DNA of 64,000 nucleotides from Conchocele bisecta (Eukaryota; Mollusca; Bivalvia; Lucinida; Thyasiridae). The stretch's first letter is position 1. Each line of letters begins with the position of its first letter. A program made the position numbers and the translations under genes. Where the stretch lies: contig CM055279.1 of the NCBI GenBank assembly GCA_029237695.1, positions 55,129,530 to 55,193,529 of the forward strand, written 5' to 3'. This document shows positions 1 through 64,000 of the stretch, piece after piece. The notes under the pieces were generated by a model. The model worked only from the letters and a program-made list of their open reading frames with translations, did no database searches and was not told the origin of the DNA.

Positions 1-94
1 TGGTACGGGCGTAGTATTATTATATGTGTGTCCCATACATTGGCTGCACATCTCAGTGCAAAATAACCCAAGCTTAGTCAGAAAAGTTGCCACT

Positions 95-517
95 TCAGTA
101 CTCGTCAGTACGACGGATAGTGAAATATCCCTGTTCCGTGAATTTGGCATATGCAGCTGCTGGCATCACTTTTTCCAAGGACCCCATCTGCTGAAGATAC
201 AATCGGGCAGACTTGGCATAGTGGAGGTGCCCAGCAGCATGAAAGTATGGAATCATTTTCTCAACAAAGTGGAGATGAAGATCCAAATTGCCCATTCTCT
301 CAGCACGTATGAACAGACGAAGGAGAGCGACCTGGTCAATGCCAGTTCTGCTTTTGTTTGCCACAGCTATAAGGAGTTGTGATATTATGCCATTTAATAG
401 CTGTACATCATCGGCAACATCAGCAGAATGAACACCTTGCAAGCTCATCTGATGGAGGGTTTTCACATGATCTTTGTCAATGTCATCCAGACAGTTTGGA
501 TTATCATTTAATAGCAC
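95..517 (-). pseudogene. C-terminal fragment of a multicopy invertebrate ORF, function unknown
   Basis: The 140-codon frame reads LLNDNPNCLDDIDKDHVKTL, then LLRLFIRAERMGNLDLHLHF, EKMIPYFHAAGHLHYAKSAR and GYFTIRRTDEY before a TGA. From memory, this pattern (FIRA, then MLPWFFA-like and NYARYLP-like blocks, then a VRRTDKFW-like end) occurs in a large repeat-associated protein family of cnidarians and molluscs without an agreed function. The TGA sits where the family usually has Trp, and more stops follow, so the copy is dead. It belongs with the fragments at 952-1167, 1787-2727 and 3869-4090. Confidence 0.5.
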
Positions 518-530
518 ACAGGTAAGGGAC

Positions 531-951
531 GCTGACGTCTATGGAACGCCAAATCTACATAAACTCAAATAATTAATGCTAGCTTCAAATAATTAGTGCT
601 CTCTCTAATTCTATTAGTGCTCTCTCAATTTAAATTAGTGATCTCTCTAATTCAATTTGTGCTCTCTCTAATTCAATTTGAGCTCTCTCTAATTCAATTT
701 CATTAATAGAGAGAGCATGAATTAAATTTGAGAGAGCACTAATTGAATTTGAGATATCACTAATTGAATTTGAGAGAGCACAAATTGAATTAGAGAGAGC
801 ACAAATTGAATTAGAGAGAGCACTAATTGAATTTGAGAGATCACTAATTGAAATTGACAGAGCACTAATAGAATTAGAGAGAGCACTAATTATTTGAAGC
901 TAGCATTAATTATTTGAGTTTATGTAGATTTGGCGTTCCATAGACGTCAGC
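531..951. mobile_element. Foldback element with 21-bp internal repeats (copy 1)
   Basis: Positions 531-705 and about 715-951 are inverted copies of each other; the outer ends GCTGACGTCTATGGAACGCC are exact. The arms are built from a 21-bp repeat (GCTCTCTCTAATTCAATTTG) that changes orientation at the centre. No ORF. Confidence 0.75.
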
Positions 952-1167
952 ATGTGGGCTCGGTGTGCACGTGATATGCATGACTTGTCAGCATATGCAC
1001 AACAGATCCTTTGGCATACACCGTCATGATGTACCCAATGCTGCCTAGATAAGACATGAGTAGATGATGGAAGCCACCAAGTCGAACAATGACGTTGTTG
1101 TTGTTGCAGTCACTATTTCTACCGCCTTTATGTACAACGGTTGGTGAAACGTAACTGGACATATGCC
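952..1167 (-). pseudogene. Second copy of a middle segment of the same multicopy ORF
   Basis: These 216 bp repeat 1792-2017 almost exactly; the main difference is a missing 11-bp stretch near 1100. The encoded pieces include ICPVTFHQPLYIKAVEIV and VIVRLGGFHHLLMSYLGSIG in different frames. The segment sits between two copies of a 21-bp-repeat foldback, so the duplication seems tied to those elements. Confidence 0.6.
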
Positions 1168-1791
1168 AACTAACTGAATTAGAGAGAGCATTAAATGTAT
1201 GTGTTTTTGAGCTCTCTGCAAATAATATAGAGCTAGCACGAATTCAATTAATGCTCTCTCTAATTCAATTAGAGATCTCTCTAATTCAATTAGTGCTCTC
1301 TCTAATTTAATTTGTGCTCTCTCTAATTCAAATTTGTGCTCTCTCTAATTCAATTTGTGCTCTCTTGTGCTCTCTCTAATTCAATTTGTGCTCTCTCTAA
1401 TTCAATTTGTGCTCTCTCTAATTCAATTAGTGCCATCTCTAATTCAATTTGTACTCTCTCTAATTCAATTAGTGCCATCTCTAATTCAATTTGTGCTCTC
1501 TCTAATTCAATTTGTGCTCTTCAATTTGTGCTCTCTCTAATTCAATTAGTGCTCTCTCTAATTGAATTTGTGCTCTCTCTAATTCAATTTGTGCTAGCGC
1601 TAATTGAATTAAAGAAAGCACAAATTGAACTTGAGAGAGCACAAATTGAATTAGAGAGAGCACAAATGGAATTAGAGAGATCACTAATTGAAATTGACAG
1701 AGCACTAATAGAATTAGAGAGAGCACTAATTATTTGAAGCTAGCATTAATTATTTGAGTTTATGTAGATTTGGCGTTCCATAGACGTCAGC
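1168..1791. mobile_element. Foldback/satellite element with 21-bp repeats (copy 2)
   Basis: The right arm (about 1600-1791) matches the right arm of copy 1 and ends in the same TAGACGTCAGC. Positions 1240-1600 are some 17 units of the 21-bp CTCTCTCTAATTCAATTTG repeat in direct orientation. The left terminal sequence of copy 1 is missing, so this copy has lost an end. The long frames across it, rich in SLIQFVL and SNSICAL, are repeat artefacts. Confidence 0.7.
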
Positions 1792-2727
1792 ATGTGGGCT
1801 CGGTGTGCACGTGATATGCATGACTTGTCAGCATATGCACAACAGATCCTTTGGCATACACCGTCATGATGTACCCAATGCTGCCTAGATAAGACATGAG
1901 TAGATGATGGAAGCCACCAAGTCGAACAATGACGTTGTTTAGATAAGTTGTTGCAGTCACTATTTCTACCGCCTTTATGTACAACGGTTGGTGAAACGTA
2001 ACTGGACATATGCCAATACATGTACTATGTTTCTGACACTGGTCTTGGGCAAACGATAATGCTGTATAGATTGTGCTCAGATATCCCCGGTCCAAGTTGA
2101 TGAAGGGAAGTACTTCACTTCTAGTTTTGTTAAAATGTTGATGTGATACTTTCATGAAGCCACTCACACAGGGGAAAAGTTCACGCACATAACCTGCAAC
2201 CCAGAGTATGTATAAAGCCTTGGCACAGATGACATATGTATGTTCCTTTTCAGGTGCTTTCATTGGTCCGATAATAACAGACTTTAGACCAGGAACAGCA
2301 GGTTTGCCATATGTATTTATGGGAACGTTTCCAAAGGCACCAACCATTTCCACCGGTGGTACACTGACTGTGCGCTTTACAGGCACTTCATCAACAGTAC
2401 CATGTGGTACAAGCTATACCTCCCATACTGTGAAAAGTATTGTCACCAGTCACTGTAGCTATATTGAAGACTGCATTAGCATACACAAATTTGGTGAAAC
2501 CACTGAAGATATCGAGTGGTCTATTGTGTGGTACAAGTGCAGCTAGCCTCCAACATGTGCACTTCTCTGTAGTCATCTAAGAAATTGAATCTGCTCAGAA
2601 GATCTACCAGTTCACGGGAACCATAGTTTCTATGTATATACACAGCAATTGCAAGCAACAGTGGTGAAATGAATGACCTTGGACAACATGAAGAAAGTAT
2701 GGCATGAGCTATAGCGGTAGTTCTCCT
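1787..2727 (-). pseudogene. Central fragment of the multicopy invertebrate ORF, frameshifted
   Basis: Reading on the minus strand: FISPLLLAIAVYIHRNYGSR, ELVDLLSRFNFLDDYREVH, then FVYANAVFNIATVTGDNTFH with SMGGIACTT, a frameshift near 2390-2400, then RTVSVPPVEMVGAFGNVPIN, PGLKSVIIGPM, ICPVTFHQPLYIKAVEIV and VIVRLGGFHHLLMSYLGSIG. This block order agrees with my recollection of the repeat-associated family (SKELVTLLNR-like, NTFHxMGG-like and RLGGFHxLMSFLG-like blocks). At least one frameshift and several junctions break it. The function of the family is unknown to me. Confidence 0.5.
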
Positions 2728-2735
2728 ATTTATTG

Positions 2736-3868
2736 CACAGGTGGAAGACTCGGACCTATGACACCAAAAAAATGCCTATTAAAAAAATCCCTTTACCCCA
2801 CCCACTTGGTCTCGTACAGTACCATATGCTATATAAAGGTGAGTATAAATAGGGCTATTATAGAAAAAGACCTCTCTTTTCCGGCTCGCACAAACACAAT
2901 ACATTGATTAAATGTATGACTTCTGTCTCTGGCAATCGATAAAGGTATTAGGTGTGTGAAAATACTCACTTCAAATCGCTGTTTCCAGATTTATTCAGTT
3001 ATTCGCATTTTGTATACCCCATCCAAAGCGAAATTTGCGTGTACGAAAGAATCTCACACATAATCGGAGGCCGTCCGGCTGGATTATCTGTCATATTTGG
3101 CCGATAGCTGATCGCCAGCTCAAACTAAAGTCGTGCACCAAGACCATACAAAGTTCGTCCAATTGTGATCGTTCGCCGATCTAAAAAACACTTTTTTTCT
3201 AATTTCATTGGCTTTCATTCATGATTCGCGTACAATCAGATTATGTCTTCCGGAAACCCTGAAAAGGGAAAGTCCTCGCGTCTATTTTTAGGTTTAGCCA
3301 ATCAGAGATGTTCTTACATAGACGCTTCAGTGCTTGTATTATGGAAGATGGTGCATTCCAGATAATGAACGAAATTATAGAAAAAAGTGTTTTTTGGATC
3401 GGCGAACGATCACAATTGGACGAACTTTGTATGGTTGGAGTCTCTAATGTATATGATCATAGTGCACGACTTTAGTTTGAGCTGGCGATCAGCTATCGGC
3501 CAAATATGACCGATAATCCAGCCGGACGGCCTCCGATTCTGTGTGAGATTCTTTCGTACACGCAAATTTCGCTTTGGATGGGGTATACAAAATGCGAATA
3601 ACTGAATAAATGCTCGAAACAGCGATTTGAAGTGAGTATATTCACACACCTAATACCTTTATCGATTGGTAAAGACAGAAGTCATACATTTAATCGATGT
3701 TTATTGTGTTTGTGCGAGCCGGAAAAGAGAGGGCTTTTTCTATAATAGCCCTATTTATACTCGCCTTTATATAACATATGGTACTGTACGAGACCAAGTG
3801 GGTGGGGTTATGGGATTTTTTCAATAGGCATTTTTGTTGGTGTCATAGGTCCGAGTCTTCCACCTGTG
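2736..3868. mobile_element. Foldback transposon, 1133 bp, with 8-bp target duplication
   Basis: The left arm (2736-about 3215) and right arm (about 3388-3868) are about 480-bp inverted repeats with ends CACAGGTGGAAGACTCGGAC. Both sides carry ATTTATTG (2728-2735 and 3869-3876). An unoccupied copy of the site is at 3984-3991 in the neighbouring tandem unit. An 8-bp duplication fits the hAT or P superfamilies, but the ends are not a textbook hAT CAGGG. There is no transposase in the 170-bp centre, so it is non-autonomous. Confidence 0.85.
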
Positions 3869-4090
3869 ATTTATTGTAGGAGAACTTTTACCTTTCTGAT
3901 GTAAAAGACAGTGTAGAAAACGGTTTAGCGAATCTTGGACAACATGAAGAAATTATGGCATGATCTATAGCGGTAGTTCTCCTATTTATTGTAGGAGAAC
4001 TTTTACCTTTCTGATGTAAAAGACAGTGTAGAAAACGGTTTAGCGAATCTGGAACTAGTGTTGTAACATTCAATAACTCTCCGGATTTCT
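3869..4090 (-). pseudogene. Upstream fragment of the multicopy ORF with a 115-bp tandem duplication
   Basis: Minus-strand reading includes LVPDSLNRFLHCLL, RRTTAIDHAIISSCCPR and a second RFAKPFSTLS. The plus-strand block starting ATTTATTGTAGGAGAAC occurs at 3869 and again at 3984, giving a 115-bp tandem unit. That is not a multiple of three, so the reading frame is lost. The same sequence continues on the far side of the foldback at 2671-2727. Confidence 0.5.
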
Positions 4091-5164
4091 GATGCGCACT
4101 TTTTATCTATAGACTTAAGAATTAAATTCTTAATTAAATGTTTAATTATTATCTAATATGGCTAACTAACCTAAATTTGAGAGAAATTGCTGAAATAAAA
4201 TCAAATTCTCCAACTTATCAATATTCTTATCAATATTCATGAGACCTCATTAATATTAATGAGTCAGGTGACTGAATTTAATCAATGACATGGTCTAAAA
4301 CTATGTTAGGCGGGACGTTTTACGCGACGTCGTTAAGCGCAACTACCAAAACATCATTGTTAGACGTTATCCGTGACGTCATATATTCAAAAGATCACGT
4401 CTCTACGCAAATTCACGACCTTTTCACATGATTTTTAGGATTTAAAACACCATTCTGGTTTTACACATTTAATTTCTATATTCTCTTGTATCAATCCAAA
4501 TGCATGTAGTTCATTCTGATTGACTTTCGACATGACACCCGACTTTGCTCTGAAAATGTTATACGGATTTCAATACAACGAGGGCGTGGCCTGTTAATAT
4601 TGCATTGTCACGGAAGGGTTTTGAAGCCATATTAGATTAAGATTTATCATATTTAGCATGTCACAAGTAATCCGTTTCTAGTATACATTGAAAAATCACA
4701 CTCAACATCTGCAGTGGAAAGCCATTTAGGCGTGTACAAAAATAATTTTGACCGTCAACATTTTAATGCTAGACACTTTGGTGCCATTTGGGGATATATT
4801 TTGGCGGCCATTTGGAATGGTGATTATGAATATTAACCATATATACTGCGTTTTAGTATATTTATATACTTAGTATGTTCTGATGGTTTTTATGTATATT
4901 TATCATAGCTGAATACGACGATAGAAGCAAAAACACAAAATGGCGGCCATCTTTCTACGCCATCTTGAATTGCAAAGTTGGCACAATGTTGATTTGATTT
5001 TGAACATATCCTGCAATTTTCAGCTTGTTATCAATTTGTTTGACCTTAAACCCTATTGCTCCTGGGCTATAAGGGCCTAAGCTAGTCGAACTTCTGTCAA
5101 CTAACTGAACATGGTTTATGCAATTCCATATGAGCTCTGAATTTTGTGCCAACTTTCAACGTCG
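4091..5164. other. AT-rich intergenic sequence
   Basis: I see no coding or clear mobile feature. Positions 4938-4970 hold two GCCATCTT motifs of the YY1 type close together. Confidence 0.5.
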
Positions 5165-5490
5165 TTATTTATTTAATGTTGTTTAACGGGATCCCAAAAT
5201 CAGAACTGTATATTGACAGTAAGAATATGATATATTCAAACATTAAATTAACCTGATATGGTGCCAGGTTCTCACTACACCAGAGTCACTTAGCCCCATT
5301 GTCTAAAGGTAATACAATTGTATAGTAATAGTAGTAATATTAATCTTACTACTTTTATAATGGCTATATCCGGACTTAGTTCTCAAGTAACAAGGAAGCC
5401 AAAATATCACCCGAGGGCCAAAACCATGGATGAAACCCAACCTTACATTTACCCTACACGTGCTCCCAACCAACCACCCACTATGCGTCA
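5165..5490 (-). repeat. Degenerate SINE-like repeat (GGTGCCAGG family)
   Basis: It shares with the copies at 16-20 kb the order GGGATCCCAAAATCAGAAC, TATTCA, CCTGATATGGTGCCAGGTTC, CACTTAGCCCC, ATAATCTTAC-type sequence, GAGGGCCAAAACC and CGTGCTCCCAACC. It is truncated at both ends. Confidence 0.6.
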
Positions 5491-6000
5491 TTAAAGGTAC
5501 ATGCCCACTCAGTAGGCACAGAATGTTATTAATAGGAATTAAATAAGTGGAAAATTGTGTCACTATTCCACCAGTTCTAAAAATTACGAGTGCCCGCTAT
5601 ACAGATATAATCATTTAGTAATATTTATTTTACTGACAGTGACGCGCGGTGGTATCAGGCTATTTTCACATGCAAACGAGGCATGATATTTTTTAATTAT
5701 TTATGCTAATTAAATGCGTTACCTGAACAAATAATATTTTCTATATATTATAAAGTATGATCAGAGCACATCAACAAATAAATACAGAGAATAAATAATA
5801 ATGTCCGTTAACATTTTCAGGAAACACAATTATTTCCCCTGATATCAGTGTGGAAATTTACGTCTGATATAAAATGTATAATAATGTCAATCAATACGTG
5901 GGGTAATGGTCAATTAATGTTTACTTTACCAGCAAATGTCTCAGATGATATCTCTGATATAAGAACAGTTTGTGCCTACTGAGTGGGCATGTTACTTTAA
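5491..6000. mobile_element. TTAA-flanked MITE with 26-bp terminal inverted repeats
   Basis: The ends AGGTACATGCCCACTCAGTA (left) and the complement of TACTGAGTGGGCATGTTACT (right) are inverted repeats, and both sides have TTAA (5491-5494 and 5997-6000). A TTAA target is typical of piggyBac and Kolobok transposons. There is no ORF. Relatives lie at 43738, 44810-48102 and 51476-51671. Confidence 0.8.
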
Positions 6001-6415
6001 CTGGAATTCATATATTTTTGTTTGAAATCGGAGGGAAACTGCGACGCGATAAGGTAGGTAATTACCAACAAGACCGAAATCATTCCACAGCAATGGTAGA
6101 ATTGAAGTACCACAAACATGGCATTGTTAGTTGAATGGGTCATTGGAATAACCCACTAACCCCTTCAATTCTAGCCTGAAAACTGATGACCAATTGCCTT
6201 TTCAGTGTGGTTGAAATATGTAATGTGTCTGGTTCTGCAATTACCTCCGTTATCGAGTTGCCATTTTTCGCCGATATCGTTTGTTTTTTGTTTTTTTAAA
6301 TATCTCCGGATCAAACATTTCAGAGTAAAGGGAGCGCACGACATTTGTGACCGGTGTAGATCCTGATCATCAAGTGTGTTTACTGATACAATCTGCTCTG
6401 ATCACGCTGTAGGGT
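6001..6415. other. Intergenic sequence
   Basis: No gene is visible. Around 6340-6370 there is a fragment (GTGACCGGTGTAGATCCTGA) of the palindromic MITE found in full just downstream. Confidence 0.5.
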
Positions 6416-6654
6416 TGTCGCTGTGACTGGAGAAATGGTGCTTATGGAATTTGTGACCAGTGTAGATCCACATCAAATAACACACCCATGTATCCTGATA
6501 ACAATATGTATTGCGTGTTAGAAGCATGGCTGGTGTTTCATTGATGAAATGACGAACAGTGCCGATCCTGATCAGACTGTGTGGATGCACATGCTGATCT
6601 GGATCTGTATTGGTCGCATATAGCCCATAAGCCCCATTTTCCAGTCACAGCCAA
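6416..6654. mobile_element. Palindromic MITE (CTGGAGAAATGG family)
   Basis: Left GCTGTGACTGGAGAAATGG and right CCATTTTCCAGTCACAGCC are inverted, with GACCAGTGTAGATCC inside. Other copies: 25442-25697, 26592-26823, 57811-57993; partial ones: about 40811-40890, 42190-42300, 52513-52617, 54440-54605. No coding capacity. Confidence 0.75.
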
Positions 6655-6670
6655 TTACAGCCATAAGTAA

Positions 6671-6865
6671 GGTTGTCCTGCTAGCGCAATTGGTGACGAG
6701 CGCGCTACTCGCCAATGCAGCCCACGTTCGATTCGCGACCGGGGTAGTATGCTAGATGGTATGGTGGTCGCCATATCGGACAAACGGGTTTCCTCCAGTT
6801 ACTTCGGTTTCATCCCATTGTGCCTCGAAAGCATTTGTATCGTTACAAAATAAATAAAATGTTAC
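6671..6865 (+). repeat. tRNA-derived SINE
   Basis: An A-box-like TAGCGCAATTGG (6682-6693) and a B-box-like GTTCGATTC (6726-6734) are spaced as in a pol III promoter. They are followed by the body GGTTTCCTCCAGTTACTTCG and an A-rich end (AAAATAAATAAAAT). Confidence 0.7.
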
Positions 6866-7181
6866 TTTTTCTAAAAAAGAAAGGTCAATGACAAATTTTG
6901 GTTTTGGGATCGGTAGTCTGTCCGATGGTTCTACCAGGTTACTCATGCAATTTTTCGACCCCTTGGTTACTCACCGACACTGCATTTTGTATGAAATACT
7001 AGATAAAACTGAAGCAATTCGTGCAAAATGCGAATGAAAGAAGTATGTGAACCATTCAGTGGTGTGGGCGTAACATAATTTACCTGATCGTCCACTTTCC
7101 ACTTTTATATCGCCGGTTGTCGTGTTTAAATTTGGTTTCTGTAGGTATTGATGTTGCCAAGAGATTGACTTGTATAGACAA
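6866..7181. other. Intergenic sequence
   Basis: I see no supported feature. Confidence 0.5.
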
Positions 7182-7425
7182 GGGCCCGGTTGCTCAAAAC
7201 CTCTGTTAACTTAACGAAATGTGCTCAAAACCTTTGTTAGCTTAACGAACTGTGCTCAAAACCTCTGTTAGCTTAACGGACTGTTGCTCAAAACCTCTGT
7301 TAGCTTAACGAACTGTGCCCAAAACCTCTGTTAGCTTAACGGACTGTTGCTTAACACCTCTGTTAGCTTAACGAACTGTTGCTCAAAATCACTGTCCGTT
7401 AAGCTGACAAGTTTTGAGCAACCGG
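7182..7425. mobile_element. MITE made of a 31-32-bp minisatellite between inverted ends
   Basis: CCGGTTGCTCAAAAC at the left and GTTTTGAGCAACCGG at the right are inverted. Between them are six units of about 31 bp (CTCAAAACCTCTGTTAGCTT plus AACGAACTGTG), followed by one inverted piece (CCGTTAAGCTGACAAG). The repeat unit resembles the TIR itself, so it may have grown from the end. Confidence 0.7.
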
Positions 7426-8239
7426 TGCATGGTAGTCATAATGCCCGAGTCAGTGAAGCAGAAAGTAGGTCAATGTCACATGAATGTCAAATGTCGTTGT
7501 TAATACAAGATGATCGCAAACGTGTGTCACACCCAAAATAAAAGTAGCCCAATGGCATTACAATGCCACCGGCTAGTCAGTCACGAATGTGAGGAGGCTA
7601 GTGACGAAGTTCGCTAAAGATATGACTAACATGTGATGCAAAATCGGACATAGATCAAACCAGGTCTCCGGTGGGGATTCCGGTAAGGATGAATACCAAA
7701 CGCTAAATTACCCATTGCATGCTCCCAATCAACCACCGCGATTTCATCAATGAAACACCAGTCATGCTTCTAACAAGCAGTAGAGATCATCATCATCATC
7801 ATCATCATCAGCCTACATGAGTGTGCCATTTAATCAGGATCTACACTGGTGAATATAAACCCTAGTTCTCGTCACAGTCACATATACAGATGGGAACGCA
7901 CCTGTATGAGTCGACGACTGTACATTCAACACTAAAATGACAAAACCCTTCCAGCACTTACACTGTTACTACAATATCCTGATCCTGTGCCATACCCTGT
8001 GTCATATACAGAGGAATACACTGTACATTCAGTAAACAAGAACACCACCAACGGCATGTATCCCATCGCTGTGGTGGCTGGATCATAAACATTGATACGG
8101 TAAAGAAGTCATAGGAGAATACAATATTTTATTTATTGGTGCTTACCATCAACAACTAAGGTCATTTAATGCCGGACCAACGGGTTCGATCCCGTATTTA
8201 ACCTGCTGCATTGGGGGGAAAATTCCAAAATCAGAACGG
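7426..8239. other. Intergenic sequence with SINE fragments and a short ATC repeat
   Basis: About 7660-7745 resembles the 3' part of the GGTGCCAGG repeat family (GGTCTCCGGTGGGGATTCC). A CATCAT microsatellite lies near 7788-7810. About 8125-8230 is another truncated copy (GGGTTCGATCCCG). No gene. Confidence 0.5.
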
Positions 8240-8722
8240 AATAGAAAAACGTCCAAAGTTATTTGACCTTGACCTGGGGCAAGGGGAGCATACTGGGGTG
8301 GGAAATTAAAATATGGATGATGACACACATGTACATAAAATGTTAGGAGAATACAGTAAAGAAGTTATAGACGATTGGAGAAACTCGCACATATCTACTA
8401 GACGGACAATTTCTTAGTTATTTGACCTTGAATTTTGGGGGTGGGGGGTGTGGGTGGGCATGCCTGGGGCGGGGAATGTAAATATGAACTAGATTTGTCA
8501 GTAAGCGGGGGCTTACGGAATATCCCACCCCCCCCCCCCCCCCCCCCCCCCCACCCCCCCCCCCCCCCCCCCCCCTCCCCCCCCCCCCCCCCCCCCCGCG
8601 TCAGCCCTGACCTAGAATGAATTCCAGCTCGCATACTATCATTTTCAGATAAAAGAGACTATGTCAGCACATATGGAGAGTGCGATGGTGGTTCCAGTTG
8701 AAAAAAGCAAACTAGACATTCT
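8240..8722 (+). repeat. Degenerate pearl-type repeat units with a long C run
   Basis: Units read TTATTTGACCTTGACCTGGG, GGGGAGCATACTGGGGTGGG and AAATATGGATGATG. A near-pure C tract occupies 8525-8597, interrupted by a few A, T and G bases. Frames rich in Pro or Gly over this tract are artefacts. Confidence 0.6.
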
Positions 8723-9362
8723 AAGTCCGTGACCTTGACCCCTGGCATAAATGGGGGTCGTAGGTTTGTTGCAGAATGATGTATGAGTGTCAGAGAAGGG
8801 CCGGGTAAAATATCACTGCATTCCGCAAAGTGAAAGAGAAGTTATAAGGAAATTTACATTTGTTAAGTTTTATTTTTTTTCTAAGTTTATAAGTCCGTGA
8901 CCTTGAGCCCTGGCATAAATGGGGGTCGTAGGTTTGTTGCAGAATGATGTAAGAGTGTCAGAGAAGGGGCGGGTAAAATATGAAAGATTTCCGCAAAGGG
9001 AAAGAGAAGTTAAAAGGAAATTTACAATTGTTAAGTTTTCGTTTTTTTCTAAGTTTCTAAGTCCGTGACCTTGACCCCTGGCATAAATGGGGGTCGTAGG
9101 TTTGTTGCCGAATGATGTATGAGTGTCAGAGAAGGGGCGGGTAAAATATGAAAGATTTCCGCAAAGGGAAAGAGAAGTTAAAAGGAAATTTACAATTGTT
9201 AAGTTTTCGTTTTGTTCTAAGTTTCTAAGTCCGTGACCTTGACCCCTGGCATAAATGGGGGTCGTAGGTTTGTTGCAAAATGATGTATGAGTGTCAGAGA
9301 AGGGGCGGGTAAAATATGAAAGATTTCCGCAAAGGGAAAGGAAATTTACAATTGTTAAGTTT
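8723..9362 (+). repeat. 168-bp tandem array (four units)
   Basis: AAGTCCGTGACCTTGACCCC recurs at 8723, 8891, 9059 and 9227, a strict 168-bp period; later units share over 90% of bases by eye. Because 168 is 56 codons, a 218-codon minus-strand frame stays open through the array; it is not taken as a gene. Confidence 0.85.
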
Positions 9363-9475
9363 TGTGACGGACGGAAACACGGAAAGACGGACGGACGGAC
9401 GGACAAGCTGACTCCAGTATACCCCCCCCCCACAACTTCGTTGCGGGGGGGGGGGGGGTATAATGATAGGAAACA
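9363..9475 (+). repeat. GGAC-rich tail and terminal hairpin of the 168-bp array element
   Basis: After the last unit come GACGGACGGACGGACGGAC, a short spacer, then a hairpin: TATACC-C(9) CACAAC-TTC-GTTG C-G(12) TATA at about 9417-9462. This is the end layout seen in Helentron-type repeats; see the finding on shared C-TTC-G hairpins. Confidence 0.65.
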
Positions 9476-10004
9476 TGCACATAAACTTTGAAGCCAATCG
9501 ATTATAAAGAAAAGAGAAACGCGCACACATCTCCTGGACGGAACTTCAAAGTTATTTTACCTTGAACTTGCGCATGGGGAGAGCATGGGTGGGGTGGGGA
9601 ATGAAAATATAGTTTCAAGCCAATCGGTCATACAATATAAGAAGTGAATGGAGAAACGCGCACACATTTACTGGACGCACATTTCCAAGTGGTTTGACCT
9701 AGGGCATGGCGAGAGCACGAGCATATGAAGTTTCAAGCCAATTTGTTGTACAGTAAAGAAGTTATAGGAGAATGGAAAATGCGCACTAATCTACTGGACG
9801 CCAATTTCCAAGTTATTTGATCTTGACCTTGGGCATAGGGAGAACTTGTGTGGGGTGGGGAACGAAACTATGGATGATAATAAACGTGCACATAAAGTTT
9901 CAAGCCAATTGGTTGTACAGTAAAGAAGTTATAGTATAATGGAGAAACACGCACACATTTACTGGCATGGGAGAGCATGGATGGGGTCACTGGGGTGGGG
10001 ATGA
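9476..10004 (+). repeat. Diverged pearl-type units after the 168-bp array
   Basis: Three or so units contain TTTGATCTTGACCTTGGGC, GTGGGGTGGGGAACGAAAC, GCACATAAAGTTTCAAGCC and TACAGTAAAGAAGTTATAG. They are related in order to the units at 8240-8700. Confidence 0.65.
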
Positions 10005-11570
10005 CACGTCGTCCGCTAACCAAATCGTCCGTAAGTCAAATCGTCCGCTATTTTGTCAAATCGTCCGCTATTTTGGTCAATTCGGCCGCTATCTCAAATC
10101 AAAGTACTGAAATTACTGAAATGCATGTATTTTATCTCCACAAAAACTGATCACTTGCGGAACTAGAGACTGAAAGTTGCATATTTTCTCAATCATTGTC
10201 CAGAGGCAAATGTACTGTGCTGGTGCAAACCCATTCCCATCCACACGTTTTCTCTAGAATAAATTACTGTTTGTAACTCCCAGAAAACATTGTACCAAAT
10301 TGGCGGCTAACTGGCCACTGCTACCTAACTGTGAGAACTAAAGATAATAGCTGCTGTATTCATACGCACGAAATGTCATGATTCGTATTTTCCAAAATTT
10401 AACTGATAAACTGAGCCCAAAACTGTGAAAACTATACAGAATAGTATATGTAGAGTTTTAGATACCAAGCAAGACAGACCAAAACGCCATAGGATAAGTT
10501 GGCACAAGGCACTATTTTATTGGTCGTACTCGCCGTTTAGGCGTAGCACGACAATATGGCTGCCCCCATAGATATTTGCGTCACATAATATGCTATCTCT
10601 AAGGAGATAACATATAATCAAAGTACTGAAAGTACTGAAACTAGGTTAGCTCCACAAGATTACTATAACACTTATTATTTATTTATATAATGATGTTTAA
10701 TGGCTTATAATCAGTTAAGTCATTTTAGGTCGGTCAACAGGGTCAAATACCATATTACATGTGTATGGATAGAATGTTAATCCCAAAATCAGAACAGAAT
10801 ATTTACAGAAAATAAATATAGTCAGTGTACATGGCTTCGTGCACTTTACGTGTATTTTGATACTAATCAGAAACAAGTATACAAATAAAGTTTGCCTTTG
10901 TTTGTATATTGACAGATATAACACTTAACACCGGAAATATGTGTGTCACACGTCAGACAGTTCATGCAGATGAGGGGTCCGCCATTGTTGTTGTACTACA
11001 TGCATCAATTTGAAAACACATGGGCGTGTATATGGCATCGCACACCCGAAACTCTACCGATCTAACTTATACTTAGAATCTAACAATTAAAATTGATGTT
11101 CAGCATCAATCAATTATATGTTCAAATAATAAAGACCTATTAACTAAATATTTATGAAGACACCCGCAATTATGATGTCTGGCACCAAGCTACATCAACA
11201 GACTATTAAAACGATTGTTTCACCGTGCATGAAAATATTAAAATTAATATTATTGACCAAACGCCCACACCATCGCACCGTCAACAATAAACCAACATTA
11301 CTATCCTACTCTTTGTGCCTGGGAGAGAATGAGCTGAAAAAGTAGCGGCTGGATCTAATCAACAGCGCAGGAAATAATCCCTCAATACACCGTGGTAGCA
11401 TCGGTGTGTTAGGTATGCTGCGTGGTTTCCGTCGGCTCTGTTTAGTTGATTCTGTTTAGGTGATATGTTTCAGGTGATGATATTTACAAACTATACAAAA
11501 AAATTCAGCTTTGACCTATTTCTTTTCGATCTTCGTCATTTTTTTATCTAATGCTCTTAAATACACAGTA
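10005..11570. other. Intergenic sequence
   Basis: Positions 10008-10095 hold five copies of a TCAAATCGTCCGCTATTTTG-like motif that also appears at 15597-15680 and inverted at 21130-21225. About 10670-10830 is a worn SINE fragment. No gene is recognised. Confidence 0.5.
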
Positions 11571-11599
11571 TGTTAGATGTGGTGCGTGGTGTCCGGCAG

Positions 11600-13378
11600 A
11601 TCATCAGGCAATATAAACAAGAATTCCGCCACGGAAGCGGTATCGCGCCTGCCGAGGCATTTGACCGTGAACATTACAAGTAAATAAATGACCTTGAGAA
11701 TTTGGATGTGGGGGTGTGCGTAATGAAGCATCATCCCTAGACAAACATTGATGTGAAATATTATCAAAGTCTGGCAAGGGGTTAAAGAGATATTGTGAAA
11801 AAACAATAACTTTAACGTATTTCTGTTACAAAACAGGTGAACATTACAAGTAAATAAATGAGCTTGACCATGAGAATTTGGATGTAGGGGTGTGCGTAAT
11901 GAAGCATCATCCGTAGACAAACATTGATGTGAAATATTATCAAAGTCTGGCCAGGGGTTAAATAGATATTGTGAAAAAACAATAACTTTAACGCATTTCT
12001 GTTACAAAACCGGTGAACATTAAAAGTAAATAAATGACCTTGACCTTGAGAATTTGGATGTGGGGGTGTGCGTAATGAAGCAGCATCTCTAGACAAACAT
12101 TGGTGTGAAATATTATCAAAGTCTGGCAAGGGGTTAAAGAGATATTGTGAAAAAACAATAACTTTAACGCATTTCTGTTACAAAACCGGTGAACATTACA
12201 AGAATTCCGCCACGGAAGCGGTGTCGCGCCTGCTGAGGCATTTGACCGTGAACATTACAAGTAAATAAATTACCTTCACCTTCAGAATTTTGATGTGGGG
12301 GTGTGCATAATGAAGCATCATCCGTAGACAAACATTGATGTGAAATAGTATCAATGTCTGGAAAGGGGTTAAAGAGATATTGTGAAAAAACAATAACTTT
12401 AACGCATTTCTGTTACAAATCCGGTGAACATTACAAGTAAATAAATGACCTTGACCTTCAAAATTTGGATGTGGGGGTATGCGTAATGAAGCATCATCCA
12501 TAGACAAACATTGATGTGAAATATTATCAAAGTCTGCAAGGGGTTGGTTTTAAAGAGATATTGTGCAAAAACAATAACTTTAACGCATTTCTGTTACAAA
12601 ACCGGTGAACATAAAAAGTAAATATATGACCTTGACCTTCAGAATTTGGATGTGGGGGTGTGCGTAATGAAGCATCATCCCATGACAAACATTGATATGA
12701 AATATTATCAATGTCTGGCAAGGGGTTAAAGAGATACTGTGAAAAAACAATAACTTTAACGCATTTCTGTCACAAATCCGGTGAACATTACAAGGAAATA
12801 AATGACCTTGACCTTCAAAATTTGGATGTGGGGGTGTGCGTAATGAAGCATCATCCCTAGACAAACATTGATGTGAAATATTATCAATGTCTGGCAAGGG
12901 GTTAAAAAGATATTGTGAAAAAAACAATAACTTTAACGCATTTCTGTTACAAAACCGGTGAACATTACAAGTAAATAAATGACCTTGACCTTGAGAATTT
13001 GGATGTGGGGGTGTGCGTAATGAAGCATCATCCCTAGACAAACATTGATGTGAAATATTATCAAAGTCTGGCAAGGGGTTAAAGAGATATTGTGAAAAAA
13101 CAATAACTTTAACGTATTTGCCTTACAAAAAAACCGGACGACGACGACGACGCGGACGACGACGGAAAAAGCGCCGACTATAGTCGCGCCTCTGCTAAAG
13201 CAGGCGTGAAAAAAAGTAAATAAATGACCTTGACCTTCAGAATTTTGATGTGGGGGTGTGCGTAATGAAGCATCATCCCTAGACAAACATTGATGTGAAA
13301 TATTATCAAAGTCTGGCAAGAGATATTGTGAAAAAACAATAAATTTAACGCATTTGCCTTACAAAAAAGCGGACGACG
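11600..13378 (+). repeat. 176-bp tandem array (about nine units) with head and GAC-rich tails
   Basis: The head ACAAGAATTCCGCCACGGAA at 11607 starts the array and recurs at 12199. TAATGAAGC recurs at 11721, 11897, 12073, 12308, 12484, 12665, 12841, 13019 and 13263, mostly 176 bp apart. Units carry ATGACCTTGACCTT. The first tail (13134-13200) is a GACGACG run followed by GACTATAGTC and GCCTCTGCTAAAGCAGGC inverted repeats, and one more unit follows. It looks like two nested or recombined pearl/HINE-type elements. Minus-strand frames rich in MLHYAHPHIQILK are artefacts. Confidence 0.8.
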
Positions 13379-15576
13379 CGTAGACACTTGGATAACATAA
13401 TTATACCCACTTTTTGTAGACTAGATGGCCGTGGCCTGCATGTCGCGCCTTGGGGCCAGGCATGGACACTAAAAAAATAGATATAGTAGATGGAAAAACT
13501 TTAACCAAAAAACTTTAACCGGACACACGGACGGACATATGCCAAAATGCCGACGATATCGCGCTTTCCGCAAGCAGGTGTGACAATGATGATAAACACC
13601 CATGTGAAGTATCAAGGTATTGGGTGAAGCAGTTGCAGAGATATAGTACACGAAAAAACTTTAACAAAAAAATTCAAAGTAATTTGAACTTGACATAGGG
13701 CACAGGATCGCGCTTTCCGCAAGCAGGTGCGACAATGATGATAAACACCCATGTGAAGTATCAAGGTATTGGGTGAAGCAGTTGCAGAGATATAGTACAC
13801 GAACAAACTTTAACAAGTGAGTGAGTGAGTGAATAGGGTTTAACGTCCGCTTTTCTGACATAGAGGTACAAGCCTCAGGGAGTCTACACGCAGACGGGTC
13901 AACGGGATCGTGTCCCGTATCCACCTGTCCGAGGGGGGTAAATCCCAACTTCAGAACTCAATATTTACAATCAAAATATATATTCAGTCCTGAAATTAGA
14001 ACAACCTGATCTGGTGCCAGGCCCTCGCCACACCAGCATCATTTATCCCATCCCCTAAAAGTAATAGGATTAGCGCTAATCTTACTTTTATATATGGGGC
14101 ATAGCCCGACTCAACTCTCACGTACAAGAAAGCCAAAAATGTACATGAGGGCCAAATCCGGTATAGTGGGTTCCGGAAAGTATGAACCCAATCGTTAAGC
14201 CAGTTTAGTCGCCTTTTACGACAAGCAATGGCTACTGCAGCACTATTCTCAGGATCAGTTGATCCCGCCCCGGTGCCTGCACGGGGCAAACTTTAACAAA
14301 AAAATTCAAAGTAATTTGAACTTGACATAGGGCACAGGATCGCGCTTTCCGCAAGCAGGTGCGACAATGATGATAAACACCCATGTGAAGTATCAAGGTA
14401 TTGGGTGAAGCAGTTGCAGAGATATAGTACACGAAAAAACTTTAACAAAAAAATTCAAAGTAATTTGACCTTGACATGGGCACAGGATCGCGCTTTCCGC
14501 AAGCAGGTGCGACAATGATGATAAACACCATGTGAAGTATCAAGGTATTGGGTGAAGCAGTTGCAGAGATATAGTACACGAAAATACTTTAACAAAAAAA
14601 TTCAAAGTAATTTGACCTTGACATTGGGCACAGGATCGCGCTTTCCGCAAGCAGGTGCGACAATGATGATGAAAAACACCCATGTGAAGTAACAAGGTAT
14701 TGGGTGAAGCAGTTGTAGAGATATAGTACACGAAAAAACTTTAACAAAAAAATTCAAAGTAATTTGACCTTGACATTGGGCACAGGATCGCGCTTTCCGC
14801 AAGCAGGTGCGACAATGATGATAAACACCCATGTGAAGTATCAAGGTAATGGGCGAAGCAGTTGCAGAGACATAGTATAACGAAAAAGTTTTAACCAAAA
14901 AACTTTAAGCAGACGTACGTTAAAAAGTTAACGTTGAAAATGGCTAAGTCAATTACGTAGAAATAATAGGTGAAGGTAAAAAAAATGGTCACATGTTGGA
15001 TAGTTGTATGTGGTAGGCACGCCTTGGTTATGAAGCTGTGAAAGTTTGGTGGTCCTAGGTGGTACAGTACCAAAGAAATGGACTTAAACACGAAAACTTA
15101 ACATTGTAAACGCGAAAACTTAACATTGAAAATGGCTAAGTCGACTGCGCGCGGAAAAAATGGGTGAAGTTAATAAAAAAAAAAGTAACATGTCGGATAG
15201 TGATATGTGGTGGGTACCCCTTGATTATGAAGCTGTGAAAGTTTGGTGGTCCTAGGTGGTACAGTACCAAAGAAATGGACTTAAACACGAAAACTTAACA
15301 TTGTAAACGCGAAAACTTAACATTGAAAATGGCTAAGTCGACTACGCGGAAAAAATGGGTGAAGTTAAAAAATAAGTAACATGTTGGATAGTGATATGTG
15401 GTGGGCACCCCTTGATTATGAAGCTGTGAAAGTTTGGTGGTCCTAGGTGGTACAGTAACAAAGAAATGGACTCAAACACGAAAACTTAACATTGATTGTG
15501 GACGCCCGCCGCCCGCCCGCCCGCCCGGCTTTCGCCAATCCAATAGCCTGGATTTTTTTTCAAAAAACCTGGCTAA
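13379..15576 (+). mobile_element. Composite satellite element A (149-bp plus 195-bp arrays)
   Basis: The layout is: head (CTAGATGGCCGTGGCCTGCA, then a GGACACACGGACGGAC tract and CGCGCTTTCCGCAAGC), a 149-bp array with about six units (13560-14900) interrupted by a SINE, a second array of about 195 bp (14905-15495), a CCCG-rich tract, and the end GCCTGGATTTTTTTT-CAAAAAACC-TGGCTAA. The end can fold (GGATTTTTT with AAAAAACC) just before CTAA, which recalls Helitron-type 3' ends. Usual 5' bases (ACAAGAAACGAGGC) are missing here. Confidence 0.7.
13815..14286 (-). repeat. Full SINE-like insertion with an 11-bp target duplication
   Basis: CAAACTTTAAC flanks the insert at 13804-13814 and 14287-14297. 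On the minus strand the element runs from GCCCCGTGCAGGCACCGGGG through CTTGTCGTAAAAGGCGAC to GACGTTAAACCCTATTCACT with an ACTC-type simple tail, the usual SINE 3' end. It lies inside the 149-bp satellite array, so it is younger than the array. A near-identical copy is at 21513-21990. Confidence 0.85.
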
Positions 15577-15596
15577 TAATATATAAAAACCAATAG

Positions 15597-15680
15597 TCAA
15601 ATTGTCCGCTATTTGGTCAAATCGTCTGCTATATATATTTGGTCAATTCGTCCTCTATTTGGCCAAATTGTCCGCTATTA
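15597..15680 (+). repeat. Short TTTGGTCAAATYGTCYGCT repeats
   Basis: Four units of about 20-25 bp (AAATTGTCCGCTATTTGGTC) abut the Tc1 remnant. The same motif is at 10008-10095 and inverted at 21130-21225. Its role is unknown. Confidence 0.55.
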
Positions 15681-15709
15681 TATTTTTATATATGCATATG
15701 TATATTATA

Positions 15710-16287
15710 CTTAAGGCCAAAAGAATCTTTTCAGTATAGAAATGGTTCAACATTTCGTGAACCAGGAGGTTTAAACACCTGATGTAAAATGTTTTTAGTG
15801 CTGAATCTAATCTGCAACTACTGCACCAAAATATTGGATGCATGTGTTTAAAAGATGACAAAACCCTTCATTTCAAAACCTGCAGTAAAAGAGAACACAA
15901 TTTGGAAACTTTCCTAGTCAATATTGATTATCCAGAGCATAAAAAGGATCACATACAGTGATCACAATGATGAATTGACCGTATTCAGTACCTAGTGTGC
16001 CCACCTTGAGCGTTGATCAATGTTTGGCAACGTCTGCACATTGAATGTAAACATGACCGAATGTCAAGTTGAGGCATTGCTTCCCATTCTCTTTACTGCA
16101 GTTTTTTAAATGAAGGGTGTTGTTGTCTTTCATTGGTTACACAATTTCTAACACATGCATCTAATGTTTTGGTGCAGTAGTTGCAGATTAGATTCACATT
16201 AAAAACATTTGACATCAGGTTTTTAAATATACTTGTTCACGAAATATTAAACCATTTGTATACCGTCAAGTTTTTTTTGGCCTTAAG
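15710..16287. mobile_element. Tc1/mariner deletion derivative with long TIRs
   Basis: CTTAAGGCCAAAAG at the left and GGCCTTAAG at the right are the ends of inverted arms of about 190 bp (15710-15900, 16095-16287). TA dinucleotides flank both ends (15708-15709, 16288-16289). The centre keeps the last 35 codons of a Tc1-like transposase, listed separately. Confidence 0.85.
15985..16092 (-). pseudogene. Tc1-like transposase C-terminal remnant
   Basis: Minus-strand codons read REWEAMPQLDIRSCLHSM, then CRRCQTLINAQGGHTRY and a TGA. The SM-x-RRC and GGHT-x-Y ending is the characteristic C-terminus of Tc1 transposases. All catalytic (DDE) sequence is gone and a stop precedes the segment, so it encodes no enzyme. 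Confidence 0.85.
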
Positions 16288-16344
16288 TATATATATAGCA
16301 ATTGGTTTTACTCTTTCTATTTACCATATTTCTCCTTGAAAGTT

Positions 16345-16720
16345 TTTTTGTTTGTTTGTTTATTAGTGTGTAATGGCCTATCAACAGCTAAGGTCATGTA
16401 AGGCCGGGCAAACGGGTTCGATCCTGAAATTAGAATAACCTGACCTGGTGCCAGGTCCATACCTACCAACCAATCAACTTGGCCCCTTCCCCTAGAAAAT
16501 AGGATTACGAATTATCGTTAATACTCACTAAGGGGTATAACAACCAAATTCAACTGACAAATACAAAATGTGCCAATGATGTATGTGAGGGCCAAAACCA
16601 GGTCTTCCAGTCGGGAATTTCCGGGTAAAGGATATTGAAACCTCCGGATCGTTAAACAATTCCCATGACGATGCTCCCAACCTGCCACCCACCCCTCCTT
16701 GATAAAGTCATGCCAGACAG
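16345..16720 (-). repeat. SINE-like repeat, GGTGCCAGG family
   Basis: Written on the plus strand: TTTGTTTGTTTGTTTATTAG tail, TAATGGCCTATCAACAGC, CAAACGGGTTCGATCC, CCTGACCTGGTGCCAGGTCC, GAGGGCCAAAACCAGGTC and GATGCTCCCAACCTGCC. The AAAC-type simple tail shows that the element runs on the minus strand. Copies cluster at 16-20 kb and 28 kb. Confidence 0.7.
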
Positions 16721-17045
16721 CATTAAAAATTAATACAAGAATTCCGCCATCTAACCGATATGCTTTATTTTTTATTTCTCCATGAAACAATATGATCCAT
16801 TTACTAGACAATACATTCGTTATACACTTGCTGTGTAATCACCAATTGACAATAAACATTCAGATATCACACCTTGGTACAAACAATGAATGCTAAAGTG
16901 TCATAAGCGGAACCTCATAATCAAACTGCGATTGTTTCATTATTATATCCACTTAATGAAAATAAATGGGTATATTGTTTTCGTCACAGGTGTCCGTCCG
17001 TCCGTCCGTCCGTCCAAGGATTTATTTTATGTCTGGTCCGGGCAC
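16721..17045. other. Intergenic sequence with a GTCC microsatellite
   Basis: A GTCC repeat is at 16990-17015. The rest is AT-rich and featureless to me. Confidence 0.5.
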
Positions 17046-17184
17046 ACATTAGGGTACTTATGTGGCTAGCCCCACAGGGTTATGGACTTGTTAAAGGATA
17101 GGGTTGGTTACAATTAGCCACCTAAAAAATCGTTTTATGTGGCTAATATTTAACATGTGATAAGCCACATAAGTACCCTAATGT
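17046..17184. mobile_element. MITE with TTAGGGTACTTATGTGGCT ends
   Basis: Inverted ends of about 20 bp (ATTAGGGTACTTATGTGGCT) enclose an AT-rich centre with repeated AGCCACATAAAA. GTCC/GGAC microsatellite lies on both sides. Two further copies (41334-41440, 63541-63700) have the same setting. Confidence 0.75.
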
Positions 17185-17324
17185 AAGAACGTCCGTCTGT
17201 ATGTCCATCCGTCACATATTTTTTCAAGATGTAAAACTTTTAAACCGTAACAGATGGAGACTTAATATTTTGTATGTATTTGCAGAGGTATCCGGACAAA
17301 AACCCCTTGGACATAACCCCCTTC

Positions 17325-18035
17325 GTATAACTAGATGGCCGCGGCCTGCATGTCGCGCCTTGTGGCGAGGCATGGGCACTAAAAAAAAGATATAGTATAA
17401 CGAAAAACTTTAACCAAAAAACTTAACCAAAAACTTTAACCAGACACACGAACATACGTCAAATTGCCGACTATATCGCGCTTTCCGCAAGCGAGCGCGA
17501 AAAAAACTTTAACCAAAAACTTCAAAGTAATTTGACCTTGACATTGGGCACAGGGGCCGCACAGGAGGCGGGTAGAATGAAAATATAGATGATGATAAAC
17601 ACCCATGTGAAGTTTCAAGGTAATGGGCAAAGCAGTTGCAGAGATATAGTATAACGAAAAACTTTAACCAAAAAACTTAACCAAAAAACTTAACCAAAAA
17701 CTTTAACCAAAAAACTTAACCAAAAAACTTAACCCAAAACTTCAAAGTAATTTGACCTTGACATTGGGCACAGGGGCTGCACGGGAGGGGGGTAGAATGA
17801 AAATATAGATGGTGATAAACACCCATGTGAAGTTTCAAGGTAATGGGCAAAGCAGTTGTAGAGATATAGTATAACAAAAAACTTTAACCGAAAAATTTTA
17901 ACAAAACAAAAAATTTTAACAAAACAACTTAACCAAAAAACTTAACCCAACAACTTTAACCGGACACACGTACGTACGTACGTACGTACGTACGCCAAAG
18001 TGCCCACTATATCGCGCTTTTCGCAAGCGGGCGCG
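17325..18035 (+). repeat. Composite repeat, ancestral-type long units
   Basis: It has the head CTAGATGGCCGCGGCCTGCA, repeated AACTTTAACCAAAAAACTTA, and two bodies containing TTTGACCTTGACATTGGGCA, CAGGGGCCGCAC and GATGATAAACACCCATGTGA. A TACG microsatellite (about 17969-17995) precedes a tail hairpin ATCGCGCTTTTCGCAAGCGG. The bodies lack the hairpin found inside the 149-bp monomers. The copy at 59563-60165 is alike. Confidence 0.7.
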
Positions 18036-18046
18036 ACAAAAATAAC

Positions 18047-18193
18047 ATGGACATAACCCCCTTCATGATTTTTACAGGGTGGACAAAACACCCTCCATCA
18101 TTTTGACAAGGTGGACATAACCCCCTTCTCAGTTTTTACACGTAGAGGGGGTTTTGTCCACCCTGTAAAAATCATGAAGGGGGTTATGTCCAT
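18047..18193. repeat. Perfect 43-bp inverted repeat
   Basis: Positions 18047-18089 (ATGGACATAACCCCCTTCAT and on) and 18151-18193 are exact reverse complements around a 61-bp centre that repeats parts of the arm. Related bases occur at 17296-17325. It is probably the ends of a small palindromic element. Confidence 0.85.
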
Positions 18194-18229
18194 ATGGTTA
18201 TTTTCATACAAAGTGGGTTATGTCCAAGG

Positions 18230-18710
18230 TTTTTTTTTACCTACATTCATTTGCAGATGCGCAACATGAATTTCGATTTTCAATTTGAGCCCCCAGTCAT
18301 GGAATGAGGATTAGTAATAGCTGGAGACTTCACATTTGGTATGTGGCTTCCTTATGGTGTGGAGATTCGCAAATTGAATGTAGATTTTTTATTTGAATCC
18401 CGACCCATGGATTATCTCCCCATTTCGGAATTTGGAAAAGTGGGTATATGGCGATCATGGCGCGCCACCGACCTTTCTCTAGTTTAAATAGATATGCAAA
18501 AAGTTTATTCCTCAATTAAATGAAAGTATTTTGATGAATCTCTACACTGTTTGCCATTAAGTTTATCTTATTTACCCATACCAATAAGAATGATCAGTGC
18601 ATATGTTGTCACCATTGAATTGATATGCTTTACTTTTTCATCCATGAAAAAATATGATCAGTCACTACACGGTGCCATTTTGATTGTCTTATTTGCCCAT
18701 TCTAATAAAA
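18230..18710. other. Intergenic sequence
   Basis: No feature that I can support. Confidence 0.5.
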
Positions 18711-18957
18711 GTGTTTGTTTATTTTGTTTTTTGGTGTTTAACGGCCTATCAACAGCTCAGGTTATGTAAGGCCAGGCAAACGGGTTCGATCCCGTTTTAA
18801 CCTGCAGCATTGGGGGGAAAATCCCAAAACAAGAACGGAATATTTACATCGAGAAAAAATATATTCAGTCCTGAAATTAGAATAACCTGACCTGGTGCCA
18901 GGTCCATACCACACCAAGTCACTTGGCCCCTTCCCCTAAAATAGGTTTTGTTTGTTT
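18711..18957 (-). repeat. SINE-like repeat, truncated
   Basis: Plus-strand order GTTTGTTTATTTTGTTTTTT, TTTAACGGCCTATCAACAGC, GGGTTCGATCCCG, TTGGGGGGAAAATCCC, CTGGTGCCAGGTCC, then a junction into the next copy at about 18955. Confidence 0.7.
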
Positions 18958-19590
18958 GTTAGGGTTTAACGGCCTATCAACAGCTAAGGTCATTTAAGGC
19001 CGGGTTCATGGGTTTAGTACTAAATGCCATACATTACCTGTACAAGTACATGTACCGTACATGTTCAAGTATATGTACAAATGGGGGGAAAATCCCAAAA
19101 TCAGAACTGAATATTTACAATAAGAAACTATATATTCAGCCCTGAAATCAGAATAATCCTGATTTGATGCCAGGTCCTAGCCACACCTGAATCACTTGGC
19201 CCCCTCCCAAAAGCAATAGGATCAGTAATAATCTTACCACTTTTATAATGGGCAATAACCTAATTCAACTCCGTGGTAACAAGAGCCAAAGATAAAAACG
19301 TACCGGAGGGCCAAACCAGGAAACTCGTGATTCCTATAAGGAGGAACCCCTATCGTTAATTTACACCGTCACGTTCACCCAACCACCACCCACCCCCTAA
19401 AATAGGATTACAAATAATCATAATACTCACATGATTATAACCAGATTCAACCGTCACATACAAAATGCCAAAGACATATGTGAGGGCCAAACCAGGTCTC
19501 CAGTTGGGATTCCAGTAAGGATGAACCCCGATCGTTAAATTACCCATGCGTGCTCCCACCTGCCACCCACCCAATAAAATTGATCAGTGC
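18955..19590 (-). repeat. SINE-like repeat, two joined partial copies
   Basis: The tail TTTTGTTTGTTTGTTAGGG and TTTAACGGCCTATCAACAGC are followed by the body to about 19370, then a second partial body (AAAATAGGATTACAAATAATC to CCACCTGCCACCCACC). A TGTACATGTAC-like stretch (19030-19075) replaces the usual GGGTTCGATCCCG segment. Confidence 0.65.
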
Positions 19591-19747
19591 CTATGCCTTC
19601 CAGACCACATGATCTGGAAATGTACATCATTGTCAGATCAGGGCAGTACTGTTCGCTGGTGACATCGACTGTTCTGTCCTATTTCCGTAGATCGTAAAGT
19701 TTAATTCCCCCCAAAACATATGTATGTTTCGTAAATAAGTGAGATAG

Positions 19748-20175
19748 TTGAGAAAAGATTCATTGTATTTATTTGATTTAGCGTATGTCCTGAAACGTTT
19801 GTTAGCAAAGATATACATGCTATACATGACAGTTTGTTTATTGGTGTTTAACGGCCTATCAACAGCTATGGTCATGCAAGGCCGAACAAATGGGTTCGAT
19901 CCCGTTTTAACCTGTTGCATTGGGGGGAAAATCCCAAAATCAGAACGGAATATTTACAGAGAAAAATATTTTCAGCCCTGAAATGAGAATAACCCGACAT
20001 GGTGCCAGGTCCATACCACACCAAAGTCACTTGGCCCCTTCCCCTAAAATAGGATTACAAATAATCGTAATACTCACATAAGGGGTATAACCAGGTTCAA
20101 CTGTCATATACAAAATGCCAGACGTATGTGAGAGCCAAACCAGGTCTCCAGTAGGAATTCCGGTCAGGATAACGG
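19748..20175 (-). repeat. SINE-like repeat with a flank shared with the next copy
   Basis: The body 19830-20175 is the GGTGCCAGG family. The preceding 80 bp (TTGAGAAAAGATTCATTGTA to TACATGCTATACATGACAG) are repeated at 20222-20310 before the next copy. Host DNA and SINE were therefore duplicated together, a segmental duplication of about 480 bp. Confidence 0.7.
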
Positions 20176-20765
20176 CCTATCAACAGCTAAGGTCGTGGAA
20201 GGCCGGGCAAACGGGTTTGTATAGTTGAGAAAAGATTCATTATATTTATTTGATTTAGCGTATGTCCTGAAACCTTTGTTAGCAAAGATATACATGCTAT
20301 ACATGACAGTTTGTGTTTATTGGTGTTTAACGGCCTATTAACAGCTATGGTCATGTAAGGCCGGGCAAACGGGTTCGATCCCATTTTAACCTGTTGCATT
20401 GGGGGGAAAATCCCAAAATCAGAACGGAATATTTACATCAAGAAAAAATATATTCAGCCTTGAAATAAGAATAACCCGACCTGGTGCCAGGTCCATACCA
20501 CACCAACGTCACTTGGCCCCTTCCCCTGAAATACGATTACAAATAATCGTAATACTCACATAATGGGGATTACCAGATTCAACTGTCACATACAAAATGC
20601 CAAACACGTATGCGAGGGCCAAACCAGATCTCCAGTCGGCATTCCATTAAGGATGAACCCCGATCGTTAAATTATCCATCGCACGCACCCACCTGCCACC
20701 CACTCTGGTCAGGATGAAGCCCGATTGTTAAATTACCCATTGCATTCTCCCACCTGCCTCACACG
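20176..20765 (-). repeat. SINE-like repeat, duplicated unit
   Basis: It begins with a short AACGGCCTATCAACAGCTAA piece joined directly to the duplicated flank (20222-20310), followed by a full body (20314-20700) and an extra fragment of the 3' part (20705-20765). Confidence 0.7.
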
Positions 20766-21345
20766 CTATACAGGACAGGTGTCCGAATTCCATTTTCTCA
20801 TACAAGTATGTGATAAGGCATAACATGACATACTATGGGTTTCTGTGTGATTTATTATATCTTCCATCTTGATACATACATGTATTATGAATGAGCCCAA
20901 CTCTGGAATTACCACCGCCCTCCCTCGCCCCCATTATTGCATCACCAACATCGTAAAATAAGGTATACATGTATCAGATCAAATCATCCGCTTACCACAG
21001 CACACATTAATGAAACTATAGAACAAACAACAATATGCTATACATATATATTCAGTATCAGGAATCAGTATATGCAACAAACAAAATTTTACCAGTTTGG
21101 ATAGCATTACACATCATGATAATATAGTATACTAGCGGGCGACTTTTAACTAATTTGACCAAATAGCAGAGAAATTTACTTGCGGACGATTAGACCAAAG
21201 CGGACGATTTGACTTGTATTCAATGACACTATTGATGATAATAAACATGCACATGCACATAAAGTTTCAAGCCAATTGGTCACACGATAATAAAATTATA
21301 GCAGAATGGAAAATGTGATGGACAGACAGCAGACAACTTTCGTGG
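20766..21345. other. Intergenic sequence
   Basis: Contains the inverted TTTGGTCTAATCGTCCGC motifs at 21130-21225 and a stretch like the 9.5-9.9 kb units (CACATAAAGTTTCAAGCC). No gene. Confidence 0.5.
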
Positions 21346-22085
21346 CGACATAATGCCAGGTCCATACCACACTAGTCACTTGGCCCCTTACCCTAAAAGT
21401 AATACCGGTACGATTATTCTTACAAGGGGTATAACCAGATTCAATTCACACACACACGAAAGCGAAAGACGTACCTGAGTGTCAAACCAGGTCTCCGGTC
21501 AGGATTCCAGTAAGAATGAGTGAGTGAATGAGTGAATAGGGTTTAACGTCCGCTTTTCTGACATAGAGGTACAAGCCTCAGGGAGTCTACACGCAGACGG
21601 GTCAACGGGGTCGAGTCCCATATCCACCTGTCCAAGGGGGGTAAATCCCAACTTCAGAACTCAATATTTACAATCAAAATATATATTCAGTTCTGAAATT
21701 AGAACAACCTGATCTGGTGCCAGGCCCTCGCCACACCAGCATCATTTATCCCATCCCCTAAAAGTAATAGGATTAGCGCTAATCTTACTTTTATATATGG
21801 GGCATAGCCCGACTCAACTCTCACATACAAGAAAGCCAAAAATGTACATGAGGGCCAAATCCGGTATAGTGGGTTCCGGAAAGTATGAACCCAATCGTTA
21901 AGCCAGTTTAGTCGCCTTTTACGACAAGCAATGGCTACTGCAGCACTATTCTCAGGATCAGTTGATCCCGCCCCGGTGCCTGCATGGGGCGACTCTGATG
22001 TGGAATGAACCTGGCACCAGGTCGGGATGAATGAATGAATGAATCCCGATCGTTAAATTACCGATCGCATGCTCCCAATCAACCA
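21346..22085 (-). repeat. SINE cluster including a second full GCCTTTTACGACAAGC copy
   Basis: 21346-21512 is a partial GGTGCCAGG copy. 21513-21990 is a near-identical twin of the SINE at 13815-14286 (GAGTGAATAGGGTTTAACGT to CCCCGGTGCCTGCATGGGG). 22000-22085 is the 3' remainder of the interrupted copy (CGATCGTTAAATTACCGATC). The second SINE thus inserted into the first. Confidence 0.75.
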
Positions 22086-22660
22086 CCACAGATTTGTCAA
22101 GGAAATCCAACAGTACAAGTCAACAAGGGTTAAGGTAAGTATGCTTTAATATTATATTTGTGACTTATTGTGTCCCCTGCATGTAGGCTGCAAAACTGAG
22201 CTCTACTCACTTACTTCTTGCACATATAACTAGAAAAGAAAAGTCCTCTTTTACATCATATAATTAGAAAGAAAATTGTAACTGACCGCTACTCTATAGT
22301 TAGAATTTTCTTTCTAATCCTCAAGTATTCACAACATAAAATGCCAGACATGGGCTCAATATTGTGAACATGTTTGAGCATGAACTCTGCGGTTGCTCAA
22401 AATCAAGCAATTTGAGTCTGAGCTGCTTTTCAGGTTTATAATCGAAATACAAGTCTGAAATACTTGAAATCACACTGAAGAAGCAAGCAAGTAAAACCCA
22501 CTATTGCATGCTGAAACTAGTCACTATACATGAATCAAAACATGTTTATCAGGAAAATAAAATTCATCATTTTCATATCTATGTACATGTACAAGAACAA
22601 TGCATGAAATGGGCCTGATTTAGTAACTTTATTTTCAGACGAAAGACATATTTAATATTG
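22086..22660. other. Intergenic sequence
   Basis: No supported feature. AT-rich; a short inverted pair (TTAGAAAGAAAATT, AATTTTCTTTCTAA) occurs at about 22264-22318. Confidence 0.5.
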
Positions 22661-22682
22661 AAAGCTCAATATTTTTTAAGTA

Positions 22683-22955
22683 TCAGAACATGGTATGTGT
22701 CAATAAAAGCCAATCAGCACATGGTATTTTCAATATCAGCAATCAGAACATGGTATGTGTCAATATCAGCCAATCAGAACATGGTATGTGTCAATATCAG
22801 CCAATCAGAACATGGTATGTGTCAATATCAGCCAATCAGAACATGGTATGTTTCAATATTAGCCAATCAGAACATGGTATGTTTAAATATTAGCCAATCA
22901 GAATATGGTATGTTTCAATATCAGCCAATACGAACATTGTAGGTTTCAATATCCT
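22683..22955 (+). repeat. 31-bp CCAATCAGAACATGG minisatellite
   Basis: Eight to nine units of about 31 bp: AATCAGAACATGGTATGTGT, then CAATATCAGCC. The middle four are nearly identical and the outer ones degenerate. Each unit has a CCAAT box. Plus-strand frames rich in NQNMVCVNISQSEHG are repeat artefacts. Confidence 0.85.
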
Positions 22956-24258
22956 CCAATCTGAATGATACTTATTCACCAATAAGATTGCACTATATTG
23001 CAGACTATTAACATATCAAAATTCAGTCGGGGCCTGTTATTATAAACCTTTCCAAGCACATTCTCAGAATTTGTACACAAAATCAAGCAGGTTGATTGGT
23101 CTTTTACAAAAAACAATCAGAAATTGACAAACATCTCTAGCAGATTCAAACCCGCATCTACTCCGAAATGTTCACCAACTTCAACAGTGTATTTTTTTAA
23201 ATAAATTTTGATGAAATGTTCATATGCAACAAGACATATAAATATTCTCACCATTTGATTATCAGTAGAATATACCTTCAGCCCAATACACCATATACAT
23301 GTAGAGATTTTAACATTAAATAACTTCTTAACATATTACATAATAGTATACACATTATCATTAAACAATAACATGATAAAACATGATATACATGGTCATG
23401 AACACATACATTTAACTAATAATATCTATTGATAATATGACAAATTGATTGAAGGAAAATGGCAAAGAAAAAAATCTCACACACCCATTCTGTAAGATAG
23501 TCTCTCATAATTCATTAACAATTTAAAACTGAATCTCGACTGTGACTTGATACATGCATGTAGTTGTAAGAAATGATTAATCATTAAGACATATTTTGGT
23601 CTAATACAATATAATTTGATCCCATACACACTACATGCCTTAGTGCATGAATTATTTATACCAAAAACAATTTAGATCATGTCTGTGAATGTAAATTCCT
23701 ATTGTGTATGATGTAATTGTTAATCTTTGTAATGTCAAAAGTGAGGAAATATTTCCAAACAAATGCACAGGGGAATACTTGCTTTGACAATATGGTACTT
23801 CATATATTGCCAGGTTTCTTGACAACTGAAGGGGTCCATGGAGTTGGCCCATTTCTTCGACGGACCCCAATAACAAATAATTGTGATTTTCTAAGGTAGA
23901 GATCAAACATATGTACATAATGATTTAAGATTTTTACCCTTATCATATTTCAGTATTTCACAGATATCGACTCCGAAAATATGATATCAAACCTTCATAT
24001 TTCACAGATGTCAATTAAAAAAAGAAGATATCACCGATATATCTCACTCCTCTGTATTTCACTAATAGCTTCTGAAAAATATATCAAATGATGTCGAGGG
24101 AAGATTTTTTTTTGTAGAAATTTCTTGAACACGATAAGGCAGAAAATCTTGTACGCTGTCCCATTATATTTGCATGTACAAATGTATGTAACAAGAATGA
24201 CATTGAAATGGTCAAGGGAAATGAATGAAGAGTTTGCATCAAAAGAAAACAGGCATTA
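22956..24258. other. AT-rich intergenic sequence
   Basis: No gene or clear mobile end seen on either strand. Confidence 0.5.
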
Positions 24259-24261
24259 ACA

Positions 24262-24425
24262 ACAAGATGGCCACGGCCCGCATGTTGCGCCCGCCGAGGC
24301 TTTCATAGTATCACGAAAAACTTCAACGAAAACAAACAATACTTTAACCCGGATGCACATACCCGATACCGGATGCCAATGTGCCGACTATATCGCGCTG
24401 TAAAAAAACTCTGTATGCCGTACCG
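24262..24425 (+). repeat. Core-less head-plus-tail repeat copy
   Basis: ACAAGATGGCCACGGCCCGC (head) runs through AAAAACTTCAACGAAAAC to CCAATGTGCCGACTATATCG (tail of the composite family), with no TGACCTTGAC body between. It appears to be a deletion product or a minimal element. Confidence 0.55.
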
Positions 24426-24429
24426 ACAG

Positions 24430-25094
24430 CACAGTGACCTACTTTTAATGGGTATTGACTTGACTTGACAGCACCTATTGCCATAATCCAATACCCTTTC
24501 AACCATACAGACCGTAAAGCCAACATTGGCAAATACATGTACTGTAGATGTAACGAGCCGTCTCGTCAACATTAACTTGCTGGTCACTATTTTTCAGATG
24601 CCTCGTATGACCATATTTGAAAAACGCATGTTCTTCACCATGAAATTGTCTAACAATCCAACAAACTTAACCCATAACCAACTCAACAGAACAGATGTAC
24701 ACAAATAAAACATATTTTGTACACAATTTCACGTTTAACTATAACACATGTTATGCCAAGGATGCACCACCATTTTGCTGACCGAAAATTCTAAACATTT
24801 TGCTTACTTTTTTAACAGAAGTATAGGTTGTGACCATCCATTTGAACCGTCTCGCTGAATTCAAATGAATGGTCACAACATGTACTTTTGTGCAGATATG
24901 AAGAAAAAAAATGAATGGAAATTTTATTGAAATTTGTTGGAAACCTGTGCATCAGATATGAATAAATGGGTCTAACTCATCTTCAATATATTCGTAGTAC
25001 AAAAAGTTCTGGCACAAAATCGTCACAATATCAAATTGGTTCGAACCGAACAGCAGAATAGAGGTTTTGTTGGGTATATTTTTATGAATATCTG
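24430..25094. other. Intergenic sequence
   Basis: Inverted pair GTTGTGACCATCCATTTGA and TCAAATGAATGGTCACAAC at 24829-24881. A related CGTCTCGTCGAGACG palindrome with GAGTGGTCAC occurs at 46480-46512. Otherwise featureless. Confidence 0.5.
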
Positions 25095-25285
25095 CAGGGG
25101 TGTGAGCAGCATATTGTGAGCAACGAGGAAATCGGTGAAAAATGTAAGAGGAAACAGATTCACCCCCTCCACAAAAATATGATTTTTGTGCAGTTTCAAC
25201 AAAATCCGGCAATTTTTATTTTTTTTAATTTTACTAAAAAAAAAGAAGAGGAAATCAGCTAAAAAGAGGAAAATTCACACCCCTG
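25095..25285. mobile_element. Small hAT-like MITE (191 bp)
   Basis: CAGGGGTGTGA begins it and TCACACCCCTG ends it. CAGGG-type ends are typical of hAT. Flanks share TATCTG/TATCCG, an imperfect duplication. The interior is AT-rich without a gene. Confidence 0.6.
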
Positions 25286-25441
25286 TATCCGAGGAATAGT
25301 GCGACACATGGTTTTTGTTTTACATCACAATAAATGCATGCATAAATACACGTATTGCAGTGTTAATGACGCGTTAAAAAAATACAATAGTACGTATGAT
25401 GGAGGAGTAAAATCACATTTTCTACCACTCTATATAAACAA

Positions 25442-25697
25442 ATATGTGGTTCTGACGGAAGAAATGGGGCTAATGGGTTTTGCGGCCAGTGTAGATCCAG
25501 ATCAGCCTGTGCATCCACACAATCTGATCAGATCTGCACAGTTCCTTCCGCATTCAATCAATGAAACAGCCACCATCTTGCTTCTAACACGCAATATAGA
25601 TCATTATCAGGCGACAGAAGTGTGCAATTTGATCAGAAGCTACACTGGTCACAAATTACATAAGTCCCATTTCTCCAGTCACATACAACCACATATG
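25442..25697. mobile_element. Palindromic MITE (CTGGAGAAATGG family)
   Basis: Ends ATATGTGGTTCTGACGG and CCAGTCACATACAACCACATA are inverted. Interior GCGGCCAGTGTAGATCC and GCTACACTGGTCACAAATT fold back. The frame across it (FAASVDPDQP) is a by-product. Confidence 0.65.
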
Positions 25698-26165
25698 TTG
25701 TTGTGATGGGAGATATAGGACGTATGACCTTTGAGACCATATTTGCTGTTCAGGCCATGGAAGAGCTGTCAAGCTGAAAGATCAGCAGTTATGCAGGCAT
25801 AAGCCCCATTTTTGTCAGGTCACATATGCTCAGTGCCTACAATGAAATGAATGTTTGAAAGCAACCCGTTCCCGAACGCAACGACTTGATGCCTCAGCAA
25901 CAAATATGGACTAATGCCATGATGAAAAAGCACAACACACATATTTCTTGTAGTTGCATACATAATGAATGAAAACAATAGCTCACAGGCCAATTGAACG
26001 TGTATTGTATAACCCACAGGCTGTCAGAACAAATGTGGCCCAGCAAATGAATTTGTATTGTTCAAGTCAATTTGAGACGGCACACTAGGACAGAATACAA
26101 TCATAGCAGACTATATGATTGATTGATTCATTGATTGGGGCTTTACATCCATTCAACAAGGTCAT
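25698..26165. other. Intergenic sequence
   Basis: No supported feature. Confidence 0.5.
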
Positions 26166-26370
26166 ATGAGACACGCCATGTGATTTTGTTACCTTTGGAC
26201 ATCTGCTTAATTTCATTATATACGTTTACAAAATTTACAATATTTTTCATAACTAAAGTTGACTGATTTTTTTTACACCATTTACGGAAAATATTGTAAA
26301 TTTTGTAAACGTATTTAATGAAATCATGCAGATGTCCGAAGGTACAAAATCACATGGCGTGTCTCAATAT
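26166..26370. mobile_element. Foldback element, about 200 bp
   Basis: TGAGACACGCCATGTGATTT (26168 on) and AAATCACATGGCGTGTCTCA (to 26367) are exact inverted ends; pairing continues inward over about 80 bp. A lone arm (ACAAAATCATATGGCGTGTC) is at 27741-27762. Confidence 0.75.
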
Positions 26371-26591
26371 TTCACAACAGTAGCACATATGATACATTTT
26401 GCGGGAGAATTTTGCAATTTCCATCCTAGTTGCAGAATAAATACATCCATTTCAAACGTTTTATAATCTCGTACACACGCTCGTAAGCAGTGAAGACCAC
26501 ACCAATCAGTAGTAGAAAGAGTTTATTACACACGACAATGTGATCTGGGGAAGTACTGGCGAAATAAACAATTGCATTAGTAGTGTGTAAA

Positions 26592-26823
26592 CATGTGGCT
26601 GTCACTGGAGAAATGAGGCTTATGGGTTACACGACAAGCATAGATCCAGACCAGCCAGTGCAGGATCAGGATCTGCACTCTGCGTCATTCCATCAGTGAA
26701 ACACCCGTCATCCTTCTAAAAAGCAATATAGATTATTATCAGGCTACAGGGGTGGGCTATTTGATTATGGGCAACAGTGGTCACAAATCACATAAGCCCC
26801 ATATCTCCAGTCACAGCCACAAA
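26592..26823. mobile_element. Palindromic MITE (CTGGAGAAATGG family)
   Basis: TGTGGCTGTCACTGGAGAAA and CTCCAGTCACAGCCACA are inverted. A CTTCTAAAAAGCAATATAG interior is shared with 25.6 and 6.5 kb copies. Confidence 0.7.
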
Positions 26824-26840
26824 TAAGCATATTCACTATA

Positions 26841-27406
26841 GTCTGTTTCACGAAAGCTGCCCAAATTTTACAGCCATATAAACAATTCAAAAACAATATT
26901 TTTTTCGATAGTATTAAACTAAAGGAAAATTTAAGAATGAGCATTCTTTTTATTTCATGAAATTTGGTCAAATATTGATTTTATTGCGAAAACAAAATTT
27001 CCCCATGTTAAATCCCCATAGACATCTTCACGGAGTGAAGATGTCTATGGGGATTTAACATGGGGAATTTTTTTTAGAATTTCAGAAATACTGGACCGAT
27101 TTTTAAAATTGAACTTTTGGTTTCTTAGTTAGATCATATCCAAGCTATATAGTCAGGTTTCGTGGTCAATTTCCAAAATGTTTCGTTTTTTGACTCCTCC
27201 CACACTTCCTTACCACTTTTACCCCCATGTTAAATTCCCATAGACAAATCAATTTTTCGTAATAAAATCAATATTTGACCAAATTTCACGAAATAAAAAG
27301 AAGGCTCATTCTTAAGTTTTCCTTTAATTTAATATTATCGAAAAAAATATTGTCTTTGCATTGTCTATATAGCCGTAAAATTTGGGCAGCTTTCGTGAAA
27401 CAGACA
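26841..27406. mobile_element. Foldback element with a nested perfect hairpin
   Basis: GTCTGTTTCACGAAAGCTGC and its complement end the element; arms of about 190 bp (26841-27030, 27218-27406) pair. A 31-bp perfect hairpin sits near the inner end of the left arm (27001-27065). No coding frame. Confidence 0.75.
27001..27065. repeat. Perfect 31-bp hairpin with 3-base loop
   Basis: The arm CCCCATGTTAAATCCCCATA-GACATCTTCAC pairs fully with 27035-27065 around a GGA loop. Outside, the pairing extends a few bases. Confidence 0.9.
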
Positions 27407-27409
27407 ATA

Positions 27410-28310
27410 GATGTACACGGCGTGTGCTCCGAGTCATGTGCCAACATACATCCTCACAAAATGTGACTTGCCGTGATAAAATGGGCCTTTCGAATTTGCG
27501 TAGAATCAGCATAGCTCCAGATCAGCATTCAAACGCACAATTTGAATGTATGCCCTAGAACATGTGCAACTTTTCATGAAATATATCTACAAAAACTTAT
27601 ATTTTCTGTAAATGATGTCGAAAGATGACATACTTTTCATAGCAAATGCGGAATAATAGGAGAATGTCATCAACTTTCGATGTCATTTGCAGAAAATATC
27701 AAAAGTTTTGTTAAGAGATATCGCACATGGTTCTTAGGTACAAAATCATATGGCGTGTCTCGTGTGAATGTGCAGACTTGTTTGGGTCTACACAGGTCAC
27801 AAAGCCCCATTATTGTTGCATTTGATTGGTTCCATATCCCTACATACACCCATTATCCAGATAAAACCTTCACAATATGAAGTTAAAATTAAATATCAAA
27901 GGCTAACACAATTTGTGAACAATAACGCAGAAACTAAAGGTTGAAACCCGATTTCTCAAACATACAGTTTAAACGAGTCCTTTCCTTCACTTAAGTGTCC
28001 ACTTGACAGTATGTTAATGCTTCACCATGACAGAAAAAAACAGTACAATATAGGATGAATATTGCGACTCGTCAAATTCATGTATCCAATTGTTGTGTTA
28101 GTCAAACATGTATATATCAGAAATGTAAAATTGTCACAAAATCACAGTTAAGTTGACTGGTTACAGGCGGTATACAGTGAAAACAGAATCCAATAAGACA
28201 ACCATGTGATATTTTACCTTTAATAGAAGAAGGGAGATTTTTAATGAAGAAATATAAAAAAACTAACGTTTTCCATAAATGACGTTGAAATTTAAAAAAA
28301 AAATCGAATC
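27410..28310. other. Intergenic sequence
   Basis: Contains the lone foldback arm at 27741-27762. No gene seen. Confidence 0.5.
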
Positions 28311-28895
28311 CCGTAAATCACAAATGAATATTTACCCCAAAAAATATATTCAGCCATCAAATTATAATATCCTGATCTGGAGCCAGGTCCTTACCACACC
28401 AGTCATTTAGCCCCAGCCCCGAAAAGTAATAGGATCAGTTTTGTTTGTTTGTTTATTAGTGTTTAACGGCCTATCAACAGCTAAGGTCATGTAAGGCCGG
28501 GCAAACAGGTTCGATCCCGTTTTAACCTGCTGCATTGGGGGGAAAATCAGAATGAATATTTACATCGAGAACAAATATATTCAGCCCTGAAATTAGAATA
28601 ACCGGACCTGGTGCCAGGTCCATACCACACCAAAGTCACTTGGCCCCTTCCCCTAAAACAGGATTACGAATATCGTAATACTCACATAAGGAGTATAACC
28701 AGATTCAACTGTCACATACAAAATGCCAAAGACGTATGTGAGGGCCAAACCAGGTCTCCAGTCGGGATTCCGGTAAGGATGAACCCCAATCGTTAAATTA
28801 CCCATCGCATGCTCCCACCTGCCACCCACAATAGGATTAGTATGAATCCTACTATTTTTATAATAGGATAACCGGAAAGCCAAAAATGTACCACG
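28311..28895 (-). repeat. Two SINE-like copies downstream of vigilin
   Basis: 28315-28440 is the middle of one copy (ATTTACCCCAAAAAATATAT, CTGGAGCCAGGTCC), interrupted by a full copy (28440-28830) whose tail TTTTGTTTGTTTGTTTATTA lies at its left. The remainder of the first resumes at 28831 (AATAGGATTAGTATGAATCC). Confidence 0.65.
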
Positions 28896-28899
28896 AAGG

Positions 28900-29454
28900 C
28901 CAAATAAAAATAATTCTCTTAATTATGCATGGAAGTATATTTTGTTAATTTTAATTCTCAGAATCTTAAAATCAGCTATATCTTGTTTAAAAGATGGCAA
29001 ACAATTTGACTACCAATCCACCACTACCATATGCAAAATAAATTTGTTCGTACTTAATATTTTCATATGTAGTAAACCACATGAATGTATGTAATAAATT
29101 TATTTAATTTTATTATTATGCTCTGGTACAATAAATTTAAATCTCACTAACAGTAATATTGCGAAGAAAGTGTTTTATTTTTGGTATTGATGAATTATGC
29201 CACATTTCAATCACGTTTAACTGTCAATGTAGTTATTTTACAAAACATGCAAGTTGTAAGACCTTTAGAAGATGGTTCTTCGTAATCCACAACTTTCATG
29301 TTTTTGTGCAGAAACAAGATGCATTACAGACGGCCGAAGAAAATTAATTAGCAGAATCTCATTTCCTCTCATATAAATCGACAGGTATTAAGAACTAAAT
29401 TATGAGAATCTAAAAATAAATTTTCTACGTCCTACTTAGTAACGCGTAGTGACC
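28900..29454 (-). other. Probable vigilin 3' UTR with candidate polyadenylation signals
   Basis: AT-rich sequence follows the vigilin stop on the minus strand. AATAAA hexamers (TTTATT on the plus strand) occur at 29174-29179, 29109-29114 and 29099-29104, about 280-350 bp after the stop. Any of them could end the transcript; the sequence alone cannot choose. No other gene is visible here. A SINE lies immediately beyond (28440-28895). Confidence 0.4.
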
Positions 29455-29676
29455 TTAATATTTGCGACTGGGTCCCCATGCGTGGCTAGATTTAGGGGCC
29501 ACGGCGGCCCCCATACTGGGGAACTCTGACGTGCTGCTGGTGTCGGGCGCCTGTGCGTCCCAGGGGGCATTCTTCACAACAAATCCAGACTTGTTGACAG
29601 GGTGTTTTGGCTCCTGGTCGCGGCTCGGCGGGCGCTGCAGGTTGTGCAGGTACTGCTCGTCGATCACGTCTTGCAA
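29455..29676 (-). CDS. HDLBP: Vigilin terminal coding exon (C-terminal tail)
   Basis: This exon holds 73 codons plus a TAA stop at 29455-29457. It begins after TATTTCTCAG with LQDVIDEQYLHNLQ and contains the vigilin C-terminal signatures SGFVVKNAPWDAQAP, SSTSEFPSMGAAVAPK and a terminal WGPSRKY. Human vigilin ends in the same kind of FVVRDAPW, EEFPSFGA and WGPKR motifs, so the gene's 3' coding end is secure. The first codon is TTG (Leu) because the exon is internal; it is not a start. GC content is much higher than in the flanks. Plus-strand ORFs over the same bases are shadows. Confidence 0.95.
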   Translation of the reverse strand: MQDVIDEQYLHNLQRPPSRDQEPKHPVNKSGFVVKNAPWDAQAPDTSSTSEFPSMGAAVAPKSSHAWGPSRKY

Positions 29677-30093
29677 CTGAGAAATACATAGAGGATCTTA
29701 CACGAGTGACGGTTTAATATGGTATTTATTAAACGAGTTTACTGATTTCATAGGAAACGAGGCTATGTCAAGTTTCTTATGAAATCAGTCCACAAGTTAA
29801 ATAATCTCATCAAATCAACACAAATTCTATTTATTGCATAAGCACAGCACAATAAGTTGAAGCTGTAATGACCACGTAGCAGTGTGTTTTCTGTACCAGC
29901 CTCATTTGCATATTTATTACACTAGTGTATTATGATTTTTATTACACCGTGTTATCACACTGTGAACGTCTATTTCATGCAACAAAGATGGATTATGAAT
30001 TTACTGTGGTTATTTATTTATTTAATGGTGTTCGGCTGAGGTCATTTTAGGCCAGGTTGCAAGTGAAATCCTATATTTTCTCAAGATACTTAC
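29677..30093 (-). other. Vigilin last coding intron (417 bp)
   Basis: It is bounded by GTAAGT after KH14 and TTTCTCAG before the tail exon. It contains a truncated SINE remnant at about 30011-30060 (TTTAATGGTG followed by GCTGAGGTCATTTTAGGCC), about 33 bp after the donor. The rest is AT-rich with no further structure that I can support. Confidence 0.8.
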
Positions 30094-30309
30094 AAATTCC
30101 TCCTCAATATTGAGCAGGTGGTCGCGACAGTCGTACACGTCCTCCTCCGCTCCACTGATCACAATGACGTCTGGGTCGTCGTTGGCGCGTGGGAATCGCA
30201 GGTCCACCTTGAAGTCGTCCATGATCTTACGTACCCCGCGACCGCGGGCGCCGATGATTCGCGGGTGGATACGCCGGTCAATCTTCACGTCCAGGTGCAG
30301 CATTTCCTC
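30094..30309 (-). CDS. HDLBP: Vigilin exon encoding KH domain 14
   Basis: The exon is 216 bp, 72 codons, phase 0-0. It encodes EEMLHLDVKIDRRIHPRIIG, then ARGRGVRKIMDDFKVDLRFP, and ends HLLNIEEEF. GARG is the GxxG loop. The acceptor is TTCTGTCTCCAG and the donor GTAAGT. Local GC content is clearly higher than in the surrounding introns, as expected for conserved coding sequence. The next exon begins in phase 0 with LQDVIDEQ, as expected after the last KH domain. Confidence 0.95.
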
Positions 30310-30619
30310 CTGGAGACAGAAATATAAACTACACTTGTTAGTTGTTACTTCAAACTCTCTTAAGGACCCGTTCTATACCTGATCATCCTTTGATTCAAAG
30401 ATCAGAGCTCCAGATAAGTTTGTATCTAAAGAGTTTTATACCCCCATATTTCAAATTCAATGCTTCTTTTACTTTTACAAATATATTATTGATTTTCGTC
30501 TTTATTAAATAGGGAACAAATGATAAAAAATAAAACAAATTTAACAAGAAATGACTCTGTCGAACGCGGATGCTACCTGCAGCATATTTGAGAAACTGTG
30601 ACAAAGTGGTTAACCGAAA

Positions 30620-30706
30620 AGTTTGACGGACAGACACACGGACGGACGGACGGTCTAAACACTATATGCCACCCGTTTCTTCGAAACCCGGTGGCATAAA
30701 AATTCA
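30620..30706 (+). repeat. GGAC run followed by a C-TTC-G hairpin (isolated repeat end)
   Basis: CACACGGACGGACGGACGG precedes ATGCCACCCGTTTC-TTC-GAAACCCGGTGGCAT (30667-30697), an almost perfect hairpin. It appears to be the 3' end of a pearl/HINE-type element whose body is worn. Confidence 0.65.
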
Positions 30707-31171
30707 CTTATTTGAGCTGCGAAAATCAAACACTTTTTGCTTCTTTGATTACTTTTTGCAGCTCAACAAAGTAAATTTTCAACTTCATTACAATAATTTC
30801 ACTACTGAATACTCGTATTTTCACATTGCTAGAGTATTTCGTAATCCCACTTTTGATAATCAATGCGTATTCTGCTAAAATAAGTACGTAAACTATGCCA
30901 ATACACACCTTATCTGGAGCCTGCACTCATTACCTCAAACTCTCTTAAGGACCCGTTCAAAACCTGATCATGCTTTGATTCAAAGATAATTGCTTCATAA
31001 ATGTTATGGCATACATGTGAACACTGCCGCGTTACTATACGGCACATGGAGTGACCAACTCGGCCACTTTGTGTATTCCAGCCATTAGCAGGTTTCACCT
31101 CTTCTGGCGTTTGATAAAGAACTGACAATGCGAAGTAGAACATGTGATATAATGTAGCTAATCATACATAG

Positions 31172-31563
31172 AACAAGAGCTCCGCGGAGCAAAATGTCCC
31201 GCCTGGCGCAGTTTGATAGTATATACGGAGCTTGTAATAACCTTGGGGTTAGTGAGCACCATGGGCTTTCTGTAGAATGATGCGGGATGTTGTTACAAAT
31301 GCATGTATGGGATATTAAAGCATAAACTGAGCGTTAACTTTTCCAAACACGGAAATTTCTAAATCAGTGACCTTGACCTTTGGGGTTAGCGGGCACCATG
31401 GGCTTTCTGTAGAAGGATGCGGGATGTTGCTACAAATGCATGTATGGAATATTAAAGCATAAACTGAGCGTTAATTTTTCCAAGCACGTAAATTTCTAAG
31501 TCAGTGACCTTGACCTTTGGGGTTAGCGGGCACCATGGGCTTTCTGTAGAATGATGGGCTTTC
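31172..31563 (+). repeat. Head and first units of the 137-bp array
   Basis: The head ACAAGAGCTCCGCGGAGC (a GCTCCGCGGAGC palindrome) begins the element. Units follow with AGTGACCTTGACCTTTGGGG, GCGGGCACCATGGGCTTTCT and AAGCATAAACTGAGCG. The array is cut at 31563 by the hAT element and resumes at 36634. Confidence 0.8.
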
Positions 31564-32070
31564 CAGGCCTGTTTACCCCAAGCGAATTCCATCAGTAGTC
31601 AAGAAGTCATATGTCAGTAGTTTTCAATGACTGTCAGTAGTTTTGGATGGGTATACAATTTTCAATTTTATTTACCAAAAAACATTGGTGGATGATGATG
31701 AAATGGTATTTTATGGCTCAGCAACATGTAATTTGAGCCATTTAGAGCCGGGAATGCACCTGTATTGGGAAGGAATTGCACATTCTGAATTCCAAGATCT
31801 TGATTTGGTGCCACACACAAATCATTCGGCCCCGTCCCCCTTTCACTCGACTGTTTATTCCAAGAATTAATATGTTAATAAACCATGAATACGTTCTTGT
31901 GGATGACTAGACAACACTCATTAATACTGCTAGACCATTTTACCTAAATGGTTTATTTAAAGTTTATTGGCAGATGACAATGATGCACACAAATACCAAT
32001 AACTTGTAACACCATATTTCAATTTGTTGAATTGGATATGATGCAATAGAGCTTCCCACTGGGTAGTCAT

Positions 32071-32660
32071 TATTCTCATGGATCCGTGCCCCTAAGCACA
32101 TAAATTCATATTGTGTGTTATATTCTGATTAATTCCTGAAAATGTATACATCAACATAAAGTTCAAACACTTGACTATGATTGCACATAAGGAATTCACC
32201 AAAATTGTTGTTTATGCAAGTCTTCGAGTCCTTAGAAATAACCCACCCAAGTCGCCTAATTGCTCTTGAAACTTCTCATCAGGTTCGTGCCATACAACAT
32301 TTTGCACATTTGAGTGACATTCCTTGATCACTCCTACAATAAAGAAGTGTTGCTGCCTAGATGCATCAAATTTAAATATGGTGAAGTCCAGATTCACCTA
32401 GAAATCAACATATATCATATTTTATGCATCATTTGCGAACAGACCCTCTTCAGATTAAGGAAGTATATATGTAGAAAAGTCAAAAAATAGGTGGTAAATC
32501 TCAATTGTATGTAACTGTAACTTAGAAAACTGTGGGAAACAACTTAAAATACCTTTTTAAAATAATTTTAAATTAACACTATTCTTAGAATATGCTTATT
32601 CACTTGTTTTCTAGGGGCACGAATCAATGAGAAGGCACGAATCCATGAGAATTGGGGCTA
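32071..32660. other. Segment bounded by inverted CGTGCCCCTA motifs
   Basis: TTCTCATGGATCCGTGCCCC (about 32072-32093) and GGGGCACGAATCAATGAGAA (about 32613-32632), plus a second ACGAATCCATGAGAA, are inverted. It may be a small insert within the hAT element. No gene is recognised. Confidence 0.4.
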
Positions 32661-32755
32661 GAACCAGTGCTATATTGGGTAGAATATTATTAATTTCGCT
32701 CTCAAAATACAAGATCCAGATCTAGTGCCAGGTTCCCTAACACATAAGCATACAT

Positions 32756-33091
32756 TCACTTAGCCAAATTTCCTTCAAGATATGCCGTTGTACACAGGAT
32801 TGCAGCATACAAATATTCTAATTTTTCAATGACATGTAATAAGCACCCTTCAGCCTGACTAGTCTCCCTGCTGTGATCTTTAGCAGTTGGCTTTCCAGGT
32901 CGTGATTTCAGAACTAACAGACACTCTAAAGTTTTATCTTTTAGATAGCACCTTTGACCTGTTCTGTATTTTATTATTGTCGAGAACACCTGCTCACACT
33001 CACAGTGATCACTGCTGTGTGTAATGGTTAGGATCCCCAGGATGACACATGACAAACCAGCACAAGACATGACACGCCAAGACATGGCCAC
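32756..33091 (-). pseudogene. hAT transposase C-terminal dimerisation region, fragment
   Basis: The minus-strand frame includes ILTITHSSDHCECEQVFSTI and KYRTGQRCYLKDKTLECLLV-LKSRPGK. This fits the hATC pattern: PHSN-x-x-CER-x-FS, K-x-RTDQR and TLE-x-LLVLKS. The catalytic region upstream is not recognisable, and the usual R of ER is Q. Most likely a dead hAT copy; exact ends are uncertain because an intron or frameshift may lie on either side. Confidence 0.65.
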
Positions 33092-33337
33092 ATCTGTTTA
33101 TAAGAGTCCTTATAACGCTGGCAAATTTTTTTGGTGGTAGTTCTGTTAATTTGTCGTTGTTGATGTGTTTCGACATTTTCAACAGCCGACAACATCCGGG
33201 GAATTACAAAATAAAATGATTAAATTATTATCAACAGACGCTTGAAGTTGCTCTGCGAACCATATTACAGAAGCTTCTAGATGATCTAGACTACGGAAAT
33301 GATAGGACGCTAAATAACGGAAAGGAGGCAAAAATAA

Positions 33338-36300
33338 ACAAGAAACGAGGCAAAGCCACGAAGGCCAGGTTTTTTCCAAGCATAGACACTTGCATAACAT
33401 AATTATACCCATTTTTTGTAGACTAGATGGCCGTGGCCTGCATGTCGCGCCTTGGGGCGAGGCATGGACACTAAAAAAATAGATATAGTAGATGGAAAAA
33501 CTAACCAAAAAACTTTAACCGGACACACGGACGAACGGAACGGACGTATGCCAAAATGCCGACGATATCGCGCTTTCCGCAAGCAGTGTGTCAATGATGA
33601 TAAACACCCATGTGAAGTATCAAGGTATTGGGTGAAGCAGTTGCAGATATAGTACACGAAAAAAACTTTAACAAAAAAATTCAAAGTAATTTGAACTGAC
33701 ATAGGGCACAGGATCGCGCTTTCCGCAAGCAGGTGCGACAATGATGATAAACACCCATGTGAAGTATCAAGGTATTGGGTGAAGCAGTTGCAGAGATATA
33801 GTACACAAAAAAACTTTAAGAAAAAAAAAATTCAAAGTAATTTGACCTTGACATTGGGCACAGGATCGCGCTTTCCGCAAGCAGGTGCAACAATGATGAT
33901 AAACACCCATGTGAAGTATCAAGGTATTGGGTGAAGCAGTTGCAGAGATATAGTACACGAAAAAACTTTAACAAAAAAATTCAAAGTAATTTGACCTTGA
34001 CATTGGGCACAGGATCGCGCTTTCCGCAAGCAGGTGCGACAATGATGATAAACACCCATGTGAAGTATCAAGGTATTGGGTGAAGCAGTTGCAGAGATAT
34101 AGTACACGAAAAAACTTTAACAAAAAAAAATCAAATGTAATTTGACCTTGACATTGGGCACAGGATCGCGCTTTCCGCAAGCAGGTGCGACAATGGTGAT
34201 AAACACCATGTGAAGTATCAAGGTATTGGGTGAAGCAGTTGCAGAGATATAGTACACGAAAAAACTTTTAACAAAAAAATTCAAAGTAATTTGACCTTGA
34301 CATTGGGCACAGGATCGCGCTTTCCGCAAGCAGGTGCGACAATGATGATAAACACCCATGTGAAGTATCAAGGTATTGGGTGAAGCAGTTGCAGAGATAT
34401 AGTACACGAAAAAACTTTAACAAAAAAAATCAAAGTAATTTGACCTTGACATTGGGCACAGGATCGCGCTTTCCGCAAGCAGGTGCGACAATGATGATAA
34501 ACACCCATGTGAAGTATCAAGGTATTGGGTGAAGCAGTTGCAGAGATATAGTACACGAAAAAACTTTTAACAAAAAAATTCAAAGTAATTTGACCTTGAC
34601 ATTGGGCACAGGATCGCGCTTTCCGCAAGCAGGTGCGACAATGATGATAAACACCTATGTGAAGTATCAAGGTATTGGGTGAAGAAGTTGCAGAGATATA
34701 GTACACGAAAAAACTTTAACAAAAAAATTCAAAGTAATTTGACCTTGACATTGGGCACAGGATCGCGCTTTCCGCAAGCAGGTGCAACAATGATGATAAA
34801 CAACCAAGTGAAGTATCAAGGTATTGGGTGAAGCAGTTGCAGAGATATAGTATACGAAAAAACTTTAACAAAAAAATTCAAAGTAATTTGACCTTGACAT
34901 TGGGCACAGGGGCCGCACGGTTGGAGGTTAGAATGAAAATATGGATGATGATAAACACCCATGTGAAGTTTCAAGGTAATGGGCGAAGCAGTTGCAGAGA
35001 TATAGTATAACGAAAAACTTTTAATGAAAAAACTTTAACGTCTCGTACGTTAAAAAGTTAACGTTGAAAATGGCTAAGTCAATTACGTAGAAATAATAGG
35101 AGAAGGTAAAAAAATGGTCACATGTTGGATAGTTGTATGTGGTAGGCACCCCTTGGTTATGAAGCTGTGAAAGTTTGGTGGTCCTAGGTGGTACAGTACC
35201 AAAGAAATGGACTTAAACACGAAAACTTAACATTGTAAACGCGAAAACTTAACATTGAAAATGGCTAAGTCGACTGCGCGGAAAAAATGGGTGAAGTTAA
35301 AAAAAAAGTAACATGTTGGATAGTGATATGTGGTGGGTACCCCTTGATTATGAAGCTGTGAAAGTTTGGTGGTCCTAGGTGGTACAGTACCAAAGAAATG
35401 GACTTAAACACGAAAACTTAACATTGTAAACGCGAAAACTTAACATTGAAAATGGCTAAGTCGACTACGCGGAAAAAATGGGTCAAGTTAAAAAAAAAGT
35501 AACATGTTGGATAGTGATATGTGGTGGGCACCCCTTGATTATGAAGCTGTGAAAGTTTGGTGGTCCTAGGTGGTACAGTAACAAAGAAATGGACTCAAAC
35601 ACGAAAACTTAACATTGATTGTGGACGCCGCCCGCCCGCCGCCCGCCCGCCCGGCTTTCGCCAATCCAATAGCCTGGATTTTTTTCCAAAAAACCTGGCT
35701 AAAAATGGTCACATGTTGGATAGTTTTATGTGGTAGGCACCCCTTGGTTATGAAGCTGTGAAAGTTTGGTGTTCCTAGGTGGTACAGTACCAAAGAAATG
35801 GACTCAAATACGAAAACTTAACATTGTAAACGCGAAAACTTAACATTGAAAATGGCTAAGTCGACTGCGCGGAAAAAATGGGTCAAGTTAAAAAAAAAGT
35901 AACATGTTGGATAGTGATATGTGGTGGGCACCCCTTGATTATGAAGCTGTGAAAGTTTGGTGGTCCTAGGTGGTACAGTACCAAAGAAATGGACTTAAAC
36001 ACGAAAACTTAACATTGTAAACGCGAAAACTTAACATTGAAAATGGCTAAGTCGACTACGGGGAAAACATGGGTCAAGTTAAAAAAAAAAGTAACATGTT
36101 GGATAGTGATATGTGGTGGGCACCATTTGATTATGAAGCTGTGAAAGTTTGGTGGTCCTAGGTGGTACAGTAACAAAGAAATGGACTCAAACACGAAAAC
36201 TTAACATTGAAAATGGCTAAGTCGACTACGCGGAAAAAATGGGTCAAGTTAAAAAAAAAAGTAACATGTTGGATAGTGATATGTGGTGGGCACCCTTTGA

Positions 36301-36487
36301 TTATGAAGCTGTGAAAGTTTGGTGGTCCTAGGTGGTACAGTAACAAAGAAACGGACTCAAACACGAAAACTTAACATTGATTGTGGACGCCGCCCGCCCG
36401 CCCGGCGCCCGCCGCCCGCCGCCCGCCGCCCGCCCGGCTTTCGCCAATCCAATAGCCTGGATTTTTTTTCTCAAAAAACCTGGCTAA
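33338..36487 (+). mobile_element. Composite satellite element B
   Basis: Starts ACAAGAAACGAGGCAAAGCC, has the CTAGATGGCCGTGGCCTGCA head, nine 149-bp units (33570-34860), one ancestral-type unit (GGGCACAGGGGCCGCACGG), then 195-bp-type units (35040-35615), an end (GCCTGGATTTTTTTC and TGGCTAA) at about 35702, and further 195-bp-type units with a second end at 36487. AAAAAT lies on both sides (33330-33335, 36486-36491), which may be a target duplication. All units run on the plus strand. Confidence 0.75.
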
Positions 36488-36633
36488 AAATGAGCGAAAT
36501 GGGGCCAAAAAATAAGAGAAGAAAATCGGCGTTTCTTTTTAAATCCGTAGGATTTCGAGGTCAAAACGTGGTGCGTATTTTCATCGCCTTATCCGTGGTA
36601 AATACGGACAATCCGTAGGAGTAAACAGGTCTG

Positions 36634-39180
36634 GCTTTCTGTAGAATGATGCGGGATGTTGTTACAAATGCATGTATGGAATATTAAAGCATAAACTGAG
36701 CGCAACACGTAAATTTCTAAGTCAGTGACCTTGACCTTTGGGGTTAGCGGGCACCATGGGCTTTCTGTAGAATGATGGGCTTTCTGTAGAATGATGCAGG
36801 ATGTTGTTACAACTGCATGTACGGAATATTAAAGCATAAACTGAGCGTTAACTTTTCCAAACACGGAAATTTCTAATTCAGTGACCTTGACCTTTAGGGT
36901 TAGCGGACACCATGGGCTTTCTGTAGAATGATGCGGGATGTTGTTACAAATGCATATATGGCATATTAAAGCATAAACTGAGCGTTAAAACTGAGCGTTA
37001 ACTTTCCAAACACGGAAATTTCTAAGTCAGCGACCTTGACCTTTGGGGTTTGCGGGCACCATGGGATTTCTGTAGAATGATGCGGGATGTTGTTACAAAT
37101 GCATATATGGCATATTAAAGCATAAACTGAGCGTTAAAACTGAGCGTTAACTTTTCCAAACACGGAAATTTCTAAGTCAGCGACCTTGACCTTTGGGGTT
37201 TGCGGGCACCATGGGATTTCTATAGAATGATGCGGGATGTTGTTACAAATGCATGTATGGAATATTAAAGCATAAACTGAGCGTTAACTTTTCCAAACAC
37301 GGAAATTTCAAAGTCGGTGACCTTGACCTTTGGGGTTAGCGGGCACCATGGGCTTTCTGCAGAATGATGGGCTTTCTGTAGAATGATGCAGGATGTTGTT
37401 ACAACTGCATGTACGGAATATTAAAGCATAAACTGAGCGTTAACTTTTGCAAACACGCAAATTTCAAATTCAGTGACCTTGACCTTTGGGGTTAGCAGGC
37501 ACCATGGGATTTCTGTAGAATGATGCGGGATGTTGTTACAAATGCATGTATGGAATATTAAAGCATAAACTGAGCGTTAACTTTTCCAAACACGGAAATT
37601 TCTAAGTCAGTGACCTTGACCTTTGGCATTAGCGGGCATCATGGGCTTTCTGCAGAATGATGCAGGATGTTGTTACAAATGCATGTATGGAATATTAAAG
37701 CATAAACTGAGCGTTAACTTTTCCAAACACGAACATTTCTCTAAGTCAGTGACCTTGACCTTTCGCATTAGCGGGCAACATGGGCTTTCTGTAGAATGAT
37801 GCGGAATGTTGTTACAAATGCATGTATGGAATATTAAAGCATAAACTGAGCGTTAACTTTTCCAAACACGGAAATTTCTAAGTCAGCAACCTTGACCTTT
37901 GCGGTTTGCGGGCACCATGGGCTTTCTGTAGAATGATGCGGGACGTTGTTACAAATGCATGTATGGAATATTAAAGCATAAACTGAGCGTTAACTTTTCC
38001 AAACGAATATTAAAGCATAAACTGAGCGTTAACTTTTCCAAACACGGAAATTTCTAAGTCAGTGACCTTGACCTTTGGCGTTAGCGGGCATCATGGGCTT
38101 TCTGTAGAATGATGCGGGATGTTGTTACAAATGCATGTATGGAATATTAAAGCATAAACTGAGCGTTAACTTTTCCAAACACGGAAATTTCTAAGTCAGC
38201 GACCTTGACCTTTGGGGTTAGCGGGCAACATGGGCTTTCTGTAGAATGATGCGGGATGTTGTTACAAATGCATGTATGGAATATCAAAGCATAAACTGAG
38301 CGTTAACTTTTCCAACACGGAAATTTCTAAGTCAGTGACCTTGACCTTTGGGGTTAGTGGGCACCATGGGCTTTCTGTAGAATGATGCAGGATGTTGTTA
38401 CAAATGTATGTAAGGAATATTAAAGCATAAACTGAGCATTAACTTTTCCAAACACGGACATTTGTAAGTCAGCGACCTTGACCTTTGGGGTTAGCGGGCA
38501 CCATGGGCTTTCTGGAGAATGATGCGGGATGTTGTTACAAATGCATGTATGGAATATTAAAGCATTCCATTGAGGGAAACAGAAGTTACAATGAATTAAC
38601 CTGAGCGTTAAGTTTTAGAAACAGAGCTAAACGCAAAAACTTAACGTTGAATGCATTTGAAAAGTAGGTCAATCAACCATGAAAACTAGGTCAATGTCAC
38701 ATATGCTCCCTCTGTGTGAGATGGTTACACCACAGTGTTGATGTATACCGAAGCATTCCATCAAGGGAAACTGAAGTTGTAATACATTAAACCGAGTGTT
38801 AACTTTTCCAAACACGGATATTTCTAAGTCAGTGACCTTGACCTTTGGGGTTAGCGGGCACAATGGGATTTGTGTAGAATGATGTGAGATGTTGTTACAA
38901 ATGCATGTATGGAATATTAAAACATTCCATTGAGGGAAACGGAAGTTACAATGAATTAACCTGAGCGCTAAGTTTTAGAAACAGAGCTAAATGCAAAAAC
39001 TTAACGTTGAATGCATGTGAAAAGTATGTCAATGAACCATGAAAAGTAGGTGAAGGTCACATGTGTTCCCTCTGTGTGAGATGGTTACACCACAGTGTTG
39101 ATGTATACCAAGTATGGAGGTCGTAGGAGTTATAGTTTTCTGGAAACTGAGCTAAACGCAAAAACTTAACGTGAAATGTT
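36634..39180 (+). repeat. 137-bp array continued, with a higher-order unit at its right end
   Basis: About 16 units of 137 bp carry GTGACCTTGACCTTTGGGGT. Several units are 149-157 bp long because of short internal duplications (AACTGAGCGTTAA, TGATGGGCTTTCTGTAGAA). From 38560 on, a longer unit of about 355 bp appears, adding ATTCCATTGAGGGAAAC, GCTAAACGCAAAAACTTAAC and CTCTGTGTGAGATGGTTACA. Confidence 0.8.
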
Positions 39181-39261
39181 GATGCCAGAACAATGGACTG
39201 ATCTAGATCTACACTGTTGGCAAAACCTATAATCCCCATTTCACCAGTCACAGACACATTA

Positions 39262-39711
39262 TGCTTAAAGGTCACATTACAAACTATCATTTATTTTCTT
39301 CAAAATGCTCTAAAAACAACAAAGGCGACCCTAATAAACGATTTCCGGTTCGTTTGTATTTTTTCGTGATATTGAGATTTCTCATATAGCACCTTATCTG
39401 ACACCTATACAGAGCCATGCAATGAATTGGTCATCGCTTATCTCTCCTGTTACTGCGATCTACTGGCATGAGGTGGCGCTGTAAAAATAAACGCTATGAC
39501 GTAGTACAGCTTACCTGATAGGTGAAGGTTTCTTATATAATATTGTTTGGATTTACGGACATCATTTATTTGTTGCATACGGTAATTTCTTTGTTTTTAT
39601 CGTTTAATATATACGTTAATCGTTATTTGTTCCTAGTTATACTTGGATTATATATACGTTGGTTGCAATCGTCGGCGATGACTATCTGTGCGGAAGTCGG
39701 CTGTAATTCAC
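39262..39711 (+). pseudogene. Possible decayed DNA-transposon 5' end with a THAP-like start
   Basis: TTAAAGGTCACATTA at about 39267 resembles a TTAA-plus-TIR end. At 39678 a frame begins MTICAEVGCNSRLNRQP, in which C-x4-C resembles the start of a THAP zinc finger. No later THAP motif is intact. A sequence like it is at 44690-44760 (SSSAVAICTEAKNNRTD). The call is weak. Confidence 0.25.
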
Positions 39712-40140
39712 GGTTAAACAGACAGCCGAGCCAGAATCAGAAAAAATGTGAAATGCTGACATTTTCTCCGACATTTCGTAAATTGCAGAATGTTACTTCA
39801 GCATACATGTGTTTTGACAATTTCGAGATGAAATGAATTCTTTATTTTGAGCTGAAATAATCAGTGACGCGCGTGTAGCTATGTTCAAACGGATGCCGCC
39901 GGAGGTCATTAATAGTTCGGCATACCGGTTAAACACAGCCGAGCCAGAATCAGAAAAAATGTGAAATGCTGACATTTTCTCCGACATTTCGTAAATTGCA
40001 GAATGTTACTTCAGCATACATGTGTTTTGACAATTTCGAGATGAAATGAATTCTTTATTTTGAGCTGAAATAATCAGTGACACGCGTGTAGCTATGTTCA
40101 AACGGATGCCGCCGTAGATGGTCATTAATAGTTCGGCATA
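39712..40140 (+). repeat. 213-bp tandem duplication
   Basis: GGTTAAACAGACAGCCGAGC (39712) and GGTTAAACACAGCCGAGC (39928) begin two nearly identical units ending in TTAATAGTTCGGCATACC. A weak third partial unit follows at 40262-40340 (GACGTGTGCAGCTAAGTGC). Confidence 0.8.
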
Positions 40141-40888
40141 CCAAACAACTTATCCGATGATTTGACCGCAGGCAAATAAGTAAGTGGATATTGGGACAGG
40201 TGTATTCTGAATTCAATGAAGCCACACCTATTCTATGCGGAGTGGTTGAATCCATTTTGTTTATCTGTCCTAGTCAGTGACAGACGTGTGCAGCTAAGTG
40301 CAAACGGTTGCCCGCCGGATGTCAACAATAATGCGGCAGGTGTATATTGAATCCGAGAGGCCACACCTATGCCAAGCTGATTGGTTGAGTCCAGTTTGAC
40401 AGACATGGAAGAATAGATACACTGTGCACATCAGGGTGCTTTCTACAGTTCCGAAAATTAATTCTTGATGTGTTTGTTTTTACACATGGATGAATGTTAT
40501 ATTGCAGGACTAAAATTGTGTAACTTGAATGTCCACTCGCTTATTTTTCCGCAAATACGTTTTCGAATACTAAAATATAACTATGGTAAATCACATATGT
40601 TGTTCTTTGACAGATAAAAAGAATTAAAATTATATATTCAATTTTCACATGGACAGTAAATTCTTTACTATTTCTAATCTATTTGCCTACTGACTTGTTT
40701 CAAATAAATAGAAAATGTTTGGACTTGATGTCAAAAACTAAAGATGTTTTCCAGAAGAAAATCGTTGTTTTGCCAAATGTCGATTAAACATAGCTTGGTC
40801 CTGTCATAATCTGTGGCTGTGACTGGAGAAATGGGGTTTGTGTGATTTGTGACCAGTGTAGATCCTATTCAAATATAACAGTCCTGTA
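40141..40888. other. Intronic sequence
   Basis: AT-rich. A truncated palindromic MITE (TGTGGCTGTGACTGGAGAAA) is at 40811-40890. Nothing else supported. Confidence 0.5.
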
Positions 40889-41109
40889 GTCTAAACAAGA
40901 AATGAGGCAAAGCCACGAAGGCCAGGTTTTTTCCAAGCATAGACACTTGGATAACATAATTATACCCACTTTTTGTAGACTAGATGGCCGTGGCCTGCAT
41001 GTCGCGCCTTGGGGCGAGGCATGGACACTAAAGAAATAGATATAGCTAGTAGATGGAAAAACTTTAACGAAAAAACTTCGGACGGACGGACGGACGGACG
41101 GACGGACGG

Positions 41110-41272
41110 ACGTTCAAACATTTGGGAGTTATGAGGCACCGCTATATAAAAGATCAAAGGGTTAGCTCTTAAATATCAAAGAGTTAGCTCCTAAATTTAT
41201 GAGGCACCGACAATATCAAAGAGATCAAAGGTACTAACCCTTACCCTAAGCTCCTAAACCCCCGATGTTGGC
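41110..41272. mobile_element. Unnamed insert inside the GGAC tract
   Basis: CATTTGGGAGTTATGAGGCACC begins it and AAACCCCCGATGTT ends it, imperfectly inverted. It is flanked by GGACGTTC and GGCCCGGAC, the same flanks as the TTAGGG-ended MITE beside it. It contains GGGTTAGCTC and AGAGTTAGCTC repeats. Confidence 0.45.
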
Positions 41273-41333
41273 CCGGACGGACGGACGGACGGACGGGACG
41301 GACGAGCGGACGGACGGACGGACGGACGTTCTT

Positions 41334-41440
41334 ACAAATGGATACTTATGTGGTTTATCACATGTTAAATATTAGCCACATAAAACGATTTTTAGCCACA
41401 TAAAAGGATTTTTTAGGTGGCTAATTGTACCCTAATGTGT
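41334..41440. mobile_element. MITE with TTAGGGTACTTATGTGGCT ends, worn copy
   Basis: GATACTTATGTGG and TACCCTAATGTG remain of the ends; the interior TTAGCCACATAAAACGATTT matches the other copies. GGAC runs lie on both sides. Confidence 0.65.
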
Positions 41441-43135
41441 GCCCGGACGGACGGACGGACGGACGTATGCCAAAATGCCGCCGATATCGCGCTTTCCGCA
41501 AGCGGGTGCGACAATGATGATAAACACCCATGTGAAGTAATTTAACCTTGACATTGGGCACAGGGGCCGCACGGTTGGGGGGTAGAATGAAAATATGGAT
41601 GATGATAAACACCCATGTGAAGTTTCAAGGTAATGGGCGAAGCAGTTGCAGAGATATAGTATAACGAAAAACTTTTAATGAAAAAACTTTAACCAGACGT
41701 ACGTTAAAAAGTTAACGTTGAAAATGGCTAAGTCAATTACGTAGAAATAATAGGTGAAGGTAAAAAAAATGGTCACATGTTGGATAGTTGTATGTGGTAG
41801 GCACCCCTTGGTTATGAAGCTGTGAAAGTTTGGTGGTCCTAGGTGGTACAGTACCAAAGAAATGGACTTAAACACGAAAACTTAACATTGTAAACGCGAA
41901 AACTTAACATTGAAAATGGCTAAGTCGACTGCGCGGAAAAAATGGGTCAAGTTAAAAAAAAAAGTAACATGTTGGATAGTAATATGTAGTGGGCACCCCT
42001 TGATTATGAAGCTGTGAAAGTTTGGTGGTCCTGGGTGGTACAGTAACAAAGATATGGACTCAAACACGAAAACTTAACATTGATTGTGGACGGCCGCCCG
42101 CCCGCCCGCCCGCCCGCCCGCCCGCCCGCCCTTCGCCAATTCAATAGCCTGGATTTTTTTTTAAAAAACCTGGCTAATAAGAGCTAGATTGCATGTTGGT
42201 GTGTTTTATTGAAGGAATGCTGAAAAGTGCAGATCCTGTTCAAACTGTGCGGATGCACATGCTGAACTGGATCTACACTGGTCGCAAACGCCCTATAAGC
42301 CCGGTGTTGTGTTTGGCTTATTGTACCTTCTCAGTCGCAGTCGCAATTAATCGTTCCGATAAGTACAGCTGATGTTGACACAATCTTCAAACAACACCCC
42401 ACCCCACCCCCTGTGGCAATTAGAGCGACTTTCCCACTGCTATCACCCCGGGCATTTGGCTTTCCTTAATTGATTGACCCCATGTACAGCATTGTTTCAT
42501 TGTAAGTGGACAATGGCCTACAAGAATGACGTTATGACAGTTTGACCAGCATAGCACCAGACAGCTCTGACAAGTGTCTACTCAATTGCCCGTCTGATTT
42601 TGCATTATATATAAGTACTATCGGGGAAAACATAGATTGTAACCAGACGATGTAAATATAAATACATGGTATCCTACAGCTGTTGAAAATTGCACAGTAT
42701 GTCCATTTTGCCACCACTGTCACATTTCAGTATGTAGTTTGTAACTAGGTCATTCTTATATTTTTACAGTACAGCGAGGGTCCCATATATTTATATCAGC
42801 GCTCTAATAATCTAGAGTTCTAAGTAGTCTGTTGAACTATTACGTGTAATAATCGTATTATGCATACATTTCGCAAGTACTACTGATACGTCGTATACCC
42901 ACGTGACCGCAAAGGGAAATAACTGTGGTAAGCAAAATAAAGGGAAGATAGTCATGCAGTGACTGCTGGGAAAACTGGATGTCCGGAATATGAAATTCGT
43001 AAAAGAACGGCACATACTGGTCGGATTACTGTGCAATTTGTTTTATTTGATATATAAATGATGAATACATAAGCGTATCGCGAAAACAGAATCTTGTTAT
43101 ATCTCCATTAAATCCAACTTTGTGTCTAAACTTAC

Positions 43136-43357
43136 ATATCCACGGATCATTTTCAAAATCTCGTCGCGTGCCGACTCGCAATTCTTCTCATAACCAATGA
43201 TGGTGATCTTTGATTGGTTCTCTTCGTTACGTTCCGGCAGTTGTATGCGCACGTCATGGTCCGTGCGAATCTTATTTATAACCTCACCGCGCCGACCAAT
43301 CAGCTTGGGGTGGTAGCTCTGCTCTACGTCTACACACAGCTCGTAGCTCTTCAACAT
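43136..43357 (-). CDS. HDLBP: Vigilin exon encoding KH domain 13
   Basis: The exon is 222 bp, 74 codons, phase 0-0. It encodes MLKSYELCVDVEQSYHPKLI, then GRRGEVINKIRTDHDVRIQL, and later ITIIGYEKNCESARDEILK, ending MIRGY. GRRG is the GxxG loop. The acceptor is CTCCACTATGCACAG and the donor GTAAGT. The 5' third of this exon also exists as two decayed copies in the upstream intron (43652-43708 and 48253-48311). A tRNA-derived SINE starts about 53 bp upstream of the acceptor. Introns of 8.7 and 12.8 kb flank the exon. Confidence 0.94.
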
Positions 43358-43404
43358 CTGTGCATAGTGGAGGGGAAAATGTTTAGGCGTCTACCAATAC
43401 TTGG

Positions 43405-43596
43405 TATAAGGTGAACGTTCCAGCAAGAGCTAAGGTCATATAGAGACTGAACCACAGTTTAAAGTCTCATTACCAGACAAGTGGGATGGAAATAAATGTA
43501 CTATGAAAGTATTTTTCATTCCCTAGGGTAGGTTTTGAACTCACTACCTTTAGTATTGAGGTCCTGTATTTTACACCTGAGCCACAGCCCATTCAT
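43405..43596 (-). repeat. tRNA-derived SINE upstream of the KH13 acceptor
   Basis: On the minus strand the head GGGCTGTGGCTCAGGTGTAA has a pol III A-box (TGGCTCAGGTG), and GAGTTCAAAACCT is a B-box. The body then runs to CATGACC-type sequence and AGCTCTTGCTGGAACGTTC, ending about 53 bp before the KH13 exon. Confidence 0.7.
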
Positions 43597-43651
43597 ATAT
43601 ATTGATGTTGAAAAATGTTTAGAGTGTGTACTTGGTATAAACATATTTTTC

Positions 43652-43708
43652 CATCAATTTTGGGTGATATCTCTGGTCTACCTCTACACTCAGCTCATGG
43701 CACTTCAG
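43652..43708 (-). pseudogene. Decayed copy of the KH13 exon 5' end (copy 1)
   Basis: On the minus strand these 57 bp read LKCHELSVEVDQRYHPKLM without a stop, matching the start of the KH13 exon (LKSYELCVDVEQSYHPKLI) at 13 of 19 positions. The flanking intron is duplicated too: AAAATGTTTAG and ACTTGGTATAA occur at 43375-43416 and again at 43609-43640. There is no AG acceptor directly before the codons and the GxxG loop is missing, so it cannot be a working KH exon. It is most simply a remnant of an exon-plus-intron duplication within vigilin. Confidence 0.75.
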
Positions 43709-43737
43709 TATTGGTGAAAATAAATAAAATACAATTC

Positions 43738-44465
43738 TTAAAGGTACATCCCACTCAGTAGGCACAAAATGTTTATAATAGGAACTAAATGTATAATTGT
43801 GTCACTATTCCACCAGTTCTAAAAATTACGTGTGTCTGCTATACAGATATAATAATTTAGTAATATTTATTTTGATGATAGCGACTCGATGTGGTATCAG
43901 GCTAGTTTCATATGCAAATGAAACATGGTATTTTTTAATTATTTATACTAATTAAATGTGTAAGCTGAAAAAATTAAAATTTTTGACAGATTATAAAGTA
44001 TGATCATTGCGAGACTCACTGGAGTGCGTTGTGTCCTTGAGCAAGACACTGTATCCACACTGCTTCAGTACACCCAGATGTTAATGGGTACCGGCTAATT
44101 ACCGGGAACCTCGATTGTATTTGATTGTACATGTATGTACATGTACTTATGAATAAAAATATGATCTTATCAATTAAGGGAAAACACTACGAAAAGGGCC
44201 GAAGAAACTGAAAAGTTTATATAAGCAAATGCTTATATCCGGTTTCTAACACATAATGAACTGAATGAATTGTTTCCAATGGAAAACAAATAAAAAATGT
44301 ATGATCAGTGCACATCAAAAGATAAATACAGAGAAAAAATAATTTGATATCAGTGTGGAAATTTACGTCCGATATAAAATGTAATGCCAATCAATAAGTG
44401 GTGCATAGCGTGCACTCGTAATTTTTAGAACTTGTGGAATAGTGACACAATTATACACTGCTCTA
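43738..44465. mobile_element. TTAA-type element, left part, with an insert
   Basis: TTAA then AGGTACATCCCACTCAGTAG matches the TIR at 5491; the body follows the 5.5-6.0 kb element. Positions 44006-44280 are foreign, with GTGTCCTTGAGCAAGACACT, a motif common in invertebrate interspersed repeats. The body resumes to about 44465, but the right TIR is missing. Confidence 0.65.
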
Positions 44466-45090
44466 ATAGATGCTCATCCCCAGTTTTGACGTTGAAAATT
44501 ACAGTTTATTGGACTGATTTTCACAAATTAATGCCTCTAATAAACGCCCAGTACAAAATTGCAACAAAATCGGAGCTAAATGTCCAACTAGATTTTTTTC
44601 TTTCCAGTATTTTGAAGGCAAATTCCTTGAAAATCTGGAAAAAAATCTACTTTTACTTTCAAATGCGGAAGCGAAATTCGACTGTTTCCGGTGTCACAGT
44701 AAATTCATCATCGGCAGTAGCTATTTGCACGGAGGCCAAAAATAATCGCACCGATACGGGGTGAAACGTCCACGGGCCGAAACGTCCGTAGGCGTAAATT
44801 TGATCACCATTAAAGGTACATGCCCACGCAGTAGGCTCAAAATGTTCTTTATAGGAATTAAATAAGTGTATAATTATGTCCCTATTCCACCAGTTCTAAA
44901 AATTACGAGTGCCCGCTATACAAATATAATCATTTATTAATTATCAATTTACTGTTAGCTATGCGCGGCGGTAACAGTCTATTTTGATAATGTGCGGGGA
45001 TGACGACTTTCACATCACAGCTTGCGGTGCGCATGCGCAGTATACTACGCGCGCCAGTAGGCTTCCCAATATGTAAACAAGAATATCAAC

Positions 45091-45302
45091 ATGTCGAAAC
45101 GTCCAGGACGGAAATTGTATGAAACAGCGTCGGCCAAAAGAAAGGCTAAATGTCTGAGGGACAGGCAGTACATAGAGAGAGAGTGGTTAATATTGGCGAC
45201 CAGATCACCAAATGGAAAGAGTTACGTGCAGATTTAGATTTGGACTCGAATAGAAATTTTTCTTCTCAACTTCCGATACTTCACTGCGCATGTCAAAGAT
45301 AA
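45091..45302 (+). pseudogene. Decayed ORF start inside the TTAA element
   Basis: MSKRPGRKLYETASAKRKAK and CLRDRQYIERE are followed, after a frameshift at about 45182, by VNIGDQITKWKELRADLDLD. A basic N-terminus followed by an INLG-x-x-x-x-RW-x-x-LK-like block recalls N-terminal segments of transposon-related invertebrate proteins. Function is not assigned. Confidence 0.35.
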
Positions 45303-45317
45303 TAGTACTTAGAAAGG

Positions 45318-46968
45318 CAGGGCTGTACAAATTGATTGTTTAGCCACTTGTCCTGGACAAGTGACTTGACAAAAGTGACTTGCCCCGACTTGTCCTGGAA
45401 ATTATAATCCATGTGTGCATAATACATGCACTTTAGTTGCTATAAAAATCTTGGCAATAACATATATTACTAGTAACGGGAACCCTGGCAATCAGGAAAG
45501 ATCGATTGATTGGTGTTTAATGGTCTATCTATAATTTCGAGCGTATATTCCAGAATTTTCGGTGTAAAAACATCGACGTTTTGTGAATTAAATTACGGAG
45601 TCTACTCATTTGACCGTCTCGAAAATGAAATCACGTCTATATTTTACAATATTTAATGTCTATCAGTATGTTCGCGGAATGGTAAATAATAAACTTTTTG
45701 AAATTTCAGTTTTTTTTTGTTGGCAACAGCTGTTAATTCGCTAATTACACTGCAGCTCCATTATAACGCGATCGCGTATAGCGCGATCTCCATTATAACG
45801 CGGGTCTCTCGTGGATCCCAAAAAAAATCTTAAAAAAAATAGAGAAGAAAAAGGAAAACAAAGAAAAAAAATCAAAAAACATCGTCGGACGTCGTAGTCA
45901 TCGTGTAATTAGCTGATTCGTGATTTCAATAAGTTTATTAAAAGAACGACATTCAAAGTACATGAAATAATTATTATTAGTATGTTAGCAAATGTAATAC
46001 CTTTAATCAGGTAATCATGTTAATATGTATACAGTGCGACCCCCCCTATTGCACGGAAGTCCGGCGACATACGACATTCCGTGTTGCTTATCCGAACCGT
46101 GCAATATCCATGCCAGGGGATATATGAATTCCAAATCCAGATGCGATTACACCCGACACATATTACACAGACGAGATTTGTATGATGCTTTGTGCAAAAA
46201 ACAGATACACCCAGCTGTGTGTACAGGTGTTTATTGTATGACCTCATTCAGCACAAGGCTGTAAACTGTGTGACCTTTAGGCTATGTTTCGAAATGTTAC
46301 TGATTGGTCAACACGCCTTTTGATGCGCCACAGACGTCGCGAACGTGCAACTTCTTTCATCATCACATCACGGGGCAATCATGCAGTAACCCATTTCATG
46401 CTGAGGATACGCTTATGTTTGCGGACAAATATTTTCCTTCTATGCACTCAGAAGTATATGCCGCGACCACCATTTAATCCGTCTCGTCGAGACGGTTCAA
46501 ATGAGTGGTCACATCGTATACTTTCATTGAGAAATAACAAAAATAATTTTTTTTTGTTTAATAATTTCATAATCGTAAATGTGTATTCCGAAAGGAATGG
46601 ATTAAAAAAAAACTCTGAATCAAATTCAGAGTTCATGCGGAATTGTCGGTGGGATTATGCTTTCAAATTCGAATAAATTAATCTAATCAGGGTCACAGCT
46701 AGTATATCACTTTTCTTGCTATATACATAGTATAGCAGCTTCTGTGTAAGTGTGTATCGCCACGGGGAAGCCGACACACGCCCGAGGCGTTGTCGATCGA
46801 TGAAATGTTACAATTTAGGATTAGTCTAGTGAAGAAAACAGGCTTGTGGCGGGACGTTTCAACGGAAAATAGTGACTTGCCCGGGACTAACTTTCAGCAT
46901 AGAGCCACATGCCCGAGACCAAAACGGACTTGTCCCGGGCGTCGGGCGTGCCGATTTGTACAGCCCTG
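45318..46968. mobile_element. hAT-like insert with CAGGGCTGTACAAAT ends
   Basis: CAGGGCTGTACAAAT and ATTTGTACAGCCCTG are exact inverted ends and AAAGG abuts both. Repeated CACTTGTCCTGG / GACTTGTCCCGGG blocks lie near both ends. The interior includes 45751-45805, where GATCGCGTATAGCGCGATC is palindromic, and the 130-codon frame at 46284-46676, which I do not recognise. Confidence 0.6.
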
Positions 46969-47225
46969 AAAGGTACAAAACTCCCATTTGCCACCATTGT
47001 AATGAAAAGCCACGCGATATAGACAAATTGGAACTCACCTATACAATGCATTACAGCGTGTCGAAACCGCTGCTTGGGGTGGGTTTTCGGCATAGATTTT
47101 ACAGTTGCTAATACATTAACATAAATCTCAAAGATTTTGAGTATAAACTGCACTAAAAACGCGTTTCACTAACCTAAATTCGCTTTTAAAATCATACACG
47201 TTCACTTACGCATTAGCAATGACTA

Positions 47226-47362
47226 TTAGCCGCCATCTTTGAAAATAGTTCAATCACGTGCACGCAGTGGTTTGGTTGCTTACTGGAGACTGACGTCATT
47301 TCCATTAGCCAACCAAATCAGTGCGTGTCACGTGATTCAATATTTTCAAAGATGGCGGCTAA
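47226..47362. mobile_element. MITE whose TIRs contain YY1-type and CACGTG motifs
   Basis: TTAGCCGCCATCTTTGAAAA and its complement form 35-bp inverted ends (47226-47260, 47327-47362). GCCGCCATCTTTG fits the YY1 consensus, and CACGTG (an E-box) closes each arm. Length 137 bp. Confidence 0.75.
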
Positions 47363-48252
47363 CATTCATTTTTAATCAGGAAGCGAAGGTGCTAAAATGC
47401 GGTACGAAGCGCAAAAATTACTAAAACGCAGACTTTTTATAAACTACGGCCTATAATTTTCATGCGTCCTGCGGACTCGCAGATCATTATTTTTTGCGTC
47501 CACGGCAAAAAGTATGTGTCCTAGACGCAGGACGCAGGGGTAACTGAATCTCTGGGGGATTATTGAAACTATCGACCCGGGACTTTTATTGTCACAGCGG
47601 GTAGGCGGCGTGATTTTAGTGCATCGCGTAATGATGGGATGAAAATTTGTGGATTATTTATTTTTTTTACAGAGAAATTATCAATCGACGGAATAGGGCA
47701 TTTTTCAATTTTTAATCGATGTCTGAGGCAAATAATCGCCGAAGGGCAATTTTGGTGAGCGCCAGCGCAAACCTAGCCATTTATTACCATTTTACCGCCT
47801 GTACCATAACGACCAATAGTGGGACGAAACATCTTGGTCTGAAATTTCCATAAACTGACAGACAGTACAATCAAGTCCGGTATGTTATGTTTTTTTGTTG
47901 TTTTTTTTCGAGTAAATTTTTTTTTTTTTCATTTTCCCTTTGCTGAATAACACTTGCATCTATTAAACGCCCACCCATGACTTCAACGCCCACCCAGGAC
48001 TTCAGAGCCAGTGGTGATTCTAATAGACACCCGGGCATCTATTAGAATCTTTACGGTATTTAAAGAACATTTTGTTTCTACCGAGTGGGCATGTACCTTT
48101 AAGTCAAACTACTGATAACTCAAAAAGTTAATTTTTGGTCCCAAGAACATGTTTTGCTACATAATAACTGTTGTTAACTCAAAGTTTTGTTAACTCAAAG
48201 TATTTTCCTGAGTCCCCTGGACTTTGAGTAAAAGAGTATAGACTGTATTTGG

Positions 48253-48311
48253 TATCAAGTTTGGATGATAGCTCTGGTCTACCCGTATACACAGCTCGTC
48301 GCTCTCAACAT
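48253..48311 (-). pseudogene. Decayed copy of the KH13 exon 5' end (copy 2)
   Basis: Minus-strand sequence starts ATGTTG, like the KH13 exon, and after a one-base deletion reads SDELCIRVDQSYHPNLI, close to the true exon. Following plus-strand bases (GGGAAAAATGTTTAG) match the intron beside the real exon. The frameshift and the loss of all downstream domain sequence make it non-functional. It lies 4.9 kb upstream of the true exon in the same intron. Confidence 0.7.
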
Positions 48312-48707
48312 CTTAACATCAAGCGAAGATTGGTGGGAAAAATGTTTAGAGTATTTAGGTTAGTTAGGTTGAGCTCCAATCAATCTGCCTGATTTCAAGT
48401 ACAAACTTCAGAATGTTTTTATAATCAAGTCTCTTGGGTATATTGTCAATGTAACAGTTCTTCAACAACTAACCCGAAATTTCTGTCTGTAACACAGGGC
48501 GAATTACAGCCAGAACGCAAACGCATCAACTTTCTGTCAATTCTTGGGAGTTATGCATTTAAAAATCAATCAAATATCACAATAACCTTCATACTACATG
48601 TTAATGAAACATTTATCTCTTCAAAACAACACGTACCTATCTCTTAAACATATTTATTCTACATTTTTCCATTACCATATCAACATCATTTTTTTCTTTT
48701 AATGATA

Positions 48708-49807
48708 CAGTAGAGGATCGATTTCTCGAACCGGCAACGGACTCGAATAAAAGTTCGAGTCAGGCGTAGTTCGAGGGAAAGAAAGAAAATGTGACAGTTA
48801 AAATTCAATTCAATATTTAAAGGCGAATTTTGTTCAAATTAATTCATTATCGTGGTCATCTTGACGTGGAATTAATGCAGAGCTGCCAACCCCATATCGG
48901 TCACATGAGGAACATGGAGTGAAAAAGGGGCTATTTTCAGGAATGCCACATATGTTTTCCGGAACACAAATCAGTACTCACTGTAAAGTAAATTTTTAGA
49001 GCCTTGGCCCTCGTCTCGGCCACCATGACTAACCGAAAAATCACAATTACACTGCTTGCAAGACGCAAATTCATCACCGCGCTTTGACAGGACCAAATGG
49101 GGCCATGTCTCGCTGTAATCAGTGATGAACATATGTGTTCTCCTAACTTCTTTCGATTAAAAATACCCAAATTCGTTGGCTGCACGCTTTGGAGCAGACA
49201 TTTTATGAATTTACGTGATGAATAAATCAATATCGCTGAGCGCTTGAAACTACTATTACTACACAAGAATTGAAATGGTAAGCGCCTAGGCGAGTATGAT
49301 TACGGGTAAATAAAAAAATAGGATTTATTGGCAGAATTGTGAAATGACATTATTATTTCCAGATATTCCCGCGCAGATTTTTTAAAAAATCGTACTTTTT
49401 AATTTGTGTCCGTACTTCCGTATTTCTAACGTATTTTCCGGAACAAATACGGAAAAATCGTAACAGTTGGCAGCTCTGTTAATGCTGTTTAATTTTTAAA
49501 TTCGTGATTTAATGTCACCACCTGTCAAGCGAAACAAATCAAAGAGACCTCCAATCGTGATATTCTCACCTCGTTAGGCAAACAGATCAGCTGGCGACAG
49601 ACTTACCTGTACGAGCTAACAATAACACTTTGCGTTGATTGACTGATCAAGGAACCGTGACTTCGGTTCGAGAGTTTTTTGTCGTAGTTCGAATTTTACG
49701 TAAAAAAATATATGATTTATATAGGGAAATTTGTCGGGACCACAGGACGATGTCGAATTTTCCGGAGTGTTCGACAGAGACCTGTTCGAGAGATCGATCT
49801 TCTACTG
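48708..49807. mobile_element. pogo/Tc-like element with TA target
   Basis: CAGTAGAGGATCGATTTCTC and the complement of GAGAGATCGATCTTCTACTG are inverted ends flanked by TA (48706-48707, 49808-49809). It has repeated GTTCGAG motifs and no transposase. A second element (48878-49478) is nested in it. Confidence 0.8.
48878..49478. mobile_element. Nested element with CAGAGCTGCCAAC ends
   Basis: The 13-bp inverted ends CAGAGCTGCCAAC / GTTGGCAGCTCTG are flanked by TTAATG (48872-48877 and 49479-49484), a 6-bp duplication. The 109-codon minus frame inside (FKRSAILIYSSRKFIKCLL) is not recognised. Confidence 0.75.
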
Positions 49808-50109
49808 TATTAACATAGTTGCTCCCTTTTAATTTCACCGTCTTTTATTTGTATTAATTATCATTAGTAATTGGGGATTACGTGAATTAAAACATATATT
49901 TATTGTTGTACACATAAGAATAATAGTTATTTTTTTACTTAAGAAATAATTTATACCCAATTACAACTGTAATTATCGTTGACCATTTGCTGAATTATTT
50001 AGCTATGCATATACAGTTAAACTTGCACAAGCGACCACGTGCATTAAGCGACTTTTGTCTTATGCGACCACTTTCAATTCCCCCCGACCATGTGGTTCCT
50101 GAGAAAAAT

Positions 50110-51473
50110 ACGTTAAAAATCTTGAATAAATGGACCTTTTGGTGGCCATCATGGATGACATAATCATCTGATTCCGACAAATATTGCACCAGAGCAATCG
50201 CCTCATCGATACCTTCAATTTGATATAGGACATGAGCATATTCGGTCAAAAATAAAATTTGACCCCAATTTGACCCCACGGGCCACACCCAGTTTTGACA
50301 CCGGGGTCACCATTTTCACAACTTTGAAAGAGCATTGTAAATCGATCATTCCTAAGTTTAGTCGAAATCCGGTTAGCGGTTCATGAGAAGAAGATTTTTT
50401 AAGACTTTATACTATTTTTAGACGGCGGCCATCTTGGATTAGCGATGACCTCCATTTTAACAAATCTGAAAAGGCTTCACCCATGGACCATAACTTTTAA
50501 GTTTGGCTACCATGGGCCAAGCGGTTCATGTGAAGAAGAATTTTGAAATCTCTAATAAAAGAACGACCTTTTGACATTTCGGCGGCCATCTTGGATGACA
50601 TAACAATCCGATTTCGACAAAAAATGTACCAGCGTGATCACCTCATTGATACCTTTGATTTGATATATAACATGACCATATTCGGTCAAAAATAAAATTT
50701 GACCCCACGGGCCACGCCCATTGTTGTTGACCCTGGGGGACACCATTTTAACAACTTTGAAAGAGCATTGTACATCGATCATTCCTACCAAGTTTCGTCG
50801 AAATCCGGCTAGCGGTTCAGGAGAAGATTTTTTTAAGAATTTATGCTATTTTTATACGGCGGCCATCTTGGATTAACGATGACCTCCATTTTAACAAATC
50901 TGAAAAGGCTTCAACCATGGACCATAACTTTTAAGTTTGGCTACCAAGGGCCAAGCGGTTCATGTGAAGAGGAATTTTGAAATCTCTAATAAAAGAACGA
51001 CCTTTTGGCGGCCATCTTGGATGACATAACAATCCGATTTCATCAAAAAATGCACCAGAGTGATCGCCTCATTGATACCTTAAATTTGATATATGACATG
51101 ACCATATATGGTCAAAAATAAAATTTGACCCCAATTTGACCCCACGGGCCACGCCCATTTTTGACCCCAGGGTCACCATTTTAACAACTTTGAAAGAGCA
51201 TTGTACATCGATCATTCCTACCATGTTTTGTCGAAATCCGGTTGGCGGTTCTTGAGAAGAAGATTTTTGAAGAATTTGTGCTATTTTTAGACAGCGGCCA
51301 TCTTGGATTACGTAATGACGTCATTTTAACAATTTTGTAATCCCCCTACCTAAGGACCATGACCATGAAGTTTGGTGACTATAGGCCCAACGGTTACCGA
51401 GGAGAAGACGACGGACGACGGACACATTGCGGTAACAATAGCTCACATGAGCTTCGCTCAGGTGAGCTAAAAA
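50110..51473 (+). repeat. About 430-bp repeat array with GGCGGCCATCTTGGAT and a hairpin end
   Basis: GGCCATC(A/T)TGGATGACATAA recurs at about 50141, 50582 and 51008. Units contain CCAATTTGACCCCACGGGCC, AGAGCATTGTACATCGATCA and YY1-like GGCGGCCATCTTGG. The end has GACGACGGACGACGGAC and a hairpin AGCTCACATGAGC-TTC-GCTCAGGTGAGCT (51439-51470). Confidence 0.75.
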
Positions 51474-51475
51474 TA

Positions 51476-51671
51476 TCATGCCTCATTTGCATATGAAAAT
51501 TGCCTGATACCACCGCGCGTCACTATCAGTAAAATAAATATTACTAATTTATTATATCTGTATAGCGGGCACTTGTAATTTTTAGAACTGGTGGAATAGT
51601 GACACAATTATACACTTATTTAATTCCTATAAAGAACAGTTTGTGCCTACTGCGTGGACATGTACCTTTAA
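51476..51671. mobile_element. Solo right end of the TTAA element family
   Basis: TGCCTACTGCGTGGACATGT then ACCTTTAA repeats the TIR in the opposite orientation. The inner bases (CTATCAGTAAAATAAATATT, TTTTTAGAACTGGTGGAATA) match the family. No partner end lies directly on the left. Confidence 0.6.
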
Positions 51672-51966
51672 TGCAAGTTTGACTGTATAGGATTTATGAA
51701 CAGCATACCGTTCCGTTTGACAGAAAAATAAAAATAAATTTTGGGTTATTCAACAACTAGTAGTAGTGTATGAAGATAAGTTGTAATACACAATATTAAA
51801 CTACCAGGATAGTTTTACATATGAAACAAGCCTAGTGATTTTGTACAGAAGAAGATTTTTCATGTAATAAAATATTTGCAGAAACTGTGATATTTTCTGT
51901 AGATGATGTGGAATTCTCTTCCACATTTGCTCTGAACATTTGATGAACTTTCTGGGTGGGTGGGGA

Positions 51967-51996
51967 TTTGATTTATTGGTGATTAACGGCCTAGTA
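51967..51996 (-). repeat. SINE 3'-end remnant beside the KH12 donor
   Basis: TTTGATTTATTGGTGATTAACGGCC-type sequence is the GTTAAACACCAATAAAC end of the SINE family on the minus strand, 16 bp after the KH12 donor. Confidence 0.5.
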
Positions 51997-52012
51997 AGTA
52001 AACTCCACTTAC

Positions 52013-52252
52013 CCGGTCTTCCTGCTCCAGCTCCAGTGACTGCACCTTGTCAGTGAGGGCGTCGGCCGCACGTTTCACATTGGCGGGGGGACCCGTGACC
52101 TTGATAAGGTCACTCTGCTCCTGCTGGGGCGGCACCGAGATGTTCACATTGTAGGTCTCCATCAGTTTACGCACGTCCCGGCCCTTCTGTCCGATGATGA
52201 ATCGATGGAAGTCGAAAGGCACGCGTATCTCATCGGTTATTGGCACAAGCGC
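52013..52252 (-). CDS. HDLBP: Vigilin exon encoding KH domain 12
   Basis: The exon is 240 bp, 80 codons, phase 0-0. It begins ALVPITDEIRVPFDFHRFIIG and continues QKGRDVRKLMETYNVNISVP to a final helix ending LELEQEDR. GQKG is a standard GxxG loop. The acceptor is CTGTTATTGCAG and the donor a consensus GTAAGT. A 25-bp palindrome-like segment (about 52302-52327, AATCAATCAAATG and its complement) lies about 50 bp upstream of the acceptor, and a SINE remnant starts 16 bp after the donor. Similarity to animal vigilin is strong over the whole exon. Confidence 0.94.
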
Positions 52253-52644
52253 CTGCAATAACAGAGAATACATAATTACTTGATATAATAAAAATATAAA
52301 CCAATCAATCAAATGTCATTTGATTGATTTTTTTTATATCAAGTTTAATAGGTAAGGCTAGGAACACATTTCAATTCCGAGACTCTGCGAGGATTTTATT
52401 AATCGATTGGATTTTTTATATCTGGTCAAGAGAAAGGTCATATATATACAGATGGCAATGCACCAGTATGGGGGATCAATTGGTTGACTAGGGCTTTAAG
52501 TATGTTTCTTTAAGACAGTTTCATTGATGGAACAGTGCAGATCGTAATCAGAGGCTGATCTGGATCTCCACTGGACGCAAAACTGCTAAGCGCCATTTCT
52601 CCAGTCACATCCACATAGAGGTAAAATGTAATGTATAGACATAC

Positions 52645-52757
52645 CAACAAGGCCTGTTTGGCTTGTTCACAATTCTCTGACAGGCCAGTAATCATGATGA
52701 TGTCAGTCGGCCGAATTTCTCCGTTCTCTACAACGTTCTCTGTCGCATCACCACGAC
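52645..52757 (-). CDS. HDLBP: Vigilin exon encoding the second half of KH11
   Basis: The exon is 113 bp: two bases completing the split Gly codon plus 37 codons, ending in phase 0. The protein reads RGDATENVVENGEIRPTD, then IIMITGLSENCEQAKQALL. The first part is the acidic insert typical of vigilin KH11; the second is the last strand and helix of the fold. The acceptor is CACTTTTCAG and the donor GTATGT. The acceptor tract is the tail of a SINE (52761-52935): sequence typical of that SINE begins only a few bases upstream of the exon. It joins to KH12 across a 392-bp intron. Confidence 0.9.
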
Positions 52758-52760
52758 CTG

Positions 52761-52935
52761 AAAAGTGAAAGGGTTTTATGTCCCAGCAACAGCTAAGGTC
52801 ATGTAGAGACGGGACCTCGGTTTCAAGTCTCATCCGAAGGACCAGAGAGATGGAAATACTATGTATGTATTTTTCACGTCTAGGCTGGGATTTAACTCTT
52901 AACTAATGCCATAATATCCCATAGGCTACGGCCTA
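52761..52935 (-). repeat. SINE fragment abutting the KH11b acceptor
   Basis: Plus strand: AAAAGTGAAAGGGTTTTATG, TCCCAGCAACAGCTAAGGTC, GACCTCGGTTTCAAGTCTCA, GTATGTATTTTTCACGTCTA. On the minus strand its tail CCCTTTCACTTTTCAG is the 3' splice site of the exon. Confidence 0.7.
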
Positions 52936-53240
52936 CATGAAAAGTGAAGTGGTTTTTCATCCCAGCAACAGCTATGGTCAAGTAGGGATGGCACCTCGGT
53001 TTCAAGTCTCATCAGAAGTAGGGGTGGGAACAGTTCCAAATGCCAAATCCTGAAAATGGCTAAACAGACATATTTGTTTGCCCCCACAAATGCGTAAAAG
53101 CGTGCTTCCATATGTGGAAACGTTAGTATTTTTCTGCAAATATCAGAAATCTCAAATTTTTCACATCAAGGGCTACTGAACTCAAATTTCTGGTATTGAA
53201 GTCCAGTGCCCCAACCTCTATGCCACAATCCATCCCTCAA
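52936..53240 (-). repeat. Second SINE copy of the same family with tRNA-like head
   Basis: Its tail (CATGAAAAGTGAAGTGG) and body (CCCAGCAACAGCTATGGTCA) repeat 52757-52850. On the minus strand the head GGATGGATTGTGGCATAGAGG has an A-box-like TGGCATAGAGG; the B-box region (TTGAGTTCAGTAGCC) is worn. Confidence 0.65.
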
Positions 53241-53357
53241 CGCGAAATGAAACGAGGTCAAATGACACCAACCAAACTGTCAGGTGGGGAGTTGCAATTA
53301 CTGTGGTGCACCAGCCTGTTTTAGCATGGTGCCAAGCCATGCCCTGAAAAAGAACTT

Positions 53358-53359
<2 letters not shown>

Positions 53360-53399
<40 letters not shown>
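53360..53399. repeat. Pure G run of about 40 bases
   Basis: An uninterrupted G tract between TTGA and CACCATG. Its true length is uncertain in any assembly. The poly-proline frame on the other strand is an artefact. Confidence 0.85.
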
Positions 53400-53402
<3 letters not shown>

Positions 53403-53720
53403 CATGTTTCTTTTGTAATAAATATCTATTTTTGTTTTATTCTGGTCATACTCGTAGTGTACCTTGCTATGGCTATAATAAACACAACTACTTAACAAGA
53501 GCTGTAGGAGAACAGCATAGCTCGACTACGAGGGTTGTCGATGTACACATAGCTTGACAAAGAAGGTGGCCGCGGCCCGCATAAAAACCTTAACCAAGGT
53601 TGAGTAAAAACCTTAACCAAGGGAAATTAACTAATTAATTCAAGGTTAAATGTAGGTCAATGTCAAATATAGGTCAGGGGTTATTGATGTACATCACTAC
53701 GAGATGAAGTTTTCCAAGTA

Positions 53721-54978
53721 CAGTCCCACCTCCCCTAACGGCCACCTCCCAGCAACGGCCACTTCTCTTCAACGGCCAGTTTAAACTCCCCCCGTTAGAA
53801 TGTAACGTTATTTTACCTCTGTCCAACGGTCACCTCTCTTCTCCAGCCAACGGCCACAAAAAAACACAACGAAATCGTCAAAAGACTCTCGAACGGCCAA
53901 CATATTTTTGCTAACGGCCAGTTGATTTTTTCATAGCAAAGAGTCGTAAGCTTCTCTGACCGGCCAACATATTTTTACAGGTCGTTTTTATTCTGAACGG
54001 TCAATATATTAATCTTGCCAAACGGCCACGTCAATTAAAACATGACACGAACCACCTCTCTGAGCGGCCAACATATTTATTATTGACAAACGGCCATAAA
54101 CCACGACAAAAACGGCCTGTAAACGGGCAGCATATTTTTTTTAATGGACATTTTCGTATGCAAACGTTACCGTGAATCGCGTAAAATCAATATTCCTATG
54201 TAGCCTACCGGCAGATCTAATCGAGTGTGCCGTATCTATCGGATACCTTCGGTGGTAATCGGTCGATAAAAGTTGTGTGTAAACACATGTCCAAGTTGTG
54301 TATTCGGATGTATCACCTGTCTGGCATCTGACAATGGGATTGCCGACAAGTTTGTCACCGTTTGAAGTGGATTAAACAAGCCATTTACCAGGATTAGGAT
54401 ACTCAACACGGTCTGCTGACTGAATATGACACCATGTGACACTGCAAGAAAAGTGGGCTTATTGGGTTTGTGACCAGTGTAGCTGTAAATTAGTCTGCTC
54501 AGTGTGTTCACTACATGTTTTTTACACAAAATTGGATTAACAATAGCATGATTATAAACTTTGTCACACAAATGCAGATCCGAATCCAGACTGCAAGTTA
54601 TTCTGATCAGGAGCTACACATGTCAAAAACTGAATGAGCCCAGTTTGTCATTATGAATGCATAATTGTTATTGGTCAATTTGAACATTTAACATGTTTAA
54701 TAAATTGTTATTTCTCAAAATAACCATGATTACTATTTTGTCTTCTTCAATAACATACTAACAATGACAAATGTATTTGTTCTATAGTAAATACAATATA
54801 ATACTATACATATACAATCCTAGTTGTTTCTATGTTCATATATCAGTATAAGCAACTGAGAAGTTGATGGCTGTTCATTGATGGCTGTTCGTTGGTGACC
54901 CTCTCCACAACAGCCACCTCTCTACAACAGCCACTTTTAGTCCGTCCGGCTGCTGGCTGTTGTAGAGAGGTTGGACTG
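53721..54978. mobile_element. TA-target element with CAGTCCMACCTC ends
   Basis: CAGTCCCACCTCCCCTAACG and the complement of TAGAGAGGTTGGACTG are inverted and flanked by TA. The intact target (TCCAAGTATGGTTGC) is seen at 56688. Positions 53740-54130 hold degenerate AACGGCCA repeats; a palindromic-MITE fragment is at 54440-54605. No transposase. Confidence 0.8.
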
Positions 54979-55109
54979 TATGGTTGCTGTAGACCCAGGA
55001 GTATTCCATATACAAGCTAGACTAAAAACCTTAACCAAGGGAAAATAACTAAGTAATCCAAGGGTAAAAGTAGGTCAAGGTCAAATATAGGTCAGGGATT
55101 ATTGATGTA

Positions 55110-56660
55110 CAGTCGAACCTGTGAACTACGACCGGCAAAGGCAAGTGGCCAAAGTGGTCGTTGTTGACAGGTAGTCGTTGTTCCAATGGTCGAACATTTT
55201 CCCGGTTTCACATCAAAGTCGGCCATGTATTTAAGCATTCTATTGTAATCTATATGCATGCATAGAAAACGTCTTGGCTGTATACACTTCCACCTGACGA
55301 TTCTCTATTGCACGATCGTGGAGTGTATCTGCTTTTCATCAATTAAAAATTGCATGAAAATGGCAAAAATAGTCAATTTATTTGGTTTTGTCATCTTGTT
55401 GTTAGTGTTCTGAACCCAGCCTCGCTTTGGAAATTATATACAAAGAGGAGTAATTATCTTCACGATAAGTATATCCCGCGGCTTGCTTTGGCGCACCATT
55501 TAATAGCTTGTCGTAATTACATGTAAGTGGTTTAATTAGCATGACCATTAGTATTTTGTTGTCTTATTCTCAATTTCACACCATCAGTTGAAATTAATAT
55601 ACGGTCATATAGCCGGCCTGTGAAAACCGTGATTTTTTTTGTAACAAAAATATTTCATTGAATGTGTCCAGTCGAGTAACCCACACGAGATAGGTGTCCA
55701 AATCAGGAGAGAACACCAGGCTTATTTGCTTTCTGTCCAATGTATACTATCCTGGTCAAGCCCGAATATTTAAGCAGCCTATGACGAATTGGCAATGTCC
55801 GCTAACGTAATTACTGATGTTTTTAATTAGAGATTCGCGAGCATTGTAAACCATGGGCAGACTACGCGAATCCACTGCCTGGTCTGGCCGCTAATGCACT
55901 AAGCCGGGATTTGTCGGAGATCGAGACCCAATTCATATAAACACGTTTGTCGTGTCACTTTAGACTGGTTCCCGGTAGTATTGTTTTGCTTGGGTACCAG
56001 TACCAGTCGACAGGGTACCAGTCTAGTGTGGACTACGTGACTGATGTCAGCAACCGCGTGTATTGATCTTTGATCCTTGTGCCCCGCGGTGTGAAATTTA
56101 CACTTGACAAGCTCGGTGTCTTTGAAGTCTTAGTCTTGTCACTGTAGACGAATCAGCATCGTGTAAACACAGTTTGCCAGCTAATGATTGAGTTTTATGA
56201 CTTGCGCGGAATTGCATTATGCCTATTGGAATACACGATACGGAATACATATCGGGAATTACCGTTAATCGAGTTATGCAATATTTTTCATGGAAAATGT
56301 TTAATGTCGCCAAAATGACACCGACCATATCGGGCAAGGTAAATGTTTTCAAAAGAATGCGAATGTAATTGATGACTAATTGGTTACGACCAGTTGCAAT
56401 TCAGATGATAGCGACCAGATTTTGATGAAAAGAAAATAGCTATAGTGCTATTTTTTTTTGCCGACAAAAACATGACATGGTCGCTATTCACATACAAATA
56501 TGCCGTGTGGGAATGAAAATAGCTGGTCGCTGGTCGCAGTTCGGGGGTGGTCGTTATTCCAAGGTCTTATAAAGAACAAAATTGGACGGGGGCGTTTTTA
56601 ACTGGCCGTTGTGGACAGGTGGTCGCTATTCCCAGGTGGTCGTTAACACAGGTTCGACTG
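55110..56660. mobile_element. TA-target element with CAGTCGAACCTGTG ends
   Basis: CAGTCGAACCTGTG and the complement of CACAGGTTCGACTG are inverted ends flanked by TA (55108-55109, 56661-56662). The unoccupied target GATGTACATCACTAGG is present at 57008. Sub-terminal GTGGTCGTTGTT / AGGTGGTCGTTAAC repeats. pogo/Tc-like ends; no transposase recognised. Confidence 0.8.
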
Positions 56661-57453
56661 TACATCACTAGGATATGAAGTTGTCCAAGTATGGTTGCTG
56701 TAGGCCCAGGAGTATTCCATCTACAAGCTTGACTAAAAACCTTAACCAAGGTTGACTGAAAACCTTAACCAAGGGGAATTAACTAAGTAATTCAAGGTTA
56801 AATGTAGGTGAAGGTCAAATATAGATCAGGGGTTATTGATGTACATCCCTTAAGGTTGTCCAAGTATGGTGTCTGTATGCACAATAGTATTCCATGTACA
56901 AGCTTGACTAAAAACCTTAACCAAGGTTGACTAAAAACCTTAAAGAAGAGGAATTAACTAAGTAATTCAAGGTTAAATGTAGGTCAAATATAGGTCAGGG
57001 GTTGTTGATGTACATCACTAGGAGATGAAGTTGTCCAAGTATGGTTGGTGTAGGGCCAGGAGTATTCCATCTACAAGCTTGACTAAAAACCTTAACCAAG
57101 GCGTGACGCTGACGCCGGGGTGACTAGTCGAGCTAAAAATGCATAGAATATAGTGATCATCAGCAAATATACTCATATCACATTTGGGAAATTTGGCAGC
57201 ATCAATTCTCATTATTTTGCAAGCATTACTGTGACATATTTCATGCTTTTGCGAGCGCCAATGTGCCCTTTTTTCAGGATTTTGTGCGCCTTTTTTGTAC
57301 ATCATGCTCTTTTTAAATCTATGGAATAGCACTAGTGGAGCCTCTCTAAACAGAACACCCTGGGGACCTCCACTGTAGGGAAACTTTAGTTTCCACTGCA
57401 ATTCAAGGTATGTAAGCTCCGTTTGTGAATTTTGCTATCATAATTTTCCATAC

Positions 57454-57601
57454 CCATATTTCCGTTGGCGACCGGCCTATCGGGAAACTTGACGCCGACG
57501 TCAAATTTACTCGTGATTTCCTGGACGTTGGCTCCGCGAGCTCCCATCACTGTGCGGTGGTATTGCTGAGATATCACGCACTCAACGCTCACCTGGGCTT
57601 C
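57454..57601 (-). CDS. HDLBP: Vigilin exon encoding the first half of KH11
   Basis: The exon is 148 bp: it starts in phase 0 after a TATTGTAG acceptor and leaves one base (G) for the next exon. It encodes EAQVSVECVISQQYHRTVMG, then ARGANVQEI and KFPDRP. GARG is an intact GxxG loop, so this KH unit should bind RNA normally. The donor G|GTATGG was chosen because only it leaves the single base needed to complete the Gly codon with the next exon, which starts GT-CGT-GGT. Reading on past the donor reaches a stop after about 23 codons that do not resemble vigilin. KH11 is the only domain here that is split by an intron (4.7 kb). Confidence 0.9.
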
Positions 57602-57810
57602 CTACAATACAAATCCAGAACAAAATATCATCATGTTTATCAGGCAAGGCTAGGAAATGCGTAGGAATTGCAACTGTTTCCAAACGGATAAACTCTATAT
57701 ATCAAAAGACAATACATATCCAGCGCTGGTGATAATTGAGAATACCATCAAGTGGCTAGAAATGCATAGGAATTCCAACTGTTTCCCAGATGAGTCTTAT
57801 AAACTGTATA

Positions 57811-57993
57811 TGTGGCTGTGACTGGAGCTCATGGTCCTGTAGCCTGATAATGATCTATATTGCTTGCAAGAAACACGACGATGGAATGGCGGAGAGTGTA
57901 GATACTGATCAGACTGTGTGGATGAACAGGATGATCTCGATCTACACTGGTCGCAAAACCCATAAGCCCCATTTCTCCAGTTATATCCACACA
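57811..57993. mobile_element. Palindromic MITE (CTGGAGAAATGG family)
   Basis: TGTGGCTGTGACTGGAG and CTCCAGTTATATCCACA are inverted, and CTACACTGGTCGCAAAACCC is typical of the family. Confidence 0.7.
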
Positions 57994-58521
57994 TCAAAAG
58001 ACAATAGCTACAGATAACACCAGGCTATTTATTGTCTTTTGGAATCCAGTTTATCGGGCAAGGCTGCGGCACGCGCCAGAATTAGGAACCAAGGAATTCC
58101 TACCATTCCCAGATGAGGCAGGTATCAAAAGGCTCGGGCATGGCATCCTATTTAAAGTTTATGAGCCGAGCCTGATAAACTTGGTATCAATGAGCAAATA
58201 TAGTGTGGCTTTAGTTGAAACGAATGTGTACATGTTACAAGCTTTGCATTGGCCGAATAGCTGCAAACACACACAAGTATTATTTAGGAAACAAAAAGTT
58301 CAGCGAAATAAAAATGAACAAATCTTCTCTGCGATTATTTGCATGCTAGCGGTGAGAATTACAGGCAACAAATTTTGAGAATATGTCCTCTGGACTCAAT
58401 TCTAATGAAATTCAAGACATATTCATGATGATATTTAAAGGGAGAAATAAGAAAATATAATGAATTTTCGTCTGCTATTTTTAAACTATTTATATCCCAC
58501 ACGTTTCCCAGCATGCAACAA

Positions 58522-58795
58522 GTTCAAAATTCTCTTCATCCCACAAGTACAAGATTAAATGGCATGAAATTATCCCACAAACACACAAGTGCCATTTAAT
58601 GCGTCATTTACAGCCAACAAAAGGGACAATTGAAATCAACAAATGAAAATCAACAAACCTGCTCAGCGGTTAATTTGAGAATTTTCTTTCCCGCAGAAGT
58701 ACATGATTAAATCGAAAGGTACGACGTTAGCTCACAAACACACGAGTGCCATTTAGAGCCAGACAACTAAAATTAACTAATTGAAATCAACGAAC
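58522..58795. repeat. Tandem intron/exon-end duplication next to KH10
   Basis: Two diverged units of about 140 bp share AAATTCTCTTC or AATTTTCTTTC, CACAAGTACAAGATTAAAT, CACAAACACACAAGTGCCAT and TGAAATCAAC, and a third partial unit continues into the KH10 exon itself. The unit boundary therefore crosses the 5' splice site. Confidence 0.7.
58659..58688 (-). pseudogene. Duplicated fragment of the KH10 exon 3' end
   Basis: Thirty bases on the minus strand read KKILKLTAEQ followed by GTTTGT, mirroring the real exon end KRILEIVAEQ followed by GTTCGT. It lies about 140 bp downstream of the true donor in gene orientation. Both copies are followed by related intron sequence (AAATCAAC, then CACAAACACACAAGTGCC-type sequence), so exon end and intron were duplicated together. 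Confidence 0.7.
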
Positions 58796-59014
58796 CTGCT
58801 CGGCGACAATTTCGAGAATTCTCTTCCTTGCCCCCTCCACACAGTCCTTGGACCCTTTGATGATGACGCGGTCGCTCTTTACGCCACTGCGGGGGAAACT
58901 GACAGTAACTCCACCGTACTCATCCGCGATTTTACGGAGCACGTCGCCACGCTTCGCCACAAAATGTTTGTGATGTTTTGGGTCAACGTTCACCTCACCC
59001 TCCACTACGTTTTC
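58796..59014 (-). CDS. HDLBP: Vigilin exon encoding KH domain 10
   Basis: Vigilin is a cytoplasmic RNA-binding protein built from 14 or so KH domains; it binds mRNAs and tRNAs and associates with ribosomes and the ER (family knowledge). The exon is 219 bp, 73 codons, phase 0 at both ends. On the minus strand the acceptor is a pyrimidine-rich tract ending TTACAG, then codons for ENVVEGEVNVD; the domain continues with KRGDVLRKIADEYGG and VSFPRSG and ends EIVAEQ. The loop reads AKRG, so the first glycine of the usual GxxG is missing; vertebrate KH10 is also irregular here, which suggests reduced nucleic-acid contact. The donor GTTCGT is weak, but the phase-0 join to the next exon (EAQVSVECV) supports it. 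Earlier exons lie beyond the window. Numbering follows human vigilin and is inferred. Confidence 0.92.
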
Positions 59015-59020
59015 CTGTAA

Positions 59021-59120
59021 GTGAAAAAAAGTGAAAGTGAATGGGTTTAACGTCCCAGCAACATCTAAGGTCATATAGAGACGGGACACAGGATAGTCTC
59101 AACCTACAGACCAGTGCCTG
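59021..59120 (-). repeat. SINE fragment abutting the KH10 acceptor
   Basis: Plus strand: GTGAAAAAAAGTGAAAGTGA, ATGGGTTTAACGTCCCAGCA, TCTAAGGTCATATAGAGACG. On the minus strand its GTTAAACCCATTCACTTTCAC tail runs into CTTACAG of the KH10 exon. Confidence 0.7.
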
Positions 59121-59562
59121 TAAGTGAAGGTTCAATATAGTTTACTCTCGATAAATGTACATTGTTTTCATGGCCGAAAATTCGAAAACCGAACAAGACG
59201 CTGAGATAGTAGAATCAATGTCTTGATGAAAATTCGAAAACAGCGAGATAATAGACTATTCCAATACTCACAAGTTCCTTGATGAGGACTTAAAAACACA
59301 TTTCTTGATGAAAATTCGAAGAAAACAAGAGTGCATGGGCCTTTATCAAGAAATGGATTTTTAAAATCTTCATAAACGCCCATGGATGAAAATTCAAAAA
59401 CAGAATGAAACAGTGAGATAGTAGCATCCATTTCTTGAATCCATTTTCAGGCCCATGGCTGCAAATTCGAAAACATAGTCAAACAGTGAGATTGTAGACT
59501 ATTCCGACACTCACGAGTGCTTTGAGGACTTCTTGATAAAAGGCAGATCGCCGAAAATTAAA
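59121..59562. repeat. Imperfect AAAATTCGAAAAC repeats in the intron upstream of KH10
   Basis: GATGAAAATTCGAAAACAG-like segments recur at about 59170, 59227, 59311, 59388 and 59463, along with TTTCTTGATGAAAATTCG and GAGATAGTAGA. No period is strict. No gene. Confidence 0.55.
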
Positions 59563-60165
59563 ACTAGATGGCCGCGACCTGCATGTCGCGCCTTGTGGCG
59601 AGGCATGGACACTAAAAATATATAGTATAACAAAAAACTTTAACCAAAAAACTTAACCAAAAACTTTAACCGGACACACGTACGTACGTACGTACGTACG
59701 TACGTACGTACGTACGTACGTACGTACGCCAAAGTGCCGACTATATCGCGATTTCCGCAAGCGGGGTGAAAAAAACTTTAACCAAAAACTTCAAAGTAAT
59801 TTGACCTTGACATTGGGCACAGGGGCCGCACGGGAGGGGGGTAGAATGAAAATATAGATGATGATAAACACCCATGTGAAGTTTCAAGGTAATGGGCAAA
59901 GCAGTTGCAGAGATATAGTATAACGAAAAACTTTAACCAAAAAACTTAACCAAAAAACTTAACTAAAAACTTTAACCGAAAAACTTAACCAAAAAACTTA
60001 ACCAAAAACTTCAAAGTAATTTGACCATGACATTGGGCACAGGGGCCGCACGGGAGGGGGGTAGAATGAATATATAGATATGATAAACACCCATGTGAAG
60101 TTTCAAGGTAATAATGGGCAAAGCAGTTCCTGAGATATAGTATAACGAAAAACTTTAACCACAAC
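59563..60165 (+). repeat. Composite repeat, ancestral-type long units (second copy)
   Basis: Head CTAGATGGCCGCGACCTGCA, repeats of AACCAAAAAACTTAACC, a pure ACGT microsatellite (about 59677-59728), a tail-type hairpin ATCGCGATTTCCGCAAGCGG, and two bodies with TTTGACCTTGACATTGGG and GGGCCGCACGGGAGGGGGGT. It closely parallels 17325-18035. Confidence 0.7.
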
Positions 60166-60258
60166 AATTCCGCGGAATCAAATGTCTCGCCTTGTCCCGC
60201 CGCCTTGACCTCGAACCTGGGCCAGAAAGCAATTTTCACTGGCCCGAACATATTATAC

Positions 60259-60320
60259 AATTATTGACTAGTGAGCCATAGAATATCAGATTATATTCTT
60301 TGGCTCACTAGTCAATAATT
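60259..60320. repeat. Inverted repeat with exact 20-bp arms
   Basis: AATTATTGACTAGTGAGCCA (60259-60278) pairs with 60301-60320; the centre TAGAATAT/ATATTC extends the stem with a small gap. It lies at the end of an ACAATTCCGCGGAAT-headed repeat fragment (60172). Confidence 0.8.
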
Positions 60321-60370
60321 GTTTTAGTATATGATAATAGTCGGTATATAGCACCTTATGCTACTAGACA

Positions 60371-60950
60371 ACAAGAAACGAGGCAAAGCCACGAAGGCCA
60401 GGTTTTTTCCAAGCATAGACACTTGGATAACATAATTATACCCACATTTTGTAGATTAGATGGCCGTGGCCTGCATGTCGTGCCTTGGGGCGAGGCATGG
60501 ACACTAAAAAAATAGATATAGTAGATGGAAAAACTTTTAACCAAAAAAGTTTAACCGGACACACGGACAAACGGACGGACGTATGCCAAAATGCCGACGA
60601 TATCGCGCTTTCCGCAAGCAGGTGCGACAATGATGATAAACACCCATGTGAAGTATCAAGGTAATGGGTGAAGCAGTTGCAGAGATATAGTACACAAAAA
60701 AACTTTAACAAAAAAATTAAAAGTAATTTAACCTTGACATTGGGCACAGGGGCCGCACGGTTGGGGGGTAGAATGAAAATATGGATGATGATAAACACCC
60801 ATGTGAAGTTTGAAGGTAATGGGCGAAGCAGTTGCAGAGATATAGTATAACAAAAAAGTTTTAACCAAAAAACTTTAACCAGACGTACGTTAAAAAGTTA
60901 ACATTGAAAATGGCTAAGTCAATTACGTAGAAATAATAGGTGAAGGTAAA
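60371..60950 (+). mobile_element. Composite satellite element C, truncated by the next copy
   Basis: Starts ACAAGAAACGAGGCAAAGCC, has the head, one 149-bp unit and one ancestral-type unit, then a short piece of the 195-bp array before a new head begins at 60951. Confidence 0.7.
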
Positions 60951-63326
60951 ACAAGAAACGAGGCAAAGCCACGAAGGCCAGGTTTTTTCCAAGCATAGAC
61001 ACTTGGATAACATAATTATACCCACTTTTTGTAGACTAGATGGCCGTGGCCTGCATGTCGTGCCTTGGGGCGAGGCATGGACACTAAAAAAATAGATATA
61101 GTAGATGGAAAAACTTTAACCAAAAAACTTTAACCGGACACACGGACGAACGGACGGACGTATGACAAAAAGCTGACGATATCGCGCTTTCCGCAAGCAG
61201 GTGTGACAATGATGATAAACACCCATGTGAAGTATCAAGGTATTGGGTGAAGCAGTTGCAGAGATATAGTACACGAAAAAACTTTAACAAAAAAATTCAA
61301 AGTAATTTGAACTTGACATAGGGCACAGGATCGCGCTTTCCGCAAGCAGGTGCGACAATGATGATAAACACCCATGTGAAGTATCAAGGTATTGGGTGAA
61401 GCAGTTGCAGAGATATAGTACACAAAAAAAAATTAACAAAACAATTCAAAGTAATTTGACCTTGACATTGGGCACAGGATCGCGCTTTCCGCAAGCAGGT
61501 GCAACAATGATGATAAACACCCATGTGAAGTATCAAGGTATTGGGTGAAGCAGTCGCAGAGATATAGTACACGAAAAAACTTTAACAAAAAAATTCAAAG
61601 TAATTTGACCTTGACATTGGGCACAGGATCACGCTTTCCGCAAGCAGGTGCAACAATGATGATAAACACCCATGTGAAGTATGAAGGTATTGGGTGAAGC
61701 AGTTGCAGAGATATAGTACACGAAAAAACTTTAACAAAAAAATTCAAAGTAATTTGACCTTGACATTGGGCACAGGATCGCGCTTTCCGCAAGCAGGTGC
61801 GACAATGATGATAAACACCCATGTGAAGTATCAAGGTATTGGGTGAAGCAGTTGCAGAGATATAGTACAAGAAAAAACTTTAACAAAAAAATTCAAAGTA
61901 ATTTGACCTTGACATTGGGCACAGGATCGCGCTTTCCGCAAGCAGGTGCGACAATGATGATAAACACCCATGTGAAGTATCAAGGTATTGGGTGAAGCAG
62001 TTGCAGAGATATAGTACACAAAAAAACTTTAACAAAAAAATTCAAAGTAATTTGACCTTGACATTGGCCACAGGATCGCGCTTTCCGCAAGCAGGTGCGA
62101 CAATGATGATAAACACCCATGTGAAGTATCAAGGTATTGGGTGAAGCAGTTGCAGAGATATAGTACACAAACAAATTCAAAGTAATTTGACCTTGACATT
62201 GGGCACAGGATCGCGCTTTCCGCAAGCAGGTGCGACAATGATGATAAACACCCATGTGAAGTATCAAGGTATTGGGTGAAGCAGTTGCAGAGATATAGTA
62301 CACGAAAAAACTTTAACAAAAAAATTCAAAGTAATCTGACCTTGACATTGGGCACAGGTTCGCGCTTTCCGCAAGCAGGTGCGACAATGATGATAAACAC
62401 CCATGTGAAGTATCAAGGTATTGGGTGAAGCAGTTGCAGAGATATAGTACACGAAAAAAATTTAACAAAAAAATTCAAAGTAATTTGACCTTGACATTGG
62501 GCATAGGGGCCACACGGTTGGGGGTTAGAATGAAAATATGGATGATGATAAACACCCATGTGAAGTTTCAAGGTAATGGGCGAAGCAGTTGCAGAGATAT
62601 AGTATAACGAAAAAGTTTTAACCAAAAAACTTTAACCAGACATACGTTAAAAAGTTAACATTGAAAATGGCTAAGTCAATTACGTAGAAATAATAGGTGA
62701 AGGTGAAAAAATTGTCACATGTTGGATAGTTGTATGTGGTAGGCACCCCTTGGTTATTTGTAAGCTGTGAAATTTGTTTGGTGGGTAGGACCCCCCCCTA
62801 GGTGGTACAGTACCAAAGAAATGGACTTAAACACGAAAAACTTAACATTGGGTTAAAAAACGCGAAAACTTAACATTGAAAATGGCTAAGTCGACACTTG
62901 CGCGGAAAAAATGGGTGAAGTTAAAAAAAAAAGTAACATGTTGGATAGTGATATGTGGTGAGCACCCCTTGATTATGAAGCTGTGAAAGTTTGGTGGTCC
63001 TAGGTGGTACAGTACCAAAGAAATGGACTTAAACACGAAAACTTAACATTGTAAACGCGAAAACTTAACATTGAAAATGGCTAAGTCGACTACGCGGAAA
63101 AAATGGGTCAAGATAAAAAAAAAGTAACATGTTGGATAGTGATATGTGGTGAGCACCCCTTGATTATGAAGCTGTGGAAGTTTGGTGGTCCTAGGTGGTA
63201 CAGTAACAAAGAAATGGACTCAAACACGAAAACTTAACATTGATTGTGGACGCCGCCCGCGGCCGCCCACCCGCCCGGCTTTCGCCAATCCAATAGCCTG
63301 GATTTTTTTTCAAAAAACCTGGCTAA
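60951..63326 (+). mobile_element. Composite satellite element E
   Basis: Complete order: ACAAGAAACGAGGC start, head, nine 149-bp units (61180-62480), one ancestral unit, 195-bp-type units (62635-63245), CCCG tract and GCCTGGATTTTTTTT / TGGCTAA end. One monomer (about 62060-62200) lost the ACTTTAACAAAA stretch. The satellite frames (MYYISATASPNTLILHMGVY) are artefacts of the 149-bp period. Confidence 0.75.
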
Positions 63327-63354
63327 AAATGGAAAAAGAATTTAAAAAAAAACA

Positions 63355-64000
63355 ACAAGAAACGAGGCCACTTTTTGTAGACTAGATGGCCGTGGCCTGC
63401 ATGTCGCGCCTTGGGGCGAGGCATGGACACTAAAAAAAGAGATATAGTAGATGGAAAAACTTTAACCGGACACACAGACGGCGGACGGACGGACGGACGG
63501 ACGGACGGACGGACGGACGGACGGACGGACGGACGTTCTTACATTAGGGTACTTATGTGGCTTATCACATGTTAAATATTAGCCACATAAAACAATTTTT
63601 AGCCACATAAAACGATTTTTTAGGTGGCTAATTATAACCAACCCTATCCTTTAACAAGTCCATAACCCTGTGAGGCTAGCCACATAAGTACCCTAATGTG
63701 TGCCCGGACGGACGGACGGACGGACGGACGGACGGACGGACGGACGACGATATCACGCTTTCCGCAAGCGGGCGCGACGATGATGATAAACACCCATGTG
63801 AAGTATCAAGGTAATGGGTGAAGCAGTTGCAGAGATATAGTACACAAAAAAATCAAAGTAATTTGACCTTGACATTGGGCACAGGGGCCGCACGGTTGGG
63901 GGATAAATTGAAAATATGGATGATGATAAACACCCATGTAAAGTTTCAAGGTAATGGGCGAAGCAGTTGCAGAGATATAGTATAACGAAAAACTTTAACC
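63355..64000 (+). mobile_element. Composite satellite element F, cut by the window end
   Basis: ACAAGAAACGAGGC joins directly to CACTTTTTGTAGACTAGATG, deleting about 60 bp of the usual start. Two long GGAC runs (63480-63535, 63706-63745) flank a MITE. Then follow the hairpin CACGCTTTCCGCAAGCGGGC, one 149-bp-like unit, and an ancestral-type unit running off the window. Confidence 0.7.
63541..63700. mobile_element. MITE with TTAGGGTACTTATGTGGCT ends in a GGAC tract
   Basis: ATTAGGGTACTTATGTGGCT and AGCCACATAAGTACCCTAAT are exact 20-bp inverted ends. The interior has three AGCCACATAAAAC copies. GGACGTTCTTAC and GTGCCCGGAC flank it, as in the copy at 41334. Confidence 0.8.

Follow-up and report, generated by a model that had tools for sequence, protein, structure and literature searches.

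Several non-coding element families carry a hairpin at their 5' end, and members of families H1, H2, H3 and J lie in the window, the whole stretch of 64,000 nucleotides of Conchocele bisecta DNA that was analysed. A preliminary description had pointed out three hairpins near GGAC tracts. All three are present (a core at 9422–9454, 30665–30698 and 51439–51469), and 13–15 bases separate tract from stem in each. On the plus strand the first core reads C10-ACAAC-TTC-GTTGC-G14; the G-run, given earlier as 12 letters, has 14. The elements in which the three hairpins lie are as follows.

8487–9463, minus strand: H1, a HINE of 977 bp with a 168-bp tandem-repeat body; 5' end TTATACC at 9463, 3' end CTAGTT at 8487
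9418–9462, minus strand: H1 5' hairpin, subTIR TATACCC.. plus IR, minus-strand loop C-GAA-G
9386–9404, minus strand: H1 GTCC microsatellite (GGAC on the plus strand)
8719–9340, no strand assigned: H1 body of 168-bp tandem repeats
8519–8597, minus strand: H1 3' subTIR (on the plus strand ATATCCC and an expanded C-run)
8501–8516, minus strand: H1 3' palindrome GTAAGC-CCCC-GCTTAC
30543–30699, minus strand: H2, a minimal HINE, complete at about 157 bp; copies L026 and L036 align with it over its full length
30665–30698, minus strand: H2 5' hairpin, minus-strand loop C-GAA-G
30570–30577, minus strand: H2 3' subTIR, GGTAGCAT in the window and GGTGGCAT in L026, L036, L030 and L045
50088–51469, minus strand: H3, 5' end and 434-bp tandem-repeat body, with a start common to four copies
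51439–51469, minus strand: H3 5' hairpin, TAGCTCACCTGAGC-GAA-GCTCATGTGAGCTA
51407–51423, minus strand: H3 GTCC/GTCGTCC microsatellite

The 3' end of H1 was called by structure from this single full copy; five copies of the family have unrelated flanks. H2 also aligns with L030, in which a body is inserted, and similarity ceases at both ends. A simple subTIR scan of the window found the H2 3' subTIR site at 30570 with two mismatches, and the copy alignment confirms it. For the H3 copy of the window, neither a 3' end nor a 3' subTIR was found there, the simple scan included.

Family J, the composite family, is represented by the following features.

33337–36487, minus strand: J copy, 3' end at 33337 and 5' hairpin at 36454–36487, with a second 5' hairpin inside at 35671–35702
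40894–42177, minus strand: J copy from 3' end to 5' hairpin (42146–42177)
60370–63326, minus strand: J copy, 3' ends at 60370 and 60950, 5' hairpin at 63295–63326
15545–15576, minus strand: J 5' hairpin of a copy with a tandem-repeat body from about 13378

Another shortened J 3' end begins at 63354. The composite family had been credited with a similar order of GGAC run, spacer and CGCGCTTTCCGCAAGCG hairpin. This hairpin lies within the monomers that make up the tandem arrays at 14288, 33567 and 61181; it is therefore not a terminus, and the true J ends are elsewhere. The TTAGCCACCTAAAA hairpin was likewise rejected as a terminus, being a repeated unit nested in an H2 element (L030).

Copy boundaries and layout of the ends

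The earlier expectation that the hairpins coincide with copy boundaries is confirmed by multi-copy alignments and by an empty site. In four copies of H3, similarity begins at the hairpin and the flanks are unrelated; in four copies of H2, both ends are sharp. Flanks were also unrelated by eye in 18 short stretches from nine families, and pairwise comparison within four groups (14 of the 18 stretches) gave an upstream identity of 0.26–0.31 versus 0.86–1.00 over the element's first 14 nt. Exact junctions come from paralogous loci, one (C6) filled by a member of family J and the other (C13) empty, where the target is a T-run and no target-site duplication (TSD) is present. Because this empty site fixes the exact ends of J, the hairpin is the 5' end, and the 3' palindromes are distinct hairpins, at the opposite ends and with other loops. 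The H3 copy in L023 is inserted in a tandem repeat, the neighbouring units of which supply a second empty site. Insertion at TT or a T-run without TSD is thus seen at one paralogous and one repeat-derived empty site.

Read 5' to 3' along the minus strand, the layout is a T-run, the 5' subTIR with its complementary IR (the hairpin), a GTCC microsatellite and a variable body, followed toward the 3' end by the 3' subTIR, a separate 3' palindrome and CTWGTT. The 5' subTIR with adjoining complementary IR is present in H1, H2, H3, J and the families of the genome-wide patterns given below. GTCC arrays follow the 5' end in H1, H2 and H3, with GGGC in their place in J. Among the HINE families of this genome the body between the ends varies and often consists of tandem repeats. 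A subTIR and a palindrome mark the 3' ends of H1, H2 (with a weak palindrome of 4-bp stem), H3 (two copies) and J. Compared with the inverted 5' subTIR, the 3' subTIR agrees at 11 of 12 letters in H3 of L023, 11 of 12 in J and 9 of 10 in H2 of L026; that of H1 is visible beside an expanded G-run and is not cleanly scored. The H3 3' ends, found in copies L023 and L049, comprise AGGTGAGCGA, a palindrome (AGGGCCATCATGGCCCT and AGGCCCATTTGGGCCT) and CTTGTT. The 3' inverted repeat of H2, H3 and J is not terminal but lies about 37–41 nt inside the end.

The subTIRs, the 3' palindrome and T-run insertion without TSD bear out the Helentron kind suggested earlier, and each hairpin is very probably the 5' terminus of a minus-strand, non-autonomous Helentron (HINE), a DINE-1-like rolling-circle element.

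Such ends are highly abundant. Hairpin-plus-GTCC patterns for three stem classes had 4,964, 4,869 and 6,994 forward matches genome-wide, and the same patterns read backwards as a control had 0, 0 and 55 forward and 0, 0 and 66 reverse. The reverse-strand matches of the three patterns (10,603, 12,497 and 15,673) are inflated because starts repeat inside the microsatellite. GGACGGACGGAC alone gave 100,573 + 104,384 overlapping starts versus 2,152 + 2,037. The hairpin-plus-GTCC matches are far beyond chance. The earlier claim of an end module common to different repeat families is correct, and it is accounted for by common descent of Helentron 5' ends whose bodies were replaced.

Loop sequence and orientation

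The preliminary description took the loop to be a fixed TTC. This is correct for the plus strand of the three window hairpins but does not hold across families: the loop is biased to C-GAA-G or C-GANA-G on the element strand. On the strand bearing the T-run, C-GAA-G was counted 5,873 times in one stem class versus 28 for C-TTC-G. In one class, 42 of 54 listed hairpins have a C-G-closed loop of GNA or GNNA type (27 C-GAA-G, 9 C-GAAA-G, 5 C-GATA-G and 1 C-GAGA-G). The rule is not universal, since the loops of J and M are T-A-closed and the loop in most of the listed H1-type copies is just two bases, GA; families with A/T-rich stems also lack a C-GAA-G-type loop. An RNA-level tetraloop was also considered: a C-G-closed UUCG would need CTTCGG, which among the listed hairpins was seen only in L020.

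The sequences d(cGNAg) and d(cGNNAg) form ultrastable DNA mini-hairpins, with a GNA or GNNA loop and G-C closing pairs, which are characterized by high melting temperature and nuclease resistance. The second G-C pair of the definition is present in H3 and B and absent from H2. Predicted DNA energies were 0.0–2.7 kcal/mol better for the element strand in 28 of 30 listed hairpin sequences and worse in 2.

On the HINE reading, a Rep/helicase acting in trans would nick at the T|T 5' end, and the element strand would then be peeled off. The 5' subTIR can fold into a hairpin by pairing with the adjoining complementary repeat, and the freed 5' arm would in this way form an ultrastable DNA mini-hairpin, marking or protecting the 5' end; the 3' palindrome would signal stop.

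We further propose, tentatively and with rather more doubt than belief, that the 5' ends of Helentrons have been selected to act as a device made of single-stranded DNA. This would be an ultrastable C-GNA-G or C-GNNA-G mini-hairpin that arises on the transferred strand alone and is either read by Rep or a shield for the free end. It would be retained even as the stem sequence, the length of the microsatellite and the body are exchanged freely. The 5' subTIR could also switch from the hairpin to pairing with the 3' subTIR, uniting the two ends.

The loop bias has about an even chance of having simply been inherited from a small number of founder hairpins, with no selection for stability, which is compatible with the HINE reading. 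Much of the counted class belongs to the single family H2, the deviations C-AAA-G and T-GAA-G resemble ordinary CpG decay, J and M are without the loop, and 16 of 144 hairpins outside these ends have such a loop on either strand. Against founder inheritance, the stems differ among H2, H3, B, D, E, F, G and K, and yet the loop stays C-GAA-G, C-GAAA-G or C-GATA-G.

Polarity, autonomous partners and known systems

The search for autonomous Rep/Hel partners with the same end, suggested earlier, established none at six Rep loci (C3, C15, C7, C6, C13 and C8) out of 77 Helitron_like_N (Rep-domain) matches in the genome; the upstream span was 5–8 kb for the first five and 3.5 kb for C8. At C8 (L042), the Rep domain is preceded, 1,189 bp upstream, by an H3 5' hairpin of like orientation. 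This is the order predicted for a 5' end, if the hairpin belongs to the Rep element. The H3 body runs directly up to the Rep coding stretch with no H3 3' end between them on this upstream side, and therefore the C8 H3 may be a truncated nested copy. The hairpins upstream of other Rep loci are those of apparently nested HINEs (L043, L045 and L049). A Pfam scan of one Rep frame gave DUF6570 and Herpes_teg_N.

The original proposal made each hairpin a 3' terminator of rolling-circle transposition, with TTC as its fixed triloop, that families share or swap. The feature is indeed a hairpin exactly at the element end, and none of the six Rep loci supplied an established autonomous copy that would prove the polarity independently. 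However, the wrong strand had been read: the 5' subTIR and IR lie on the minus strand, H1, H2, H3 and J have the 3' subTIR and the second palindrome at their opposite end, and the loops differ between families, being of GA type on the element strand. Moreover, the GGAC run, which is present as described, is the GTCC/GTCY microsatellite that marks the 5' side of published DINE-1 elements and HINEs (PMC7492417, PMC2374699, each in part). A terminator role is thus very unlikely. A cut-and-paste origin, as fold-back or miniature inverted-repeat elements mobilized by a transposase, is hardly credible, for although inverted repeats lie at or near both ends and copies run to thousands, the empty site is without TSD, the 3' inverted repeat is internal and the two ends are not mirror images.

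The HINE layout is already published for oysters and flies; the families described here are further HINEs, and the loop rule is a fresh lead. The likenesses below are drawn from parts of three papers. Cg_HINE of Crassostrea gigas (PMC7492417) shares the 5' subTIR and IR, a GTCY/GTCC/GTCK microsatellite, satellite-like tandem repeats, the 3' subTIR and palindrome, the TT target and the lack of TSD, and related flanks around unrelated repeats were already reported for oyster HINEs. The sequences differ, however, and a repeat-free form of about 157 bp occurs here; an element-strand loop bias was not found described in the abstract and Results of that paper. Drosophila DINE-1/INE-1 (PMC2374699), which has a 90-bp conserved core, resembles these elements in its subTIR ((T)ATACCC.. 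in most species, as in H1), the partial IR by the 5' subTIR, a GTCY microsatellite, central repeats, a 3' stem-loop and TT insertion. Helentrons and HINEs of mite, mosquito and flies (PMC4067079) likewise have T strings at their borders, palindromic subTIRs or a subTIR with IR, a 3' stem-loop and a preference for TT; unlike here, autonomous partners are known there. Canonical Helitrons (PMC4067079) are also of rolling-circle kind, and CTAG or CTTG before T resembles their 3' CTRR, which CTWG fits only in part. In contrast to them, the present elements have T or TA and not TC at the 5' end, a T-run and not an A/T insertion site, and subterminal inverted repeats. In the parts of the three papers used here (PMC7492417, PMC2374699, PMC4067079), no tested mechanism for Rep handling of the Helentron 5' end was found.

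These results correct the polarity of a very abundant end module and give exact ends for several families. They also account for the repeated occurrence of one tetranucleotide microsatellite, and of hairpins that resemble each other, next to satellite-like repeats that are unrelated. Should the oriented loop hold in other phyla as well, it would offer a direct handle on how Helentron Rep finds and handles the 5' end, and a simple sequence rule for annotating 5' ends in genomes.

Hairpins and copy boundaries

The three hairpins, each of which opens one of the minus-strand non-autonomous Helentrons (HINEs) H1, H2 and H3, were confirmed at their places in the window (G000:C15:55129530-55193529), and in all three a GGAC tract precedes the stem on the plus strand, 13–15 bases away. 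Across the 1.89 Gb assembly, exact patterns of hairpin plus GTCC for three stem classes gave 4,964, 4,869 and 6,994 forward-strand matches against 0, 0 and 55 for backwards-read forward controls; as exact matches, these counts are lower bounds for the families, and the reverse-strand counts are higher because multiple starts within one microsatellite are each counted.

The expectation that the hairpin coincides with the copy boundary was borne out in H2, in H3 and in short stretches of nine families. In the window and 20 stretches of 10 kb from arbitrary places, four H3 copies fit the strict hairpin pattern, with pairwise similarity starting at most 5–6 T-rich bases from the hairpin and with unrelated flanks. 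Three of the four H2 copies compared are the same element of ~157 bp, running from the hairpin to CTTGTT, and the fourth (in stretch L030) has identical ends around an additional body. On contig C1, unrelated sequence precedes the hairpin, as judged by eye, in all 18 short stretches from the nine families. In 14 of these, falling into four groups, pairwise identity is 0.26–0.31 upstream versus 0.86–1.00 in the first 14 nt; since the search patterns fix the opening letters of the element, the absence of upstream similarity is the informative part.

At G000:C1:482384-495229, eight H3 5' ends lie on one strand in steps of 1.3–2.7 kb (four of the seven ~1.77 kb), a head-to-tail series of whole elements of the kind that would be expected from a rolling-circle concatemer or from a satellite in its first stages. 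In the L030 copy, the microsatellite region includes a unit that occurs twice and brings along a TTAGCCACCTAAAA hairpin and a GTCC run; the window has this unit too, around positions 41300 and 63600. Parts of elements thus seem to turn into the tandem repeats of other elements. Monomers of different arrays (bodies at 8719, 11667, 31243 and 33567) have in common a TGACCTTGA-like motif, which we take to resemble a nuclear-receptor half-site. The window also contains the following exon-like stretches, which presumably read like KH-domain (vigilin-type) coding sequence; if that label holds, some elements would lie in introns of that gene.

30130-30310, minus strand, exon-like stretch
52030-52250, minus strand, exon-like stretch
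58800-59020, minus strand, exon-like stretch

Polarity and true ends

The preliminary description took the hairpin for a 3' rolling-circle terminator, a reading that the opposite ends do not support: in H1, H3, the "composite" family J and, weakly, H2, it is these that bear a 3' subterminal repeat (subTIR) and a separate palindrome. They terminate in CTAGTT or CTTGTT in H1, H2, H3, J and one copy of family C (L027), the H1 3' end being called from structure in one copy. In the reports on oyster HINEs (PMC7492417) and Drosophila elements (PMC2374699), the 5' end consists of subTIR, complementary repeat (IR) and GTCY microsatellite, and the 3' end of subTIR and palindrome; a 3' palindrome is likewise described for mite and mosquito elements (PMC4067079). 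Like H1, the majority of the Drosophila subTIRs tabulated in PMC2374699 (Table 1) start with (T)ATACCC. For elements without reading frames the 5'/3' naming is arbitrary according to PMC2374699, and the labels were founded on autonomous partners that became known later (PMC2374699, PMC4067079). On the basis of these layouts and the features of the opposite ends, we assign the three hairpins as minus-strand 5' ends.

End features of H1, H2, H3 and J
H1, 3' palindrome: GTAAGC-CCCC-GCTTAC
H2, 3' palindrome: weak
H3, 3' palindrome: AGGGCCATCATGGCCCT in L023; AGGCCCATTTGGGCCT in L049
J, 5' hairpins AATAGCCTGG...CCTGGCTAA: five in window
J, 3' ends AACAAGAAACGAGG: 33337, 60370, 60950
J, 3' end variant AACAAGAAATGAGG: 40894
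J, shortened 3' end: 63354

The ends of J come from an empty site. Of two related Rep-gene loci, the one on contig C6 contains an insertion, GACCATTAGCATTTTT[AGCCAGG ... GTTTCTTGTT]ACAATCTGAAACTG (insert bracketed), where the one on C13 is empty, GACCATTAGCATTTTTACAATCTGAAACTG. The insert is a 317 bp member of J with a hairpin at its start and CTTGTT at its end; its target was a T-run, without duplication, the exact cut inside the run not being fixable. Its ends thus identify the J ends in the window as AATAGCCTGG...CCTGGCTAA hairpins and AACAAGAAACGAGG ends, which rules out the CGCGCTTTCCGCAAGCG hairpin, earlier proposed as the end module of this family, as a J terminus. A second, repeat-derived empty site belongs to the H3 copy in L023. 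Directly after the 5' hairpin, J 5' ends (e.g., window 15520-15576, L043) carry a second mini-hairpin, which reads TTGGC-GAAA-GCC on the element strand and so has another C-GAAA-G loop.

Rep genes

The genome contains 77 Helitron_like_N matches. In the sequence upstream of six Rep loci (on C3, C15, C7, C6, C13 and C8), an own hairpin was established at none. On C8, the Rep domain is preceded at a distance of 1,189 bp by an H3 hairpin that shares its orientation, the order predicted for a 5' end, and the H3 repeat body passes straight into the Rep-coding stretch (Helitron_like_N; L042, G000:C8:69750372-69751953) with no H3 3' end between the two. The locus may represent H3's autonomous partner or a chimera or, since no H3 3' end intervenes, a nested copy that has been truncated. 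Elsewhere, a frame of 1,098 aa that precedes a Rep domain (L041, 2-3295 minus) contains two Herpes_teg_N-like stretches and DUF6570, and many near-identical 126-base repeats (L038, 1-1300) precede a Rep domain that sits in a 2,046-aa open frame.

Loop sequence and its possible role

The loop had been described as a fixed TTC; instead, all three window hairpins have C-GAA-G on the element strand (the strand with a T-run, then the 5' hairpin), and other loops occur in J, M and H1-type copies. Among 54 unique hairpins listed for one stem class, 27 have C-GAA-G, 9 C-GAAA-G, 5 C-GATA-G, 2 C-GAAT-G, 1 C-GAGA-G and 10 another loop. Genome-wide matches to the TTTTATGCC...GGCATA class number 11,927 (control 60), including 5,873 with C-GAA-G (control 0; ~49%), 1,220 with C-GANA-G (control 0; ~10%) and 28 with C-TTC-G on the same strand (control 1), the shares being approximate because gap limits vary slightly among patterns. 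By eye, 25 unique lettered sites of the H3 class comprise 19 GAA, 4 AAA, 1 GAC and 1 complex loop, and of 11 visually selected 5'-end hairpins from the 20 sample stretches, 8 have C-GAA-G, C-GATA-G or C-GAAT-G (3 do not). In scanned sequence, microsatellite-linked hairpins bear such a loop in element orientation in 10/18 cases, in the opposite one in 0/18 and in neither in 8/18; unlinked hairpins bear it on either strand in 16/144, one of the 16 (L024) being itself a HINE.

Since many copies descend from a common founder, we take the family, not the copy, as the unit of evidence. In our grouping, where the listed copies of some families number between one and three, a strict fit is seen in eight families (H2, H3, B, D, E, F, G and K). 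Family C comes close (GAAT), H1 varies (most listed H1-type copies have CAAC-GA-GTTG) and N is apparently decayed; no fit was found for J (T-GAGA-A), M (TTATACCCACTTTTTT-GGG-AAAAAATGGG and variants) or the hairpins of L011 and L013.

According to their discoverers, DNA mini-hairpins in which a GNA or GNNA loop is combined with at least two G-C pairs are extraordinarily stable; GCGAAGC, for example, has a melting temperature of 78 °C and withstands nucleases (PMC4686876; related accounts in PMC11101458 and PMC10527192). GCGAAGC is present exactly in H3. Among the papers listed by our literature search, none links Helitrons with such loops. Because the complementary strand has no loop of this type, the bias suggests that the element strand functions in single-stranded form, which would be expected if rolling-circle transposition peels off the 5' end.
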